Source: Prauserella flavalba (lineage in GTDB: Bacteria > Actinomycetota > Actinomycetes > Mycobacteriales > Pseudonocardiaceae). Taken from it: a stretch of DNA of 64,000 nt. Below the pieces are notes generated by a model that saw only the letters and a program-made list of their open reading frames with translations, was not told the DNA's origin and ran no database searches. The stretch's first letter is position 1. Each line of letters opens with the position of its first letter. A program made the translations under genes and the position numbers. Location: the NCBI RefSeq assembly GCF_003202235.1, contig NZ_MASU01000018.1, forward strand, positions 1 to 64,000, in the 5' to 3' direction. Below are positions 1 to 64,000 of this stretch, in pieces.

Positions 1-65
1 CCAGCGCCTATGCCGACTTCATCGATGAACTGCAGCAGGACGTCACCATCCCCATCCAGCCGCCG

Positions 66-1817
66 ATGGACGACCTTGCCCCCGGCACTCGCGCAGTGAT
101 CTACCTGCGCGTGTCCTCGACCGGGCAAGTCCGGACCGACTACAACCCGGAAGGCATCTCCATTCCGGCCCAACGGGAAGCGTGCTTGCGCAAGGCGCGG
201 GACCTGGGCGTCACGGTCATCGACGAGTACGTCGAGCCCGGACGCTCAGCCATGGAGATGACTAAGCGCGAAGCATTCCAACAGATGCTCGCGCGGGTGC
301 GCAGCCAGGGCGACGTTGACGTCATCATCATCTACCAGCTCTCGCGCATGGCGCGGAACCGCTACGACGACGCGATCGTCATGGCAGACCTGCGCAAGCG
401 CGGCGTCACCCTGGTCTCGGCCACCGAGGCCATCGACGACACCCCGGTCGGCCAGCTGATGCACGGCATCCTGGCCACGTTCAACGAGTACCAATCCCGC
501 CAGTCCGGTGCCGACATCGCCTACAAGATGGGCCAGAAGGCCCGCAACGGCGGCACGCTCGGCCGCGCGAAGCTCGGCTACCTCAACCACATCGACCACT
601 CCGACGGCCGCGTGATCCGCACGATCATCGTCGACCCCGAACGAGCGCCCTTTGTCCAGCTGGGTTTCGAGCTCTTCGCCACCGGCGACTACACGCAAGA
701 AGAGCTGGCTGACGAGCTCTACGACCGCGGCCTCCGCACCAGGGCCACCCGGCGACACCCAGCCAAGAAGGTCTCCGAGAACAAGATTTCGCAAATGCTG
801 CGCGATCGCTACTACCTCGGATACGTCGAGTACGACGGCGAAGAAATCCAGGGGCGACACGAGCCCCTCATCGACGAGGACCTCTTCGACACCGTCCAGG
901 AGATCCTCGAATCGCGCATGACGGCACAAGAACGCCGTCGCGTCCACCACCACTACCTCAAGGGATCGCTGTTCTGTGGACGCTGCCAACGCGACGGCAT
1001 CAAGCGGCGGATGATCATCCAACGGACCATCAACTCGAAGGGTGCCGAGTACCTGTACTTTTTCTGCCGCGGCCGGCAAAAGGGGCTGTGCCAAGCACCC
1101 CACGTCAACGTCACACTCGTCGAGGACGCGGTTGAGCGCCACTACTCCGCGATTCGCTTCAGCCAGCCGTTCATCGCTGACATGCGCGACCAGATCGATG
1201 CCGTGCTCGGCGAGCAGGAAAAGTCCGCACGCCTGCTGCGCAAGCAAATCACCACACAGCTCAAGGAACTCGACACGAAGGAGGAGAACTTGATCGACCT
1301 CGCCGCCGACAGCACGCTGCCTCGGACCAAGGTCAAGGAGAAGCTGCGCGACATCGCCCGCGAGCGCCGCCGGCTGGAGGAGCGCCTCGACACAGCCAAC
1401 GCCGACCTCACCGACAGCGCCCAGCTCGTCAACGCCAGCCTTGCCCTCCTCGAACAGCCCGACCAGCTGTACCGACGCTGCAACGACCAACAGCGCCGCC
1501 TCCTCAACCAGGCGATCTTCCACGCCCTCTACATCGAGGACGACAAGATCACAGACGGTGAGCTCCGTGAACCCTTCGGCGAACTCCACGCCATCCAAGG
1601 TCAGCGGACCGCCGCATCCAACGCGGAGGACACAAACAAAAGGACCACCCGCAACGCGGGTGGTCCTTGCACGCCGTCAAGCGTCACGGTCCTACTTCGT
1701 GGCCTTCATTCAGGCACTTGTTCTAGTAAGACCCCTAGGGTGGAGCTGAGGGGAATCGAACCCCTGACCTTCTCGATGCGAACGAGACGCGCTACCAACT
1801 GCGCTACAGCCCCTTGA
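66..1817 (+). CDS. Large serine recombinase / integrase, C-terminus fused into tRNA-Ala antisense
   Basis: Site-specific serine recombinase that would integrate or excise the element lying to the left of the window. The N-terminal resolvase domain carries the catalytic YLRVSS motif near residue 16 and the QLSRMARN and LMHGILATFNEYQSR helices; a Recombinase domain follows, then a zinc ribbon (FCGRC near residue 305, FFCRG..KGLC near 335) and a coiled coil (about 375-460). The family-like sequence stops near residue 525 (ELREPFGELHAIQ). The last 50-60 residues are translated from a transcription terminator and the antisense strand of tRNA-Ala, so they are probably not part of the native protein. 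The frame stays open from base 3 to the ATG, so the true start may lie further upstream or outside the window. Family assignment is firm; start and end are not. Confidence 0.85.
   Translation: MDDLAPGTRAVIYLRVSSTGQVRTDYNPEGISIPAQREACLRKARDLGVTVIDEYVEPGRSAMEMTKREAFQQMLARVRSQGDVDVIIIYQLSRMARNRYDDAIVMADLRKRGVTLVSATEAIDDTPVGQLMHGILATFNEYQSRQSGADIAYKMGQKARNGGTLGRAKLGYLNHIDHSDGRVIRTIIVDPERAPFVQLGFELFATGDYTQEELADELYDRGLRTRATRRHPAKKVSENKISQMLRDRYYLGYVEYDGEEIQGRHEPLIDEDLFDTVQEILESRMTAQERRRVHHHYLKGSLFCGRCQRDGIKRRMIIQRTINSKGAEYLYFFCRGRQKGLCQAPHVNVTLVEDAVERHYSAIRFSQPFIADMRDQIDAVLGEQEKSARLLRKQITTQLKELDTKEENLIDLAADSTLPRTKVKEKLRDIARERRRLEERLDTANADLTDSAQLVNASLALLEQPDQLYRRCNDQQRRLLNQAIFHALYIEDDKITDGELREPFGELHAIQGQRTAASNAEDTNKRTTRNAGGPCTPSSVTVLLRGLHSGTCSSKTPRVELRGIEPLTFSMRTRRATNCATAP
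1640..1668 (-). terminator. Intrinsic terminator of tRNA-Ala
   Basis: Perfect 13-bp inverted repeat (AAGGACCACCCGC and its complement) with a 3-base loop. On the minus strand it is followed by a T-rich run (TTTTGTTTGTG) and lies about 70 bases downstream of tRNA-Ala. It sits inside the 3' part of the serine recombinase reading frame on the other strand. Confidence 0.8.
1741..1813 (-). tRNA. tRNA-Ala(CGC)
   Basis: Reads GGGGCTG...CAGCTCC on the minus strand with a complete cloverleaf. The anticodon stem TCTCG/CGAGA holds loop TTCGCAT, giving anticodon CGC, and the T-arm is AGGGG-TTCGATT-CCCCT. It has discriminator A and no encoded CCA. A possible -10 (TATGCT, minus strand 1835-1830) lies upstream. 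The serine recombinase frame crosses it antisense. Confidence 0.95.
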
Positions 1818-1868
1818 GGAAGCTCGATGAGCATAACAGTGGCGCTATGCCCACCGAGCAAGGGGGTC

Positions 1869-2693
1869 CTATTCCCCGGCAGCCCTCCGATACGGCAGCT
1901 GACCGGGATCGTCGAGCTCGTGGAAAGCGGGGTCCTCATCCTCCAGGTCCACGACCACGGCCTGCCTGCGGATGCGCGACGTCGGCACCGGCTTGCGCTC
2001 GAGGCCCACCAGCTCGCGGCGCGGGGGCTCGACCACCTCCACGTGCGCGGACTCCTCCACCGGCTGCGGCCGCCTCGGCGCACGCCTCGCGGCATTGTTG
2101 TACCGCGCGAGCCTGCGCTGGCGGATCTCGTCCTCGATCCGCACCTGCCTGCGCAGGTAGACGAGGTAGCCGACGAGCACCACGTCGGCGAGGGCGTTGA
2201 GCCACCACACGACCGGCAGCACAAAGCCCGCGACCACCGCGGTCACCACGACCACGAAGATCAGGCCGAGCACCACCCGCTGGCGGAACGCGTACTTGGC
2301 GCGGGCGGCGATCTCCGCGGCCTCGGGGTCGAAGCCGCCCCGGCCGGGCCGGTAATGGCGCCCGGACTCGTCCTCGGCAACGGGTCTGCGGACGGGTTCT
2401 GGCTCGGGTTCGGGCTCCGGCTCGTCGAAGTCCTCGTCCAGGTCTTCGTCGAGATCCTCGTCGAGGTCGTCGTACTCGGAGTCGACCAGGTCCTCGTCAT
2501 CGGCCCGCTTGGCTTCTCCGGACATGGCGAACCTCCTCCGCCATTGGTTGTGTGCACTCCCGCTCCGCACGACCCGCGCAGCCAACGCGGAATCGTTGGT
2601 CTGCGTGATCTCCTGGCGCTTGCGCGCGACCATGGGAACGAGAACGACAAGCCACGCCGCGGCGAGCGCGACAATGATCAACGAGCTTGGCAT
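1869..2693 (-). CDS. glpR: GlpR/SepX-type membrane partner of the gephyrin-like Glp protein
   Basis: Predicted divisome membrane protein of 274 aa. It has an N-terminal transmembrane segment (about residues 4-22), a cytosolic stretch with a tandem acidic repeat (DLDEDLDEDLDEDFDE) followed by a PE repeat (about 72-98), two more transmembrane helices (about 140-185), and a charged C-terminal tail. Known biology: the actinobacterial orthologue (SepX in Streptomyces, GlpR in Corynebacterium, Rv0996 in M. tuberculosis) recruits the gephyrin-like Glp to the division site. The call rests on architecture and on its place after glp and an acetyltransferase gene, as in mycobacteria. A GGGGGAGG ribosome site lies 9 bases before the ATG. 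A hairpin upstream (2815-2831) suggests partly independent transcription. Confidence 0.75.
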   Translation of the reverse strand: MPSSLIIVALAAAWLVVLVPMVARKRQEITQTNDSALAARVVRSGSAHNQWRRRFAMSGEAKRADDEDLVDSEYDDLDEDLDEDLDEDFDEPEPEPEPEPVRRPVAEDESGRHYRPGRGGFDPEAAEIAARAKYAFRQRVVLGLIFVVVVTAVVAGFVLPVVWWLNALADVVLVGYLVYLRRQVRIEDEIRQRRLARYNNAARRAPRRPQPVEESAHVEVVEPPRRELVGLERKPVPTSRIRRQAVVVDLEDEDPAFHELDDPGQLPYRRAAGE

Positions 2694-2814
2694 CTCCCGT
2701 CACCTCCCCCGACCGTTACCGCTGTCGTCGTGGATCGCGCGACCAGTCGGGTGGTCGCCCCACTCCCGTCACCACGCTGACCTTCGTCACGCTAGTCACA
2801 GGAGTAACAGAAAA

Positions 2815-2831
2815 CCCGGCGACTCGCCGGG
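2815..2831 (-). terminator. Rho-independent terminator between acetyltransferase gene and glpR
   Basis: CCCGGC-GACTC-GCCGGG hairpin, followed on the minus strand by TTTTCTGTT. It lies directly after the acetyltransferase stop codon and would at least partly separate glpR from galU-glp-rimJ. Confidence 0.65.
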
Positions 2832-2879
2832 CGGATCACGCAAACGCGTAGCTAAACCGGGTGAAGATCTCACAAAGTG

Positions 2880-3560
2880 TTAACGCGCTTCAGGCAGTTG
2901 TGCCTTGCCGTCGGCAATGAGCCGCGCGGCGAAACCCGCCCCCATCTCCTCGGCTGTGACCGCGAAAGAGATGTGGTCGCGCCAATCACCGGCCACATCG
3001 AGATAACGCAGGAATAGTCCTTCCTGCCGGTAACCCGCCTTACCAAGTACCCGCAGGCTGGCCACGTTCTCCGGGCGCACGGTCGCCTCGAGCCGGTGCA
3101 GACCTGCCGCCCGGAACGCGTGGTCGGTCACCAGCGCGACCGCGGCCGTGGCCACCCCGCCACCGGCGAGCTCGGACGACACCCAGTAACCCACCCACGC
3201 CGACCGCAGCGAGGCCCTGATCACGTTGCCGAGGGTGATCTGCCCCGCGAACGCGCCGTCCACGGTGATCGCGAAGGGCAGGCACTGGCCTCGCCTGGCG
3301 AGCGCCCGCAGCGAGAGCCACTGCGGCGGCCAGGCGCCGAAGCCGTTGCGGTCGGCCCACGAGCCGGGCGAGGTGGGCTCCCATTTCTCCAGGTAGTCGC
3401 GGTCACGCAGACGGATGCGGCTCCACTCGCGCCCGTCGCGCAGGTGCACCGGCCGCAGCGCGACGTTGCCGGCACGCACCACCAGCGGACCGAGCCTCGC
3501 AGGCCAGCCGGGGTGGCGTGGCTCGGTGCCGTAGGGGCCTGCGTACACCTGCGACGTCAT
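2880..3560 (-). CDS. GNAT-family N-acetyltransferase (RimJ/RimL-like)
   Basis: A 226-aa GNAT-fold acetyltransferase expected to use acetyl-CoA on an N-terminal or side-chain amine; the substrate cannot be read from sequence. Visible family features are the N-terminal LRPVHLRDGREWSRIRLRD strand/helix, the core TLGNVIR...VGYWVSSELAGGGVATAA acetyl-CoA loop region, and the ENVASLRVLGKAGYRQEG C-terminal signature typical of RimJ. It follows glp by 9 bases in the same operon and corresponds by position to Rv0995 (rimJ) of M. tuberculosis, a position conserved across actinobacteria. A link to the neighbouring division proteins is suggested only by synteny. Confidence 0.9.
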   Translation of the reverse strand: MTSQVYAGPYGTEPRHPGWPARLGPLVVRAGNVALRPVHLRDGREWSRIRLRDRDYLEKWEPTSPGSWADRNGFGAWPPQWLSLRALARRGQCLPFAITVDGAFAGQITLGNVIRASLRSAWVGYWVSSELAGGGVATAAVALVTDHAFRAAGLHRLEATVRPENVASLRVLGKAGYRQEGLFLRYLDVAGDWRDHISFAVTAEEMGAGFAARLIADGKAQLPEAR

Positions 3561-3569
3561 CGCCGGCGA

Positions 3570-4841
3570 TCAGGCCCGCTGGGCGAGGAACGTGACCTTG
3601 ACCTGCTCCCCCGCGGCCACCTCGGTGAGGTCCTCGTCGATGTTGATGAGGCAGTTGGCCTCGGCGAGCGACGCGAGCAGGTGCGCACCCGACGTGCCGA
3701 GCGGCTGCACCAGGTACTCGCCGTTGCTCTCGTCGCGCAGCAGCTGCCCGCGCAGGAAGCCCCTGCGACCCTTGGTCGAGGTGACGGGTGAGAGGAGGCG
3801 CGCGTCGACGATCCTGCGGTGCGGATTGCGCGTGCCGCGGGCCGCGCGGATGAGCGGCCGGATCATCACCTCGAACACCACGAGCGCGCTCATCGGGTTC
3901 GCGGGGATCAGGAACGTCGGCACGGAGTCGGGGCCGAGCCTGCCGAAGCCCTGGGCGGACCCGGGGTGCATGGCCACCCGGTGCAGGTCGATGTCGCCGA
4001 GGTCGGACAGCGCGGCGTGCACCTCCTCGCCGGTGCTGCCGCCCGCCCCGCCCGCGACCACGACGACCTCGGACATCAGCAGCCTGCCCTCGACGGTCTC
4101 GCGCAGCCGCTTCGGGTCGAGCGGGACGATGCCGACGCGGCTGACCTCGGCGCCCGCGTCGCGTGCGGCGGCGGCCAGCGCGTAGGAGTTGACGTCGTAG
4201 ACCTGGCCGACCGACGGGGTGCGGTCCACGTCCACGAGCTCGTCGCCGACCGAGATGATCGAGACCCTCGGCCGCGGGTAGACGAGCACCTTCGACCTGC
4301 CGACGGCGGCAAGCAGGCCGACCTGGGCGGAGCCGATGGTGTCGCCGCTGCGCACGGCGACGTCGCCGATCTGCACGTCCTCACCCGTGCGGCGCACGTA
4401 CCCGGCCGAGGGCACCGCACGCTGCACGGTGACCTTCGCCTGGTGCCCGTCGGTGAACGCGGTGGGCACGACGGCGTCGGCGAGCGTCGGCAGCGGCGCT
4501 CCCGTCGCCACCCGCACCGCCTGGCCCGGCTGGAGCCTGCGCGGCTGCCGGGACCCCGCGGGGATCTCACCGACGACGGGCAGCTGCACGGGCTCCTGAC
4601 CTGCGGTGCGCACGTCGACGCTGCGGACCGCGTAGCCGTCCACCGCGGCCTGGTCGAAGCCGGGCAGCGCGTGCTCGGCGACGACCTCCTCCGCGCAGAG
4701 CAGGCCCTGCGCCTCGGAGATCGCCACGCGCACGGGGCGCGGCCGCACGGCGGCGCCCAGGGTGAGCGTGAGCTGCTCGTCGACCGACCGGAAGCCTGCG
4801 GCATCCGGCTCGTCAGCGGTGATCGGCTCGGGTTCGGTCAT
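3570..4841 (-). CDS. glp: Gephyrin-like protein Glp (MoeA family) with altered active-site motifs
   Basis: A 423-aa MoeA/gephyrin-fold protein with the domains I-IV layout of molybdopterin molybdotransferases. Motifs that are catalytic in bona fide MoeA differ here: the GGVSVGDYD loop reads GGAGGSTGEE, the MKPGKP loop reads MHPGSAQ, and PGNP reads PANP. This fits the actinobacterial Glp paralogue, which binds GlpR and FtsZ rather than making molybdenum cofactor; that role is known from Corynebacterium and inferred here. ATG overlaps the galU stop by four bases (ATGA), implying translational coupling; the acetyltransferase gene follows by 9 bases. It was historically annotated moeA1 in mycobacteria. 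Confidence 0.85.
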   Translation of the reverse strand: MTEPEPITADEPDAAGFRSVDEQLTLTLGAAVRPRPVRVAISEAQGLLCAEEVVAEHALPGFDQAAVDGYAVRSVDVRTAGQEPVQLPVVGEIPAGSRQPRRLQPGQAVRVATGAPLPTLADAVVPTAFTDGHQAKVTVQRAVPSAGYVRRTGEDVQIGDVAVRSGDTIGSAQVGLLAAVGRSKVLVYPRPRVSIISVGDELVDVDRTPSVGQVYDVNSYALAAAARDAGAEVSRVGIVPLDPKRLRETVEGRLLMSEVVVVAGGAGGSTGEEVHAALSDLGDIDLHRVAMHPGSAQGFGRLGPDSVPTFLIPANPMSALVVFEVMIRPLIRAARGTRNPHRRIVDARLLSPVTSTKGRRGFLRGQLLRDESNGEYLVQPLGTSGAHLLASLAEANCLINIDEDLTEVAAGEQVKVTFLAQRA

Positions 4842-5743
4842 GACTCGGCGTTCTCGATTCGTTCTTTCAGCCAGGCACGCAGCGAGGGCCCGTAGTCGGG
4901 GTCCTCCAGCGCGAAGTCCACCGCGGCACGCAGGAAGCCACCCGGGTTGCCGAGGTCGTGCCTGCCGCCGCGATGCACAACGATATGCACGGGATGATCT
5001 TCGGCAATGAGCAACGCCACGGCGTCGGTGAGCTGAAGCTCACCACCGCTGCCGGGCTCGATGCGCTTCAGCGCGTCGAAGATCGCCCGGTCGAGCAGGT
5101 ACCGGCCCGCCGCGGCGTACGTCGAGGGCGCGTCCTCCGGCTTCGGCTTCTCCACCATGCCGTGCACGCGCTTGACGTCGGCGTCGCCCGTGTCGGAGAC
5201 GTCGAAGACGCCGTAGGGCGAGATGTGTTCCTTCGGGATGTCGAACGCGCACAGCACGCTGCCGCCGTGCGCGGCCCGCACCTCTGCCATCTTGCTGAGC
5301 ACCCCGGTGGGCAGCACCAGGTCGTCGGGCAGCAGCACCGCCACGGCCGCGTCCTCGTCGGTCAGGTTGGGCTCCGCCTGCGCGACGGCGTGTCCGAGGC
5401 CGAGCGCCTGCTCCTGGATCGCCACCTCCACGTCGAGCAGGCCCGGGCCCCTGCGGACCTTCTCGAGCAGCTGGGTCTTGCCCTTGCGCTCGAGCGTGTC
5501 CTCCAGTTCCGGCTGGTGCTGGAAGTAGTTGACGACCGACTCCTTACCCGGCGATGTGACGATCACCATACGCTTCGCACCGGCCTGTGCCGCCTCGTTC
5601 GCGACGAGTTCGATGCCGGGGGTGTCGACGACGGGCAGCAGTTCCTTGGGCACGGCCTTGGTGGTCGGCAGGAATCTCGTGCCCAGCCCCGCGGCCGGCA
5701 CGATGGCGGTTCGGAACGTGGTGTGACTCGTGGCGCCCGTCAT
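4838..5743 (-). CDS. galU: UTP-glucose-1-phosphate uridylyltransferase
   Basis: Makes UDP-glucose from UTP and glucose-1-phosphate for cell-envelope and storage glycans. The 301-aa length is normal for GalU. The nucleotide-binding signature AAGLGTRFLPTTKAVPKE (about residues 15-32), the VEKPKPEDAP loop and the IEPGSGGELQLTDA motif are all present. The open frame runs far upstream, but ATG at 5743 is chosen because it gives the normal GalU N-terminus and is preceded at 8 bases by TAGGCT, a typical leaderless -10 box. It is the first gene of the galU-glp-rimJ operon and diverges from the folate cyclo-ligase gene. Confidence 0.95.
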   Translation of the reverse strand: MTGATSHTTFRTAIVPAAGLGTRFLPTTKAVPKELLPVVDTPGIELVANEAAQAGAKRMVIVTSPGKESVVNYFQHQPELEDTLERKGKTQLLEKVRRGPGLLDVEVAIQEQALGLGHAVAQAEPNLTDEDAAVAVLLPDDLVLPTGVLSKMAEVRAAHGGSVLCAFDIPKEHISPYGVFDVSDTGDADVKRVHGMVEKPKPEDAPSTYAAAGRYLLDRAIFDALKRIEPGSGGELQLTDAVALLIAEDHPVHIVVHRGGRHDLGNPGGFLRAAVDFALEDPDYGPSLRAWLKERIENAES

Positions 5744-5751
5744 GGCCGCAA

Positions 5752-5757
5752 AGCCTA
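5752..5757 (-). promoter_or_regulatory. -10 box of galU (leaderless or short leader)
   Basis: TAGGCT on the minus strand, 8 bases before the galU ATG. It matches the TANNNT pattern seen before several other starts in this window. Confidence 0.5.
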
Positions 5758-5848
5758 GCCTGATCTGCTGTGTGTGACTGAGAATGACAGTCCGGCGACG
5801 GCGACTCGCTGACCTGGTGAGTCTCGGACCCACCGGGAAGGAGAAGGC

Positions 5849-6448
5849 GTGGACGTGCCCGACCGCGTGCTGCCGGAGGCGTCCAAGAGCGAGTGGCGGG
5901 CCCTGCTGGCGAAGGGCAGGGCCGCGGTCTCCGCCCAGCAGCGGGTCGCCGAGGCCGCCGCGCTGGCCGACGCGGTCGCCGGGCTCTCCGCCACCACCGC
6001 GTGCTGCTACGTCCCGTTCGGCTCCGAACCCGGCTCGATCGCACTGCTCGACGTGCTGCGCAAAGCAGGCACGCGCGTGCTCCTGCCCGTCGTTCCGCCC
6101 GCGCCGGGGCCGCTCGACTGGGCCGAGTACACGGGCACGTCCTCGCTGGTCGCGGGGCGTTTTCGCGGCGTGCTGGAGCCGAACGGAGCCCGGCTGGGGC
6201 CCGGCGGCGTCGGCGAAGCCGACCTCGTGCTGCTGCCTGCGCTCGCGGTCGACCGCCGAGGGGTGCGCCTGGGCCGGGGCGCCGGTTACTACGACCGGTC
6301 CCTCGGCTTCGCCGCTCCCGGGGCGGGCCTCGTGGCCGTGATTCGCGACACGGAGCTGGTGGAGCGCCTGCCCGCTGAGCCGCACGACGTGCGGATGACC
6401 GCCGTGCTCACCCCTGGCCTGGGGCTGGTCGAGCTGCCGCGCGAGTGA
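5849..6448 (+). CDS. 5-formyltetrahydrofolate cyclo-ligase
   Basis: Converts 5-formyl-THF to 5,10-methenyl-THF with ATP hydrolysis, recycling a storage or inhibitory folate in the cytosol. It is 199 aa, normal for the family. The N-terminal helix has the basic KSEWRALLAKGR substrate/ATP region, the middle has the CYVPFGSEPGS strand, and the C-terminal ATP-binding signature reads RLGRGAGYYDRSL (about residues 142-154). The GTG start has a GGAAGGAG ribosome site. The gene diverges from galU and precedes ruc, as in M. tuberculosis (Rv0992c). Confidence 0.93.
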   Translation: MDVPDRVLPEASKSEWRALLAKGRAAVSAQQRVAEAAALADAVAGLSATTACCYVPFGSEPGSIALLDVLRKAGTRVLLPVVPPAPGPLDWAEYTGTSSLVAGRFRGVLEPNGARLGPGGVGEADLVLLPALAVDRRGVRLGRGAGYYDRSLGFAAPGAGLVAVIRDTELVERLPAEPHDVRMTAVLTPGLGLVELPRE

Positions 6449-6504
6449 TCGGGTGTGATCTCGGCCTCGATTGCGCCGGCGGAATGTCATCAAGCAAAAT
6501 TGGG

Positions 6505-6531
6505 TTAGCACTCTTAGGAGTCGAGTGCCAA
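6505..6531. promoter_or_regulatory. CIRCE element (HrcA operator)
   Basis: TTAGCACTC, nine bases, GAGTGCCAA: one mismatch from the consensus TTAGCACTC-N9-GAGTGCTAA. It lies 17 bases before the ruc start codon. HrcA binding here would make ruc a heat-shock gene, as known for Rv0991c. Confidence 0.9.
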
Positions 6532-6547
6532 CGCCGAAGGAGCCCCA

Positions 6548-6889
6548 GTGCCGACCTACCAGTACGCCTGCAAGGAGTGCGGCCACCAGTTCGAGGTGGT
6601 CCAGTCGTTCTCCGACGCCAGCCTCAGCGAGTGCCCGAAGTGCGACGGAGCGCTGCGCAAGCTGTTCGGCTCGGTCGGCGTGATCTTCAAGGGCAGCGGG
6701 TTCTACCGCAACGACTCACGCTCGGAGTCCCGCTCGTCCTCGGGCGGCAAGTCCAACGGCTCGGCCACGAGCTCTGACAGCTCCGCCAAGTCCGAGTCGA
6801 GCACGTCCAGCTCGTCGAGCTCCGACTCGAGCACGAGCTCGGCATCTTCCCCCTCCACTACGACGGCGGCGAGCTCCGCGGCCTCCTGA
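6548..6889 (+). CDS. ruc: FmdB-type zinc-ribbon protein, redox-regulated chaperone Ruc
   Basis: A 113-aa protein with an N-terminal FmdB zinc ribbon (YACKECGHQF and CPKCDG, four cysteines, residues 6-35). A conserved KLFGSVGVIFKGSGFYRND segment follows, then a long disordered tail of almost only Ser, Thr, Ala and Gly (about 57-113). This is the layout of M. tuberculosis Rv0991c, shown to be an oxidation-activated chaperone that works with DnaK. The cysteines would be the redox switch. GTG start with an AAGGAG ribosome site; CIRCE operator just upstream. Domain order, operator and gene neighbours all agree; chaperone activity itself is inferred. Confidence 0.85.
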   Translation: MPTYQYACKECGHQFEVVQSFSDASLSECPKCDGALRKLFGSVGVIFKGSGFYRNDSRSESRSSSGGKSNGSATSSDSSAKSESSTSSSSSSDSSTSSASSPSTTTAASSAAS

Positions 6890-6898
6890 CGGGGCGGG

Positions 6899-6925
6899 TT
6901 GTCCACATCACCCCGGTTATCCACA
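6899..6925 (+). promoter_or_regulatory. Pair of DnaA-box-like sites
   Basis: TTGTCCACA at 6899-6907 (the actinobacterial DnaA box) and TTATCCACA at 6917-6925 (the E. coli consensus), same orientation, 18 bases apart. They lie between ruc and the SAF-domain gene. Function unknown; DnaA-controlled transcription or titration is possible. Confidence 0.55.
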
Positions 6926-7026
6926 GGCTGGTGAATCGCCGCTTCCCCGCGCTCGGCGGGCACTCCTAGCGTCGATCGGGTCGAGGGCGGAACGGCCGCC
7001 CTCCGCCCGGACGATGGGGGACGGCG

Positions 7027-7680
7027 ATGAACGACTCGCCAAGGGCACGCCGGTGGCATCACCGGCTTCCGGCGTTCGCCCGTGGCCATCCGGCCACGCT
7101 CATCCGGCGCGCGCTCGCCGCCGTGCTGTTCCTGCTGGCGGCCGCGCTGGCGGCCCGTCCCGGCACCGCCGACGGCGACGCGGGTGGCGCCGTCCTCGTC
7201 GCCGCGCGCGATCTTCCGCTGGGCACCACGCTGCGTCCCGCCGATGTGCGGGTGGTCCGTATGCCCGATTCGCTGCGTCCCGCCGGGGCGCTCACCGACG
7301 CTGACCGAATCGCCGGGAAACGGCTCATGGGTGTCGCCCGCGCGGGTGAACCTCTGACGGACGCCCGGATCGTCGGCGCACACAGCACCCCGCCGGGCAC
7401 GGCGACCGTGCCCGTCCGGCTCGCCGACGCGGGCGTCGCCCAGTTGCTCCGGCCGGGCACTCTCGTCGACGTGGTCACGCTCGGCGCCGCCGAGCAGCAC
7501 GAGAAGGTGCTGGCCAGCGGCGCGACGGTACTCACGGTGCTCGGCGAGGGAAGCAGGCCGAGAGACGGCCCGCTCGGTGAGGACGAGGCGCCACTGGTGC
7601 TCCTGGCGGCTCCCACAGCCGTTGCCGCACACCTGGCGGCGGTTTCACTGGGACAACCCGTGACGGTTACCCTCCGCTAG
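7027..7680 (+). CDS. SAF-domain protein (CpaB/RcpC-like)
   Basis: A 217-aa protein with a signal-anchor helix (about residues 29-46), then a SAF domain starting VLVAARDLPLGTTLRPADVR (about 57-78), and a CpaB/RcpC-like second half with the GTLVDVV strand. SAF proteins of this kind belong to Flp/Tad pilus assembly, but no tad gene is visible nearby, so it is probably a stand-alone envelope protein. ATG follows GGGGGACGGCG. A TAGCGT box (6966-6971) and a leader hairpin (GAGGGCGG/CCGCCCTC, 6983-7003) precede it. mscL follows 30 bases downstream. Confidence 0.75.
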   Translation: MNDSPRARRWHHRLPAFARGHPATLIRRALAAVLFLLAAALAARPGTADGDAGGAVLVAARDLPLGTTLRPADVRVVRMPDSLRPAGALTDADRIAGKRLMGVARAGEPLTDARIVGAHSTPPGTATVPVRLADAGVAQLLRPGTLVDVVTLGAAEQHEKVLASGATVLTVLGEGSRPRDGPLGEDEAPLVLLAAPTAVAAHLAAVSLGQPVTVTLR

Positions 7681-7710
7681 CTGGTGTCCTAAGTGGAAGG
7701 GAGTGCACGC

Positions 7711-8112
7711 GTGCTGAAGGGCTTCAAGGATTTCCTGATGCGCGGCAACGTCGTGGAGCTCGCGGTCGCGGTCGTCATCGGCACCGCGTTCACGGCGATC
7801 GTCACGGCGTTCACCACGGGCCTGATCAAGCCGCTGATCAACGCGATCGGCGGTAGCGACGCCGCGAACGGCCTCGGGTTCAACGTGCTGAGCGGCAACG
7901 ACTCGACGTTCCTCGACTTCGGATCGGTCATCAACGCGGCGATCAACTTCCTGATCATCGCGGCGGTGGTCTACTTCCTGCTCGTGCTGCCGATGCAGAA
8001 GATCCAGGAGCGGCGCAAGCGGGGACAGGAGCCGGGTCCGGCCGAGCCGACCGATGTCGAGCTGCTGACCGAGATCAGGGACCTCCTGCGGGAGGAGCGG
8101 GTCCGCGACTGA
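7711..8112 (+). CDS. mscL: Large-conductance mechanosensitive channel MscL
   Basis: Homopentameric inner-membrane channel that opens under membrane tension to release osmolytes during hypo-osmotic shock. Start GTG at 7711 gives LKGFKDFLMRGNVVELAVAV, the normal N-terminal amphipathic helix and TM1; GGAAGGGA lies about 9 bases upstream. The GTG at 7693 would only add six residues. TM1 covers about residues 16-40, TM2 about 68-92, followed by the cytosolic helix (QKIQERRKRG...TEIRDLL). 133 aa is normal. Mycobacteria also carry mscL close to moaB2. Confidence 0.95.
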   Translation: MLKGFKDFLMRGNVVELAVAVVIGTAFTAIVTAFTTGLIKPLINAIGGSDAANGLGFNVLSGNDSTFLDFGSVINAAINFLIIAAVVYFLLVLPMQKIQERRKRGQEPGPAEPTDVELLTEIRDLLREERVRD

Positions 8113-8123
8113 CGACGAGCCGC

Positions 8124-8150
8124 ACCACGGTCCGGGCTACCGGTCGTGGT
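8124..8150. terminator. Probable bidirectional terminator
   Basis: Imperfect inverted repeat ACCACGGTCCGG-GCTA-CCGGTCGTGGT (one bulge) between mscL and the small ORF on the other strand, overlapping the latter's stop codon. No strong T-run. Confidence 0.45.
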
Positions 8151-8319
8151 GAGGCGGCCGGTTCTCGAGGTACCAGTCGTCGGAAGCCGAGCGGTCCGGT
8201 TTGGGGTCCCGCTCGTCCGAGGTGGTCTCGGGAAGGACTTCGCCGAACACCTCGTCGATCCTGCGGTTGCGGGATCGACGAGGTGGCTCGGAAGGCTTCC
8301 TGGCTTCGTCACCGGTCAC
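8137..8319 (-). CDS. Small conserved-looking hydrophilic protein downstream of moaB2
   Basis: A 60-aa, highly charged protein with no signal peptide, membrane helix or metal motif. It contains an RRIDEVFGEVLPETTSDERD core and a DDWYLENRPPHHDR end. It begins 11 bases after the moaB2 stop on the same strand, so it is probably co-transcribed. I do not recognise a function. Codon use and tight spacing support a real gene, but its short length limits confidence. Confidence 0.6.
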   Translation of the reverse strand: MTGDEARKPSEPPRRSRNRRIDEVFGEVLPETTSDERDPKPDRSASDDWYLENRPPHHDR

Positions 8320-8330
8320 GGCGGGTCCGG

Positions 8331-8831
8331 TCAGTTCTCGTCGAGGCCGGAGAGTTCGTCGATCACGTAGGGCACGAGGGCGGACAGGGTCGCCATGCCG
8401 TCGCGCACGGCAGCGCGGGAGCCGGCGAGGTTCACCACGAGGGTGCTGCCGGAGACCCCGACGAGGCCACGGGAGATCCCGGCGTCGATGGCACCCGCGG
8501 CGAGGCCCGAGGAACGCAGCGCCTCGCCGATGCCCGGGATGGGGCGGTCGAGCACACCGGCCGTCGCGTCGGGGGTGACATCGCGAGGGGACACACCCGT
8601 CGCACCGACCGTGATGACGAGGTCCACGCCTCCGATCACCGCGGTGTTGAGCGCGTTGCGGATCTCCACGGGGTCCGCGCGCACCACGACGGTCCCGTCG
8701 ACGATGAACCCGGCCTCCTCGAGCAACTCGGTGACCAGGGGCCCGGCGGTCTCCTCGTTCTCACCCTGGGCAGCGCGGTCGTCCACGATCACCACGAGAG
8801 CGCGGCCGAGCCGCTGTGCACTCCGTTCCAT
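8331..8831 (-). CDS. moaB2: MoaB/MogA-family molybdopterin-binding protein
   Basis: A 166-aa MoCF-biosynthesis fold protein expected to bind molybdopterin and act in its adenylylation, upstream of MoeA. It shows the ALVVIVDDRAA N-terminal strand, the conserved DLVITVGATGVSPRDVTPDA loop (TGG.G...D.T signature with ATG in place of GTG) and SRGLVGVSGSTLVVNLAGS, all closely matching M. tuberculosis MoaB2 from memory. Start ATG 8831 is preceded at 7 bases by TACGGT, a leaderless-type -10 box. The mprAB-pepD-moaB2-mscL group of mycobacteria is present here but split by inserted genes. Confidence 0.9.
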   Translation of the reverse strand: MERSAQRLGRALVVIVDDRAAQGENEETAGPLVTELLEEAGFIVDGTVVVRADPVEIRNALNTAVIGGVDLVITVGATGVSPRDVTPDATAGVLDRPIPGIGEALRSSGLAAGAIDAGISRGLVGVSGSTLVVNLAGSRAAVRDGMATLSALVPYVIDELSGLDEN

Positions 8832-8838
8832 GTGCACC

Positions 8839-8844
8839 ACCGTA
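8839..8844 (-). promoter_or_regulatory. -10 box of moaB2 (leaderless)
   Basis: TACGGT on the minus strand, exactly 7 bases before the ATG. Confidence 0.5.
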
Positions 8845-8968
8845 GTAGAGCGCGGCCCCCGCGCGCCGACGCACTCGCCCACGATCCCAACGCTCAGGAA
8901 GGTGTGCCGACATGTGACCGAAGGCTTACGTCCTCTCCGCGGATGCTGCCGCGGCGCCGCGGCGCGCC

Positions 8969-8974
8969 TAGCGT
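8969..8974 (+). promoter_or_regulatory. -10 box of the SDR epimerase gene (leaderless)
   Basis: TAGCGT exactly 7 bases before the GTG start at 8982, the spacing expected when transcription begins on the start codon. No convincing -35 box. Confidence 0.55.
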
Positions 8975-8981
8975 CGCCCGC

Positions 8982-10043
8982 GTGCGTGTTCTCGTCACCG
9001 GCGGAGCCGGTTTCATCGGCTCCCACATAGCCGACCTGCTGTCCGAATCGGGCGCCGAGCCGGTGGTCCTCGACCGGCTGCTGCCCACCGCGCACGGCGG
9101 CGACGAGCCGCCGGACTACGTGGGAACTCACCGGTTCGTGTACGGCGACGTCGCGGACGGCGCGCTGCTCGACGACCTGCTCGACGGTGTGGAAGCGGTG
9201 TGCCACCAGGCGGCGGTGGTGGGCCACGGGATCGACCCGTCGGACGCGCCGTCCTACGCCCTGCACAACGACTACGGCACGGCGGTGCTGCTCGCCGCGA
9301 TGTACCGGGCCGGAGTGCGCAGGCTCGTGCTGGCGTCGTCGATGGTCGTCTACGGCGAGGGCAGGTACGCGTGTGCCGTGCACGGCGTGGTCGTACCACC
9401 GGCGCGCAGGAGGTCCGATGTGGACGCCGGGCGGTTCGAGCCGCGATGTCCGGTTTGCGGTGACGAGCTGGCGCCGTTGCTCGTACCGGAGGACGCCCCG
9501 CTCGCACCGCGCAGCACCTACGCGGCCACCAAGCTCGCGCAGGAGCACCTCGCGGCGGCGTGGGCGAGGCAGACGGGTGGGACGGTGTGGGCGCTGCGTT
9601 ACCACAACGTGTACGGGCCGAGGATGCCGTACAACACGCCCTACGCGGGCGTGGCGTCGCTGTTCCGCTCGGCGCTGCGGCGCGGGGAGGCGCCGACCGT
9701 GCTGGAGGACGGGCGGCAACGCCGCGACTTCGTGCACGTCCGCGACGTCGCACGGGCCAACGTGCTCGCGTTGCGCGCCGAGGGCGTGTCCGGCGAGCTC
9801 ACGGCCGTGAACGTCTGCTCGGGCGAGCCGCACACGGTGGGCGAGCTCGCGGCCGAGCTGGCGCAGGCATGTGGGGGGCCTGCTCCGAGAACCGTCGGCG
9901 GTGCGCGGCCCGCCGACGTGCGGCACGTCGTCGCGGACCCCGCGCGCGCACGGGCACTGCTGGGCTTCGAGGCGCGGACCTCCTTCGCGGAGGGCATCGC
10001 CGAGTTCGCCACGGCGGCGCTGCGCGAGCCGGTGACGGCGTAG
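8982..10043 (+). CDS. NAD-dependent epimerase/dehydratase with inserted zinc ribbon
   Basis: A 353-aa extended SDR enzyme acting on a nucleotide sugar. It has the Rossmann motif VTGGAGFIGSHIAD (residues 5-18), a SSMVVYGEG strand near 119, catalytic Tyr180/Lys184 (STYAATK), and the RYHNVYGPRMP and QRRDFVHVRDVA motifs. Between the SSMVVYG strand and YxxxK sits an extra segment of about 40 residues with C131..H134 and C156PVC159, which looks like a structural zinc site. A longer upstream frame exists, but GTG 8982 gives the correct Rossmann start and has a leaderless -10. It opens a module with a two-component system and glycosyltransferases. The sugar substrate is not evident. Confidence 0.88.
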   Translation: MRVLVTGGAGFIGSHIADLLSESGAEPVVLDRLLPTAHGGDEPPDYVGTHRFVYGDVADGALLDDLLDGVEAVCHQAAVVGHGIDPSDAPSYALHNDYGTAVLLAAMYRAGVRRLVLASSMVVYGEGRYACAVHGVVVPPARRRSDVDAGRFEPRCPVCGDELAPLLVPEDAPLAPRSTYAATKLAQEHLAAAWARQTGGTVWALRYHNVYGPRMPYNTPYAGVASLFRSALRRGEAPTVLEDGRQRRDFVHVRDVARANVLALRAEGVSGELTAVNVCSGEPHTVGELAAELAQACGGPAPRTVGGARPADVRHVVADPARARALLGFEARTSFAEGIAEFATAALREPVTA

Positions 10044-10141
10044 CCCTTTCCAGCCGTAGCCGCGTCCAGGCTTCCCCGCGTACCTCGGCGCCCAGATGTG
10101 CCTGCCCTCTCGGCATCGCCGGGATCAGGGCGTGGCGAGCG

Positions 10142-11191
10142 TCAGGGCTTGGCCAGCGGCAGGCGGACCTCGAAGCGGCAACCACCGTCGTGGTTGTGCA
10201 CCCCGATCCGCCCTCGGTGTGCCTCGACGAGGCCCTTGACGATGGCCAGGCCGAGGCCGCCGCCCGCCGTGGGCCCCGCGGGCTCGGGCGTGCGCGCCCG
10301 CGTGCCGCGGAAGGCGACGTCGAACACGCGGGCGAGCTCCTCCTCGGGGATGCCGCCGCACGCGTCGTCGACGGCGAGCAGCGCCTCCTGCCCGTCCACG
10401 CCGACGCGCACCGCGACCGTGCCGTCCGGCGGGGTGTGGCGGATGGCGTTGGCGACGAGATTGCGCACGATCCGCGCCAGCTCGGGGTCGCTGCCGATCA
10501 CCACGGGCCACGTCTGCGCGCTCGCGAGCACCCGCACACGCTTGCGGTCGGCCACGGGGGTCTGCGCGGCAAGCGCGTCACTCACGACGTCGCGCAGCGG
10601 GACAGCGGTGAGCTCCAGCCGTAGCGCTCCGGCGGTGATCCTGGACAGTTCGAAGAGGTCGTCGACCATCGCCGAAAGGCGGGCCGCCTCGCTGTTGATG
10701 CGCTGCGCGTATCCGGCGACCTCACCGGGCTCGGCCACGACGCCGTCGGCGAGCGCCTCCGCCATCGCCCTGATCCCGGCGAGCGGGCTGCGCAGGTCGT
10801 GACTGATCCACGCCACCAGCTCGCGCCGCGACGCCTCGGCCGCGCGCTCCCGCTCGCGGGCCTCCCGCTCCCACACGCTGCGCCGCGCGATGACCCGGCC
10901 AAGCACGATGGCCGCGGGCACGGTCACCACCGCCACCAGCACGCACACGAGCAGAATCGTGGTGAGCGCGGTGCTGAACATGAATCCGCTGACCCCGAGC
11001 ACGCCGGTCAGCGTCGCGACGAGCGGCACGAGCACGAGGACGGTCATCGTGCTCGCCAGCGACCCCCGCCGTAGCCAGTAGAGCACCAGGCCGCCCAGCG
11101 CGGCGACCGGCAGGGCGAACAGCAGCGCCACCGGCAGGATGTGCCAGGCGTGCAGGAGCATGTCGGCGAAGGACTCACCGGACTCGATCAT
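10142..11191 (-). CDS. Sensor histidine kinase
   Basis: A 349-aa membrane histidine kinase. Two or three N-terminal transmembrane helices (about residues 14-35, 45-65, 70-100) leave little extracellular domain, so it may sense within the membrane. The HisKA box is [16 protein letters not shown] (H near 139), with the HATPase N-box LVANAIRH and G-boxes [11 protein letters not shown] and [15 protein letters not shown] 11191 overlaps the response-regulator stop by four bases (ATGA), so the two are translationally coupled. The frame extends upstream, but that part is a shadow of the regulator gene. Stimulus unknown. Confidence 0.9.
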
Positions 11192-11895
11192 GATGGCCGC
11201 CCCGCTTGGTACCGGTAGCCGACACCCCAGACCGTCACCACCCGGCTCGGGTTGGCCGGGTCGCGCTCGATCTTCTCCCGCAGCCGACGCACGTGGACGG
11301 TCACCGTGGACTGGTCGCCGAAGTCCCAGCCCCACACCTTCTCCAGCAGGTCGGTGCGGGAGTATGCCTCGCCGGGGTGGTTCAGAAAGAATGCCAGCAG
11401 GTCGAACTCACGGGCCGTCAGCGACAGCTCCATTCCGCCGAGCGTCGCCTGCCGGGCCGCGGGCACCAGGCGCAGGTCTCCGTCGACGAGGTCCGGCGCG
11501 GACGACGACGGCGCCGTCATCCGTGCTCTGCGCAGCACCGAGGCCACGCGGAGCGCCAGCTCACGAGGGCTGAACGGCTTGGTGACGTAGTCGTCGGCGC
11601 CCAGCTGCAGTCCGGCGATCCGGTTCTCCTCCTCACCCAGGGCGGTGAGCATCACCACCGGCACCTCGCTGCTCTCCCGCAGGCGCCTGCACACCTCCAG
11701 CCCGCTGATGCCGGGCATCATCACGTCGAGCACCACGAGGTCAGGGCGGTGCCCGGCGAGCAGCTCCAGCGCCCGCTCGCCGTCACCGGCCAGCTCGACC
11801 CTGAAACCCGCGACCTCCAGGTAGCGGCGCACGACGTCGCGGACGTTCTCGTCGTCGTCGACCACGAGTACCAGCCCGTCCTGCTCACCCATCAC
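11188..11895 (-). CDS. OmpR-family response regulator
   Basis: A 235-aa DNA-binding response regulator: receiver domain with DDDE near residue 13, phospho-acceptor Asp in VVLDVMMPG (about 56) and the KPF switch lysine, then a winged-helix domain ending [11 protein letters not shown]...[11 protein letters not shown]. Start is GTG 11895 or ATG 11892, four to seven bases after the upstream membrane-protein stop. It forms a unit with the histidine kinase and the GT-C-like membrane protein, so that protein is a plausible target or co-regulated gene. Confidence 0.93.
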
Positions 11896-11898
11896 GCC

Positions 11899-13254
11899 TC
11901 ACCAGACCGTCAGCACCAGGTGGTTCACCGCGAGCGCCAGCGCGGCCTGTCCGGCGAGCCACCACCGTCGCGTCCCCGGCGGCAGCAGCGCCGTCGCGGG
12001 CAGCAACCATACGGCGAACGGTAACCAGATTCGCTCCACCTCGGCCTTGGACAGGCCCGAAAGGTCCGCGACGGTCACCGCGAGCAGTGCGGCCCCCGTC
12101 AGCGCCACCACCGGCCCCCAGCCGCGGAGCCTGCGCACGCCCGCGACCACGGCCGGGCCGGCCGCCAGTACCAGGCACGCGAGATTGGCCCACGCCCAGT
12201 ACGCGTACGGCCGGTGAGAGGCGATTCCCTGGTAGTAGCGCTCCACCACGAGGTGGTAGCCGTCGAGCCACCAGAACCCGGCCACCGCGAACACCGCCAC
12301 GACGCCCGCCGCACCGGCCGCCGCGACCAGCAGGGTCTTGGTCCTGCCGCTGTGCCCGCACAGCACCACCGCGAGCGCGACCGTGCCGAGCAGCAGCAGG
12401 CCGTACGACAGGAAGATGCCGAAGCCCAGGAACACACCGGCGCCCAGCGCCGCGGGGAGCGCGGCGGCCCGGCCCTCGCGGAACCAGCGCGTCGCCAGTG
12501 CGAGCAGCGCGATGCCACCGGCGGTGACCCCGGCGAAGAGCCCGTCGGCGGACACCCCGAGCCAGACGGCACCGGGAAACAGCACCGCGAACGGCAGCGA
12601 CGCCCGCGCGGCGCCGGGCCTGCCGAGCGCGGCGAGGGTGACGGGCACCGCCGCCGCCACCAGCGCACCGGCGAGCACGCACCCGATCGCGGCCCACACC
12701 GGGCCCGAGAGACCGAGCCGGTCGAGCCACACGAACACGAGCGTCGCGCCGGGCGGATGCCCCGCCACGTGCGTCGTCCAATTGTCCGGCTGCCCGGCCA
12801 GTATCCGGTCGGAGAACCCGGCGAGCATCGCCGGGATGTCGGTGATCCCGGGCACCTCGTGCAGGTACTCGTGGGGCGTCGCGAGCCGGCGGGCGAAGCC
12901 CCGCGTCCATCCGTCCGCCAGCGCGAGGGAGACGATCCAGGCGAGCGAGGCCACGTAGCCGAGCGGCAGCAGGCGCCGCCAGGGCAGCCGCTCCGCCAGC
13001 GCGGGCCCCCACATCAGGACGCACCCGGCGACCAGAACGGCGAGCACCGTGCCCTTGCCGTAGTGCGGCAGCCAGCTGCCGTAGAGCGGCGCAGCCTCGG
13101 CCCAGATGACCACGCCGGAGCCGGGCCGGTTGAGGTACGCGCCGACGGCCACGGCGGCGCCGACGAGGAGCGCGGCGAGCGCGACGGCGAGCAGATCGCC
13201 TCGGATTCCGAGGGTCTTGCGGGCAGGCGGGCTCGCCGTGGGGGACTCGACCAC
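11899..13254 (-). CDS. Polytopic membrane protein, GT-C glycosyltransferase-like
   Basis: About 451 aa with roughly ten hydrophobic helices spread over the whole length. An exoplasmic-type loop after TM1-2 contains WTTHVAGHPPGATLVFVWLDRLG, which resembles the Asp/His/Pro-rich loops of GT-C mannosyl- or arabinosyltransferases that use lipid-linked sugars. Start GTG 13254 is preferred because TACCGT lies 6 bases upstream; an ATG-proximal start at 13293 would add a non-conserved stretch. It is co-oriented with the two-component genes and divergent from a GT2 gene, suggesting one pathway: GT2 makes the lipid-linked donor, this protein uses it outside. That pathway is inference. Confidence 0.65.
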   Translation of the reverse strand: MVESPTASPPARKTLGIRGDLLAVALAALLVGAAVAVGAYLNRPGSGVVIWAEAAPLYGSWLPHYGKGTVLAVLVAGCVLMWGPALAERLPWRRLLPLGYVASLAWIVSLALADGWTRGFARRLATPHEYLHEVPGITDIPAMLAGFSDRILAGQPDNWTTHVAGHPPGATLVFVWLDRLGLSGPVWAAIGCVLAGALVAAAVPVTLAALGRPGAARASLPFAVLFPGAVWLGVSADGLFAGVTAGGIALLALATRWFREGRAAALPAALGAGVFLGFGIFLSYGLLLLGTVALAVVLCGHSGRTKTLLVAAAGAAGVVAVFAVAGFWWLDGYHLVVERYYQGIASHRPYAYWAWANLACLVLAAGPAVVAGVRRLRGWGPVVALTGAALLAVTVADLSGLSKAEVERIWLPFAVWLLPATALLPPGTRRWWLAGQAALALAVNHLVLTVW

Positions 13255-13260
13255 AGCCGC

Positions 13261-13266
13261 ACGGTA
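13261..13266 (-). promoter_or_regulatory. -10 box of the GT-C-like gene
   Basis: TACCGT on the minus strand, 6 bases before GTG 13254. Confidence 0.45.
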
Positions 13267-13384
13267 AACCCCGGCGCAGGTCCTCGGCACCACCTCGGCG
13301 GCGATCGTCAGAACTTGGTAAGAAATTCGCGCACGTCAGGAATTCGTAAGCACCGCAGCGGTTCCTTACCGTCCAACGTGGACC

Positions 13385-13390
13385 TAACGT
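13385..13390 (+). promoter_or_regulatory. -10 box of the GT2 gene (leaderless)
   Basis: TAACGT exactly 7 bases before GTG 13398. Upstream in the 143-bp divergent region are GTAAG at 13318 and 13346 and CTTAC at 13365, possibly regulator-binding half sites. Confidence 0.55.
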
Positions 13391-13397
13391 GACCGGC

Positions 13398-14060
13398 GTG
13401 AGGTCTGACCCTGTCGACGTCGTACTCCCGTGCCTGAACGAGGCACCCGCCCTGCCCGGCGTGCTCGCCGGCCTTCCGCCCGGCTACCACGCGATCGTGG
13501 TCGACAACGGCTCCACCGACGGCTCGGCCGGGGTCGCCGCCGGGTTCGGCGCCACGGTGGTCACCGAGCCGCGTCCCGGCTACGGCGCGGCCGTCCACAC
13601 CGGCCTCCTGGCTGCGAGCACGGACATCGTCTGTTTCCTCGACGCGGACGGCTCGCTCGACGCACGCCTGCTGCCGGAACTCGTCGAGCCGGTCCGTGCC
13701 GGCGAGGCCGAGCTCGCGGCCGGACGGCGCAGGCCCGAGTCTGCCGGCGTGTGGCCCTGGCACGCCCGCGCCGGCAACGCGGTGCTGGCCGCGGCCCTGC
13801 GCGCCAAGGGGCTCGGCGTGCACGACATCGCTCCGATGCGGGCGGTGCGGCGGCGCGCGCTGCTCGCACTCGGCGTGGCGGACCGCGGCTTCGGCTACCC
13901 GCTGGAACTGCTGATCAGGGCGGCCCGCGCGGGCTGGCGGGTCCGGGAGTTCGACGTACCGTACGGCCCTCGCGCGAGCGGCACCGTGTCCAAGGTCTCC
14001 GGCTCGCTGCGGGGCACGCTGCGAGCCGCGCGGGACATGGCGGGGGTGTGGCGCGCATGA
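13398..14060 (+). CDS. Family 2 glycosyltransferase (dolichyl-phosphate-mannose-synthase type)
   Basis: A 220-aa cytosolic GT-A enzyme that would move a sugar from a nucleotide donor, probably onto a polyprenyl phosphate. It shows VVLPCLNEAPALPGVL (residues 7-22), VVDNGSTDGS, ETRPGYG-like EPRPGYGAAV and the donor/metal FLDADGS motif near 80. There are no C-terminal membrane helices. An upstream in-frame GTG (13389) lies inside the -10 box, so GTG 13398 is chosen. It overlaps the next gene by four bases (ATGA). Confidence 0.88.
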   Translation: MRSDPVDVVLPCLNEAPALPGVLAGLPPGYHAIVVDNGSTDGSAGVAAGFGATVVTEPRPGYGAAVHTGLLAASTDIVCFLDADGSLDARLLPELVEPVRAGEAELAAGRRRPESAGVWPWHARAGNAVLAAALRAKGLGVHDIAPMRAVRRRALLALGVADRGFGYPLELLIRAARAGWRVREFDVPYGPRASGTVSKVSGSLRGTLRAARDMAGVWRA

Positions 14061-14725
14061 GCGCGCACTACGCCGTGCTCGTGGTCGCGAAGGCGCCCGT
14101 GCCGGGGCTGGCGAAAACGCGGCTGTGCCCGCCCGCGACCCCGGCGCAGGCCGCCGAGCTGGCCGCCGCGGCGCTGCTCGACACGCTCGACGCCGTACTG
14201 GCCACGCCGGGCACGGTGCCCGTCGTCGCGCTGACCGGCGAGCTGCAGGCCGCCGCGCGGAGCACGGAGCTGCGGGCGATGTTGCGGCGGTGCACGCTGA
14301 TCCCCCAACACGGCAAGGACTTCGCGGAGCGCCTCGTGCACGCGCATGCCGACACGGCCGTGGCGACCGGTGGCCTTCCGGTGCTGCAGCTCGGCATGGA
14401 CACCCCCCAGATCACGCCGGCCCTCCTGCACGCGACGGCGGACCTCCTGCGGCGCGACCAGGCCGTGCTCGGACCGGCCGAGGACGGCGGCTGGTGGGCA
14501 CTGGCGCTGCGCGATCCCGGTCGGGCCCGCGCGCTCGGGGGCGTGCCGATGTCGCGTCCCGACACCGGCGCTCTCACGCGGAAGGCCCTCGAATCGGCCG
14601 GACTGCGCACCGCAACCGCCACCCGACTATCCGATGTGGACACCATGCGCGACGCCGAACTGGTTGCCCGGAAAGCACCCGGCGGGCGGTTCGCGGCCGC
14701 GCTGCGCACCGTTCACGCGCGATGA
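14057..14725 (+). CDS. DUF2064 / TIGR04282-type glycosyltransferase-like protein
   Basis: A 222-aa nucleotide-diphospho-sugar transferase fold. It starts AVLVVAKAPVPGLAKTRLCP, the signature of the DUF2064 family (the R/K-rich loop is like nucleotidyltransferases), followed by LQLGMDTPQITP and LGPAEDGGWWALAL, also typical. Members are linked to arsenosugar or other unusual sugar synthesis; no arsenic gene is visible here, so the substrate is open. It overlaps both neighbours by ATGA, so the three genes form a tight operon. Confidence 0.85.
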   Translation: MSAHYAVLVVAKAPVPGLAKTRLCPPATPAQAAELAAAALLDTLDAVLATPGTVPVVALTGELQAAARSTELRAMLRRCTLIPQHGKDFAERLVHAHADTAVATGGLPVLQLGMDTPQITPALLHATADLLRRDQAVLGPAEDGGWWALALRDPGRARALGGVPMSRPDTGALTRKALESAGLRTATATRLSDVDTMRDAELVARKAPGGRFAAALRTVHAR

Positions 14726-15339
14726 GCGGCGAGTTCGACCGCGGCCTGCTCGGTGGCAGCTGCTGGCTGGAGTTGGCGAGCGGCGAACGGATCGTGCTGG
14801 CTGTCGAACGCTGGCGCCGCCCGCCGGAGACCGGGGACGACCTGCTGCTCTCGCGCTGCACGGGTCCCACCCTCGACGTGGGGTGCGGCCCCGGCAGGCT
14901 GGCCGCCGCGCTGAGTGGGCGGGGCGTGGCCACGCTGGGCATCGACAGCTCGCCGGTCGCCGTGCGGCTCGCCCTGCGCCGGGGAGCGATCGCGCTGCGC
15001 AGGGACGTGTTCGCGAGGGTGCCCGGCGAGGGGCGCTGGAGGCACGTGCTGCTGGCTGACGGCAACATCGGCATCGGCGGCGATCCGGTGCGCCTGCTGC
15101 GGCGGGTTGCGCGGTTACTCGGCCCGTGCGGCAGCGCGGTCGTCGAGGTCGACCCGCCCGGTCACGGACTGCGCAGGGAACGCGTCCGCGTCGGCGGCCC
15201 CGCCGAGGCGGGCGGCTGGTTCGGCTGGGCCTGGCTGGGAATGGACGCGGTCGGCGCCGCCGCGGCGGAGGCCGGCCTGCGGCTGCGCTGGAGCGGCAAG
15301 CACGAGCGCCGGTGGTTCGCCGAGCTGACGGCCTGCTGA
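14722..15339 (+). CDS. Class I SAM-dependent methyltransferase
   Basis: A 205-aa Rossmann-fold methyltransferase. Motif I is TLDVGCGPGRLAAALSGRG (about residues 50-68), motif II GIDSSPVAVRLA, and post-motif HVLLADGNIGIGGDP. It is the last gene of the GT2-DUF2064-methyltransferase operon, starting in an ATGA overlap and ending before a strong terminator. Acting on the product of the two upstream sugar genes is the simplest role, but the acceptor is unknown. Confidence 0.85.
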   Translation: MSGEFDRGLLGGSCWLELASGERIVLAVERWRRPPETGDDLLLSRCTGPTLDVGCGPGRLAAALSGRGVATLGIDSSPVAVRLALRRGAIALRRDVFARVPGEGRWRHVLLADGNIGIGGDPVRLLRRVARLLGPCGSAVVEVDPPGHGLRRERVRVGGPAEAGGWFGWAWLGMDAVGAAAAEAGLRLRWSGKHERRWFAELTAC

Positions 15340-15344
15340 CGCAA

Positions 15345-15382
15345 CCACGCGCAACCGGGCAAGGGGTCCCGGTTGCGCGTGG
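15345..15382. terminator. Strong bidirectional terminator
   Basis: Perfect 15-bp inverted repeat (CCACGCGCAACCGGG and its complement) with an 8-base loop, between the convergent methyltransferase and pepD genes. Confidence 0.8.
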
Positions 15383-15449
15383 GCTCTGGATCCCGGCGAC
15401 CGAGGCCGGAGCTGGTCTCGGCCGCCACCGCGGCCGAGCGTCGGTGGGG

Positions 15450-16790
15450 TCAGTTGCCTTCGACCGGCTGTCCGCCGAGGGTCACCTCGAGCGTCTTGTT
15501 GTTCTGGAGCGTGAGGGTGACCTGCTCCCCCGGTGCCCTGGTGCGCACGGCGGCGACGAGGGCGTTGGCGTCCTCGATCACGCGGTCGTCGAACTTGGTG
15601 ACCACGTCGCCCGCCTTCAGGCCGGCCTTCTCGGCGGGGCTGCCGGGCAGCACCTCGCCGATCGCAGCCCCGCCGTTGGGTGCGTCGCCGACGGTCGCGC
15701 CGATGTAGGTCTGGGTGGCGTGGCCGTTCTCGATGATGTCGTCGGCCGTGCGCCGCGCCTGGTCGATGGGGATCGCGAAGCCGATGCCCACGTTGCCGCC
15801 CTCGCCGCCGGCGGCGGACTGGGGGCTGTAGATCACCGAGTTGATGCCCACGACCTGCCCGGACATGTTCGCCAGTGGACCGCCGGAGTTACCGGGGTTG
15901 ATCGCGGCGTCGGTCTGGATCGCGTCCATGACGGTGGCCTGGTCGCCCGAGCCGCCCGCGGAGACGGGCCGGTGCAACGAGCTGACGATGCCCGCGGTGA
16001 CCGTTCCGGCGAGCTCGAACGGCGAGCCGATGGCCACCACCTGCTGACCGACCCTGAGGTCGTCGGAGCGGCCGAGCTCCACCACCGGCAGGTTGCTGAC
16101 GCCCTCGGCGCGCACCACGGCGATGTCGGTCGTCGGGTCACGTCCCACGATGGAAGCCTCGGCGCGGTCGCCGTTCTGGAAGACCACGGTGACGGTGCCG
16201 CCGTTCGCGGCGCCCTCGACCACGTGGTTGTTGGTGAGGATGTAGCCGTCGTCGCTGATGATGAAGCCGGAGCCCTCGTTGGCGCCCCGCTGGCCCTCCA
16301 CCTGGAGCTGCACGACGCTCGGCATGAGCTTCTGCGCCGCCGCCTCGACGGTGCCTGCGGGGGCGTTGCCCGTCTGCTGGGCGGGCGGGGTCTGGTCGAG
16401 CGCGCTGACCGAGCTGCCGGTGGTCGTGCTGTTGTCCGCGGCGAGGTATCCGCCCGCGACGCCCGCGCCACCCCCGACCAGCAGCGCGAGCACCGCGACC
16501 CCGGCGACGAGTCTGGCCGTGCCCTTGCGCTGGTGCCCGGGGCCGCTCACGGGCTGAGTACCCTGCGCTGAAAACGTGGCCGTCGGGTAGGACGGGCCGG
16601 GCGCATGGTGCTGAGCGGCTTGCTGAGCTGCCGGGTACTGGTAACCGGGCTGTGTGGTCTGCCCCTGTGTCGCCTGTCCCTGCGCCGACCACGGGTTCGG
16701 CTCGTCCGGTCCCGGCCAACCACCCTGCTCCGGGCCTCCTGGTGCCGATGCGCCGGACCTGTCCGCAGCTGTGGGGTCGTTCTCGGTCAT
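15450..16790 (-). CDS. pepD: HtrA/DegP-type serine protease with PDZ domain
   Basis: A 446-aa envelope quality-control protease. A cytosolic Pro/Gln-rich N-terminal region (about 1-90) is followed by one transmembrane helix (LVAGVAVLALLVGGGAGVA, about 96-115), a linker, a trypsin-like domain with catalytic His (TNNHVVEG), Asp (TTDIAVV) and Ser (GNSGGPL), and a C-terminal PDZ domain (IGEVLPGSPAEKAGLKAGD). Layout and position near mprAB match M. tuberculosis PepD (Rv0983), a member of the MprAB regulon. Here galT and a DeoR-type gene lie between. Start ATG 16790 gives a family-like N-terminus; the longer frame is antisense to nothing useful. Ends at a strong terminator. Confidence 0.92.
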   Translation of the reverse strand: MTENDPTAADRSGASAPGGPEQGGWPGPDEPNPWSAQGQATQGQTTQPGYQYPAAQQAAQHHAPGPSYPTATFSAQGTQPVSGPGHQRKGTARLVAGVAVLALLVGGGAGVAGGYLAADNSTTTGSSVSALDQTPPAQQTGNAPAGTVEAAAQKLMPSVVQLQVEGQRGANEGSGFIISDDGYILTNNHVVEGAANGGTVTVVFQNGDRAEASIVGRDPTTDIAVVRAEGVSNLPVVELGRSDDLRVGQQVVAIGSPFELAGTVTAGIVSSLHRPVSAGGSGDQATVMDAIQTDAAINPGNSGGPLANMSGQVVGINSVIYSPQSAAGGEGGNVGIGFAIPIDQARRTADDIIENGHATQTYIGATVGDAPNGGAAIGEVLPGSPAEKAGLKAGDVVTKFDDRVIEDANALVAAVRTRAPGEQVTLTLQNNKTLEVTLGGQPVEGN

Positions 16791-16858
16791 GCACCCATGA
16801 TGGGCCAGGCTCCTGAGAGCTTGCTGAACTGAACCTGTGGGAAGGACGTGGAAGCGGC

Positions 16859-17940
<1,082 letters not shown>

Positions 17941-17944
<4 letters not shown>

Positions 17945-18738
17945 CCGCCTGCTCCGGAGTGACGTTTCGTCGGAGCGATCATGAGCTCTCCCACGTGTTC
18001 AGACAGAGTTCGCCGCGCGTCGTCGGGCAGCTCGTCGTCGCTCACCACCGCGCTCGCCTCGGCCAGTTCGGCGATGGTCGAGATGCCGACAGTGCCCCAC
18101 TTGGTGTGGTCGGCGAGCACCACCAGCCTGCGGCCCGCCTCCACGAGTGCGCGGTCGGTCTCGCTCTCGGTGAGGTTCGGGGTGGTGAACCCAGGCCCGT
18201 CGGCCATGCCGTGCACGCCGAGGAACACGAGGTCGAGGTGCAGGCTGCGCAGGCTCTGCACGGCGATCGGGCCCACGAGCGCGTCGGAGGGCGTGCGGAC
18301 GCCGCCGGTGAGCACCACGGTCCGGTCGGGCTGGCTGGAGTCGCGCAGCACGTCGGCGACGCGGATCGAGTTGGTGACGATCGTGAGCCCGGGGATCGCG
18401 TCGAGCGCGCGGGCGAAGGTCCACGTGGTCGTGCCGGCCGAGATGCCGATCGCGGTTCCCGGCCGGACGAGTCCGGCGGCGGCGGAGGCGATGGCCTGCT
18501 TGTGCTCGAGCTGGCGGACCGACTTGGCCTCGAAACCCGGCTCGTCGGTGCTGTGGCTCGCCACGGACGTGGCGCCGCCGTAGACCTTCTCCACGAGCCC
18601 TCGGCTGGCGAGGACGTCGAGGTCGCGGCGTACGGTCATGTCGGAAACGCCGAGCCGCTCGACGAGATCGCTCACCCGGACCGCGCCGGTCCGGCGCGCC
18701 TCCTCCAGGATGATCGCTTGCCGCTGCCGCGCCAGCAC
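17941..18738 (-). CDS. DeoR/GlpR-family transcriptional regulator of galT
   Basis: A 265-aa DeoR-type repressor. The N-terminal helix-turn-helix reads VRVSDLVERLGVSDMTVRRDLDVLASRGLVEKVYGG (about residues 20-55, in two segments), followed by the sugar-phosphate effector domain with GISAGTTTW and VLTGGVRTPSDALVG. GTG 18738 gives the usual DeoR N-terminus (LARQRQAIILEEARR); a TTG at 18756 is an alternative. It is translationally coupled to galT, so a galactose-linked effector is likely. A palindrome 36 bases upstream is a candidate autoregulatory operator. Confidence 0.88.
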
Positions 18739-18773
18739 GTTGACTCCATCCCGCAACCGCAGCCGAACTACAC

Positions 18774-18793
18774 AGAATTTCTCACAAAATTCT
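18774..18793. promoter_or_regulatory. Candidate operator of the DeoR-galT unit
   Basis: AGAATTT-N6-AAATTCT, a perfect 7-bp inverted repeat and unusually AT-rich for this genome. It lies between mprB and the DeoR-type gene and overlaps the likely promoter. Confidence 0.5.
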
Positions 18794-18810
18794 ACACGAT
18801 CAAACAGAAG

Positions 18811-20244
18811 TCAGCCCGGGACACCGGGCAAGCGCATCGTCATCAGCGCGCCGCCCGACTCGCTGCGGCCGGCGTAGACGGCGCCGCCGTGCCGTTCGGT
18901 CGACTGCTTGACGATCGCCAGCCCCAGCCCGGAGCCGGGCAGCGTGCGGGCCTCGGAGGAGCGGTAGAAGCGCTCGAACACCTTGGGCAGGTCCTCGTCC
19001 GCGATGCCCGGTCCCGCGTCGGAGACCTCGATCACGGCCGTGCCGTCACCGAGGGCGCGGAGCCGGACCTGCACCGTGGAGCCCTCTGGCGAGAACTTGA
19101 CCGCGTTGTCGAGCAGGTTCAGCACCGCCCGTTCCAGCACGGCCGGATCGCCCGCGAGCACCCACGGTTCGAGCGTCACGTCGAACTCGGTCTCGCCCGC
19201 CCTGCGCCGCGCACGGTCGAGGGCGCGTTCCACCACCTCGGCGAGGTCGACGCGCTCGTTCTCGACCCTCGGCTCGCTCTCGCGCGCCAGCTCCACGAGG
19301 TCCCCGATCAGCTGCGTCAGCTCGTCGAGCTGGCCGCGGATGTCGGCCTCCATCTCCACCCGGTCGAGCTCGGCCAGTGGCCGTGCGCCGTCCCGGCTCG
19401 CGGCGAGCAGCAGCTCCAGGTTGGTGCGCAGCGAGGTCAGCGGCGTCCTCAGTTCGTGGCCCGCGTCGGCGACGAGCTGGCGTTGCCGCTCCTGCGAGTC
19501 GGCGACGGCGGCGAGCATGGTGTTGAAGCTGTGCGTCAGGCGCGACAGCTCGTCGTCGCCGGTGACCGGGATCGGCCGGAGGTCCATCGTGCGGGCGACA
19601 CGCTCGGTCGCGGAGGTGAGCCGCTCGACCGGCCGCAGGCCCGCCCTGGCGACCGCGGTACCGGCCGCGGCCGCCACGACGATCCCCGCGCCGCCGAACA
19701 GGAAGAGCACGAGCGACAGCTCCGCAAGCGTTCGCTTCATGGGCGCAAGCGATTGCGCCAGCACGAGCGCCTGCCCGGGGCCCGAGGGCAGCGCGATCAC
19801 GCGCATGTCAGTCGCGGTGTCGGTGCGCAGCGACGACTCGGCGGTGCCGACCGCCACGGCGCGCTCGGCGTCACCGACGGGTGGCGGCTCACCCCGCTCG
19901 GGCCACGTGAGGCCCGTGCCCGCCTGGAGCAGGCCGATGTCGATGTCACTGCTCACCAGTAGCGCGGCGGGCACCTCCCGGAACTGGGCCTGCACGGGGA
20001 CGCTGGTCACGGCGGCGTTGGCCCGCTCGATGAGGCTGTCGTCGAACTGCTGGTAGAGGTTGCCCCGCACGGTGAGGTAGGCAACGAGCGAGACCAGCGC
20101 GACCGCGCCGCCGACGCAGCTGGCCGCGAGCAGCATGACCCGCGTACGCAGCGAGAACCGGCGCGGACTGTCTGATTTCTTCGGCGGGTGCGAGCGGGGT
20201 GGCTCGACACCGGGAACAGCGGACATGGGTGGTGCCTGTGTCAC
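18811..20244 (-). CDS. mprB: MprB-like sensor histidine kinase
   Basis: A 477-aa envelope-stress kinase. Cytosolic N-terminus (1-35), TM1 ([20 protein letters not shown]), an extracytoplasmic domain of about 110 residues, TM2 ([20 protein letters not shown]), a HAMP linker, HisKA with [16 protein letters not shown], and HATPase motifs LLDNAVKFS and [12 protein letters not shown]. The size of the outer domain and pairing with an MprA-like regulator match mycobacterial MprB, which is held inactive by DnaK and activates pepD. Assignment to mprB rests on this and on synteny with pepD and moaB2. GTG start overlaps the mprA stop (GTGA). Confidence 0.85.
18814..18829 (-). terminator. Possible weak terminator after mprB
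   Basis: GCCCGG-TGTC-CCGGGC on the minus strand, inside the last mprB codons and followed by TGACTTCTGTTTG. Confidence 0.35.
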
Positions 20245-20933
20245 GGTGGGGTCTCTCGCAGCACGTAGCCGACGCCGCGCACCGTGTGGATCAGCCGGGG
20301 CTCACCCTCGGCCTCGGTCTTGCGCCGCAGGTAGCCGACGTAGACCTCCAGTGCATTGCCCGAGGTGGGGAAGTCGTAGCCCCACACCTCCTCCAGGATG
20401 CGGCTGCGGGTGAGCACGTGCTTCGGGTACGACATGAAGAGTTCGAGCAGGGCGAACTCGGTGCGGGTGAGACTGATCGGCCGCTCCCCCCTGCGCACCT
20501 CGCGGGTGCCGGGGTCCAGGGTGAGGTCGGAGAACGACAGCACCTCGGAATGCTGCGAGCCCTGGGACTCGGCGCTGGCGCGGCGAAGGAGTGCGCGCAA
20601 CCTGGCGAGGAGCTCCTCCAGCGCGAAGGGCTTCGGCAGGTAGTCGTCGGCTCCCGCGTCGAGCCCGGAGACGCGATCGGAGACCGTGTCGCGCGCCGTG
20701 AGCACGAGAATCGGCAGGTCATCACCGGTGCTGCGCAGCCTGCGGGCCACCTCGAGGCCGTCGAGCCGGGGCATCATGACGTCGAGCACCATCGCGTCCG
20801 GCCGGTCGCCGGTGACCTTCTCCAGCGCCTGCGCGCCGTCGCTGGCGACGTCGACCTGGTAGCCGTTGAACTCCAGGGACCGCCGCAGGGACTCACGGAC
20901 GGCCCGATCGTCGTCGACAACGAGAATGCGCAT
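20241..20933 (-). CDS. mprA: MprA-like OmpR-family response regulator
   Basis: A 230-aa regulator: receiver domain with [12 protein letters not shown] (residues 5-16), phospho-acceptor in [10 protein letters not shown] near 53 and KPF near 102; winged-helix domain ending [30 protein letters not shown], the form found in MprA. It is the first gene of the mprAB pair. In mycobacteria MprA activates pepD and the stress sigma factors sigB and sigE; whether pepD at 15450-16790 is still a target here is inferred. Confidence 0.88.
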
Positions 20934-20978
20934 GGGAACAGTCTTACCGCTTGAGCTGAGACTGTCCTTAACGCCGCG

Positions 20979-21629
20979 TCACTCGACCAGGCCACCCCTG
21001 TACGCGAGCAGGGCGGCCTGGACCCGGTTGGCCGCGCCGATCTTGGAGAGCACGGCCGAGACGTAGCCCTTCACGGTGGCCTCGGAGAGGTGCAGCGACC
21101 CGCCGATCTCGGCGTTGGACAGTCCCTGCCCGATGAGCCCCACCACCTCGCGCTCGCGCTCGGAGAGCGAGGCCAGCAGCTTGCGCGCGGGGGCGGCGGC
21201 CCGCTGCTCGTCGCGGTGGGCGTTGACCATGCGGGCGGCGACGCTGGGGTCGAGCACGGCGCCGCCGCGGGCGAGGTCGCGAACGGCCCTCACCAGCACG
21301 GCGGGCTCGATGTCCTTCAGCAGGAACCCGTTGGCGCCGAAGCTCAGGGCGAGGCTGACGTAGGAGTCGACGTCGAAGGTGGTGAGCATCGCCACCCTCG
21401 GCGGCGCCGGCAGCGCCTGAATGGCCCGCAACGCCCGGATGCCGTCGTCGGGGGCGCGCATCTTGATATCGAGGAGGGCGACGTCGGGCTGGTAGCGCCG
21501 GGCGGTCTCGACGGCCGATCTGCCGTCGACGGCCTCCCCGACGACCTCGATGTCCGGCGCGACGGACATCATCGCCCGCAACCCCGACCGGACCAGTTCC
21601 TCGTCGTCGGCGAACATGACCTTGATCAA
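20979..21629 (-). CDS. Orphan NarL/LuxR-family response regulator
   Basis: A 216-aa regulator: receiver domain (MFADDEELVRSGLRAM, Asp in VALLDIKMRAPDDG), then a LuxR helix-turn-helix (LSEREREVVGLIGQGLSNAEI...VKGYVSAVLSKIGAANRVQAA). The open frame begins at ATG 21653, but TTG 21629 has a GGAGG site 6 bases upstream and gives the typical IKVMFADD start, so I prefer it. No kinase gene is adjacent; the partner must be elsewhere. A palindrome upstream may be its own operator. The gene borders the tRNA-Arg island junction. Confidence 0.85.
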   Translation of the reverse strand: MIKVMFADDEELVRSGLRAMMSVAPDIEVVGEAVDGRSAVETARRYQPDVALLDIKMRAPDDGIRALRAIQALPAPPRVAMLTTFDVDSYVSLALSFGANGFLLKDIEPAVLVRAVRDLARGGAVLDPSVAARMVNAHRDEQRAAAPARKLLASLSEREREVVGLIGQGLSNAEIGGSLHLSEATVKGYVSAVLSKIGAANRVQAALLAYRGGLVE

Positions 21630-21661
21630 CCGAAGCCTCCGCGCCGCATCCAAGGGCTAGT

Positions 21662-21682
21662 TACCCACTGGTAGTCTGGGTA
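21662..21682. promoter_or_regulatory. Candidate operator for the LuxR-type regulator
   Basis: TACCCA-N9-TGGGTA inverted repeat in the short region upstream of the regulator and ahead of tRNA-Arg. Confidence 0.4.
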
Positions 21683-21766
21683 TTACAGTGAGCAACTCGC
21701 GTGTAGTCAAGGTCCGCCTCACCCACGCGCGGCCGGTACGGCTAAGCTAAGGCCCGAGCACGACCA

Positions 21767-21839
21767 GCCTCCGTAGCTCAGGGGATAGAGCACCGCTCTC
21801 CTAAAGCGGGTGTCGCAGGTTCGAATCCTGCCGGGGGCG
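21767..21839 (+). tRNA. tRNA-Arg(CCT), island integration site
   Basis: Complete cloverleaf: acceptor GCCTCCG/CGGGGGC, anticodon arm CCGCT-CTCCTAA-AGCGG giving anticodon CCT, T-arm GCAGG-TTCGAAT-CCTGC, discriminator G. A possible -10 (TAAGCT) lies at 21743-21748. A decayed tyrosine integrase starts 66 bases downstream and a degenerate copy of its 3' half is found at 46932-46974. Confidence 0.95.
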
Positions 21840-21904
21840 CACAAGTCAGAGGCGTTTTGAACCACTCGGTCAACTCATGGTGCGAACTGCCGTGGTCTCG
21901 CACA

Positions 21905-22296
21905 ATGGCGGCTGAAAGGACAGCAGGCACCAAGCGTCCGCTTGGCAGGATCGAGCCCCTGCCAAGCGGCGCGCTGGGGTGAGTGTCTACGCCGGCGCCT
22001 ACCGTTGACTGGCCCTGGTCACTCTCAATTCGAGCCCGACCCCGCCGGCCCCTGCGGCCAGGGCCGCCGAGAAGGTCCGCGTCAGGCTCGTTGACGAGAT
22101 CAACGAGCAGCGCAGTCCGCGCACGAATACCACCGTCGACCAGCTCATCGACTGCTACCTCAAGCTGCTTGATGTCGACGTCACGCCACGGCGCCGCTAC
22201 GAGGCCGTCATCCGAACGCACATCTGACCAGTGCTCGGCAAGGTCACGCTAGCGAAGCTCGATGCCGAGACCATGGTCTCGTTCTACCGGAAGCCC
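21905..22296 (+). pseudogene. Decayed tyrosine integrase, N-terminal remnant
   Basis: ATG 21905 opens an integrase-like N-terminus (KRPLGRIEPLPSGAL). After a frameshift near 21975 the match continues in another frame (VRLVDEINEQRSPRT, TVDQLIDCYLKLLDV, RRRYEAVIRTHI), interrupted by in-frame TGA at 22006 and 22225, then PVLGKVTLAKLDAETMVSFYR. The first stop follows VSVYAGAYR; the second looks like CGA (Arg) changed to TGA. The catalytic C-terminal domain is missing. This is the arm-binding and core-binding half of an actinobacterial tRNA-targeting integrase. Confidence 0.85.
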
Positions 22297-22512
22297 CAAA
22301 TCTGCCGGACCTTCGCGGCGGGCGGCAGTTGCCGGACCCGCCGCATGGCTGCTCGATCCGACGGTGTCACGCGTGCTGATCGCGATCCTACGCGCAGAGC
22401 AGGTGACCGCGCGGCATGTCGTTCACACACGGGCCCGTTGGTGCGGCGTGCGAAATGGTTCACGCTCGGCGCGACGTGCCTCCGGGCATTAGCTCCCACA
22501 CGAGTGGTTATC
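22297..22512. other. Island edge without recognisable gene
   Basis: Open frames cross this stretch on both strands, but none shows a family motif. It probably is debris between the integrase remnant and the defence operon. Confidence 0.5.
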
Positions 22513-24642
22513 TCACTTGTGGCCTACGACTACCAATTCGTCCCGGGCGCGAGTGGCGGCTACGTACCGCAGAGATCGACGGCGAAGCTCGGCGTCGGCT
22601 CGTTCGGATGGGGCTAGCGCTTCCAGGCGTGCCAATTCCACTGGGGACGGACGGTCGGCCGCGATCACGACCTTGGAGAATTCCGTTCCCTTGGCGCGGT
22701 GCATGGTCATGACTGCCACGCGTCCCTGCGGTGGTCGGTCCCGATCGACAGCGCGGGCATCGACGCCACGCTCGGTGAGCGCCGTCACCACCCGGTCACG
22801 ATGGAAACGGTCCGGCACGAGGACCGCCACGGTGTCGGCATCGGTTCCGGCCCTTACCCAAGCCTGGACATGGTCGCCGATGACCTGCAATTCCGCACCG
22901 AGGGATTCGACGGGAACGATCGTCGGTCCGGGGCCGGTCCGCGCCGAACGGTAGCCGGTGGTTTCCGCCTGGTCTTCCAGGTCGATGTACTGACCACCTT
23001 CGATGATGTTCATCGCATAGTGCAGGTTTTGCGCAGTGGTTCGGTAGTTCAGGGTGAGTCGCTGCGAACGACCAACGATCGCTATGCGGTACCGGCTCAG
23101 CACGACACGCGTTCCGTAGATGCGTTGGTGTGCGTCTTCGGCGATGAACAGGTCATTCGGATGCTCGTTGACGAGTGCACGCAGCAACTGCCAGTGGCTT
23201 GGCGAGAGGTCTTGGCCTTCGTCGACGAGAACGTGGTCGGCTGGCTTATCCGTCTGCTTAGCCAGATGTGCGGCAGCGACGGCAGCAGCTTCCGAGAAGT
23301 CGAGACTCCCGTCGACGCGACTTTGCGCCCGGTACGCCGCGATGAGCTCCCACACAGCTGAGCGCGTGGCCCGATCCAGTGCTACGCCCCGACCAGAGCG
23401 GCGCACTCGAAGGTATTCCGCCTCGTCGTGGATCTTGTTTGGGAGCACGACGTGCCCGTACTCGCTCGACAAGAACGACTCGTTGGCCAACGCTGGCGAA
23501 AGTGACGTACCGGTCGACTCGACGATTTCTCGCCATCGGGTGCCGGCTGTTCGGGCGAGTGGCGCGGACCGGTCTTCCCCGAGCACCTCACGTACGCTGG
23601 CGGCCAGGCTGCTTCCGGCACTGCGCAGAACAGCAGATGCAAGGGCATCCACACCGGTGACGTACACACCCGGCTGGCCGAGCTTCTTCGCCTGCGGTAC
23701 TCGTGGGTCGAGTTGCGTGAGGCTGTCGCTGAGCGCATCGGCAAGGTTCGTGGTGAAGGTGGTCAGCACGATACGTGCATCAGGGTCACGGCGCGCCAGC
23801 GCGCGAGCACGGTGCACGAGCACGACAGTCTTGCCGGTGCCTGCTCCTCCAGACAGCCTGAACGGGCCTTGGTAGCTGCGTTCGACGTAGCGGCGCTGCT
23901 CGGGATGCAGGAAGATCCGCCAGGCGCCGAAGTCGCCTCCTTCGATGACGCGACGCAGCTCGTCCTGATCGCCGATCAAGGCGTACTGGAGGGCCGCTCC
24001 TGGTCGTTTGAGGGAGTGCAGAACGTCCGCGTCGTCATCTCCCGAAGGAGCGGTCTTCTCGAGTTCCATCCGCGACACGACCGAATCGACCGTGTCGCCA
24101 GCAGCGAGATCGACCAGGATCGTGCCGATCCAGCCGTCGTGCCGCTGGGCAAGATCCAACACAGCGTCTTCGTCCACGGCGGCCAGCGCCTGATCGGCTA
24201 CGCGCTCCGGCAGTCCGAGAGTCGTGACCAACGCGTCGCGGTCATGCCCCAGACGCACGAGCAACGACTGGCTCGCCGACGGCTTGGCGTCCGTCGGGAA
24301 CGACTCGGCCGGTGGTTCGACCTCGACGATCTGCGGTAGCCCGTTGATCGGGTTGACGCTCAACCGAACCCGGCACGCCACGGCGATCGCGTCGTCGTGC
24401 GGCCAGATGCCGTGGATGACGTAGTGGCGCTCACCGCCACTGTCGAGGCGGAACATGACTGCTCGCCAGAAGTTGTCCACCCTGCCTGTGCGAACCCGTG
24501 GATCGGCAGCGTTCTCGATGGGTTCGACGTGCAGGCCAGACGTGGTGTCGTCGATCCCGAGCTTTTGCAGGAATGCCATGGCCTTGCCGCGGATCGAACC
24601 GTCGATCTTGCTGGCCAGCTTGCCCATGATGATGGTCGGCAT
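22513..24642 (-). CDS. RelE-like domain fused to UvrD/Rep-type helicase
   Basis: A 709-aa protein. Residues 1-105 resemble RelE/ParE toxins (GLHVEPIENAADPRVRT, DNFWRAVMFRL, HYVIHGIWPHDDAIAVA). The rest is a superfamily-1 helicase: Walker A GGAGTGKT near 265-272, motif II VDEGQD near 473-478, motif IV LNYRTTAQ, motif V MTMHRAKGTEFSKVV and motif VI YVAATRARDEL near the end. Start ATG 24642 has a GGGGGAAC ribosome site 16 bases after the stop of the preceding large helicase, making it the last gene of the drmD operon. The linkage suggests a role in DNA processing during defence; the RelE-like part may bind nucleic acid or be a silenced toxin. The fusion type is known in actinobacteria; its role here is inference. 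Confidence 0.85.
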   Translation of the reverse strand: MPTIIMGKLASKIDGSIRGKAMAFLQKLGIDDTTSGLHVEPIENAADPRVRTGRVDNFWRAVMFRLDSGGERHYVIHGIWPHDDAIAVACRVRLSVNPINGLPQIVEVEPPAESFPTDAKPSASQSLLVRLGHDRDALVTTLGLPERVADQALAAVDEDAVLDLAQRHDGWIGTILVDLAAGDTVDSVVSRMELEKTAPSGDDDADVLHSLKRPGAALQYALIGDQDELRRVIEGGDFGAWRIFLHPEQRRYVERSYQGPFRLSGGAGTGKTVVLVHRARALARRDPDARIVLTTFTTNLADALSDSLTQLDPRVPQAKKLGQPGVYVTGVDALASAVLRSAGSSLAASVREVLGEDRSAPLARTAGTRWREIVESTGTSLSPALANESFLSSEYGHVVLPNKIHDEAEYLRVRRSGRGVALDRATRSAVWELIAAYRAQSRVDGSLDFSEAAAVAAAHLAKQTDKPADHVLVDEGQDLSPSHWQLLRALVNEHPNDLFIAEDAHQRIYGTRVVLSRYRIAIVGRSQRLTLNYRTTAQNLHYAMNIIEGGQYIDLEDQAETTGYRSARTGPGPTIVPVESLGAELQVIGDHVQAWVRAGTDADTVAVLVPDRFHRDRVVTALTERGVDARAVDRDRPPQGRVAVMTMHRAKGTEFSKVVIAADRPSPVELARLEALAPSERADAELRRRSLRYVAATRARDELVVVGHK

Positions 24643-24658
24643 CGTTCCCCCGAATTTC

Positions 24659-27600
24659 CTATGCCGATGCGAGTGCGACGACGATCTGTTCCAGTGTGGG
24701 TTCCACGACCTGCCATCCTGCCGCAATCAAGTCCTCGCGGTCCTGCTGGGGCGTGTGGTCGAAGGCAACGGCGACGCGCTGTGCAGGCCAGCTAACATCG
24801 AGCATGATCCCGTCCGGTCCTTCGGTGCCGATCGTCGGTGGCACAATCCCGCCGTGCGCGGCAAGCGCAGTGATCAGCTGGCGTTCGAAGTCCGAGGCGG
24901 CAGCGTCGTACACGTCGGCCCAGGCACCCAGCGGCCTGTCTTCCTGTGTCGATTCCTCCACTGGCGCCGATGCCGGGGTGACCAGACTGGTCGTGGTGAT
25001 CACCGTCGGCCAATCGCGCGCGGTGAGCGCGTTGGCCAGTCGCAGCCAACCACGCCATGCATCGGCGTGCGCATCGTCCAAGGTCTCGTCGCGGTCGTCC
25101 AGCACGACCGCAACTCGCACCACCATCGTCGGCAGCATCTCGACGACGGCGGCGAGCGCGCCTGCCCGGTACAGGTGGACCTTGCGATCGCCAACTGGGA
25201 GGTGTTCGTCGAGCAGGACCGCCCTGGCGACGACCTCAAGGTCGATGGTGTCGGTGACGGAAACCGGTTGGGCGCCGCGGGAGAGGAGCATCGGCACTGC
25301 CCTGCCGACCGCGCGAACCGCGTCCGGAGCCGGCGCGAGCACCCAATCGACAAGCCACTCGACTGGGCCGCGCCCGAGTGCCCGGTATGCCTCCGGCGGC
25401 GCCTGGAACTGCGGGACCGTCTGCAGGCTCCCAGCCAGGTCCGGGTGGTACCAGGTCGGCTTTTCGGGTGCGTCGAGATCCGCCACGGTGACGGCGACGA
25501 CGAGCACGCCGGCGTCACGCAGGTTCGCGCGTTTCGCGGCATCGTCGGCGAGCCTGTTGCAGGTCGACGTGGCGTGGTAGGCGCGACCATCGGTGAAGAT
25601 GGCGACGTCCGGCACGTTCATGTCGTTGGTGTGCAACAGAAAGTCCGGTCGCGCGTCGGCCACGTTGGCCTGCGGGGTCAACGTCCATTGCCGGTGCCCG
25701 CCGGGCAAGGTGAACCGGACTACGTTGCCTGTGGAGCCGGGCGTCTCGGTGACGGTGGCGCCCGCACGACGGAGCTTGGCGACGAACAGCCGGTGGAACG
25801 CACGTTCCAGATGAGAATCCGGTTCCTCGTGGGGCGCTACTTCGGTCACCTTCCAGCCCATTTCGGGTGCTGTCGACTCGTCGGCAGGCAAGCCCAGCAG
25901 GGTACGCAGGTGCCGTTCTGCCGACGACCTGGATGCTCGGCGGACCATGCCAGGGGCCACGAACGGCAGCAGACAGCGATGACAGGCCAGGCGTTGCTCG
26001 TGCCTGCATTCGCACTCACGCACCCGTTGCCAGGCAAGCAACAGCAACTCACGCAGTCGATCCGGGTCGGCGGTTTCGGCGAGATAACCGGTGCCACCGG
26101 GCACCACGTCGTGCAGGAGGATCGCGTCGTGGTTGTCGGCGCCGTCCGAATGCGTCGGATCCACCACAAACTCGACCTGGATGTGGTCTGGGTGGCCACC
26201 CAGACGCTCACGCAATCCGAGCAGGAGCGCAGCGCCGATGCTGGGAACCGCGAAGTCGTCGCCAACGGTGACCGCTCGCGGCAGCCTGATCAGCAGCCCT
26301 TGGGTACGCAACGTTCTGGACAATGCGATCGTGCTGGTCACCTCATCCGTCGCCGTCCGGTAAGGACACCATGGTCGGTGCTCGTGCGGCCGGTTACGTC
26401 CGGTCTCGGTGTCTTTCTTCCCGCACCCGGAGCACACCCGGAACAGCTGCCCCAGCCGCTCCTCACCGCTGATCCTGCGGGTGGCGCCCTGGCCAGGTGC
26501 TCCAAGGTTGATCCAGCGAATGTCGACGCTGCGCAGGTAGGTGCAGCCGAGCCCGGTGTCCTCGACGAACCAGCGACGCACCACGTTCGCCGGGTCGATG
26601 TCGGCGGCGGTGACGACATTGAAGGCGGCCCGGTCTCGGTCGTCGCGCCGGTCGGAGATCGCCACCTCGTCACGCCGGACTTCGGCAGAGACCCTGGTCA
26701 GCTCGACCACGTCGAGACGTTGCCCGGTGTCGGAAATGCCTCGGTCGCCGCATCGGGGACACGGCGGGACAGGTAGGTCTCGGCCGCTCTCGGCGACGTC
26801 CAGGGCATAGCCGCACGACGGACAGAACGCCCAGGTACGAATGGACGCGCCGTCCAGCCCGAGGTCGACCGCGTCGATGGTGATCTCCCAGCCACGGGCG
26901 TAGAACGTGGCGCCGGGAGCGAAGTCGCGCAGCGCCAGCGCGGAACCGCGATTGAACTGGGCTGAGCCATACTCATGTGCACCGGTGTCCGGGTCGGTCC
27001 AGGACAACCCGACGTCGAGAGTGACCGAGTCGTCCAGCAACGTGTAGTTGGGGAGCAGCCCGTACTCCTCCAGCACGCTTATCCAATACGTGCTACGCAG
27101 GTGAGCGAGCTGGCCTGCGGTGAGCTTCGCGGTGGCCCTCGCCGAGCGCAGTGCCTGCTCGTCGTCGTCGGTGGCAGCGGGGGACGTGACCCTGGCTTCC
27201 AGATCCGGCAGCAACTCGGCGATCTTTTCCTGCCGTTGCCGCAAGGTCTCCACCGTGGACTGCCAGCGCGCGCTGGCAGCGTGCACGTGCGCGGCGAAGC
27301 CACTGGTTGCTGGCCCAGAACTGGGCCGTAGCCACTCTCGTAGTTCCGTGACGACGTCGGCAGGCAGGTTCGCGAATGTCGAGGTGAACGAAGCGACGTG
27401 TTCGTCGGCTCCTTGTTCGGCATGCCGGACGAGTTCGCCGAGGAAGGTGCCCGGCTTGTCCGAGCCGATCGCGCCGACCGCGGTGTGCGGATGTGGGCGA
27501 CGCGGGTCGCGGGCGAACCCGTCGGCAAGATAGGCGGTGAACTGGCGGCGCAGGATCTCTTCGGCGGCAAGATACGTGGCTGGCGGACGGACCTCACCGT

Positions 27601-30600
27601 CCACGACGGACAACGGGTCGCCGATCTTGGGGAGCTGGTCGCCGCGCCCGGTGACGAACGCCAGGCTCAACGCGTTGCCGGTCAGCCGACCGGCGCGGCC
27701 GACGCGTTGCAGATAGGAGGCCACGGTGCGTGGCAACGAAGCGAGAAACACCGCGGACAGGTCGCCGATGTCGATACCCATTTCCAGCGTCGGCGTCGCG
27801 ACCAGCACGTTCGGCGCCTGTGGGCTTCCTGCCGCGTTGCGGAACCCGTCTTCGTAGGCCAGCCGGGTCTCGTCGTCGAGCAAGCTGGTGTGCTCACGGG
27901 CGACCACACGACGCATGTCCGGTGATGCGTACAAACGTCGGTAGAAGTTGTCCGGCAACTCCTCCTCGCGCAGCCGGCCGCTGCAGCGGACGTGCAAGCA
28001 GGGTGCAGCGAGGAGCTGATCGATGGTGGCGGGCGAACCGGGCGTCACGGCCCGGCAGGTGTCACAGACCAGAAGTCGCGGCGTGATGTCCGGCGGCGCG
28101 ATCACGACGCCGGATGCCGGGATGGCGTACACGGTGGCACCGGAGTCGCTGATAGTCGTGCTGAGCACACCGTCTCGGGCGAGCCGGTCGAACAGCAGCT
28201 TGGCCAGCCGCCCACCATCCAGCGGAGACACGTCGAGCACTCGGCTGGTCCAGCGGGCATACCAGGACTGGGATGCGGTGACGGCATCCACGCCGCGCCC
28301 GGTTGCGCCGGTCCCACCGACTTTCGGGTACGCGGGAGCGGGCCGGTTTCTGGGGAACGCGGGCATACCTTCGTGACGGGGCCGGCCACCCCAGATCGAC
28401 CAGTCGCGGCCGTCCTCGGCGCGTAGCCGATCGAACCATGGGTGGTCGATGGCGCCTTGCGCGCGCATCCGGTCCAGCACGCCACGAACCCACGCGACCA
28501 GCAGGGCGTCGTCCCGGGTGACGCCATCGAGCTTGTCCTGCCACGACGTGCCCACCAGCGCGGCCCGCGCGACACCTGCGACGCGGTCCGCCGTCCCAGC
28601 TTCCACCTCGACGGCCACCGCGCCGGTGAGTTCCAGGGTGCGTCCAGTTCGTGAGTTGAGCCCGAATTCCAACGCAGCGGCCAGCGCGAGCCGTTTCCGC
28701 ACCCGCGACTGCACGGCTGCAGGCACCGCTCGCAGCGTCGGGGCGTTCCAGAACGGGACGAACGATTCCCGGTCGGCACATTCCGGTGCGAGGATGCGAT
28801 AGCGGGCGAACGGGTCGTCGCCCGCCCTCCGGATCACCTCGTCGATCAGCGATTCGAGGGTGAGCTGGCCGTCGGCGACGGCGTCGGCGAAGACCGAACG
28901 CAGGGTGAGGGTGTGCGAGCGAGCCTGGACGAACCCAGCCCGGTGCGCGGCGTCCTGCACCGAGTCGGTGAACACCAGTGCCTTCTTCTCCCGGGAGTCT
29001 AGGCTGGGCGTGCCGAACAACGTGGACAGCGACACCGACAGCAGAGTGGCGATCGCGCTTCCAAGGAACCGGATGCCGTCTTCCTGGCCGCAAGACGGGC
29101 AGGTGTCCTTGTTTGCGTCGGCGTCTGCGTCGGGGCCGGTGGTGGTGAGCACCGGCAGGATCCAGCCGTCGCGTAGTTCTGGGTCGTCCTCGGCGACGCT
29201 GGTGAGCAGTTCCCGGTGCCGCACGGAGAACCACATCAGTCCCTCGAGGGGCCGGTCGCCTTCCAGGCCCGCGACGGCTTCGACGGGTGCGTACAGCAGC
29301 GCCCGGAACCGGCCCTCACGGGCAGCGTGGTTGCGCCGGATGTCGTCGTCTTCGACGGCCAGGCTGTTGCCGACTGGGGCAAGCCCGACACCCCAGCCGG
29401 ACCGGCCGCAATGCCTGCAGAAGATGGCCGGGAACGACGGCCGGGGCTCGGTGTCGTCCGCGACGACCGGACCGTCGTCGCTCCAGCGGAACCGGGTGGT
29501 CGCGGCGGCGGTCCGGTCGATGCGGGTCAGCTCGCGGACCCATTGGTGTACCTCCACCGACAACGCTGCCCGGCCCGCGACCGCGCGTACGTGCCCGAGT
29601 GCACCAACTACGTAGCCGACGAACTCCGGGTCGGTGTCCAGCACGTCGGTGGCCAGGTCGTCGAGGGCGATCGCGGATTCGGTGTGCCGGACGAGGTCGT
29701 GGATCAGCGGGTGGGCCCGGCATGCGGCGTTGAGCTGTTCCGGCGTGGCGTCGGCGAACGCCCTTTCGTCGAGACCGTAGAGCGCTCCGAGCATGGTGCG
29801 CGCGAGTCGTTCGCCGGTCGGGTCGTGTCCGAGCTCCACGACCTTGTTCACGATGCCTCGCACGTCGAGGTCGGCCAAGGGGACCGGAGGATGTCCCGGG
29901 TTCGCCCCCGCGGACCATTCGTCGAGGCTGAGCCGGGTCTCGGTGACTACCGCATCGGCGTCGAACTCCTCGCCGAACACGGTGGCGGCGAAGTCGAGCA
30001 TGACCGTCGGGTCGCCCTTGTCACCCAATGTAGCGGAGGTGGCGACCGGTGCGGCAAGCCCAAGCGGCCGTCGTCGCGCGGCGGCGTCGATGCTCGGGTC
30101 GTCGTCGTTCCAGTGGCTTTTCAACGCGAGGCCGAGGCGCCGCAGCAGCATGGCGACATCGGTGCCCTGCGCGCCGTCGTAGGTGTGGAATTCGTCGAGC
30201 ACCACGTAACGCAGACTGGTCGCCGACTGCCGCCAAAGCTCCTGGTCCTCGGCGCGCAACAGCAACTGGTCGAGCATCTTGTAGTTGGTGAGGAGGATGT
30301 CCGGCGCTGTGTCCCGGATGACGCCGCGTTCGGTGATCAGCCCGTCTTTGGTGACTCTGGTGCGCGTCGGTCCTTCCTGGCCGATGTAGAGAGCTGCGGT
30401 GACGTCGGCGAGTTCGCGATGCGTGGTGAGCAGCGTGGTCAGCCTCGCCGCCTGGTCGTTGGCGAGCGCGTTCATCGGGTACAGGATCAGCGCCTTGGTG
30501 CCCTTTTCGCCGTTGCGCCGGGCACGCAGGACGTGGTCGATGATCGGGTACAGGAAAGCCTCGGTCTTGCCGGAGCCGGTGCCGGTGGTCACCAACGTCG

Positions 30601-30904
30601 GCAGCGGGCGGCGGTCCTGTCCATCCGCTCTGGATGCGAGCCGGGCGAACGCGGCGGCCTGGTGTCCGTAGGGCGGGAAGCCCTCGTACCAGTCGAGCGT
30701 GTCGCGCCAGCCGTCGTCGGCGGGCCGGAACGGCAGGCGGAGGCGGACGTAAGGCCCTTTGAACATGCCGGTGTCCGGATCGGATAGAAACCGGTCGAGC
30801 GCCTCGCGTGCATCCCCGTCGGTCAGCCCGAACGTGGTCGTCAGGTAGTCGACGAGCCCGGTCCTGATCCGATGGGCCTGCAGCGTCGGCAGCAGCTCAC
30901 TCAC
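24659..30904 (-). CDS. Giant DEAD/DEAH helicase with DUF1998 and C-terminal PD-(D/E)XK-like domain (DruE-like)
   Basis: A 2081-aa superfamily-2 protein. Walker A TTGTGSGKTEAF near residue 105, DEFH near 232, VATSATLGD near 300, helicase-C motifs LVFTDSVQDAAH near 640 and ATPTLEMGIDIG near 1035 with QRVGRAGR near 1070. Cysteine pairs (CRHCG, CPSCG, CDTC, CPRCG, CSGCG) suggest several zinc sites. A DUF1998 region has HDVVPGGTGYLAE and CECRHEQRLACHRCLLPF near 1635. Near 1750-1800 a DUF559-like nuclease core (RPDFLL, VAIFTDGRAYHAT, DDAAKRANL, GVLVVAVT) follows. Size and domain order recall DruE of Druantia, but sequence identity cannot be judged here. GTG overlaps the drmMI stop (GTGA), so it belongs to the drmD operon. 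It probably translocates on DNA and may cut it. Confidence 0.85.
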   Translation of the reverse strand: MSELLPTLQAHRIRTGLVDYLTTTFGLTDGDAREALDRFLSDPDTGMFKGPYVRLRLPFRPADDGWRDTLDWYEGFPPYGHQAAAFARLASRADGQDRRPLPTLVTTGTGSGKTEAFLYPIIDHVLRARRNGEKGTKALILYPMNALANDQAARLTTLLTTHRELADVTAALYIGQEGPTRTRVTKDGLITERGVIRDTAPDILLTNYKMLDQLLLRAEDQELWRQSATSLRYVVLDEFHTYDGAQGTDVAMLLRRLGLALKSHWNDDDPSIDAAARRRPLGLAAPVATSATLGDKGDPTVMLDFAATVFGEEFDADAVVTETRLSLDEWSAGANPGHPPVPLADLDVRGIVNKVVELGHDPTGERLARTMLGALYGLDERAFADATPEQLNAACRAHPLIHDLVRHTESAIALDDLATDVLDTDPEFVGYVVGALGHVRAVAGRAALSVEVHQWVRELTRIDRTAAATTRFRWSDDGPVVADDTEPRPSFPAIFCRHCGRSGWGVGLAPVGNSLAVEDDDIRRNHAAREGRFRALLYAPVEAVAGLEGDRPLEGLMWFSVRHRELLTSVAEDDPELRDGWILPVLTTTGPDADADANKDTCPSCGQEDGIRFLGSAIATLLSVSLSTLFGTPSLDSREKKALVFTDSVQDAAHRAGFVQARSHTLTLRSVFADAVADGQLTLESLIDEVIRRAGDDPFARYRILAPECADRESFVPFWNAPTLRAVPAAVQSRVRKRLALAAALEFGLNSRTGRTLELTGAVAVEVEAGTADRVAGVARAALVGTSWQDKLDGVTRDDALLVAWVRGVLDRMRAQGAIDHPWFDRLRAEDGRDWSIWGGRPRHEGMPAFPRNRPAPAYPKVGGTGATGRGVDAVTASQSWYARWTSRVLDVSPLDGGRLAKLLFDRLARDGVLSTTISDSGATVYAIPASGVVIAPPDITPRLLVCDTCRAVTPGSPATIDQLLAAPCLHVRCSGRLREEELPDNFYRRLYASPDMRRVVAREHTSLLDDETRLAYEDGFRNAAGSPQAPNVLVATPTLEMGIDIGDLSAVFLASLPRTVASYLQRVGRAGRLTGNALSLAFVTGRGDQLPKIGDPLSVVDGEVRPPATYLAAEEILRRQFTAYLADGFARDPRRPHPHTAVGAIGSDKPGTFLGELVRHAEQGADEHVASFTSTFANLPADVVTELREWLRPSSGPATSGFAAHVHAASARWQSTVETLRQRQEKIAELLPDLEARVTSPAATDDDEQALRSARATAKLTAGQLAHLRSTYWISVLEEYGLLPNYTLLDDSVTLDVGLSWTDPDTGAHEYGSAQFNRGSALALRDFAPGATFYARGWEITIDAVDLGLDGASIRTWAFCPSCGYALDVAESGRDLPVPPCPRCGDRGISDTGQRLDVVELTRVSAEVRRDEVAISDRRDDRDRAAFNVVTAADIDPANVVRRWFVEDTGLGCTYLRSVDIRWINLGAPGQGATRRISGEERLGQLFRVCSGCGKKDTETGRNRPHEHRPWCPYRTATDEVTSTIALSRTLRTQGLLIRLPRAVTVGDDFAVPSIGAALLLGLRERLGGHPDHIQVEFVVDPTHSDGADNHDAILLHDVVPGGTGYLAETADPDRLRELLLLAWQRVRECECRHEQRLACHRCLLPFVAPGMVRRASRSSAERHLRTLLGLPADESTAPEMGWKVTEVAPHEEPDSHLERAFHRLFVAKLRRAGATVTETPGSTGNVVRFTLPGGHRQWTLTPQANVADARPDFLLHTNDMNVPDVAIFTDGRAYHATSTCNRLADDAAKRANLRDAGVLVVAVTVADLDAPEKPTWYHPDLAGSLQTVPQFQAPPEAYRALGRGPVEWLVDWVLAPAPDAVRAVGRAVPMLLSRGAQPVSVTDTIDLEVVARAVLLDEHLPVGDRKVHLYRAGALAAVVEMLPTMVVRVAVVLDDRDETLDDAHADAWRGWLRLANALTARDWPTVITTTSLVTPASAPVEESTQEDRPLGAWADVYDAAASDFERQLITALAAHGGIVPPTIGTEGPDGIMLDVSWPAQRVAVAFDHTPQQDREDLIAAGWQVVEPTLEQIVVALASA

Positions 30905-33900
30905 GAGCGCTCCTCAAGCCGCCGCTGGAACTCCGCATACGCCACACGCATGTCGTGCTCTCTGTCCAACGTAATGAACGGCAACTCGTACGTGTAGGTG
31001 TTGCCAGCCTGATTGGTAGCCGTCCGCTCCTCCTCGGACATCCGCTCCCCCTTCTTCCGCCACACGGCGAGCACAGAGTTGGGAACCAAACGTCCGTTGG
31101 CATCGTAGTAATAGACTTTCCGGTCGTACCCGTAGAGGACCGAGAACTGCGTCCGATAGATCGAGCACAACTCGTCAGCGCTGAGCCCGAGTGCAAGCGC
31201 AACCAGCGCGTCAATTTCCAACAACGCCTGCCGTCGATCAGCCGCGATGCGTAGGGGCGTGTCACTGCTCCACACTGGACCCACATCGCCGAGAGGCTCT
31301 CGTCGGTTGTGTTTGAACCCACCAGTCCACTGATCACCTGAAAAGTCCTCGCTATAACATTCACGCCAGAGTCCCCCATATGCGTTCACGATACAGTTCA
31401 ACCGGAGAGACCTCAAGATCAGAAGATCGTCCAGCGGATGATCTTCACCGATTGGTATCCGATTTGCCACTCCTGCGCGTATTGTTGACTTTTGTGCGAC
31501 TCTCACCGAGAAGTCGCTCACAATTGATGATAACTTGGCAGCTAGAGAAGCGATCGCCCTCGGAGCACATTCAGGGGATCCCATCGAAAAGATGCCATCA
31601 ACATGCGCGGCATTCGGAGGAATGATAGCCGGCGTAAGCGTTCTCTCTCCAGTGTTTGCTGCCATACATCGCCAACCGATGCGGTAGTAGTCACGAGCCG
31701 CATACTCGCCATCTTCACCCCAGTGCGCGTACTTGAGGTCATAGCGATTTCGGTCCCCGCGGGGCTTGTAAATGGTGATTGGAACAGCATCAGCGGCAAG
31801 TTGCTCAAGGTCGCCGACAGACCAGTCATCCTTGTTCTTCATCGTACTGTTCGGAAACTTGTAAAATGGTGTAGCGACAAAGAGATGCGACCCTTGCAGG
31901 ATCACGTCATCCCATCCCGAGGGCGTGCCCCACTTCGACTCGAAGTAGCCCTTCGTTCGGTCGTTCTTCTCATGCCAACCAGGAGAGAACTGAAGACCCA
32001 GCTCGCCGACCCGGGGCAAGTGGGCAAGTTTGTCCAGCGCGGCAGCAGCAGAGCGGTTGACGGCGTAGACCATCCGGGTCTGGCGGACCGGGACGTCGTC
32101 CGATTCGAGGACCGCGTGCCAGGTGGCCAAGGTGTCTTCGGTGACCGTGGTGATCCTACTCCGATGCGGCCGCAGATCCCAGTTGCCATCCGGGTCCTTG
32201 AATCCGGGTTCGGGACCGGATCCATCGTGTTCCTGTGACCGAATGGCGGTGTCGGGATGATACATCGACACCGCACTGAGGAACTTTACATACTCCCGCG
32301 AAGTGCCGTAAATGTTTACGCCATAATGTTTTTGATGTTGAATTTCAAAGAGTTGAAGTTCGTTAATAAACTCCCAATGCTGCCTCAGTCGTGAATACGC
32401 CGCCGCCCGCAGATCGCCTGCCTTCTCGTCGGTAAAGTGGGATTCGAGGGTGATCAGACCAATGGTGCCGCGCGGCGAAACGTGTCGCCAGGTTTGTTCC
32501 ATGAAGCAGCGGTACAGGTCAGGTTGGAGCCCTTGCAGGTGTGGGTACTGGGCCAAGGAGCCAGTGTACTCAGCCAGGCAGGCTATGTCGGTTGCGCCGT
32601 CGATAACCAGGTCGCGGGCGCCGGGCAGGGCCAGTGTGGTTTCGCGCTTCTCCGCTCGCTTCTGCTCGGACGGTTTGACGGCCAACTGCCACCAGGGGTC
32701 GCCTTCGGCTAGGAGGCCGTCGATGTCGGAGCGAGGACGGACCCAGGGCGGATTTCCTATCTGGATGTCGAAACCGCCTCGGGCAAAGACGGTGGCGAAG
32801 TCGAGGTTCCAGTGGAAGAAGCCTTGCTGCTGGGCCACTCGTTCGCACACCACCAGCCAGGGGTGGGCTTTCAAGACCTTGGCTACCGGTTGAGCGCCGG
32901 CGAAGGTGAGGTCCAGGTCTTCGGCGTCGTTTAGTTCGTCCCAGTCGGCCGCATGTGCGAGGGTCGGTCCCGAGTTCTTCTTGCGGATCTCCGGACTACG
33001 TCCGAGCAATGCCTGTAGTGCCTCGATCCAGCCGTCGAGGTTCGGCGGCGCGACTGGGATGCCGTCGACCGTGACCGTCTTGGTGGTCAGCGGCCAGAAC
33101 CACAACGCAGTCCACGCGTCCATCATGCGGCGGAGGCGCTGGTAGGCGCCGTTCGGGTCGGCCAGGGTGGCTTCGATCTGCTCGCGTTTAACCGAGCCGC
33201 CGACCGGGAGAGCGTCGGCGCCCCAGACCGGGATGTCCCGGCGGATCTCCTGTTCGGCGATGGTGAGCCTGCGGTAGGCGATCTGCCAGAGCACCTCGAC
33301 TCGGTGGGCCAGTTCGGTGAGCGCGTTCACCTGTTTCTGGGTGGGTTTGGTGCGGACCTTCTTGCGCCACTCCTTCAACGCCTTCGCCGCGTCTGGCGCG
33401 AGCGCCGCGGCTTCCTTGGCGTCCGCGGCCGCACCCCAGCCGTCGGCTGGTAGCAGGAAATGATGGATGCCGTCGGTGGCGACCCGGTTGTTGGCAATGT
33501 CTTCAACGAGCGAAGTGAGCGGGATGTCGCGCGGGACTTCGGTGAGCCAGGACTTGGTGCTCACCTGGTTGCGGGTATAGACCGCACGGCGCGTGCCGAC
33601 CAGGGAGTTGCCTCGGCGCAGGTGCAGGCCGAACCAGGGTGCGGACAGTCCGGAGACCATGGTGTCCAGCCAGAGCGAGATCTCCGCGAGCTCGACCGCG
33701 GTGGAGTTGAGGTCGACACCGTAGACGTTGTGCAGGGCGAGGTACGCCTTGACCTCTTGCAGGCGCCGCGGGTACTCGTCCGGGTCGATCCGGATGCCGA
33801 GTTCCGCCTGCCTGCGTTTGAGGTACTGGTCCGCCAGCTGCCGGACCGCTTCGATCGCGAACGCACCGGAGCCGAGCGCTGGTTCGCAGACAGTGAACGT

Positions 33901-35598
33901 GAGGATGTCCGCCGCGCTCGTCGTTCCATCCTGGTCGAGGAGTTCCTCCAGCGCCTGGCCCACAGTGAAGCGAGTGAGGACCTCTGGGGTGTAGTACGAC
34001 GCGGACTGCTGGCGTTCCCGGCCGGCCAGGCGGAAGACGAACGAGCCCTTCGGGTGCAGCACCGGGCGTTTCTCCCCGGTACGTGGGTCGATGGTCTTGA
34101 CGAAGTCGTTTGGTGAGATGCCGTCGGCACGGTCGACCGGCGCCACCCAGGAACCCTTTGATGCGTCGCCGCCCTTGGCCACCTCGTACAGGTCGGTTTC
34201 GGCGAAGAACCCGGTGTAGGACATCAGGCCCTCGTACACCGCGCCCAACTGGTTGATGCCGAGTTCGGCGTAGGAGATGAAGCCGCGGTCCTTGCCACGG
34301 GATTCCTTGCTGAGCAGCAGGTGCGTGAGCACCTGCTGCAACGCGGCGTTGCCGAGCCGTACCTCGTCGATGTGCGCGGTCTTCGCCGGCTGGAACAGGT
34401 CGGCCCGCAGCGGGTTGAACGTGAGTCCGGCCGCGGCCTCCGCCTCGTCGTGACTGATCGACGGGGTATGGCCGTTGTCGACCAGCCGAAACAGCACCGC
34501 CAGGGATTCGTACAGGTGGGTGCCATTACGAGCCTGCGGGGTGGCCAGTTCCACCTGAATCAGCTCACGGAGCCGGTCGAGACTGTAGCCCTGGTCGTAT
34601 TCCGGGGCGCCCACCGGGAGCACACCGAGCTCGGGTGACGCCTCGGCGTAGAGCAGGAACAGGATGCGGTACAGGAACCGCAGCGACTGCTTCGCCAGCT
34701 CCTGCGCCTCGCTGGCGGGCAGCGGATCGAGTCCTTGTGCCCGACGGCGGTCGAGTACCTCGTTGGCGATGATCTCGATCGACAGGCGGACCCCGTCGCG
34801 GAGATCCTTCGACACCCCGACCGTGTGCTTGACCGACGCTTCAAGCACGCCGTGCCACCAGATGGCGCCTTCCGCGTCCGGGGCGATCGACTCCGCGGAC
34901 AGGCAGGTGAGCGCCCGGTCGATCTCGCCAGCCTTCCTGGTGTCGTTGCGTTCGCAGACCAACTGCAGGTCGACCGCAAGATAGCGCCCCTCGGCCCAGC
35001 GTTCCCGCTCCGCCAGCAGCGCCCACCGGCCGGCCAGCACCAGCACGAACTCCGGAGCTTCCTCGGCGACGAACAACGACGATGTCAGCCGGGCAACAGA
35101 CTTGATCTCCTCGTCGTCCTCGGAGAGCTGCACTGGTTCCGGCAACGTCACCGCGTCGCGGGCGAGCAGATCCTCCACCACGACGACCGGGCGAGCGGAA
35201 AGCACCACCAACGGGGCATGTTTCTCGACGCCGGGCGCCGACACCCGCAGCAGCGGCCCGGTACGCTCGAGCACCAGGCCGTGGCCGATCAAGCCGAGGA
35301 TGCCAAGCAGTCGCTCATGCACGTCCGCGGCTACGCCATCGGCCGTGCGGCCGTCACGGGCGCCGGCCTCTGCGGACGGGTCCAGCAGTTCGGTGATGAC
35401 GGCAAGATCGCGTTCCAGGTCCTGACGGGCGGCAACGAACCTGGATCGGGGCGTCTCGCGACCCTCCTTGTCTTCGTCGTCCCAGAACTTCCGTCGCTCC
35501 GACACCTTCGCGCGAAACGACTCCTTGGTCGCCTCGGTGTTGAAGTAGTGCTCGGAGAGCCAGCCTTCACCGACGATGATCGCGTCCGAACCGGCCAT
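30901..35598 (-). CDS. drmMI: DISARM class 1 adenine methyltransferase DrmMI (Eco57I/PglX type)
   Basis: A 1565-aa N6-adenine DNA methyltransferase that would mark host DNA for self-recognition. SAM motif I is CEPALGSGAFAIEAV near residue 570; the catalytic motif is IGNPPWVRP near 950; the long spacing is typical of Eco57I-like enzymes. An N-terminal helical part of about 550 residues has no obvious nuclease motif. The C-terminal specificity region (about residues 1065-1450, DNA 31260-32400) is markedly richer in A/T than the rest of the gene, suggesting exchange of the target-recognition domain. Its ATG shares one base with the drmD stop (TAATG), and its stop overlaps the next start. Call drmMI rests on pairing with drmD, drmA and drmB. 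Confidence 0.88.
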   Translation of the reverse strand: MAGSDAIIVGEGWLSEHYFNTEATKESFRAKVSERRKFWDDEDKEGRETPRSRFVAARQDLERDLAVITELLDPSAEAGARDGRTADGVAADVHERLLGILGLIGHGLVLERTGPLLRVSAPGVEKHAPLVVLSARPVVVVEDLLARDAVTLPEPVQLSEDDEEIKSVARLTSSLFVAEEAPEFVLVLAGRWALLAERERWAEGRYLAVDLQLVCERNDTRKAGEIDRALTCLSAESIAPDAEGAIWWHGVLEASVKHTVGVSKDLRDGVRLSIEIIANEVLDRRRAQGLDPLPASEAQELAKQSLRFLYRILFLLYAEASPELGVLPVGAPEYDQGYSLDRLRELIQVELATPQARNGTHLYESLAVLFRLVDNGHTPSISHDEAEAAAGLTFNPLRADLFQPAKTAHIDEVRLGNAALQQVLTHLLLSKESRGKDRGFISYAELGINQLGAVYEGLMSYTGFFAETDLYEVAKGGDASKGSWVAPVDRADGISPNDFVKTIDPRTGEKRPVLHPKGSFVFRLAGRERQQSASYYTPEVLTRFTVGQALEELLDQDGTTSAADILTFTVCEPALGSGAFAIEAVRQLADQYLKRRQAELGIRIDPDEYPRRLQEVKAYLALHNVYGVDLNSTAVELAEISLWLDTMVSGLSAPWFGLHLRRGNSLVGTRRAVYTRNQVSTKSWLTEVPRDIPLTSLVEDIANNRVATDGIHHFLLPADGWGAAADAKEAAALAPDAAKALKEWRKKVRTKPTQKQVNALTELAHRVEVLWQIAYRRLTIAEQEIRRDIPVWGADALPVGGSVKREQIEATLADPNGAYQRLRRMMDAWTALWFWPLTTKTVTVDGIPVAPPNLDGWIEALQALLGRSPEIRKKNSGPTLAHAADWDELNDAEDLDLTFAGAQPVAKVLKAHPWLVVCERVAQQQGFFHWNLDFATVFARGGFDIQIGNPPWVRPRSDIDGLLAEGDPWWQLAVKPSEQKRAEKRETTLALPGARDLVIDGATDIACLAEYTGSLAQYPHLQGLQPDLYRCFMEQTWRHVSPRGTIGLITLESHFTDEKAGDLRAAAYSRLRQHWEFINELQLFEIQHQKHYGVNIYGTSREYVKFLSAVSMYHPDTAIRSQEHDGSGPEPGFKDPDGNWDLRPHRSRITTVTEDTLATWHAVLESDDVPVRQTRMVYAVNRSAAAALDKLAHLPRVGELGLQFSPGWHEKNDRTKGYFESKWGTPSGWDDVILQGSHLFVATPFYKFPNSTMKNKDDWSVGDLEQLAADAVPITIYKPRGDRNRYDLKYAHWGEDGEYAARDYYRIGWRCMAANTGERTLTPAIIPPNAAHVDGIFSMGSPECAPRAIASLAAKLSSIVSDFSVRVAQKSTIRAGVANRIPIGEDHPLDDLLILRSLRLNCIVNAYGGLWRECYSEDFSGDQWTGGFKHNRREPLGDVGPVWSSDTPLRIAADRRQALLEIDALVALALGLSADELCSIYRTQFSVLYGYDRKVYYYDANGRLVPNSVLAVWRKKGERMSEEERTATNQAGNTYTYELPFITLDREHDMRVAYAEFQRRLEERS

Positions 35599-38459
35599 TA
35601 TTTCTCTCCTTCGGCTTCCGGAACGACCGCCAGCAACGGGCGAACCAGTTGGCGGTCCGGGGCCATCGCGGCCACCATCGCCCGCTCCTGGTCCACGGTG
35701 GCCCGGCGGCGTTTGAGCTCACTGCGCTGAATCAGGGCCTCAGCCTCGTCGTCCCAGTGGTCCAGCCGGGTCGACCATTGCTCGACCCGGCTCGCCACGT
35801 CCTTGGCCGCCGCCTCGAACAACGTGTCCAGGTGACGTTCGGCCTGTCGAACAGCTGGCTTGACGAGCGCTCTCACGTTCGTGACGTCGACCGGACCGGG
35901 GTTGGTGCGGACCTGGTCCCAGCCGAGCTCGACGAGCGCGTCCCGGGCCGATGCGTGCGGGGCGATCAAGGCGAACGACGGGTCGTCCTGGTCCGGGAAC
36001 TGTGCGGTCAGCCATGCAACCGCGACGACCTGGCCGCGCTTGTTGGTCAAGGTGCCGACCAGCAGCACCGTGGGCGCGTCCACGGCACCACGCACCGCGA
36101 ACACCTCGTTGCGCCCCAACGCAGCCAGCGCCCGGTCCGCCGCCCAGTCCAGCACCGGGTGCAGCGGCGCGAGGTAGTGCGCGTCCGGCCAGCTCAGCTT
36201 CGTGGCGTCACGCAACGCGGCGGCCATCCTGTCCTTGCCGCGCGCCGGGGTCGTCGCCAGCACGAGTTTCTCGGTGACCTTTCGTTCAGCGAGGTACCGC
36301 TGCGGCAGCACGTCGAAGCGTTGCGCGAGATCGGGTGGCGGTTCGAGTTCAGCGGTACCGAAGTCGACGTCCCTTCGCCAGCTGACGCCGCCCTTGGCCA
36401 GTGGCGCGGTGGGGTCGATGAACGCCTGACGCAACGCGTCCTCCAGGTAGGACACCTCGTCGGGGTAGAGCACGAGACCGGGTCCCGTCGTGTCCGGTCG
36501 GCTCGGCTCCGGCTCCGGAGTGGCGGGGCTGTCGAAGAGCTGCGCGAACAACGCGGTCAGGTCGTTGCCGGTGGCGACGTCGGCGACCGAGCGGACCACG
36601 TCGTCAAGCTCCTTGCTGCCGGCCAGCACCGCGCGGATGTCGTCCTCCTCGCTCTTCACGTCGTAGTGCCCCATCAGTGAGGCGACGTCGCCGAGCGCGG
36701 TGTGCGCCTCGTTCTCCTTCTCCAGCAGCCTGGCCAGAATCCGAACGTCGCCGGCAAACTTCTCGCCGTCCGGGTCGAGCAGCAGCGCAGTGATCAGTGG
36801 TGGGTGTTTCTGGCCATAGCGGTCGATCCGACCGTTGCGTTGCTCGATCCGGATCAGGCTCCACGGAATGTCGTAGTGGACCAGGTGGTGGCATTGCGCA
36901 TGCAGGTTGACGCCCTCGGACGCGACGTCCCCGGTGACCAGCACCCGCACCGGCGCCTGTTCCTGCTTGAATGCCTCGACGACCGCCTGCTGTTCGTCGT
37001 CGGCGAGCCCGCCGTGCATCAACGCCACGGCGTCGGCGGGCATGTTCAGGTCGTGTGGCAACCTGCGATGAAGCCAGCGCAGCGTCTCCAACCGCTCGGC
37101 GAACACCACCGCGCGAACCGGCTTGTTCTTGCCCACCCCGATCTTCTTCAGGTGCTCGACCAGGCGCTGATACTTCGCCGAGGTCCGGCATTCGTCGTTC
37201 AGTTCGGCGAGTTTCCGCAGAGCCAGACGTTCCCGCGCGGCCCGATCGTCGTTGCCGAGTCTGCCCAGCCTGCCTTCGATACTTTCACGCAGAGCGGCCG
37301 GTGAGGACAGGAACGCCTTGGCCAAGGTCCACGGGAACAACGACGCGTTCTGCCCCGAGTAAGGACTCCCGCCCGTTCCTGGCCACAGCCAGGTGTCCGC
37401 AAGTTCGCGGGCGACCGCGTTCTCCTCGGCCGTCGCCGGGACGAGAATGTTCTCCGGTTCCTGCCGCGGCGCCCAGTCGGCGCCGACGACCTGTGCGACC
37501 TCGGGGCTGTGCCGGTGCCTGCGCACGACCAGCCTGCGTACCTCGTCCTTGTCGAGCCGGCCGTCCGGTGGAACCGCGGACGGGTCGAGCAGCCGTAGCA
37601 GTTCGGCGAACGAGTCGGCGCGACCGTTGTGCGGCGTCGCCGATGCCAGGATCAACGCCTCGGCGTTGCGGGCAAGAATCCTGGCCAGCCGGTTGTTCAA
37701 GGTAGCCGAGTTCGACAGGTTGTGTGACTCGTCGATCACCACCGCGTCCCAGCGCTGCTTGCTCAGGCTCGCCACGTAGCGGTCGGACTTCAGCGTGTCG
37801 ATCGAGATGATCGCCCGCTTGAAGTACGTGAACGGATTACGGGTGGCAGGCAACTTCTGCCGTACCCGCTGAATGCCCGCCGAGTCCAGCCGGACGAACG
37901 GCAACGCGAACCGGCACCAGAGCTCGTGCTGCATTTGTTCCAGCACGTGCCTGGGCGTCACCACGAGAACGCGTTCGCCTCGCCCGCGACGCACCAGTTC
38001 CGAAAGGATCATGCCAATTTCAAGGGTCTTGCCAAGCCCGACCGCGTCCGCCAGCAGCAGCCGTGGTCGCAGGTTGGCTGGATCGAGCGCCTTGAGTACC
38101 GCCGACTGCTGATAGCTCAACGCATCGGCGAGCCCCCTTGTAGCCACTGACAACGTCTGTTCGCCGATGGGGAGCGGAGTCTTCCGGATCGTCGACTCCA
38201 GCCACAGCCGGGCCGTGCGGTAGCGAGGACTGTCGTCGGCGACGACCGTCGCGTCGGCTGGCTCCAGCGGAACGATCTCGTCGAGGTTGCGATAGAACGA
38301 CGCGCTGGTGTCCCTGACCAGCTCGCCAAGTCCTTGCACATGCACCAGCTGCCCGTCAGCCGTGTCTTCCACCGCGGTGACCAGCCATTCCTCGCCCCTG
38401 ATGAGCACCGTTGAGCCAGGCGCGAATGCACTGTCGGCTTCGGACTTCGCTGCTGTCAC
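35598..38459 (-). CDS. drmD: DISARM SNF2-like helicase DrmD
   Basis: A 953-aa SWI2/SNF2 ATPase: Q-motif region LSYQQSAVLKAL, Walker A ADAVGLGKTLEIGM near residue 140, motif II VVIDESHNLS near 242, motif III LASATPHNG, and C-lobe motifs VTGDVASEGVNL and IEQRNGRIDRYGQ near 540. An N-terminal SH3-like strand (GSTVLIRGEEWLVTAVED) is also seen in RapA-type proteins. It is the first gene of the operon drmD-drmMI-giant helicase-uvrD. GTG start has a GAGAGG ribosome site; it is divergent from vsr with an 86-base gap. DrmD is the marker of class 1 DISARM. Confidence 0.9.
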   Translation of the reverse strand: MTAAKSEADSAFAPGSTVLIRGEEWLVTAVEDTADGQLVHVQGLGELVRDTSASFYRNLDEIVPLEPADATVVADDSPRYRTARLWLESTIRKTPLPIGEQTLSVATRGLADALSYQQSAVLKALDPANLRPRLLLADAVGLGKTLEIGMILSELVRRGRGERVLVVTPRHVLEQMQHELWCRFALPFVRLDSAGIQRVRQKLPATRNPFTYFKRAIISIDTLKSDRYVASLSKQRWDAVVIDESHNLSNSATLNNRLARILARNAEALILASATPHNGRADSFAELLRLLDPSAVPPDGRLDKDEVRRLVVRRHRHSPEVAQVVGADWAPRQEPENILVPATAEENAVARELADTWLWPGTGGSPYSGQNASLFPWTLAKAFLSSPAALRESIEGRLGRLGNDDRAARERLALRKLAELNDECRTSAKYQRLVEHLKKIGVGKNKPVRAVVFAERLETLRWLHRRLPHDLNMPADAVALMHGGLADDEQQAVVEAFKQEQAPVRVLVTGDVASEGVNLHAQCHHLVHYDIPWSLIRIEQRNGRIDRYGQKHPPLITALLLDPDGEKFAGDVRILARLLEKENEAHTALGDVASLMGHYDVKSEEDDIRAVLAGSKELDDVVRSVADVATGNDLTALFAQLFDSPATPEPEPSRPDTTGPGLVLYPDEVSYLEDALRQAFIDPTAPLAKGGVSWRRDVDFGTAELEPPPDLAQRFDVLPQRYLAERKVTEKLVLATTPARGKDRMAAALRDATKLSWPDAHYLAPLHPVLDWAADRALAALGRNEVFAVRGAVDAPTVLLVGTLTNKRGQVVAVAWLTAQFPDQDDPSFALIAPHASARDALVELGWDQVRTNPGPVDVTNVRALVKPAVRQAERHLDTLFEAAAKDVASRVEQWSTRLDHWDDEAEALIQRSELKRRRATVDQERAMVAAMAPDRQLVRPLLAVVPEAEGEK

Positions 38460-38531
38460 AGCTACCTCTCAGTCGTCGTTACGTCACTGACAAGAGTCGT
38501 CACCGGGACGGATTCGTCGCCGATCGATGGT

Positions 38532-38537
38532 TAGGGT
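38532..38537 (+). promoter_or_regulatory. -10 box of vsr (leaderless)
   Basis: TAGGGT, 8 bases before the vsr ATG, in the divergent vsr-drmD region. Confidence 0.5.
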
Positions 38538-38545
38538 ATGCAGTC

Positions 38546-38962
38546 ATGGACCACCCGCCAACGCCGCTGGACACCGCGACGTCTGCTCGACTGCGCCGCC
38601 AGCCCCGCTCGGGCACGAAACCAGAGGTGACGTTGCGCCGCGAACTCCATCGCCGGGGTCTGCGGTTCCGGGTCAACCATCCCGGCCTTCCCGGTCGTCC
38701 GGACATCGCGCTCACCAGGGTGAAGGTCGCGGTGTTCGTGGACGGCTGCTTCTGGCACCGCTGTCCCGAGCACGGCACGTTGCCACACACCAACCGGGAG
38801 TGGTGGCAGGCCAAATTCGATCGCAACGTCGACCGCGACCGAGCCAAGGACAACGCGCTCGGCGAACTCGGCTGGCACGTGTTGCACGTGTGGGAACACG
38901 AGCCGACCGAATCGGCCGCCGATCGGGTCGAGACCGAGTGGCGGCGCAGGGTCATGAGCTGA
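38546..38962 (+). CDS. vsr: Very-short-patch-repair (Vsr) endonuclease
   Basis: A 138-aa Vsr-fold nuclease. Visible are the RSGTKPEVTLRRELHRRGLRFRV N-terminal helix (with conserved Glu), GRPDIALTR, the metal-site strand VAVFVDGCFWHRCPEHG (Asp and WH near residues 72-77) and GWHVLHVWEHE. Vsr nicks beside T:G mismatches formed when 5-methylcytosine deaminates; the island also carries a C5-methyltransferase, so a repair role fits. It stands alone on the plus strand between drmB and drmD, and its last 11 bases overlap the drmB 3' end. It could instead serve as the nuclease of the defence system. Confidence 0.92.
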   Translation: MDHPPTPLDTATSARLRRQPRSGTKPEVTLRRELHRRGLRFRVNHPGLPGRPDIALTRVKVAVFVDGCFWHRCPEHGTLPHTNREWWQAKFDRNVDRDRAKDNALGELGWHVLHVWEHEPTESAADRVETEWRRRVMS

Positions 38963-40688
38963 TCCGCAGGTAACCGCGGGGACCGAACAGTGTGCCCCGA
39001 TTCAGGAACCGGTTGAAGAACCTGCACGACGGCTCGCCCAGATGCACGCAGGCGCTGCACGCTCCACTGCCACGGCTACACCCCGGATCCAGCGGGCATC
39101 GGTGCTCGGCGTCCACGAACGCCGTCAATAGATCATCCAAATTCGACTCGAATACCGCCTGCAAACCACCTAGCACGAAGTCACCCCGTGCCGCCGCGTA
39201 CACGAAGAATCCCACGTGCCCGGGAACCAGGTACTCGCTCAATGCGTCTCGTTCGATCCCGGAGAATGCCGCCGTTTGCCGGATGAACCGGTGCGCGTAG
39301 GTGTGGATCAACTGCAGCAGGTCCGCGCCCGCAGAGCCGGTAGACTGGGGGGCCTTCTTGTCCGGCGGTGTGATGGATTCCAGGATCGCCACCCTAGCCA
39401 CGACAGGATCGGTGTCCCCCGCCGACCACCCTGCCAGCGCGTGGCCCTGCCCGGTGAGCCAGTTCGCCGCCCGTACCGGGTCCAAGCGAACCAGGTACGC
39501 CTCGGTCTCGGCCAGGTTGCCGTAGAGCCGGTAGCCACCTCCGCGCCGACGGAACGGCACCAGCGTGCACTTCGATGGGTTGTCGTCGCCCCTGGTGAAC
39601 CCATACATGGCCGTGAGGACCGGGAACCGGTCGACCAAGTCGAGGCCGTCGATACCCGCGCGCGCCAGCGCCGCTGGGTAGGCTGTGCGATAGCGCTGAT
39701 CGAGTTGGTCGCCAGGCGTTGCGCTGCGCAATGCGGTGGTCGGCTGCCTGCTTTCAGCGAGCGCCATGGCGATGTCGACAGCCGCGCGCTCCGCCTCATC
39801 TCGACGCGCTTCGGATAAGGAATCAACCGGATGCTCACCGGGTTTCGCCAGTTGCCCGCCCTGTTCGGCCATGTCCGCCATTTTCTTGGCGAACGTCTCG
39901 TCCATGCCATCTTTGATCAGCTTGGCGAGGAATTCTTCCTTGGTCTGCTTCGATTCGACGTCCGCCGGACGCTGCGCGGTGAGACCGTCCACCACCCACG
40001 CCAGTGCCTTCCGAGCGCCGCCCGCCAGCTTGAGATTTTCCCGATGTTCCGGGCGAGGCGGGTTGATCAGAACGAGGCCGCGTGGCGTGTAGACGGTGCG
40101 CGCCTTGTGCACATTCCACCGGAACGTACCGTTGCCACACGGACATGGTTTGTTGAACCCGAGTCCGGTCATCGTTTTCGTATGGCATTCCGGACATTCG
40201 AACGTGATGTCAGCCGCCTTGGCACTTTTCGGAATGACGACCTTGACATCGTCGTGGGTGACACAGCGCCGGATCCATGGAACTTCGATTCGACCGCAGT
40301 CGTGAATGCCGACGAAGTGCAATTGACCCCAGCGGCGCTGTCCGCATTTACACGACCGGTTCAGGCTTTTCCCGATGCGTTTGCAGGCGCGACACAACCA
40401 CACCTCCGGATACCGTTCGACGGTGACGCCGCGCCGCTCGTCCAATTCAACGACCTCGACCGATGCACCCCGATGCAGTTCCGCCCCGATTCCACTGTCG
40501 TTGTCGTTCGCAGTCCACGCCGCGATCTCGCGCAGCAAACTCCACCGCACTCGATCGATGTCCACCTCGATCGCCGAAGGCGCCGACCATTCGGTGACCC
40601 GATAGATGTCGCCGCGAAGGTCGACGGTCTGCTCCGGCAGAAATGTCCGCAGGATTTGACTGCCGCTTCGACTTCCCAAAATCGTCAT
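38952..40688 (-). CDS. drmB: DISARM protein DrmB (DUF1998)
   Basis: A 578-aa protein with a helical core, two zinc-ribbon-like modules (CRACKRIGKSLNRSCKCG near residue 97; CPECHTKTMTGL and CPCG near 168-190) and a C-terminal DUF1998 domain (LLQLIHTYAHRFIRQ near 435, VPGHVGFFVYAA, CPLDPGCSRGSGACSACVH near 535). No helicase motifs. Known biology: DrmB forms a DNA-translocating complex with the helicase DrmA. It starts 12 bases after drmA and overlaps vsr tail-to-tail. The assignment is based on domain order and the drmA pairing. Confidence 0.9.
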   Translation of the reverse strand: MTILGSRSGSQILRTFLPEQTVDLRGDIYRVTEWSAPSAIEVDIDRVRWSLLREIAAWTANDNDSGIGAELHRGASVEVVELDERRGVTVERYPEVWLCRACKRIGKSLNRSCKCGQRRWGQLHFVGIHDCGRIEVPWIRRCVTHDDVKVVIPKSAKAADITFECPECHTKTMTGLGFNKPCPCGNGTFRWNVHKARTVYTPRGLVLINPPRPEHRENLKLAGGARKALAWVVDGLTAQRPADVESKQTKEEFLAKLIKDGMDETFAKKMADMAEQGGQLAKPGEHPVDSLSEARRDEAERAAVDIAMALAESRQPTTALRSATPGDQLDQRYRTAYPAALARAGIDGLDLVDRFPVLTAMYGFTRGDDNPSKCTLVPFRRRGGGYRLYGNLAETEAYLVRLDPVRAANWLTGQGHALAGWSAGDTDPVVARVAILESITPPDKKAPQSTGSAGADLLQLIHTYAHRFIRQTAAFSGIERDALSEYLVPGHVGFFVYAAARGDFVLGGLQAVFESNLDDLLTAFVDAEHRCPLDPGCSRGSGACSACVHLGEPSCRFFNRFLNRGTLFGPRGYLRISS

Positions 40689-40700
40689 GTCGTTCCAAGC

Positions 40701-43700
40701 TCAATCGTGAATGGGCGCGGTCGCTTCGACGTCCCGCAGGCTCCTCATCGGCGGATTCGGCCCGATCTCGCCAATGAAGTTCGTCTTCATGGTCGGGTCT
40801 TCAAGGTCGACAAACCATTCCTTCAGCCAGTCGAGGATCTGCTGCTGATGCAGGGAGTCCTCGGCACCGTCGAGGCCGAACACCGCCGCGACCACGTCCG
40901 CCTCCTCCTGCGGCGTCAGCCCGATGATGCGCAGGTAGTCACGCAGCTTCTCGGGCGTGCTCAGCCGCTGCTTACTCGCTGGTTCCCGGATCATCAGCGT
41001 GCGGGCAGCGACCGCACCCGCGATCGTGAGATCGAGGACGCGGCGGCTGCGCCTGGTGATCGGGATCGGATCGACGAACCGGTCGCCCTGGCGCACGTAC
41101 GGGCCGAAATGCCGGAACGTCTGCGCATCCCGCTCGCGGCCGATCTTGTGTAGCACGTACACAAGGCCCGGTCGGGTACGGCCGACCCGCGCAGTCGTCT
41201 GGATGAACTCGGCGGTGGTCAACGGCAGGCCGAGCATCACCATCGTGTTGAGCCGTTCTACGTCCACCCCATGCGAAAGCATCGAACTCGCAGCGACCAC
41301 GTGCACCCGCTCGAGAAAGTCGTCCTCCGGCTTCTCTAGCCGTTCCAGAATCGCCCTAACCTCGTCGAACTCGGTCTGGCCAGTGAGCTGTTCTACGTTG
41401 ATCCCGTCAACGGTGTTGTTGCTGCCGAGGCTTCGCCCAGCAGCCTCCACGTCGTAGAGGGTGGAGCCGTACACGACGTTGGTACCGTACTGGCTGACCA
41501 GCATCTCGGCGTGGTCGGGATCGACGCCTGCTTCCGCACAGACCCTCACCGGTTCCTTGATCAACTCCCTGACACAGCGCTGCAACGTGTCCAGGGTCCG
41601 GTCACTGACATGTTCGAGAGTCACCCCTCGAGGTGCGACGGCGACGAACCGGCGCAACGGTTGATCGGTCGGCACCGTCCAGAACGACTCGCCTGCGCGG
41701 GGCCCAGGTTGAGGAAACACCCGCCCTTCACGCTGGTACAGCACGTCGACCTGCCGTTCGTAGCCCGTCAGCGTCGCGCTGCTAGCCACGATCTTGGCCC
41801 GACTCCGGGTCGTTTCGTACTGCAGATGGTCGAGCAGGCTCTCGTAGTGCGCGTCGACGGCGCCGAGGCTGTCTCGCAGTAGGTGCAATTCATCCTGGAG
41901 CCGTAGGGTCGGGGCGAACCGCTTCGCGTCCATCGGCAACTCCCTCGAACTGCCCTGACAGTTTGGCACCAGACAGCCGTTCGGCGTTTTCGCGCGTTCC
42001 GCGTAGGTGAACCCGTGCCACTTCTCTGAACAGAACCTGCGCGGTGGCCCGACCAGCCCACGCATGGCCTGCTGCAGACCGATCGACGCCGCCTTGTCCA
42101 AAGTGCCGACCACCACCGTCGGTAGGAATCGGAACACCTCCTGGTCCACTACGTACACCGGAAGCGGACGACTCCCGTAACGACAGCTCTTGTTGGTGCA
42201 CCAGTGTTCCAACGTCCAAACCTGCCTGTTGAAGCGCATGCGCAGGTTCTCGTCACGGCAGAATGGGCAGCGCAACAGCACCTGGTACTTGTCTGGCATC
42301 CCCGGGCTATCCGGGCTGACGTCGTCGTGCTTCGCCGTCGCCGTCGGCACGATCTTGTTGGGGGTGCCTGCCTGACCGACGAGGAAGCCAAGGCTGAACG
42401 GCGCCCCGCCGACCTCGTGGTCCTGACGCACGACTTCCGCAGAGGCCAGGCTGTCGGCGAACCGCTGAGTCTGTTGCAAACTGAGCAGACGCAAAGGAAA
42501 TCGGGACCAGGCGGTTACCCCCATCGTCTTTCCGGTGAGCCGGTCGTAGAACGCCGCCGTCAGCAACAACCCCAGGTACGTTTCAGTCTTGCCGCCACCG
42601 GTGGCGAACCAGACGGTGTCGACGTACTTGGCTTCGTCCGCCGGTTCGGCCAGGAACCGGACCGACGACAGCAAGAATCCAACCTGGAACGGTCGCCAGT
42701 CCGGGTACTTTCCCCTGGTGCTGTCGCCGATCGCCTCGTTCATCAATCGGAAGGCCCGTAACAGTGTGGGTGTAGATTCCAGCAACGCAAGGCCGGTACG
42801 GAGCCGGTCCAGCTCGGCAAACACGGCCTGCGCGGACGTGTCGGCCTCGGCACGCATGGCGTCCGTCCAGCCCTCAGCATCCTGCCGGGCGTCCAGCACG
42901 GCTGGTGACCAATGCGCCTCGTCGTACTCGGCCAGCGCATCCACCAGCTTCGCCAGCTGCGGCAACGGGTCCCGGGCCAGGGTCGTGAAGCTCAGGTCCG
43001 GCTTCGCATAGGTGTCGTCCCAGTAGATGGGCCTGCGGGTTTGCACGGTGACGGTGTCCGTGCTGCGGAAGACCCCTGGCGCCACCACGTCGACCCCGAC
43101 GTTGACCCCGTACGCTGGCACGGCCCGGTCGTATCGGAAGCTGTCAGGAAGTGACTCCATCTGGAACGGCACTGTGGCCAGGCCCGAGATTTCGATCTCG
43201 GTCTCGTACAAGTGCGAATCGGTGAGCCCCCTCTGCGGGCTCGTGTTGACCAACTGCACGACCAGTTCGGTCTGCTGGTGCCAGTCCTCCACGTCGACAC
43301 GTATCTCGGCGGTCAGACCCTGTGCGCCCACGGCAGCGAAGGCCGCAGCCAGTTGCGCGGAGCCGAACGATCCGCCGTTGGCGCCGACCGACACTGGCAC
43401 CTTCTCCTCGACGAGGCCCGTACGCCACCAGCGCTTGTCTGGCTCAGGCCCGTCTCTGCCATCCTTCACCCATCCCCTGGCACGAACGATCACGGTCATC
43501 GACCACGACGGAGGGTTTGCCGGGCGCAACCGGATGCCGATGGCACAGGGGTCCAGTCCTTCGGACCGTTCGTCACCAGCAGCTTTCTGGACCTCATCCT
43601 CACAGGCCAACCGCCCCAGCCAGAAGGTTCCCGACGGGGCGACCTCCAGGCGATCCAGTCCATCACCTCGCCCGGCTGCGACGACCCGGCGGTCGAGCCA

Positions 43701-43754
43701 GCCGACGAACGCTTGACACGCTTGCTCCGGCGACTGGGTATTGGTTCCGTTCAC
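40701..43754 (-). CDS. drmA: DISARM helicase DrmA
   Basis: About 1017 aa, superfamily-2 helicase. An N-terminal DISARM-type domain of about 370 residues precedes Walker A WFATGGGKTETYLG (near 385), a long insert with CPFCRDENLRMRF and CTNKSC zinc-type pairs, motif II LQDELHLL (near 625), SSATLTG, and helicase-C motifs SHGVDVERLNTMVM and IQTTARVGRTRPGLVY (near 855). Known: DrmA loads on DNA with free 5' ends together with DrmB. GTG 43754 follows a GGAGGGG site; the frame opens at 43805, which would overlap the upstream sigma gene by 20 bases. It forms the operon sigma-drmA-drmB. Confidence 0.92.
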   Translation of the reverse strand: MNGTNTQSPEQACQAFVGWLDRRVVAAGRGDGLDRLEVAPSGTFWLGRLACEDEVQKAAGDERSEGLDPCAIGIRLRPANPPSWSMTVIVRARGWVKDGRDGPEPDKRWWRTGLVEEKVPVSVGANGGSFGSAQLAAAFAAVGAQGLTAEIRVDVEDWHQQTELVVQLVNTSPQRGLTDSHLYETEIEISGLATVPFQMESLPDSFRYDRAVPAYGVNVGVDVVAPGVFRSTDTVTVQTRRPIYWDDTYAKPDLSFTTLARDPLPQLAKLVDALAEYDEAHWSPAVLDARQDAEGWTDAMRAEADTSAQAVFAELDRLRTGLALLESTPTLLRAFRLMNEAIGDSTRGKYPDWRPFQVGFLLSSVRFLAEPADEAKYVDTVWFATGGGKTETYLGLLLTAAFYDRLTGKTMGVTAWSRFPLRLLSLQQTQRFADSLASAEVVRQDHEVGGAPFSLGFLVGQAGTPNKIVPTATAKHDDVSPDSPGMPDKYQVLLRCPFCRDENLRMRFNRQVWTLEHWCTNKSCRYGSRPLPVYVVDQEVFRFLPTVVVGTLDKAASIGLQQAMRGLVGPPRRFCSEKWHGFTYAERAKTPNGCLVPNCQGSSRELPMDAKRFAPTLRLQDELHLLRDSLGAVDAHYESLLDHLQYETTRSRAKIVASSATLTGYERQVDVLYQREGRVFPQPGPRAGESFWTVPTDQPLRRFVAVAPRGVTLEHVSDRTLDTLQRCVRELIKEPVRVCAEAGVDPDHAEMLVSQYGTNVVYGSTLYDVEAAGRSLGSNNTVDGINVEQLTGQTEFDEVRAILERLEKPEDDFLERVHVVAASSMLSHGVDVERLNTMVMLGLPLTTAEFIQTTARVGRTRPGLVYVLHKIGRERDAQTFRHFGPYVRQGDRFVDPIPITRRSRRVLDLTIAGAVAARTLMIREPASKQRLSTPEKLRDYLRIIGLTPQEEADVVAAVFGLDGAEDSLHQQQILDWLKEWFVDLEDPTMKTNFIGEIGPNPPMRSLRDVEATAPIHD

Positions 43755-43785
43755 CTGCTTTGATCCCCTCCAGAGCGATGCTGGT

Positions 43786-45291
43786 TCAGTCGAACTTCGG
43801 ATCATCGGCGACGTACGACCGCAACGAGGTTATACGTGCGCTTTCACGCAGCTTGGCAATCGACGTTCCCTGAATCTGCCGTATACGCTCGCGAGTCACC
43901 CCGAACGACACGCCGATCTCGTCAAGCGTCTCCTCGTTGCCCGTCCCAATGCCGAACCTGCGTTTCACGACCTCGACCTCCCTGTCCGACAGTTGGGAGT
44001 GAAGCGTGCGTGTCAAATCTTCCCGCATCTGCGCGTGGATGACGATGTGCGCCGGATCGGCGCGGGCATCGCGGCCCTCCTCCGTGATCAGCACATCGGA
44101 CAAACGGAGATCACCATCATCCCCAAGCAGGGCATCGAGGCTCACCACGGGCCTGTCGATGTCCCGTATCGCCTGAATCTGTCCTGATTCCATGCCCGTT
44201 TCCTCAGCGATCTCGGCCAACGCGGGCTCCCTGCCGAGCCGCCCGGTCAGGCCGTGAACCGCCTTCCGCACTTTTTGGACCTGCTCGTGGAAGTGAATGG
44301 GGACCCGGATCAACCTGCCGCGGTCACCGATACCGCGCTCGATCGCCTGTCTGATCCACCACGTGGCATAGGTCGAAAACTTGAAACCCTTCGATCCGTC
44401 GAACTTGTCAGCCGCACGGATCAGCCCACAATTGCCATCCTGGATGCGGTCCGGGAACTCCACCCCGGACGCCTCGTAGCGTGAGTTCTTGGCGATCGAC
44501 ACCACCAGTCTCAGATTGGCGCACACCAATTCGGTACGAGCGCGTCGTCCGCCCTCGATCTGCGAATGCAGGCTGCGGCGCAAGGCCGCGTCCAATGCGT
44601 CACCCGCCGGCCTATCAAGCTCGTTCTTGGCGGCAACGCCTTGTGAGATCAGAGACCACAACTCGATCTCTCGCGCGCCGTCGATCAGGGGATAGCTAGC
44701 CACTGCCTTCAGGTACTGGCTGACGGCGTCCTGGTGGTGCCCGGGGTTCGCGGAGCGCCGCGGCCGGACGGGACTGGAGCTCACCAGTTCGACTCCGGCA
44801 TCCTCCAGCATCTCCAGCAACTCGTGATGCTGGACAGGATTCAGCCCTCGCTTGCTGACGAGCAGCGCGATGTCTGTCTGAACAAGGTGCCGGCCTCTCC
44901 GCAACCAGTCTCCGAGCAGATCGTCGAACGCTTGTCCCACGATGTCGTTAACGTCTCGCAAGGAAATCGACTCTGTCTCGCCCCAGAACAACCAAGCGGC
45001 ATCGCCACTCTGCGCCTCGACTGGGACTCCGTCCCTCATCTGGCTCGACTCTTCGCCCTTCTCGTTGGTGCCACCTTCGCCGGCCGAGCTCGATACACTT
45101 TGGCCCAGAGCGACCAGCAACCGGTCGACGTCGCGGTGAGTCAAGCGATGACGCGAGGCAAACTCGATCAAGGACCGCGCGTCCGAACGCCCATCGTGAC
45201 TCTCCGCGATCGAACGCAGTTCATCGACAAGATCGTCTACGCTCGTGGCGATCGACGGTCGACGCACCGTGTGGCGTGCAGGGGCCGCCAT
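43786..45291 (-). CDS. Primary-type sigma-70 factor encoded at the head of the drmAB operon
   Basis: A 501-aa sigma factor. Residues 120-172 resemble region 1.1 (GDWLRRGRHLVQTDI...ELLEMLEDAGVELV), with a second similar helical block at 37-65. Region 1.2 is near 190-215, region 2 at 253-320 (CANLRLVVSIA, DGNCGLIRAADKFDGSKGF, FSTYATWWIRQAIERG), region 3 at 325-375, and region 4 at 430-485 (LSDREVEVVKRRFGIG, TLDEIGVSFGVTRERIRQIQ). Core regions look intact, so it should bind RNA polymerase. Start ATG 45291 has GGGAGGAG upstream. It is followed 31 bases later by drmA, suggesting that it drives or tunes expression of the defence locus. Its promoter specificity is unknown. Similar sigma genes beside DISARM are not something I can recall. 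Confidence 0.85.
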   Translation of the reverse strand: MAAPARHTVRRPSIATSVDDLVDELRSIAESHDGRSDARSLIEFASRHRLTHRDVDRLLVALGQSVSSSAGEGGTNEKGEESSQMRDGVPVEAQSGDAAWLFWGETESISLRDVNDIVGQAFDDLLGDWLRRGRHLVQTDIALLVSKRGLNPVQHHELLEMLEDAGVELVSSSPVRPRRSANPGHHQDAVSQYLKAVASYPLIDGAREIELWSLISQGVAAKNELDRPAGDALDAALRRSLHSQIEGGRRARTELVCANLRLVVSIAKNSRYEASGVEFPDRIQDGNCGLIRAADKFDGSKGFKFSTYATWWIRQAIERGIGDRGRLIRVPIHFHEQVQKVRKAVHGLTGRLGREPALAEIAEETGMESGQIQAIRDIDRPVVSLDALLGDDGDLRLSDVLITEEGRDARADPAHIVIHAQMREDLTRTLHSQLSDREVEVVKRRFGIGTGNEETLDEIGVSFGVTRERIRQIQGTSIAKLRESARITSLRSYVADDPKFD

Positions 45292-45519
45292 TGACCAAAC
45301 TCCTCCCTCAGCTCCACAGGAACGTCGGGAAGAAGCACCCCAACGTAAGCATGCAGGCGAAGTTGTTTCCCCAATCGTTATCAAGACCAAGACGTAACGC
45401 AAGCGTCCCGACGCAGCCCCCGCTGTGGACCCGCGGACCGACACTCGAAGCCCAGGACGATCACCGGATCGCCCGCCACGAGACGGGGAGTCCTGTCACC
45501 CTCTGCAGCCAGAATCGAC

Positions 45520-45525
45520 TACAGT
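45520..45525 (+). promoter_or_regulatory. -10 box of the C5-methyltransferase gene
   Basis: TACAGT, 6 bases before GTG 45532, fitting leaderless transcription. The divergent gap to the sigma gene is about 240 bases. Confidence 0.45.
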
Positions 45526-45531
45526 CCCCCT

Positions 45532-46665
45532 GTGACTGCACGACCCTTCATGATCTCAGCAGTCGATCTGTTTTGCGGCGTCGGCGGGCTCTCGTACGGC
45601 CTGCGCGATGCAGGCGTCCACATCGCCGCCGGGATCGACGTCGACCCGGCCTGTGCATACCCGTTCCGCACGAACATCGGCGCGCCGTTCCATCAGCAGG
45701 ATGTGCGCCACGTCGAGGCTGACGATCTCGCAGCAATGTGGCCCGCGGACGCCCACGTGCGTGTTCTGGCCGGCTGTGCGCCCTGCCAGCCGTTCTCCTC
45801 CTACCGACGAGGCATCGACACCTCAAAAGAACCCGCCTGGCCGCTGGTCAACGAGATGCTCCGGCTGATCGAAGCGACGTTGCCGGAGGTCGTGACGATG
45901 GAGAACGTGACTCGCATTGTGAGCGCTTCGGTCTTCAAGAGTTTCGTCGTCGGTCTTCAAGATCTTGGATATCACGTCGATGCCGAGTCATGCTACTGCC
46001 CGGCGCACGGGGTACCACAGCATCGCAGGCGACTCGTCCTTCTCGCCTCACGGTTAGGGGTAATCACTGTGCCGAAGGGCACACTCGGCCCCAGTGAGTA
46101 TCCCACCGTGCGCCAAGCGATCCACGCTCTCCCGCCGATTGGACACGGAGAAACACACCCACATGATCGCCTTCACAAGAGCCGCAGCTTGACCAAGATC
46201 AATCTGAAGCGCATCAGGCGCTCCACACCTGGCGGCACATGGGAGGATTGGCCCGAAGAGCTTCGGGCCGCATGCCACAGAAAGGCATCAGGATCGACGT
46301 TCCGCAACGTCTACGCACGAATGAAGTGGGACGAGCCGTCGCCCACGATAACCACCATGGCGTACAACTTCGGCACTGGCCGGTTCGGTCATCCCGAGCA
46401 AGACAGGGCACTCACCTTACGAGAAGCGGCCAACCTCCAAAGCTTCCCGCCGGACTACGAGTTGGTAGCCCCGGACGAGCCAGTCCAGTTCGCTCCGCTT
46501 GGTCGGCTCATCGGCAATGCTGTACCACCTCGACTCGCCGAGGCCATAGGTCAGACGATCGTGGAACATGTCAAGGCGACGGTAGTCGAGCCGACCGACC
46601 CCGCAAACGCTCTGAAGATCCGCCGGCGAAAGCAACCAGCACGCGCACGCAAACGCGGCGTGTGA
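45532..46665 (+). CDS. DNA (cytosine-5) methyltransferase, DrmMII-like
   Basis: A 377-aa Dcm/HpaII-type enzyme with motifs in order: I AVDLFCGVGGLSYGL (residues 10-24), IV GCAPCQPFSSY with the catalytic Cys near 83, VI VTMENV, VIII QHRRRLVLLAS, a target-recognition region of about 110 residues, IX ANLQSFPPDY and X GRLIGNAVPPRLAEAIG. It is divergent from the sigma-drmA-drmB operon and ends the island on the right. In class 2 DISARM a C5-methylase (DrmMII) is the host mark; here it occurs beside the class 1 adenine methylase. It may also be a solitary or partner methylase for another nuclease. Confidence 0.93.
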   Translation: MTARPFMISAVDLFCGVGGLSYGLRDAGVHIAAGIDVDPACAYPFRTNIGAPFHQQDVRHVEADDLAAMWPADAHVRVLAGCAPCQPFSSYRRGIDTSKEPAWPLVNEMLRLIEATLPEVVTMENVTRIVSASVFKSFVVGLQDLGYHVDAESCYCPAHGVPQHRRRLVLLASRLGVITVPKGTLGPSEYPTVRQAIHALPPIGHGETHPHDRLHKSRSLTKINLKRIRRSTPGGTWEDWPEELRAACHRKASGSTFRNVYARMKWDEPSPTITTMAYNFGTGRFGHPEQDRALTLREAANLQSFPPDYELVAPDEPVQFAPLGRLIGNAVPPRLAEAIGQTIVEHVKATVVEPTDPANALKIRRRKQPARARKRGV

Positions 46666-47191
46666 TCCCACCACGAGCACCAGCGAAAATGACAGCAGGA
46701 CGCGACTGCCGACGATTAGCTCGCAAGATCATGCTGGTCAGCAGGGCTACGGCTCATCGTTGAACATGACACCTTCGTCTGGCTCGCATCGGTCTTCGCT
46801 TCGCGTATGACTAGACCTTTGATGCGAGTTGTGGTGCGACCCGGGGGCTAAAGCGGCTCTCGCGACCAGTGCTGCAAGCACCTAGCGAACAAGATCGCAA
46901 GTAGACAGCACGGGGGCGCTGGGTTGGTTCCCTCCTGAAGCGGGCGTTGCAGGTTCGATGCCCGCCGGGGCGCAAATTGTGATCAATGTGTCCTGACCTG
47001 CGGAAACTGTCTGCTTCTGACGGGGCAGGCGTGACAACACTGGCTGCGAATGCCACCGCGGGATCGCGGCCCGCCCTACACCGGACTCCCGCCATTGGCC
47101 CTTGGCCTGCCACTCGCCGTGCCGATGGGCAGGAGGGTTCACGCCGGCATCCATCCAGGCTGCCTGGCATCGTGGACTTCGCTGCGCTCAG
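46666..47191. other. Gene-free island edge and junction
   Basis: No convincing gene on either strand. It contains the degenerate tRNA-Arg half (46932-46974). Open frames across it produce typical antisense-tRNA peptides. Confidence 0.6.
46932..46974 (+). repeat. Degenerate copy of tRNA-Arg(CCT) 3' half, candidate attR
   Basis: From the anticodon (CTCCT) to the final GCA, 37 of 44 aligned positions equal 21798-21841, with six substitutions and one gap. The D-arm and acceptor 5' strand are absent, so it is not a functional tRNA. This is the pattern expected at the distal end of an element integrated by a tyrosine integrase. Confidence 0.65.
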
Positions 47192-48696
47192 TCACCGAAG
47201 TGGCGTGGGTACGACTTCACGCTGGCCGCGATCGCCGCCAGGAAGCAGCCGGAGGGTCAGCCCGGCTGCGACGCCGTTGGCCTCGTAGAAGCCGAAGACG
47301 AAGTCCACCTGGTTTCCGAAGTCCACGCCACTCAGTACCGGGACCACGAAGATCGCCACGACGAAAAAGGCACAGAGGGCACATAGACGCCCACGCGCCC
47401 GCGATCCTCCGCGCGACCGTGAACGCCCCCGTGACCAGCACGCACGCAGCGGCGATGAGACCGCCGAGGACATTCACCCATCCCAGGCTCGACCATTCAC
47501 TGGACGGACCGCTGATCTGGAGGTTGATGATCGCGAACCAGACGAGCATGCACTCTGTGGCCAGAGTGAGGCACCAGGCGATCGCCGCTGCGGCGGCGTT
47601 GGCTTTGGGGCGCCTATTGAACGAGCCCACGCCGCCCCACGGGGCGGGCCCACCGACAGCCAGGTGCGGCTGCCCGGCCTGCGCCGCGAGAGCAACCCGC
47701 GGATCGTTCGGCCCCGGAGACGGGACCTGCCACGCGGCGGGCGGCGCAGGCTGGAGGCGTGCGGACTGGACCATGGTCGGCCTGGCATCCCCGCCGGCCG
47801 TGCCCAACCGCGCGGGGGCGACGAGCGCGGCCACCCGATCGCGCCGGGCGGTGATCATTCCGTGCACTGCCTCCGGCCACGGGCGGACGGAGGGTGCCAG
47901 CGAGCCGACCATCTCCAAGATCTGGGCCGGGGTCGGCCGCACAGCGGGGTCCTTCGCCAGACACTCCGCGACGATCCGGGGCAGCCGGCCGGGCATCTTT
48001 GCGAGGTTCGGCTCACCGGACACCACGTTGATCAGCGTGCGCAGGGTCAAGGACCCGGCGAACGGGCTCACGCCAGAGCAGGCCACGGCCAGCACGATGC
48101 CCAACGAGAACACGTCGCTGGCCGGGCCCAGCTCGCCGCCCTCGGCCTGCTCGGGCGACGCGTACCCCGACGCCCCCCGTGCGCGTCAGCTCGCCGCGCC
48201 CGCCCTCGGCGTCGGCGGCGCCGGCGATCCCGAAATCGACCAACCTCGGCCCGTCCTCGGCCAGCAGGACCTTCGAGGGCTTGAGGTCCCGGTGCACCGC
48301 GCCCGCCGCGTGGATGCCCGCCAACGCGGTCGCTAGCCCCGCCGCCAGCACCAGCGCGGACTCCTCCGGCAAGGGGCCTGTCGCGTCCAAGGCCTCCCGC
48401 AGAGATGGTCCCGGCACGAACACCGACGCCAGCCACGGCACCGCCGCCTGCGGATCGGCGTCCACGACCGGGGCGGTGTAGACCCCAGACCCGTGCGCGA
48501 CGCGGCGACCTCGCGGGCGAACCGCGCGCGGAACCCATCGTCCGCCAGCGCCTCCGACAGCACCTGCTTGACCGCCATCAGCCGCCCCGTCCGCGCCCCA
48601 CGCCAACAACACGCGGCCCGTCCCGCGGCGCCCCAGTTCCCGGAGCACCCGGTACGGGCCCACCACGCCCGCCTCGGCCTCCGCCAACGGCCTCAC
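47192..48696 (-). pseudogene. Ser/Thr protein kinase pseudogene
   Basis: Kinase subdomains are spread over alternating frames: GPYRVLRELGRRGTGRVLLAW (two short segments of the glycine loop), then MAVKQVLSEAL (catalytic-lysine strand) in another frame, then AVHRDLKPSKVLL and VDFGIA, then VFSLGIVLAVACSGVSPF and CLAKDPAVRPTPAQIL in a third stretch, and finally a hydrophobic tail in yet another frame. At least four frameshifts are needed to join them, and the HRDLKPxN asparagine reads Lys. No single stretch encodes a working kinase. Confidence 0.8.
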
Positions 48697-48847
48697 CGGA
48701 GATCCGCCGGACCCGACTGGATGGTCTTCGCCAACCCCACACGCGCCTCCACGGACACCTCCCCCGGACGAACCCGGCGATTCGAGGCATCGCTGATGAA
48801 GCCCCGGTAAGCCCTCGGCGACCCCGCAGACCGGGTGATCACCCTAA

Positions 48848-50893
48848 CTACTCCTCCGGCACGTCGAGATCCGCCATTGTCGCTAGTTCCACCGCGGTGA
48901 GACGCTGCTCAGCTGATGCTCGACCCTTTCCATCGAACCTGACTCCTTCCGCCTGGAGCACGTCGCGAGGAGCATCGGTGCGGTCGGGGTCGGGCCAACG
49001 GAAGTCAGGAGAGATCTCACCACTGAACCTCAGTACCCGGTGAGCGTTCGGGACTGCGGCGCCACCTAGCCGAGCCCCAACGGCCACCTGATGGCTGCCT
49101 ATCACCTCCGCCACGTCGGAATAGCTGGTCCAGCGTCCGGCCGGGATGCAGGCGAGGATCTGGTTCATTCGCCACCATCGCGTCTCGACAGGGGCAGCGT
49201 CGGCACTGCTGTTCGGGCCGGGCCAGATTCGCAACGCTCGTTCGGACAGGATGCGGCCGCGCTCGCGGATCTCCTGGGCGCCCCAACGGGTACAGCCGGC
49301 GATCTCACGGTTCATCGCCATGCCGCTGTCGGCGAGAATCTTCTGTTTCGCGGCGAAACCATCATTCGCAAGCTTCGCGTTGTACGCGGTCAGGCTGAGG
49401 TTGCCGAGCGTATGTACGAGCTTCGCGTGCAGTTCTTCAACGGTCTCCTCACCAGTCACCTCGTCGGCGAGCATGTCGCGCCACTCCTGAGTCATCGACT
49501 GCGGCAAGACATGCTCGATGGTCAGCGCGGAGTTGGCGAAGTCGACAGGCTCGCCGTGCCGGTAGTCCTCCTCCAAGCAACGCAGGACGAAAGTCCGCTG
49601 GGGACCGCGGCCGGTCCAGTAGAAGTTGTTGACCAGAACCGCCTCACGCACGTGCTCATCCGTGGGAAACTTCTTACGTTGCCCCGACAGCAACCTGGTG
49701 ACTGCTTCGGCAGTGGGGACCGTGTCCCCGAGCTCTTTGACCAGGGTCATGAGGATGCGGTTGGTGTTGGTGGTTCCAATACCAACGATCATCCTGCGAA
49801 CCAGAAAGCTCTCCACGACACGTAAAGCGCGGGCGGCCTCATTGGCGTCGAGGCGACCGAGATCGTGGGCGACCATCACGCACAGCGCAATAGGGTGCAC
49901 AACCTGCGCCGCCCACCGTCTGAGCCGGTCGAGTGCCTGCCGAAGGACCAGGTTCGGCTCGGCGTCGGGCGAAAGGACTCGACGGAAGAGTCGCGCCTTA
50001 TGGTGCAACTCAGTGATCCATTCAGCGATCTCCGCTTCGGTCGTGAACTTGCCCAAGTAGTGCTGCTGGGACTGGTAAACGGCCTCCTGGGTGGCGCGAT
50101 CGTCCCCGCGCAGCACCAGGTCCAGCCACACCAACTCCTCCAGTTGCTTGGTGGTGAGCGTTTGCTGTAGCGGCAACCACTGGTGCTCGTAAACATGTTC
50201 GGCGCTGGCAGGAAGGCGCATGAACAGGTAGTTGCGCAGTAGATCCGCCTGAGTGAGCGGTTGGCCGGTGTGGTTGAGTGACTCGAAGATGCGGTGCACG
50301 TTGTCATCCGGGTGTGCCGCAATCTCCACAATGCTCAACTGGCCTGCTATCGCCTGCTCGATACGCACGATGTCGTGCGGATCCTCGGGGTCGTCGATCG
50401 CTGCCAGTTCCTTGCGGAAGAAGCGATACGCCTCGCCGATGCGATCGGTTCCGTCGGCGTCCGGCGCTCGTTCGAGGAGCTTTATCCACGACGGCCGGTC
50501 CGCCTGAGTGGGAAGTAGCGTGTAGCGGTCTTGGCCATCAGCGAACCGGTTGAACAGGTATAGGTCGTCGATCTTCTCGGCCAGCCGGGCATCCTGTCCG
50601 CGCACGTGGTCTTGAATGGCACACAGCAAGATCGATAGGGTCGTCAAACGCTGCTGTCCATCGACGACGAGCCACACCTGCACGCCCGCCGGCGTGTTTG
50701 CCGGGCTCGGCGCCAGCACCACAGAGCCGAGGAAGTGCGACGCAGTAGCGTCGCTTTCCACGACCCCGATGAGGTCCTGCCACAGTTGGTCCAGAGCTTT
50801 GTGTTCCCAACTGTACGGACGCTGGTAGAGCGGTACGACGTACTGACGTTCTCCCTGCAGCAAGCTGCGGAGAGTGGTCTCGCTGGCCTTCAC
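48848..50893 (-). CDS. GmrSD-type restriction protein (DUF262-DUF1524) fused to an alkyltransferase-like domain
   Basis: A 681-aa single-chain GmrSD-like protein. The N-terminal DUF262 ParB/Srx fold has VPLYQRPYSWE and VDGQQRLTTL (NTP-binding DGQQR, about residues 80-90). Its C-terminal DUF1524 HNH region reads IEHVLPQSM with HTLGNLSLTAYNAKL (about 480-540). After that, about 590-670, an O6-alkylguanine-transferase-like fold appears (IPAGRWTSYSDVAEVIG, PNAHRVLR, RWPDPDRTD, EGVRFDGKG), where the reactive Cys of PCHRV is replaced. GTG 50893 has a perfect GGAGG site 6 bases upstream. GmrSD enzymes cut modified phage DNA; the third domain may sense altered bases. Same fusion type occurs in other actinobacteria. 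Confidence 0.88.
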   Translation of the reverse strand: MKASETTLRSLLQGERQYVVPLYQRPYSWEHKALDQLWQDLIGVVESDATASHFLGSVVLAPSPANTPAGVQVWLVVDGQQRLTTLSILLCAIQDHVRGQDARLAEKIDDLYLFNRFADGQDRYTLLPTQADRPSWIKLLERAPDADGTDRIGEAYRFFRKELAAIDDPEDPHDIVRIEQAIAGQLSIVEIAAHPDDNVHRIFESLNHTGQPLTQADLLRNYLFMRLPASAEHVYEHQWLPLQQTLTTKQLEELVWLDLVLRGDDRATQEAVYQSQQHYLGKFTTEAEIAEWITELHHKARLFRRVLSPDAEPNLVLRQALDRLRRWAAQVVHPIALCVMVAHDLGRLDANEAARALRVVESFLVRRMIVGIGTTNTNRILMTLVKELGDTVPTAEAVTRLLSGQRKKFPTDEHVREAVLVNNFYWTGRGPQRTFVLRCLEEDYRHGEPVDFANSALTIEHVLPQSMTQEWRDMLADEVTGEETVEELHAKLVHTLGNLSLTAYNAKLANDGFAAKQKILADSGMAMNREIAGCTRWGAQEIRERGRILSERALRIWPGPNSSADAAPVETRWWRMNQILACIPAGRWTSYSDVAEVIGSHQVAVGARLGGAAVPNAHRVLRFSGEISPDFRWPDPDRTDAPRDVLQAEGVRFDGKGRASAEQRLTAVELATMADLDVPEE

Positions 50894-51054
50894 CAAAGTC
50901 CTCCGTTTACCGGGTGCGGCAGAAGGCCGCGGCATTGACGATCTTCGTACGCATGATCCGACATCGGTGACAAGGCGGACAGCGTTAACAACCTTCACCC
51001 AGCTGCGCGCAGACTGGCCGCACCCCAGCAAGGAACCACCGACAACGTCAACAG

Positions 51055-52234
51055 ATGTGGGAGTTTCTCACAACCTCGCAGGTCAGCTCGTTGTTGCTCT
51101 CGCTTGCCGTTGTGCTGGTGGTCGCGCAGGTGCTGGGGGCGTTGGCCAGGAGACTGGGGCAGCCGGGCGTGGTCGGGGAGCTCGTCGGCGGCGTTCTGCT
51201 CGGGCCTTCCATGTTCGGTGGGGCGCACTCCGCGTTCCTCTTTCCGGACGACATCCGGCCTCTGCTCGGCTCGCTCGCCAACGTCGGCATCGCGTTGTTC
51301 ATGTTCCTCACCGGGCTGGAGCTGGAGGGGCGGCTCGTTCGGGGGCGCGGGCGCGTCGTCGCCAGCGTGTCGATCGGTTCCCTGCTCGTGCCGTTCGCAC
51401 TCGGCGCGCTGCTCGCGCTCGGGTTGTACGACGACGGCGACCGGCTCGCCTTCACACTGTTCCTCGGCGTCGCCATGGCCGCTACCGCCTTTCCCTTTCT
51501 CGCACGGGTTCTCGCCGATCGCGGACTCACCGACACCAGCTTCGGCGGGCTCTCCATCGCCAGCGCCGCCGTGTGCGACGCGCTCGCCTGGTCGGTGCTC
51601 TGCGTCGTCGCCATCGCAGGCGGGGCATGCGGTGGGAACTCCTCACCATCGTTCCCTACACGGTCCTGCTGTTCACCGTCGTCCGCCCGCTCATCGGGCG
51701 ACTGACGACCAGCACGCCCGTCATCGTCGCCGGGGTGCTCTCTTCCTCGGCGCTCACCGAGTGGATGGGGTTGCACCTCGTCTTCGGCGCGTTCCTCTTC
51801 GGCCTTGCCGTACCCCGGACGGCGGCGCTCGGCGAGCTCAGGGTCCGCGTCGGTCACGTCGGCGCGCTGTTGCTGCCCGTCTACTTCGTGATCGCCGGGC
51901 TTGAGGTCGACCTGTCGACCTTCGGACTCGCCGGCCTGCTCGAACTCGGCCTGATCCTGCTCGTCGCGGTCGCCGGGAAGTTCGCCGGCGTCTACGGCGC
52001 CGCGCGCCTGCACCGCCTCGATCGCAGGGAGACCGCCTCGCTGGCCACATTGCTGAACACCCGGGGCTTCACCGAGCTGGTGATTCTCGCCGTCGGCCTC
52101 GAGCTCGGCGTGCTCGACCGCAGCTGTACTCGCTCATGGCGGTGATGGCCATCCTCACCACCGTGATGACGGGACCGTTGCTGAACCTCCTCGGCACGAA
52201 AACCATGCCAGCCGTTGACAGGGTTTCGCCCTAG
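51055..52234 (+). pseudogene. Cation/proton antiporter (CPA2/Kef type), broken by two frameshifts
   Basis: Frame 1 (from ATG 51055) gives GQPGVVGELVGGVLLGPS and MFLTGLELEG with six or so helices to about 51625. Sequence then continues in a second frame (ELLTIVPYTVLLFTVVRPL, HLVFGAFLFGLAVPR, LLNTRGFTELVILAVGLELG) to about 52120, and in a third (SLMAVMAILTTVMTGPLL) to the TAG at 52232. Each junction fits loss of a single base. All conserved blocks are present, so either inactivation is recent or the assembly has two errors. Confidence 0.8.
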
Positions 52235-52237
52235 CGT
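52232..52237 (+). promoter_or_regulatory. -10 box of the PPOX-family gene
   Basis: TAGCGT, 8 bases before ATG 52246; it includes the stop codon of the antiporter pseudogene. Confidence 0.45.
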
Positions 52238-52245
52238 CGACACCC

Positions 52246-52737
52246 ATGACCACCTGGAAAGAGTTCGCCCACGCCGCACCACGGACCGCCGGGGTCTTCG
52301 CCCGCCGCCACGCCGCCACCGGGAACCTCTGCCTGCTCGCGACGCTGCGTTCGGACGGGTTCCCCCGCATCAGCCCGCTGGAGCCCCGGTTCTTCGAGGG
52401 GCAACTCTGGCTCGTCGGCATGCCCGGCACCACCAAGTTCCGCGACCTCGCCCGCGACCCCCGCTTCTGCCTGCACACCGCGACCGTCGACACCGAGGTC
52501 AAGGAGGGCGACGCGAAGCTGTGGGGCGTGGTCGAGGACGTCCGCGATCCCGCACTGCACCAGCGCTGGGCCACCGCGCTGTACGAGGAGACAGGGTTCG
52601 ACCTGCGAGGGAAGGAGTTCGACCACTTCTACGCTGCCGACATCGTCGGCGGCTCGGCCGTGGAGGTACGCGGCGACCATCTCGAGATCACGGTGTGGAA
52701 GCCCGGCGAGCCGGAACGGGTGGTCGAAAAACGGTGA
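52246..52737 (+). CDS. Pyridoxamine-phosphate-oxidase-fold (FMN/F420-binding) protein
   Basis: A 163-aa split-barrel protein. The strand pattern NLCLLATLRSDGFPRISPLEPRFFEGQLWLVGM (in pieces) and KFRDLARDPRFCLHT are typical of the PPOX superfamily; cofactor (FMN, F420 or haem) cannot be decided. Downstream by 88 bases lies the DrrAB-type transporter. Leaderless-type start. A general oxidoreductase role is all that can be supported. Confidence 0.8.
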   Translation: MTTWKEFAHAAPRTAGVFARRHAATGNLCLLATLRSDGFPRISPLEPRFFEGQLWLVGMPGTTKFRDLARDPRFCLHTATVDTEVKEGDAKLWGVVEDVRDPALHQRWATALYEETGFDLRGKEFDHFYAADIVGGSAVEVRGDHLEITVWKPGEPERVVEKR

Positions 52738-52825
52738 AACCGCGCTGAAACCGCGGTGAATCCGGCCCCGCCCATCCTCGTTCCCGTCGTGGCCGCCAAA
52801 GGCCACCGGACGAGACGAGGAGACC

Positions 52826-53782
52826 ATGAACACCGTCACTGCCCAGCCGGCGATCGCGGTGAGCGGGCTGCGCAAGTCGTACGGCGAGCACCGCGTGCTC
52901 GACGGCATCGACCTGCACGTTCCCACGGGCACGACCTTCGCGCTGCTCGGCCCCAACGGAGCCGGCAAGACCACCACGGTCCAGATCCTGTCCACGCTGA
53001 TCGGCGCCGACGACGGCACGCTGCGCGTCGCCGGGCACGATCCCGCCACCGAGCCCGACGCCGTTCGCGCCGCGATCGGCGTGACCGGGCAGTTCTCCGC
53101 GGTCGACAACCTGCTGACCGCCGAGGAGAACCTGCTGTTGATGGCCGACCTGCACCACCTCGGCCGCGCCCGGCGCAGGCAGCGGGCCGCCGAGCTGCTG
53201 GAGCGCTTCGAGCTCACTGACGCCGCGAGGAAGGTCGCCGCCACGTTCTCGGGCGGCATGCGGCGCAGACTCGACCTCGCCATGAGCCTCGTCGCCGAGC
53301 CGAGCGTGATCTTCCTCGACGAGCCGACCACGGGCCTCGACCCACGCAGCCGGCGCACCCTGTGGCAGCTCATCCGCGACCTCGTGGCGGGCGGCGTGAC
53401 GATCTTCCTCACGACGCAGTACCTGGAGGAGGCCGACCAGCTCGCCGAGCGGATCGCCCTGCTGGACCACGGAAAGCTCGTGGCGGAGGGAACGCCGAGC
53501 GAGCTGAAGCGGCTCGTTCCCGGCGGGCACGTGCTGCTGCGGTTCGCCGGCGCGCGTGACCTCGGCGACGCCGCCCGGCTCTTCCCCGACGGCACCGCCG
53601 ACCACGACGCCCTCACGCTGCAGGTGCCCAGCGACGGCGGGGTCCACTCGCTGCGCGCCCTGCTCGCCCGGCTCGACGACGCCTCGGTGGAGGTCGGCGA
53701 GCTGTCCGTGCACACCCCTGACCTCGACGACGTCTTCCTGTCCCTCACCGGGCGCGCCGACAACACGAAAGTGAGTGCGTGA
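52826..53782 (+). CDS. ABC transporter ATP-binding protein, DrrA type
   Basis: A 318-aa ATPase: Walker A LLGPNGAGKTTTVQIL (about residues 40-55), Q-loop TGQFSAVD, signature FSGGMRRRLDLAMSL (about 140), Walker B VIFLDEPTTGLDPRSR, H-loop TTQYLEEAD with Gln-Tyr instead of the common His-form, and the DrrA-type C-terminal tail (HTPDLDDVFLSLTG). ATG follows a GAGACGAGGAG site. Its stop overlaps the permease start by one base. DrrA proteins export daunorubicin-like drugs, but no biosynthetic cluster is visible; it may give general drug resistance. Confidence 0.92.
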   Translation: MNTVTAQPAIAVSGLRKSYGEHRVLDGIDLHVPTGTTFALLGPNGAGKTTTVQILSTLIGADDGTLRVAGHDPATEPDAVRAAIGVTGQFSAVDNLLTAEENLLLMADLHHLGRARRRQRAAELLERFELTDAARKVAATFSGGMRRRLDLAMSLVAEPSVIFLDEPTTGLDPRSRRTLWQLIRDLVAGGVTIFLTTQYLEEADQLAERIALLDHGKLVAEGTPSELKRLVPGGHVLLRFAGARDLGDAARLFPDGTADHDALTLQVPSDGGVHSLRALLARLDDASVEVGELSVHTPDLDDVFLSLTGRADNTKVSA

Positions 53783-54576
53783 TGAGCACACTGAGCCTGG
53801 CCCTGACCGACTCGGCGACGATGTTGCGCCGCAACGTCAAGCACATGCTGCGCTACCCGAGCCTGACCCTGATGCTCGCCAGCATGCCGGTGGTGTTCCT
53901 GCTGTTGTTCGTCTACGTCTTCGGCGGGACGCTCGGCAACGGCCTCGGGGGCGTCGACGGTGGTGGCCGCGCCGCGTACGTGAACTATGTGGCCCCCGGG
54001 ATCATCCTGATGACCGTGGCCGCCGCGGCGCAGGGCACCGCGATCTCGGTGGCGATGGACATGACCGAGGGCATCATCGCCCGGTTCCGCACGATGGCCA
54101 TCGCCCGCGTGTCGGTGCTGACGGGACACGTCGTGGGCAGCCTGCTCCAGACCCTGTTCAGCATGGTCATCGTGGTCGGTGTCGCGCTGCTGGTGGGTTT
54201 CCGGCCCAACGCCACGCCGATCGAGTGGCTCGCGACGCTGGGCGTGCTGGCGATGATCACCTTCGCGCTCATCTGGCTCTCGGTGGCGCTCGGCCTCGCG
54301 GCCAAGACCGTCGAGGCGGCGAGCAACTACCCGATGCCGCTGATCATCCTGCCGTTCCTCGGCAGCGGTTTCGTGCCCACCGACTCGATGCCCGCCTGGC
54401 TGCGGGCCTTCGCCGACTACCAGCCCTTCACCCCGTTCATCGAGACCGTGCGCGGCCTGCTGCTCGGCACGCCGATCGGCAACAGCGCGCTGTTCGCGAT
54501 CGGCTGGAGCGTCGTTATCGCACTGGCCAGCTACCTGTGGGCTCGTAGGCTGTTCAACCGCGATCCGTCGCGTTAG
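53782..54576 (+). CDS. ABC-2 type transporter permease, DrrB type
   Basis: A 264-aa permease with six predicted transmembrane helices (first near residues 30-50, last near 235-255). The ABC-2 signature region includes YVAPGIILMTVAAAAQGTAI and LGSGFVPTDSMPAWLRAFADYQPFTPF, characteristic of DrrB/NodJ permeases. It is coupled to the ATPase gene by a TGATG junction. The last 23 bases overlap the 3' end of the convergent BTAD regulator. Confidence 0.92.
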   Translation: MSTLSLALTDSATMLRRNVKHMLRYPSLTLMLASMPVVFLLLFVYVFGGTLGNGLGGVDGGGRAAYVNYVAPGIILMTVAAAAQGTAISVAMDMTEGIIARFRTMAIARVSVLTGHVVGSLLQTLFSMVIVVGVALLVGFRPNATPIEWLATLGVLAMITFALIWLSVALGLAAKTVEAASNYPMPLIILPFLGSGFVPTDSMPAWLRAFADYQPFTPFIETVRGLLLGTPIGNSALFAIGWSVVIALASYLWARRLFNRDPSR

Positions 54577-57500
54577 GACGGTCCCGCAGTGCCGCCAGTA
54601 TGGCGGCGCGCAGGTCCGCCCTGTCCAGGGCGGCGTACTCCGACACCGCGTCGGCGTACGCCGCCCCGTCGGCGTGCTCGGCGGCCTCGCGGGCGCGGGA
54701 CTCCGACATGGTCGGCTGGAGCTGGCGCAGATACCGCAGGCGCTGGGCGAGCGCGATCATCCGCACGCCCGAGCGGACGGCGCCGCGATCGAGGTCCACC
54801 ATCGCCAGTGCGAGGAGCAGCGCACCGCACAGCGGGAACGTCGTCGAATGCGCGGGCGAGACGGACTCCCCGGCGGAGAGCAGCCCCGACACCGCGCGCG
54901 GCAGGCGTTCGACGATGCTCTGGACCTCGCCGAGCCGCCCGTGCTGGGCGTGGGCGATCACGGTCGTCGCCTGGATCTCCAGTGTCCACGGTTCGAGGCC
55001 GGGGTCGCCACGGAAGTACGGGTCGGTGGTGTCGAGCAGCAGCTCCACCGTCTGCCGCCAGCGGGCGAGCCCGGAGTCGACGTCGCCGCGCATCAGGTCG
55101 ATCTCCGCGCGCACGGCGAGCTCGAAGGACCGGATGGTGATCGACTCGTCGTCCGGCTCGTACTGCATGACCGGAGCCCAGCGCTCGGCCTCGTCGGCGT
55201 CGCCGACCTGCAGGTGCGCGAGCACCAGTCCCCACTGGATACCGATCATGTCCGGCCAGTCCCAGAGGTTCTCCAGCTGCGTCAGCGCGGTGTGCAGCCG
55301 CTGCCTGGCCTCCTCCCCCCGGTCGGCGAGCAGGTGCAGCTCGCCGACACGCGAGTGGGCCATGATGCGCGCCCAAGCGATGTCCTTGTCGTCGACGGCC
55401 GCGAGCATGCGCTCGGCGGCCGCCAGCGCCTCGTCCTCGTCGTCCTCGACGGCCGCGACGTAGCTCAGCACCCCGTTCGCGACCCCTCGCAGCAGTGGCG
55501 CGTCGCTCGCGCACAGCTCCCGCAGCCGCGGGTCGCCCGCTCGCAGCGCGTCCGGGTCACGCAGCACGATCCCGAACGCGCGCATGATGGTGTCCGGCGG
55601 AGCCTCCGGGAGGTTGCGCAACACGACGACCGAGCGCGTGGCCCTTGGCCCGTCCAGCATGAGCGTCACCCCGGCGCACAGCGCCGCCAGCGTGCGCGCC
55701 GGCTCGACCAGCTCAGGGGTCGGCCGGAAATGCGACAGCGGCCGGGAGATCTCCTCGACGATCGCCATGAGCCGCCCGTAGGCGGACTGGACCATCCACA
55801 GCGAGATCAGGGGAGCCGCGGCCGCCACAGCGGTGGCCGTGTCCTCGCGCGCGAGTGCCTGCCGCAGCGCCTGCATCAGGTTGTCCTGCTCGTCGTCGAT
55901 GAACTCCAGCGGAGGCAGCTCGCCCGGCCGGAACACCAGGTCGTAGTAGGCGATGCCGTAGTCCCGGGCCCACGAGAGGAAGGCGGCCGTGACGCGTTCG
56001 CCCTCCCCCTCGGCCTCGCGGCGGGCGGCGCTGAACTCGCGCACGGTCTCCAGCATGCGGAACCGGGTGCCCGAGGCGGTCTCGGTGACCTTCAGCAGCG
56101 ACTGGTCCACCAGGTCCTCGAGGATGAGCACGGCGTCCGCGTCACCGAGCACGTGCCGGGCCGACGCCTCGGTGAACCCGCCGGGAAACACCGACAGCAC
56201 GCGCATCGCGGCCTGCGCGTCGGGACCGAGGAGGTTCCAGCTCCAGTCCACGACGGCTTCCAGCGTGCGGTGCCGTTGCGGCGCGTCGCGCGGTCCGCCC
56301 CGCAAGAGTGCGAACCGGTTCTCGAGGCGTTCGGCGATCTCGGCGACCGACAGCAGGCGCGCTCGCGCGGCCGCGAGCTCCACGGCCAGCGGCAGCCCGT
56401 CGAGGCGTGCGCACAGGCGGCTCACCACGTCGCCGGGCAGCTCGGCACCCGGCCTCGCGGCGCGCACCCGCTGCTCGAACAGCTCGACCGTGGTCGGCAG
56501 GTCCAGTTCCGGCAGCAGGTACACCGACTCCGACGACAGGCCGAGCGGCGCCCTGCTGGTGGTGAGCACGCGCAGCTCGCCGGTCATGGCCACGAGCGCG
56601 CGCACGAGGTCGGCGACGCCCTCGACCACGTGCTCGCAGTTGTCCAGCACCAGCAGCGTGGAACCGGTGCCGAGCACGTCGACGATGCCGCGCACCTCGT
56701 CGCGCACGCCGCCGAAGTGCCCGCGCCGGGCCTCGCCGACCCCCAGCGCCCTGGCCACCTCCCCGGCCACCTCATCGCCCTCGCCGACGCCGGCGAGCGG
56801 GACGAAGTGCACGACCCGCGCGCTGGCCTCGCGGCTCACGGCGTGGGCGAGCCGGGTCTTGCCGAGGCCGCCGGGGCCGACGATCGACGTGACCCTGGAC
56901 GTGCGCAGCATGCCCGCGACGGCCGTGATGTCCCCGGCCCTGCCGAGCAGCGGGTTCGGCTCGTGGAGCACGCCGTGCCGGACGGCGGGTGAGCCCGCCC
57001 GCAGCAGTTCCTGGTGCAGCGCCCGCAGCGCGGGCCCCGGATCGGCGCCCAGCCTGTCGCGCAGCGCCCTGCGGTAGGCGTCGTAGCGGGCCAGCGGCGC
57101 CGAGGGTCCCGAGGTCGCGGCCTCGCTGCGCAGCAGCTCCAGCAGCACCTCCTCGTCCCGGGGCTGTTCCCTCGCCAGCTCGGCGAGCGGTTCGACGGCC
57201 TCGGCGTGCCTGCCGAGCCGTGACAGTGCCAGCGCCCGCAGCCGCACGAGCGCCCGGTGTGCCTCCGCCCTGCTCTCCCGCAGTGCCGAGAGCGGGTCGT
57301 CAAGGGTTGGCCGCTCGCGGGCGGGGCCGTCCCAGAGCGCGAGCCCCGCCTCGGCCTCCTGGAGCGCGGCGGCGAACTCCCCCGCCCGGAACCGGCGTGC
57401 GCTCGCCGCTGCCCGCAGCGGCACGGCCGCGGCGTCGACCCTGTCCTCGGGCAGGTTGAGGCGGTAGCCGGTGGGCGTGCTGGCGATGACGTCCGGCCCG

Positions 57501-57712
57501 AGCGACGACCGCGCGCGGGAGACCACCACCTGCAGCGCCTTGGTCGGGTTCTCCGGCTGCTCCTGCGGCCAGAGCCCGTCGACGAGGCGGGTGGTGCTGC
57601 AGCCGGTGCGCAGGTCGTCGGCGAGCAGCGCGAGCAGACCACGCAGCCGGGGACCGGTGATCTCCTGGTCGCGGAAGCTCACGCGCGAGAGCAGGGTCAG
57701 CTCGGTGGTCAC
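54554..57712 (-). CDS. AfsR/SARP-like regulator with BTAD and NB-ARC domains
   Basis: A 1052-aa STAND-type regulator. N-terminal winged helix (LTLLSRVSFRDQEITGPRLRGLLALL), BTAD domain to about residue 245, NB-ARC ATPase with P-loop IVGPGGLGKTRLAHA (about 285) and LLVLDNCEHVVEGV plus LTTSRAPLG, then helical repeats likely forming a TPR sensor. GTG 57712 is chosen because TAATCT lies exactly 7 bases upstream. It diverges from the Vgb-like gene and converges on drrAB, its likely neighbours in regulation. In streptomycetes such proteins switch on secondary metabolism; ligand unknown. Confidence 0.88.
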   Translation of the reverse strand: MTTELTLLSRVSFRDQEITGPRLRGLLALLADDLRTGCSTTRLVDGLWPQEQPENPTKALQVVVSRARSSLGPDVIASTPTGYRLNLPEDRVDAAAVPLRAAASARRFRAGEFAAALQEAEAGLALWDGPARERPTLDDPLSALRESRAEAHRALVRLRALALSRLGRHAEAVEPLAELAREQPRDEEVLLELLRSEAATSGPSAPLARYDAYRRALRDRLGADPGPALRALHQELLRAGSPAVRHGVLHEPNPLLGRAGDITAVAGMLRTSRVTSIVGPGGLGKTRLAHAVSREASARVVHFVPLAGVGEGDEVAGEVARALGVGEARRGHFGGVRDEVRGIVDVLGTGSTLLVLDNCEHVVEGVADLVRALVAMTGELRVLTTSRAPLGLSSESVYLLPELDLPTTVELFEQRVRAARPGAELPGDVVSRLCARLDGLPLAVELAAARARLLSVAEIAERLENRFALLRGGPRDAPQRHRTLEAVVDWSWNLLGPDAQAAMRVLSVFPGGFTEASARHVLGDADAVLILEDLVDQSLLKVTETASGTRFRMLETVREFSAARREAEGEGERVTAAFLSWARDYGIAYYDLVFRPGELPPLEFIDDEQDNLMQALRQALAREDTATAVAAAAPLISLWMVQSAYGRLMAIVEEISRPLSHFRPTPELVEPARTLAALCAGVTLMLDGPRATRSVVVLRNLPEAPPDTIMRAFGIVLRDPDALRAGDPRLRELCASDAPLLRGVANGVLSYVAAVEDDEDEALAAAERMLAAVDDKDIAWARIMAHSRVGELHLLADRGEEARQRLHTALTQLENLWDWPDMIGIQWGLVLAHLQVGDADEAERWAPVMQYEPDDESITIRSFELAVRAEIDLMRGDVDSGLARWRQTVELLLDTTDPYFRGDPGLEPWTLEIQATTVIAHAQHGRLGEVQSIVERLPRAVSGLLSAGESVSPAHSTTFPLCGALLLALAMVDLDRGAVRSGVRMIALAQRLRYLRQLQPTMSESRAREAAEHADGAAYADAVSEYAALDRADLRAAILAALRDRPNATDRG

Positions 57713-57719
57713 GAACACA

Positions 57720-57725
57720 AGATTA
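57720..57725 (-). promoter_or_regulatory. -10 box of the BTAD regulator (leaderless)
   Basis: TAATCT on the minus strand, 7 bases before GTG 57712. Confidence 0.5.
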
Positions 57726-57782
57726 GAGGGCACACCGGCAGGACTTGCCGTCGCGAGCGGGGAACCGGGTTGCGGGCTCACC

Positions 57783-57788
57783 TAGGGT
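57783..57788 (+). promoter_or_regulatory. -10 box of the Vgb-like gene (leaderless)
   Basis: TAGGGT exactly 7 bases before ATG 57796; divergent from the regulator promoter 57 bases away. Confidence 0.55.
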
Positions 57789-57795
57789 TGGCCGC

Positions 57796-58671
57796 ATGAC
57801 AGTGTCCATCGTGGAGTTTCCGGTCGGCGAGGACGGCGCCGCGCCGTACGGCATCACGGCGGGACCGGACGGCGCCCTGTGGTTCACCCTCGTGCACGGT
57901 GCCGTCGGCCGGATGAGCACCGGCGGCGAGTACGTGACGTACCCGCTCGACCCGCCGTCCGGGCAGCCGACCGTGATCACCGAGGGGCCGGACGGGGCGC
58001 TCTGGTTCACCGAGTCGAAGGGTCACCGCGTCGGCCGGATCTCGGTCGACGGCACGGTGTCGTCGGTGGACGTCGGCGAGAGCGGCCCGTACGGCATCAC
58101 CGCGGGACCCGACGGCGCGGTGTGGTTCACCGAGATGAACGCGGGCCGCATCGGCCGCCTCGAACCCGGCGGCGCGCTCACGGCGTTCCCGCTGCCCGTG
58201 GAGGGCGCCTACCCGGCCGCGATCACCACGGGACCGGACGGTGCGCTGTGGTTCTGCCTGAACCAGGCCAACGCGATCGGCCGCTGCACCACGGACGGCG
58301 AGATCACCGTCCACACGCTACCGACCGGGGCCGCCGCGCCCGTCGGTATCGCGAGCGGCGCCGACGCGGTGTGGTTCGTGGAGATCGGCGCGGGGCAGGT
58401 CGGCCGGATCACGCCGGAGGGCGAGATCACCGAGTTCCCGCTGCCCGACCGGTCCGCGCGCCCGCACGCGATCGTCGCCGATCCGCGCGGCGGCTTCTGG
58501 TTCACGGAGTGGGGCGGCAACCGCATCGGCCACGTCGACGAGTCCGGCCGCTTCGAGCACCACGCGCTGCCGAGAGGGTCGGCGGAGCCGCACGGCATCA
58601 CCATCGGCTCCGACGGCGCCGTGTGGGCGGCGCTGGAGATCGGCAGCCTCGTGCGCCTCGAGCGCTGCTGA
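57796..58671 (+). CDS. Virginiamycin B lyase-like beta-propeller
   Basis: A 291-aa protein made of about seven repeats of roughly 42 residues, each with a GPDGALWFTE-like blade (GITAGPDGALWFT, ITEGPDGALWFTE, ITAGPDGAVWFTE and so on). This is the fold of Vgb, which opens streptogramin B antibiotics by a lyase reaction; many relatives have no such activity. No signal peptide, so cytosolic. Divergent from the BTAD regulator and close to a drug-type exporter, so a resistance island is possible but unproven. Confidence 0.85.
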   Translation: MTVSIVEFPVGEDGAAPYGITAGPDGALWFTLVHGAVGRMSTGGEYVTYPLDPPSGQPTVITEGPDGALWFTESKGHRVGRISVDGTVSSVDVGESGPYGITAGPDGAVWFTEMNAGRIGRLEPGGALTAFPLPVEGAYPAAITTGPDGALWFCLNQANAIGRCTTDGEITVHTLPTGAAAPVGIASGADAVWFVEIGAGQVGRITPEGEITEFPLPDRSARPHAIVADPRGGFWFTEWGGNRIGHVDESGRFEHHALPRGSAEPHGITIGSDGAVWAALEIGSLVRLERC

Positions 58672-58675
58672 CGTG

Positions 58676-58726
58676 CCCCCAAGGCCACCTTTGTTGCGTT
58701 CAACGCAACAAAGGTGGCCTTGGGGG
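58676..58726. terminator. 51-bp perfect palindrome, bidirectional terminator
   Basis: 25-bp arms (starting CCCCCAAGGCCACC) around a single central base, between convergent Vgb-like and epoxide hydrolase genes. The last nine or so codons of the hydrolase lie in it. The even perfection suggests a mobile or selected repeat rather than an ordinary terminator. Confidence 0.75.
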
Positions 58727-59875
58727 ATTGCGAACCAGGCGGAAGAAGGTGCGCAGCTCGTTCACGAAGAGGGCTGGTTGTTCGAACGCCGCGAAGTGCC
58801 CACCCCGGTCGAGCTCGTTCCAGTAGCGGATGTCGGTGTAGCGCTTCTCCGCCCAGCGTCGCGAGGGCCGGGGCACCTCCCTCGGGAAGATCGAGCAGCC
58901 GGTGGGCACGCCGACGGTGTCGGTGGTGGCGCGGCTGAACCGGTCGGAGACCTCCTTGAAGCTCTCCCAGTACAACCGAGCCGAAGAGGCCCCCGTGCCG
59001 GTGAGCCAGTAGATCGTGATGTCGTCGAGCAGCTCGTCGCACGTGAGCACGTTCGCGGGGTCACCGTCGCAGTCGGTCCACGAGCGGAACTTTTCCACGA
59101 TCCAGGCGCAGAGCGCCACGGGTGAGTCGACGAGGCCGTAGCCGATGGTCTGCGGTTTGGTCGACATCTCCACCGCGTAGCCGGACTCCTGCTCGGCCGC
59201 GTGTTCCAGGGCGGCGAGCGAGGCCCGCTCGCCGTCGGTGAGATCGCCGAACGTCGCCGGGTCCGGCGCCGCGATGGGCGGGTTGAGATGGATGCCGATC
59301 ACCCGCTCCGGTGCCTGCTGCCCGATGCTTGTGGTGATGCTGGTGCCCCAGTCGCCGCCCTGCGCGGCGAAGCGCTCGTAGCCGAGCCGGTCCATGAGCC
59401 GGATCCACGCCGCCGCGATGCGCTGCACCGACCAGCCCGGTTCGGCCGGTTTGTCGCTGAAGCCGTACCCGGGCAGCGAGGGACACACGACGTGGAAAGC
59501 GTCGGCGGGGTCGGGTGGGTCCGCCAGCGGGCCGATGATCTTCCCGAACTCGACGATCGAGCCGGGCCAGCCGTGGGTGACCAGCAGCGGCACGGCGCCG
59601 GGGTGCGGCGAGCGGACGTGCAGGAAGTGGACGCCCAGCCCGTCGAGCTCGGTGCGGAACTGCGGCAACGCGTTCAGCCGCCGCTCGGTGGCCCGCCAGT
59701 CGTAGTCCTCTGCCCAGTACCGGCAGAGCTCACGCAGGTACGCCAGCGGAACGCCCTGCGACCAGTCGGAGACGGTCTCGCGCTCCGGCCAGCGGGTGCG
59801 CGCGAGCCGGTGCCGCAGGTCGGCGAGGTCGGCCTCCGGCACGTCCAGGCGGAACGGGGTCACGTGTTCTGCCAT
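58700..59875 (-). CDS. Epoxide hydrolase (alpha/beta hydrolase)
   Basis: A 391-aa microsomal-type epoxide hydrolase. N-terminal EHN domain (FRLDVPEADLADLRHRLARTRWP), oxyanion HGWPGS near residue 105, nucleophile elbow QGGDWG (Asp) near 180, cap domain, and late GGHFAAFEQP with the catalytic His. It opens epoxides to diols in detoxification or catabolism. ATG 59875 is preceded at 7 bases by TACTGT. The C-terminal residues (VRNPPRPPLLR) are encoded inside the palindromic terminator and may vary between strains. Confidence 0.92.
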   Translation of the reverse strand: MAEHVTPFRLDVPEADLADLRHRLARTRWPERETVSDWSQGVPLAYLRELCRYWAEDYDWRATERRLNALPQFRTELDGLGVHFLHVRSPHPGAVPLLVTHGWPGSIVEFGKIIGPLADPPDPADAFHVVCPSLPGYGFSDKPAEPGWSVQRIAAAWIRLMDRLGYERFAAQGGDWGTSITTSIGQQAPERVIGIHLNPPIAAPDPATFGDLTDGERASLAALEHAAEQESGYAVEMSTKPQTIGYGLVDSPVALCAWIVEKFRSWTDCDGDPANVLTCDELLDDITIYWLTGTGASSARLYWESFKEVSDRFSRATTDTVGVPTGCSIFPREVPRPSRRWAEKRYTDIRYWNELDRGGHFAAFEQPALFVNELRTFFRLVRNPPRPPLLR

Positions 59876-59882
59876 ACGCCCC

Positions 59883-59888
59883 ACAGTA
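59883..59888 (-). promoter_or_regulatory. -10 box of the epoxide hydrolase gene (leaderless)
   Basis: TACTGT on the minus strand, exactly 7 bases before the ATG. Confidence 0.5.
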
Positions 59889-59976
59889 GGAACGGCCACC
59901 GACATTCGCGGGCACGTCGATCCCCGGAACGCGGCTTCGACCTCACCATGAAGGCGAAGTACCTGAGGAGGACCCC

Positions 59977-60339
59977 GTGAAGTACGTGCTGATGATCTAC
60001 AGCTCCCCGGCGTCGTGGAACGCCCTTTCGCAGCGGGAACGGGACCGGGTGGGGCAGGAGCACGCCGCGCTGGGCGACGAGCTGCGGGAGTCGGGCGAGT
60101 GGGTGGGCGGCAACACGCTGGCCGACCCCTCGTGTTCGGTGGCCGTCCGGGTGCGCGACGGCGTGGTGACAGCGACGGACGGCCCGTTCGCCGAGGTCAA
60201 GGAGCACATCGCCGGCTACTACGTGGTGGAGTGCGAGACCCTCGGCCGCGCGGTGGAGATCGCGGCGAGGATGCCCGACTCGACGCTGAGCCACGTCGAG
60301 GTGCGCCCCGTGATGCACCCCGGGGGGCTGGAGATGTGA
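59977..60339 (+). CDS. YciI-like / DGPF-domain protein
   Basis: A 120-aa ferredoxin-fold protein with the family motif DGPFAEVKEHIAGYYVVE (about residues 68-85) and the KYVLMIYSS first strand. Relatives usually sit beside an ECF sigma factor gene; none is seen here. ATG has a GAGGAC site. No enzymatic role can be assigned. Confidence 0.9.
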   Translation: MKYVLMIYSSPASWNALSQRERDRVGQEHAALGDELRESGEWVGGNTLADPSCSVAVRVRDGVVTATDGPFAEVKEHIAGYYVVECETLGRAVEIAARMPDSTLSHVEVRPVMHPGGLEM

Positions 60340-60450
60340 CCCGCCGGCCTCAGCCGTTACGTGGTGCGCGAGGCGGAGGATCGGATGCCCACCGGGCTCG
60401 GCGACGACGAGCGCGGCCGGCTCGCCGAGCAGGCGAGCGCCGCCCGCGCG

Positions 60451-61491
60451 CTAAACCTGTCCCGAGCCGCCGTTGCCGGTGAAGCGGCCCCACACCTTGC
60501 CGGCCGCACCGGACACGGCCTCGCCGACGTCGGAGAATACCTTCGCGAGCGGGTCGGCAGAGGCGGCGAAGGAGTCCTTGTACGACCTCGCGGCCGACTT
60601 CACGTCGGAAGCCCAGTCGGCCTGCGGCTCGTCGCCGTCGCGCCTCGGGTAGTCGCCGCCCAGTATCGCGCGGTACTCCGGCGACGCCGCCCACTTCTGC
60701 AGCTCCGCCGCGCGTACCACGGCGAGCGGGTGGGACATCAGCTCGATGTTGCGCAGCTTGAGCAGGCTGTCGCGGATGCCCTCCACGTTCTCGTACTCGG
60801 CCGCCTGCCGCAGGAACGACGGCACGTCGACCTGCTCGGGGTCCACACCACCGGCCAGCAGCACGTGCGCCCGCAGCGCGGCCTGCGGTTCCTGCGAGCA
60901 CAACAGGCCCGCCCGGTCGCACGAGAGCTCCGCCTTGCGGTACCACTCGTTGAGCGCGGCGACCACCGCACGAAGGCCGAGCGCGCTCACCGGCGTCCAG
61001 GACATGCTCAGCTGTAGCTTGATGAGGCGCAGCAGCATGGTCCGGTACACGGCGTGGCCGGACAGGACGTGCCCCATCTCGTGGCCGATCGCGAAGCGCA
61101 GGCCCTCTGTGTCGAGCAGCTCGACGAGCCCGGTCGACAGCACGATGAACGGCTCGTCCATACCGATCGTCATGGCGTAGGCCTCCGCGCCGCGCGCGAC
61201 GAAGACCTGCGGCACCGGGTCGACGTCGAGCGCCTCCGCGCACTCGCGGCGCAGGCGGTCGATCTCGGGGTACTGCGCGGATCCCACGCGGATGGCCGAC
61301 CCCAGCGCCATGAGCCGCTCGCCGCGCTCGTGGAAGAACGCGGTCATCGCCTTGATCACCTCGGGAAAGCCCGGCACCATCCGCAACGTCGCCAGCGCGC
61401 CGCGGTCCACCGGATGCTCGTAGGCCCTCGGGCTGATCCCCGGAAAGCGCACCCTGCCCGTCGAAGCGGAAACCTCCGCCTTGTCCTCCAC
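60451..61491 (-). CDS. M48-family metalloprotease
   Basis: A 346-aa zinc protease. Zinc site IGHEMGHVLSGH (HEXXH near residue 120) with third ligand Glu in KAELSCDRAGLL near 165. No clear transmembrane helices or signal peptide, unlike HtpX, so cytosolic or peripheral. GTG 61491 follows AAAGGGG; the longer frame is not family-like. It has a glycine-rich C-terminal tail. It diverges from the haem peroxidase gene. Substrates unknown. Confidence 0.88.
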   Translation of the reverse strand: MEDKAEVSASTGRVRFPGISPRAYEHPVDRGALATLRMVPGFPEVIKAMTAFFHERGERLMALGSAIRVGSAQYPEIDRLRRECAEALDVDPVPQVFVARGAEAYAMTIGMDEPFIVLSTGLVELLDTEGLRFAIGHEMGHVLSGHAVYRTMLLRLIKLQLSMSWTPVSALGLRAVVAALNEWYRKAELSCDRAGLLCSQEPQAALRAHVLLAGGVDPEQVDVPSFLRQAAEYENVEGIRDSLLKLRNIELMSHPLAVVRAAELQKWAASPEYRAILGGDYPRRDGDEPQADWASDVKSAARSYKDSFAASADPLAKVFSDVGEAVSGAAGKVWGRFTGNGGSGQV

Positions 61492-61668
61492 CCCAGGCCC
61501 CTTTCGTTGTGGCGCAAGCGTAACGGAGATCGCCTGACGCACGGCCGCCAGGCGATGGCGGAAACCAACGACGGGCGCTTGAAAAAAGCCACTCCAACGA
61601 CTCAGTCGGAATTCGAAAGCGCGGCGTAGTGTCTGCTCGCCCGGTACGGGAGAAGAGGGGTAAACCCA

Positions 61669-63204
61669 ATGTCGATCAACACCGAGAACGGCGCCACCAC
61701 AAAGCAGATCAATACGCCGCGCACCACGGAACAGCTCGTCGCGGAGGCCGCGACCGCGCACGACATCGGCTTCGGGCGCAGATCCGCCCGCGGGCACGGC
61801 TACGAGGTCCGCGGCCTGTCACACCTGCCCATTTCCCGCCTGCACGAGGGCCGGTTCGGCCGCATGTTCCGACTTCCGCCGTTCGTTCCCACCGACGAGA
61901 GAATCGCCGAGATCGCGGCGCTGATGAAGGAGAACGTCACTGGCGCGGCAGCTGAACTGGACAATCCGGAAATCCCAGCCGGGTACACATATCTTGGTCA
62001 GTTCATCGACCACGACCTCACCTTCGATCCGGTGTCGCAGCTGGACCGGCAGAACGATCCCGACGCGCTGACGAACTTCCGCAGCCCCCGGTTCGACCTC
62101 GACTGCCTCTACGGCAGGGGGCCTGCCGACGACCCGTTCCTCTACGACAAGGAGTCCGGCGCCGAGAAGGTCCTCATCGGCAGGCACGACGACGAGGACG
62201 ACCTCCCCCGCAACGTCCAGGACACCGCGCTGATCGGCGACCCGCGCAACGACGAGAACATCTTCGTGAGCCAGCTGCACCTGACGATGCTGAAGTTCCA
62301 CAACAAGGTCGTCGACCGCGTGCAGGGCGAGCCCGCACTGCGCCGGGGCAGCGAGACGACATTCGAGACGGCGCAGCGCCTCGTGCGCTGGCACTACCAA
62401 TGGCTCGTCGTGCACGACTTCCTCAAGCGCGTCGTGGGCGAGCGGATGCTGCGGGACGTGCTCGACGAGTCCCGGCCCTACACGCGCGTGGACCGCCGGT
62501 TCTACCACTGGCAGCGCGAACCGTTCATCCCCGTGGAGTTCTCGGTGGCCGCCTACCGCTTCGGCCACTCGATGATCAGGGGCGGTTACAAGCTCAACAC
62601 GCTCGTCGGGCCGTTGCCGACGTTCCTTCCTGGCAGCGTCACGATCAACCCGCTCGGCCACTTCGGAGGGTTCCGCGTACTGCCGCCGTTCTGGACCATC
62701 GAATGGCCGCGCTTCTTCGGCATCAAGGGCCCCGGCTCGGAGAGCCTCCAGCAATCGCGGCTCATCGACGCCAAGCTCGCCGATCCGCTCGCGGACCTGC
62801 CCGTGGAGATCGCCCACGATCCGGCCTCGCTCATCGAGCGCAACCTCCGCCGCGGCGCGCGGCTGCTCCTGCCGTCGGGACAGGACGTGGCCCGCCACGT
62901 CGGCGCGGACGTGCTGAGCTCGGCCGACCTCGGGCTTCCCGCCGGGAGTCCGGCCCCGCTCTGGTACTACGTGCTCAAGGAGGCCGAGATCCAGGCGCAG
63001 GGCAGGCATCTCGGCGAGGTGGGCGGGCGCATCGTGGCCGAGGTGTTCCTCGGGCTGCTGCAGGCCGACCCGTCGTCGTACCTGCGCAACGAGCCAGGGT
63101 GGAAGCCGATCCTGCCGAGCGCGGCGGAGGGCGAGTTCACGATGCCCGACCTGATCGCGCTGTCCGGCCACGGCCTCGACCGGATCGGCCCGCCGGGACG
63201 GTGA
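61669..63204 (+). CDS. Animal-type haem peroxidase (peroxidasin family)
   Basis: A 511-aa peroxidase/cyclooxygenase-superfamily protein. Distal site GQFIDHDLTFDP (His near residue 112), GDPRNDENIFVSQLH with catalytic Arg/metal region, LKFHNKVVD, and proximal FGHSMIRGGY near 300. No signal peptide, so cytosolic. Bacterial members oxidise halides, thiocyanate or organic substrates. ATG has a GGGG-type ribosome site. A 17-bp hairpin follows the stop. Confidence 0.92.
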   Translation: MSINTENGATTKQINTPRTTEQLVAEAATAHDIGFGRRSARGHGYEVRGLSHLPISRLHEGRFGRMFRLPPFVPTDERIAEIAALMKENVTGAAAELDNPEIPAGYTYLGQFIDHDLTFDPVSQLDRQNDPDALTNFRSPRFDLDCLYGRGPADDPFLYDKESGAEKVLIGRHDDEDDLPRNVQDTALIGDPRNDENIFVSQLHLTMLKFHNKVVDRVQGEPALRRGSETTFETAQRLVRWHYQWLVVHDFLKRVVGERMLRDVLDESRPYTRVDRRFYHWQREPFIPVEFSVAAYRFGHSMIRGGYKLNTLVGPLPTFLPGSVTINPLGHFGGFRVLPPFWTIEWPRFFGIKGPGSESLQQSRLIDAKLADPLADLPVEIAHDPASLIERNLRRGARLLLPSGQDVARHVGADVLSSADLGLPAGSPAPLWYYVLKEAEIQAQGRHLGEVGGRIVAEVFLGLLQADPSSYLRNEPGWKPILPSAAEGEFTMPDLIALSGHGLDRIGPPGR

Positions 63205-63208
63205 GCCG

Positions 63209-63251
63209 GGCCCGCCGGGGCCTGGCCGGTCATACCAGGCCCTGGCGGGCC
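63209..63251. terminator. Bidirectional terminator after the haem peroxidase gene
   Basis: 17-bp arms with one mismatch (GGCCCGCC-G/A-GGGCCTGG) and a 9-base loop, between convergent genes. The stop codon of the LuxR gene is in the loop. Confidence 0.7.
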
Positions 63252-63442
63252 GCCCACACCACGGTCTCGATGGGGGTGCGGAACCCGAGCTGGTCGCACA
63301 TCGCGCGCAGCCTCCTGCGGATGGTGCGTTCCGAAAGCTGGAGCCTTCGTGCGATGGCCTCGATGGGCAGCCCACTGGCCAGCAGCCGCAGCAAGGTGAG
63401 TTCGTCCCTGCTCAGCGCAACGCCTTCGTTGGCAATCACCAC
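63230..63442 (-). CDS. Small stand-alone LuxR-type regulator
   Basis: A 70-aa protein consisting of little but a GerE/LuxR helix-turn-helix (LSRDELTLLRLLASGLPIEAI, ARRLQLSERTIRRRLRAM). No receiver or ligand domain is visible, and upstream sequence shows none in other frames. Start GTG 63442 (a second GTG is adjacent). It could be a single-domain regulator of the neighbouring peroxidase, or the end of a larger decayed gene. Confidence 0.7.
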   Translation of the reverse strand: MVIANEGVALSRDELTLLRLLASGLPIEAIARRLQLSERTIRRRLRAMCDQLGFRTPIETVVWAARQGLV

Positions 63443-63519
63443 GCCGCTCTCCCTGGCCGAGTCCGCTAAATCGTTTCAAACTCGCGCTGCAAGTAGCCTG
63501 CGGTCTGCGCTCCCGGGTG

Positions 63520-64000
63520 TCAAGGGTTACGGCTCGTGAACGTCCACTCGCCGTGCCCGGCGGAGTACACGGCGAAGCCGGGCTCGGCCCGCACGAATCG
63601 GGTCCCGCGCGGCGCGCGGACGTCGGCGCGCGCGGCCGCGGGCACGTGCACCTCGGCCGTCGCGCCCACCGGGACGCCCACGGTGAGCCTCAGCTCGCCG
63701 TCGAGCCGCGCCCAGCCCGCGCTCACCTCACCGCGCACGGTGTCGAGCGACGTGCGCGCCCACGACACGCCCGTGCGCGCGTCCGGGCGCACCACGAACC
63801 GGGCGTAGCCGGCGTCGCCGGGCCGCAGGCCGCCAACGTTCTCGTAGAGCCACTGCGTCACGGTGCCCTGGAAGTAGTGGTCCCTCGACCGCGAGTCGAG
63901 ATGCCACATCTCCCACATCGTGTCGGCGCCGCTGTCGAACCAGTAGCCCCAGCTCGGGTACGAGCGCTGGGTCGCGATGGCGTGCGCGACATCGGCGTGG
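63520..64000 (-). CDS. Alpha-L-rhamnosidase (GH78), C-terminal part
   Basis: The last about 160 aa of a glycoside hydrolase family 78 protein that runs beyond the window. It shows the end of the (alpha/alpha)6 barrel (WGYWFDSGADTMWEMW and SRDHYFQGTVTQWLYENVGG) followed by the beta-sandwich C-domain. It would release rhamnose from plant glycosides or polysaccharides. The family call is firm; start, signal peptide and active-site acids lie outside. Confidence 0.85.
   Translation of the reverse strand, partial: HADVAHAIATQRSYPSWGYWFDSGADTMWEMWHLDSRSRDHYFQGTVTQWLYENVGGLRPGDAGYARFVVRPDARTGVSWARTSLDTVRGEVSAGWARLDGELRLTVGVPVGATAEVHVPAAARADVRAPRGTRFVRAEPGFAVYSAGHGEWTFTSRNP

Follow-up and report, generated by a model that had tools for sequence, protein, structure and literature searches.

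A sigma-factor-headed DISARM-like gene set beside an ARMADA type II operon in Prauserella flavalba: two candidate antiphage modules at one locus

A contig of the actinomycete Prauserella flavalba carries nine neighbouring genes for helicases, DNA methyltransferases, nucleases and a sigma factor, raising the question of whether their products form one enlarged DISARM machine or belong to two antiphage systems that share a locus. We analysed a stretch of 64,000 nucleotides (the window; Table 1), of which a preliminary description had read the locus as a hybrid DISARM system: drmA and drmB in one operon, drmD and drmMI with added helicases in another, and two single genes. The genes that it named are where it placed them, have domain or profile matches and contain no internal stops, and its two operons were borne out, including overlapping codons between the methylase and DUF1998 genes (armB/armC, 4 bases) and between the SNF2 and methylase genes (armA/armB, 1 base). 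Its Vsr gene is real but lies on the plus strand, with a start near 38546 and the motifs RPDI and VFVDGCFWH in its product. Missing from its list was the most unusual component, the sigma-70 factor heading the drmA operon, whose longest ORF reaches 45444 and whose conserved ATG start lies near 45291.

Table 1. Features of the locus, in window coordinates.
Feature	Position	Strand	Description
tRNA-Arg (CCT)	21767..21840	+	ARAGORN; apparent left edge of island
armD	22513..24642	-	UvrD/GajB-like helicase, conserved N-terminal extension; Walker A and DEGQD intact
armC	24659..30904	-	YprA-family helicase, MZB/DUF1998 cysteine cluster; Pfam DEAD, Helicase_C, MZB; Vsr-like C-terminal nuclease motifs
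armB (drmMI in the preliminary description)	30901..35598	-	PglX-like N6-adenine methyltransferase; NPPW at residue 949
armA (drmD in the preliminary description)	35598..38459	-	RapA/BrxHII-like SNF2 helicase of ARMADA type II
vsr	38546..38962	+	Vsr-type endonuclease, antisense between drmB and armA; Pfam Vsr 1.7e-19
drmB	38952..40688	-	DUF1998-type partner of DrmA; PADLOC DrmB 5.4e-26
drmA	40701..43805	-	DISARM-type YprA-family helicase, divergent clade; helicase motifs intact
sigma-70 factor, RpoD-like	43786..45291	-	heads drmA-drmB operon; Pfam Sigma70_r2/r3/r4
dcm	45532..46665	+	C5-cytosine DNA methyltransferase, divergent from sigma operon; Pfam DNA_methylase 7.9e-50

PADLOC and NCBIfam models, profile matches to the solved DISARM DrmAB (PDB 7s9v) and the DrmB fold all identify DrmA and DrmB as a DISARM-type pair. 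DrmA matched the NCBIfam model DrmAS at 1.9e-107 (361 bits, below the cut-off of 950), and its profile A1 matched DrmA of 7s9v at 2.4e-72. DrmB likewise matched 7s9v by profile, and the best match of its predicted fold (pLDDT 84.7) was 7s9v_B (E 2.6e-13). DISARM class 1 consists of drmD-drmMI-drmABC and class 2 of drmMII-drmABC-drmE; DrmC is common in DISARM but not universal. The window resembles DISARM in DrmA, DrmB and a C5 methylase like DrmMII: dcm, which retains the motifs PCQPFS, ENV and QxRxR, matched the PADLOC DrmMII model PDLC02651 at 1.3e-102 (342 bits). It differs in that both DrmA and DrmB score below NCBI cut-offs, a sigma factor and Vsr are added, and neither DrmC nor DrmE is among the matches listed for the scanned window proteins. 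DrmC, a PLD nuclease, was absent from the best 25 matches of each of 12 window ORFs (a control DrmC beside locus G356 gave 143 bits), and the lack of DrmE among the best 25 matches per window protein sets the locus apart from class 2 in spite of its DrmMII-like dcm. Phage records held no DrmA match at E 1e-30.

The larger operon (38459-22513, minus strand) corresponds in gene order and principal domains to ARMADA type II: a RapA-like helicase, a PglX-like methylase, a YprA helicase and a UvrD helicase, in the strict order of that system. Its reading as DISARM drmD-drmMI with additions is not supported. The armA product scored 332 bits (1.1e-98) against NCBIfam DISARM_DrmD, below the cut-off of 610, and that of armB scored 1488 bits over its full length against PADLOC PDLC03611 but only 188 bits against DrmMI, values that place the locus outside DISARM class 1; for comparison, DrmMI of the class 1 DISARM in G356 scores 1499 bits. 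Passages of a 2025 preprint (PMC12458937) report ARMADA type II as antiphage in E. coli, describe ArmD with a RelE-like N-terminal domain and mention a DISARM-like clade said to hold many uncharacterized classes. The window shares with the system of those passages the ArmA-ArmB-ArmC-ArmD order, Vsr-like C-terminal motifs in ArmC and an N-terminal extension in ArmD. It differs from it in adjoining a sigma-drmA-drmB operon accompanied by vsr and dcm; in PMC12458937, "sigma" appears solely as a supplier's name. The RelE domain described there was not detected in the window ArmD. Its extension is conserved in 6/6 copies and UvrD was confirmed (Pfam UvrD-helicase 6.9e-21, starting at residue 274 in the longest ORF), but the RelE-UvrD fusion of the preliminary description was not: in 3/3 copies the first 240 residues had no Pfam match at E values up to 1, and a profile of the 6 copies retrieved no RelE chain from the PDB. 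Similarly, the nuclease-like end claimed for ArmC is seen at the level of motifs, with E, PD(F/Y)LL and FTDGRAYH conserved in 6/6 aligned copies, but its fold was not confirmed, the predicted model of the C-terminal part being weak (pLDDT 63) and lacking a PDB match at E 0.001.

Two other defence systems were compared. ArmC resembles DruE models and dcm matches DruM2 (241 bits, below its DrmMII score); however, these DruE- and DruM-like matches are the sole links to Druantia, with no DruH or DruA-D among the matches listed for window proteins. The partner genes of MZA encode MutL, Z1, DUF and AIPR proteins, in place of which the window has DrmA-DrmB. A sigma-70 factor is a component of both, MzaA being part of mzaABCDE according to passages of PMC9523054. 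We rejected assignment to MZA, as the window sigma factor scored 267 bits against the MzaA model (5.9e-79), below the cut-off of 800, and no MzaB-E was among the matches listed for window proteins.

We then asked how firmly the two halves are joined. Removal of 4 duplicates and 10 controls with other DrmA from 96 DrmA sequences left 82 loci of the window's DrmA clade, taken from a contig listing (at least 80) anchored on two peptides. All counts refer to these sampled loci, mostly read over 10 kb on each side, and the nine-gene reading to 6 composite loci for which ~40 kb was read. All nine genes were present in 6/6 of the latter; they have the same order and strands (except dcm in G279) in five genomes besides that of the window, so the arrangement is more than chance. 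Among loci whose DrmA is ~70% or more like that of the window, drmD and the methylase accompany it in 18/22 (one actinobacterial clade). The preliminary description was therefore right that the added helicases and nuclease have been kept together with the other genes, and this linkage would suit a single integrated hybrid of DISARM type whose nine products work as one machine. Such a hybrid would also fit the finding that drmA-drmB of another DrmA clade lies directly upstream of ARMADA II in 3/20 ARMADA neighbourhoods read elsewhere, in one case together with dcm and vsr; the pairing thus appears to have come about repeatedly. Nevertheless, we consider the hybrid improbable. The drmD and methylase genes are missing from 4/22 close loci, and of the 60 remaining clade loci, mostly read 10 kb to either side, G356 is the only one with both kinds of gene, which are class 1 DISARM there. 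ARMADA-type genes occur without drmA-drmB in 17/20 other neighbourhoods (13-20 kb stretches read), and the four ARMADA II genes of E. coli are reported, in passages of PMC12458937, to protect by themselves against 13/80 phages. With the large operon being ARMADA II and both halves occurring apart, we rejected the single-system DISARM reading as the main one.

Since the large operon has the content and order of ARMADA II and ARMADA-type genes stand apart from drmA-drmB in 17/20 neighbourhoods, two systems appear to have come to lie side by side, in this clade through a single event to judge from the ArmA tree. In that tree, ArmA of 17 composite loci forms one clade (99/98), recovered in all (100%) of 200 bootstrap trees; in the ArmB tree, G248 is nested among the composite loci, yet is without drmA-drmB in its stretch. 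We favour, with a probability of roughly 0.6, two neighbouring antiphage modules, in which a putatively sigma-controlled DISARM-like system lies stably beside ARMADA II.

Within the first module, drmB was present in 82/82 sampled clade loci, the sigma factor in 70/82, spanning five phyla, and dcm or vsr in 73/82, while sigma was found in 0/10 loci of other DrmA clades. In 60/82 loci (59 and G279) it immediately precedes drmA, whereas in 10/70 it is found past drmB on the opposite strand. It was not found in the remaining 12/82 (one 10-locus subclade, L102 and L115), and so is not indispensable, albeit the L115 contig stops short of the position that sigma occupies in relatives and some of the 10-locus subclade are also short contigs. 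Mapped on the DrmA tree, sigma presence required 4 changes compared to 13.3 after shuffling (0/500 shuffles as low). Distances correlated with those of DrmA at 0.97 for drmB (80 loci), 0.91 for sigma (70), 0.80 for vsr (54) and 0.70 for dcm (72); for L131 the housekeeping RpoD was kept out of the sigma profile and the plus-strand sigma copy was used. The correlations were weaker among the 22 close loci (sigma 0.83, dcm 0.69, vsr 0.48). The presence of sigma in 70/82 against 0/10 loci, its spread over five phyla and its clustering on the tree make it very improbable that sigma, vsr and dcm are mere passengers of a defence island with no functional tie to drmA-drmB, even though the order of dcm and vsr differs among loci and the islands of the window and G076 sit at different tRNA genes, where islands collect unrelated defence genes. 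In the window, alignment to three relatives ends within 3 bases of the tRNA-Arg 3' end, and both modules appear to lie on one probably mobile island; between 44000 and 64000, the 3' region of tRNA-Arg (21791-21900) has no exact repeat of at least 12 bases. The titles, abstracts and passages that we searched describe no sigma-drmA-drmB-vsr-dcm system. This set, the new part of the locus, is a widespread and apparently unnamed DISARM-like system.

What might the sigma factor do? Regions 2.4 and 4.2 are intact, with YATWWIRQ and TRERIRQI kept, and are close to those of host primary-type sigma factors, whereas the N-terminal part fails to align in G292, G356 and G164. The closeness of these regions would suit a back-up role, and the N terminus behaves as a fast-changing region would, in line with a decoy or insurance factor that does not control the defence operon but sustains core RNA polymerase, or titrates a phage anti-sigma protein, when a phage attacks the housekeeping sigma factor. 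However, its place directly upstream of drmA in most loci and its close tracking of DrmA (r = 0.91) leave that role doubtful. The sequence GAACN4GTTC precedes sigma in 11/70 loci compared to 0.8 expected, and also precedes lexA both in G015 and in the genome to which the window belongs. The 11 loci are related to one another. Many Micromonosporaceae loci have such a LexA-type box before sigma, but it is absent from the sigma promoter of the window and from those of the remaining Pseudonocardiaceae (G279 and G386); the lexA genes of G193 and G279 have imperfect boxes only. Of the proteobacterial LexA types, CTGTN8ACAG occurred in 0/70 sigma upstream regions and GTTCN7GTTC gave 4 matches in the 70 (3 in Salinispora), arguing against a general SOS link. 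The exact box of Salinispora was found in 0/3 genomes (G193, G015 and G000). Inspection by eye revealed no common sigma-specific promoter motif for sig, armA and vsr, although -10-like TAGGCT, TAGGTT and TACGCT occur in many copies of these upstream regions, with nothing specific about them.

The analysis establishes gene content, motif integrity, conserved linkage, co-inheritance and the LexA-type box in relatives; all activities, self-transcription and cooperation of modules proposed here are inferred. Module 1 (sigma, drmA, drmB, vsr and dcm), whose DrmA belongs to a distinct clade, would act as a restriction-modification system resembling DISARM. Dcm may mark host DNA at C5, with Vsr nicking either T:G mismatches from deaminated methylcytosine or unmarked DNA, and DrmA-DrmB may load onto phage DNA that is single-stranded or has a 5' overhang, which they would block or unwind in the manner of Serratia DrmAB. 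Restriction-type defences are generally pictured as relying on the host transcription apparatus. Here, the sigma factor might steer RNA polymerase to its own operon, possibly also to the promoters of armA and vsr, such that defence transcription would not depend on the housekeeping sigma factor alone; in many Micromonosporaceae loci its promoter would probably be LexA-repressed and open on DNA damage. Module 2, ARMADA II, would contribute an N6 methylase, a Vsr-like nuclease and three helicases, perhaps making up for the missing DrmC. We propose tentatively, as somewhat less probable than its being wrong, that in the widespread sigma-DrmA-DrmB-Vsr-Dcm class sigma is a working part: a dedicated polymerase form would switch on the operon (in some lineages after LexA release) and the class would supply DrmAB, while partners such as ARMADA II, NERD-UvrD and others supply the nuclease. 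This phage defence may accordingly control its own transcription, and a primary-like sigma factor kept in five phyla offers a testable case for transcription control within an immune mechanism; it may also explain how a DrmAB system without evident DrmC stays safe and armed. The stable joining of ARMADA II to a DISARM-like module bears on how modular defence islands grow.

The partners of drmA-drmB vary. In many other loci, a NERD-nuclease/UvrD protein adjoins drmB instead of ARMADA II. Only L076 of the 22 close loci has both NERD-UvrD and ARMADA; we do not claim mutual exclusion, since shared descent explains this pattern equally well. Four Salinispora loci have sigma-drmA-drmB without dcm, vsr or an ARMADA gene in the stretch read. 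Outside the sample, a Roseomonas plasmid carries vsr, sigma, drmA, a gene of drmB size and a C5 methylase in a row.

Nine genes, none with an internal stop, occupy positions 22513-46665 of the window, which belongs to a genome of 8.09 Mb in 39 contigs. The gene list of the preliminary description was borne out, save for a RelE part assigned to the UvrD protein, for which our tests matched nothing; the sigma factor is the gene of the locus that it had not named.

Features of the window discussed in the text
Feature	Position	Strand	Remark
sigma-drmA-drmB operon	45291-38952	minus
armA-armB-armC-armD operon	38459-22513	minus
vsr	38546-38962	plus	between the two operons
dcm	45532-46665	plus	divergent from sigma
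Large serine recombinase	69-1817	plus	3' end overlaps tRNA-Ala(CGC)
tRNA-Ala(CGC)	1739-1813	minus
GmrSD-type (DUF262/DUF1524) type IV restriction gene	48848-51031	minus	adjoins island genes; tail O6-alkylguanine transferase-like DNA-binding
Protein kinase fragment	48016-48696	minus	Pfam Pkinase, residues 90-163
Frame next to kinase fragment	47217-48113		no Pfam family match found

Profile searches against the solved DrmAB complex 7s9v matched DrmA at 2.4e-72 and DrmB at 2.1e-14. The predicted DrmB model (pLDDT 84.7) likewise matched chain 7s9v_B (E 2.6e-13, TM-scores 0.42-0.45), with the DUF1998 helicase MrfA as its second match (6.6e-3). In DrmA, the best-matching stretch opens at Serratia residue 460, beyond the trigger loop, or brake, which PMC9142583 places at residues 176-232 of that chain. 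The sigma factor shares 46-47% identity over ~260 residues with two of the genome's other sigma factors, and retains the -10 and -35 recognition helices. PMC9523054 presents MZA as a case of a sigma factor belonging to a defence system. Although both systems possess a sigma factor, that of the window is not MzaA, since it scored 267 of 800 with the MzaA model.

We measured how widely the sigma-drmA-drmB module is distributed. A scan of named genomes yielded at least 80 loci which, together with the window and the other genomes compared, gave 96 sequences; removal of 4 duplicates and of 10 loci from other DrmA clades, retained as controls, left 82 sampled clade loci. All 82 carried drmB, 70 the sigma gene, 72 dcm, 52 vsr, and 73 either dcm or vsr, while the corresponding counts among the 10 controls were 8 for drmB, 0 for sigma, and 2 each for dcm and vsr. 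Four other sigma factors above 160 bits were counted across the 8.09 Mb of the window's genome, which puts a chance sigma match within 23 kb at ~1%. In 60 of the 82 loci, sigma immediately precedes drmA, and in 10 it is found past drmB on the opposite strand. A NERD-nuclease/UvrD protein was encoded in 30/82, and ArmA-type plus ArmB-type genes in 19/82, or 18 without genome G356, whose pair belongs to class 1 DISARM.

The clade spans Actinomycetota, Pseudomonadota, Acidobacteriota, Myxococcota, Planctomycetota and Chloroflexota, plus one locus of unstated phylum; the sigma gene is found in five of these phyla because both Chloroflexota loci lack it. On the DrmA tree (84 rows), its presence required 4 changes compared to 13.3 after shuffling (0/500 as low), and we read it as ancestral in the clade and lost in one 10-row subclade and in locus L102. 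In another locus, L115, its absence coincides with a contig end that cuts the locus. Pairwise distances correlated with those of DrmA at 0.966 for drmB, 0.911 for sigma, 0.803 for vsr and 0.702 for dcm; within the 22 close loci (DrmA ~70% or more like the window's), the respective values were 0.919, 0.825, 0.482 and 0.691. The clearest case outside Actinomycetota, L138, has sigma, drmA and drmB followed by NERD-UvrD, vsr and dcm on the opposite strand. Relatives were also present on plasmids of Roseomonas (pOT10-1, 52%) and Burkholderia aenigmatica (43%), and in both records genes for a sigma-70 factor and a C5 methylase lie close by and the helicase is annotated only as helicase-related; the Burkholderia locus contains an IS, and its drmA is annotated in pieces. 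No matching record was found among phage records searched with DrmA. An earlier description of a sigma-drmA-drmB-vsr-dcm system was not found in the open-access literature searched, although one may exist elsewhere.

The palindrome GAACN4GTTC, which forms the core of the LexA box in actinobacteria, was present upstream of sigma in 11/70 loci versus 0.8 expected (background 0.0273 per kb); allowing one core mismatch added locus L077. Nine of the 11 are from Micromonosporaceae, and the other two (G015 and G193) share the family code of G279. Since these loci are related to each other, they are not independent. The same motif stands before the lexA gene of G015 and that of the window's own genome; before lexA of G193 and G279, only imperfect boxes were seen. 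The motif was absent from the window's own sigma promoter, from the other Pseudonocardiaceae, and from G279 and G386. These boxes thus support SOS control of sigma in part of one family but not in the window. Locus L102 (Salinispora oceanensis) has dcm, drmA, drmB and ARMADA genes, no sigma gene, and a LexA-type box directly before drmA, an arrangement that would fit loss of sigma with retention of its promoter.

The larger operon of the window is ARMADA type II by order and main domains, as this system is described in a September 2025 preprint (PMC12458937): four genes in strict order, which in E. coli protect against 13/80 phages. They encode a helicase resembling RapA/BrxHII, a methylase resembling PglX, a YprA-like helicase that ends in a Vsr-type nuclease, and a UvrD helicase that resembles GajB and has an N-terminus resembling RelE. 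With a type IIG family model the ArmB methylase scored 1488 bits, and with the DrmMI model 188 bits, whereas the class 1 DISARM adjoining the G356 locus, where DrmC and DrmB also occur, has a DrmMI that scored 1499 bits. Vsr-like motifs were kept at the ArmC C-terminus in 6/6 copies, and the predicted fold of this end was weak, with no significant structure match found. The N-terminal extension of ArmD was likewise kept in 6/6 copies; matches to it were sought and none was found, and its RelE part was not confirmed.

We asked how tightly the two gene sets are linked. Searching 397 genomes of the order with DrmA gave matches in 76 at E 1e-20; counting the window's own genome, 10 reach 53% identity or more, and the next stands at 37%. 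The G164 copy is in two pieces. Six of the 10 (the window's genome, G076, G279, G386, G193 and G015; DrmA 75% or more) carry the complete nine-gene set, with order and strand conserved apart from dcm in G279. In the remaining four (G292, G356, G164 and G378), the 40 kb read contained sigma, drmA, drmB, vsr and dcm but not ARMADA II. In a phylum sample, DrmA matched 6/396 genomes at 1e-80, the only clade members being the window's genome and G015. ArmB matched 43/397 genomes at 1e-80, 37 of these matches lying outside the composite of both gene sets. Among the 20 such neighborhoods that were read, drmA-drmB was absent from the stretch in 17, and in 3 (L184, L187 and L193) a different drmA-drmB stood upstream of armA, indicating that the partnership is not obligatory; it apparently arose more than once. 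L187 (genome G328), in which drmA-drmB of another DrmA clade, two dcm genes and a vsr precede ARMADA II, is an independent look-alike of the composite. The 17 composite rows of the ArmA tree formed one clade (99/98; 100% of bootstrap trees). The ArmB tree had 18 composite rows and 19 others, and here G248, whose stretch lacks drmA-drmB, fell inside the composite. In G356 (L044/L045), class 1 DISARM lies directly beside the sigma-drmA-drmB module on the opposite strand, as identified by DrmD- and DrmA-type matches and, for DrmMI, DrmB and DrmC, by PADLOC.

From the genes, linkage and motifs observed, we infer the following activities. Most likely, Dcm would mark host DNA, DrmAB would engage phage DNA ends, ARMADA II or NERD-UvrD would supply the nucleases, and the sigma factor would drive the operon.

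Left-flank alignments with G255, G076 and G132 stop no more than 3 bases from the 3' end of tRNA-Arg(CCT), which suggests that a putative island begins there; its right end was not found. In G076 the nine genes adjoin tRNA-Ala(CGC) instead, and this was the only one of 22 further stretches checked to have a tRNA gene. The kinase fragment is perhaps a decayed gene. In Pseudoalteromonas locus L098, the sigma-drmA-drmB module has a TnsD/TniQ gene upstream (5592-7106, plus strand), which suggests that a Tn7-like element carries it.
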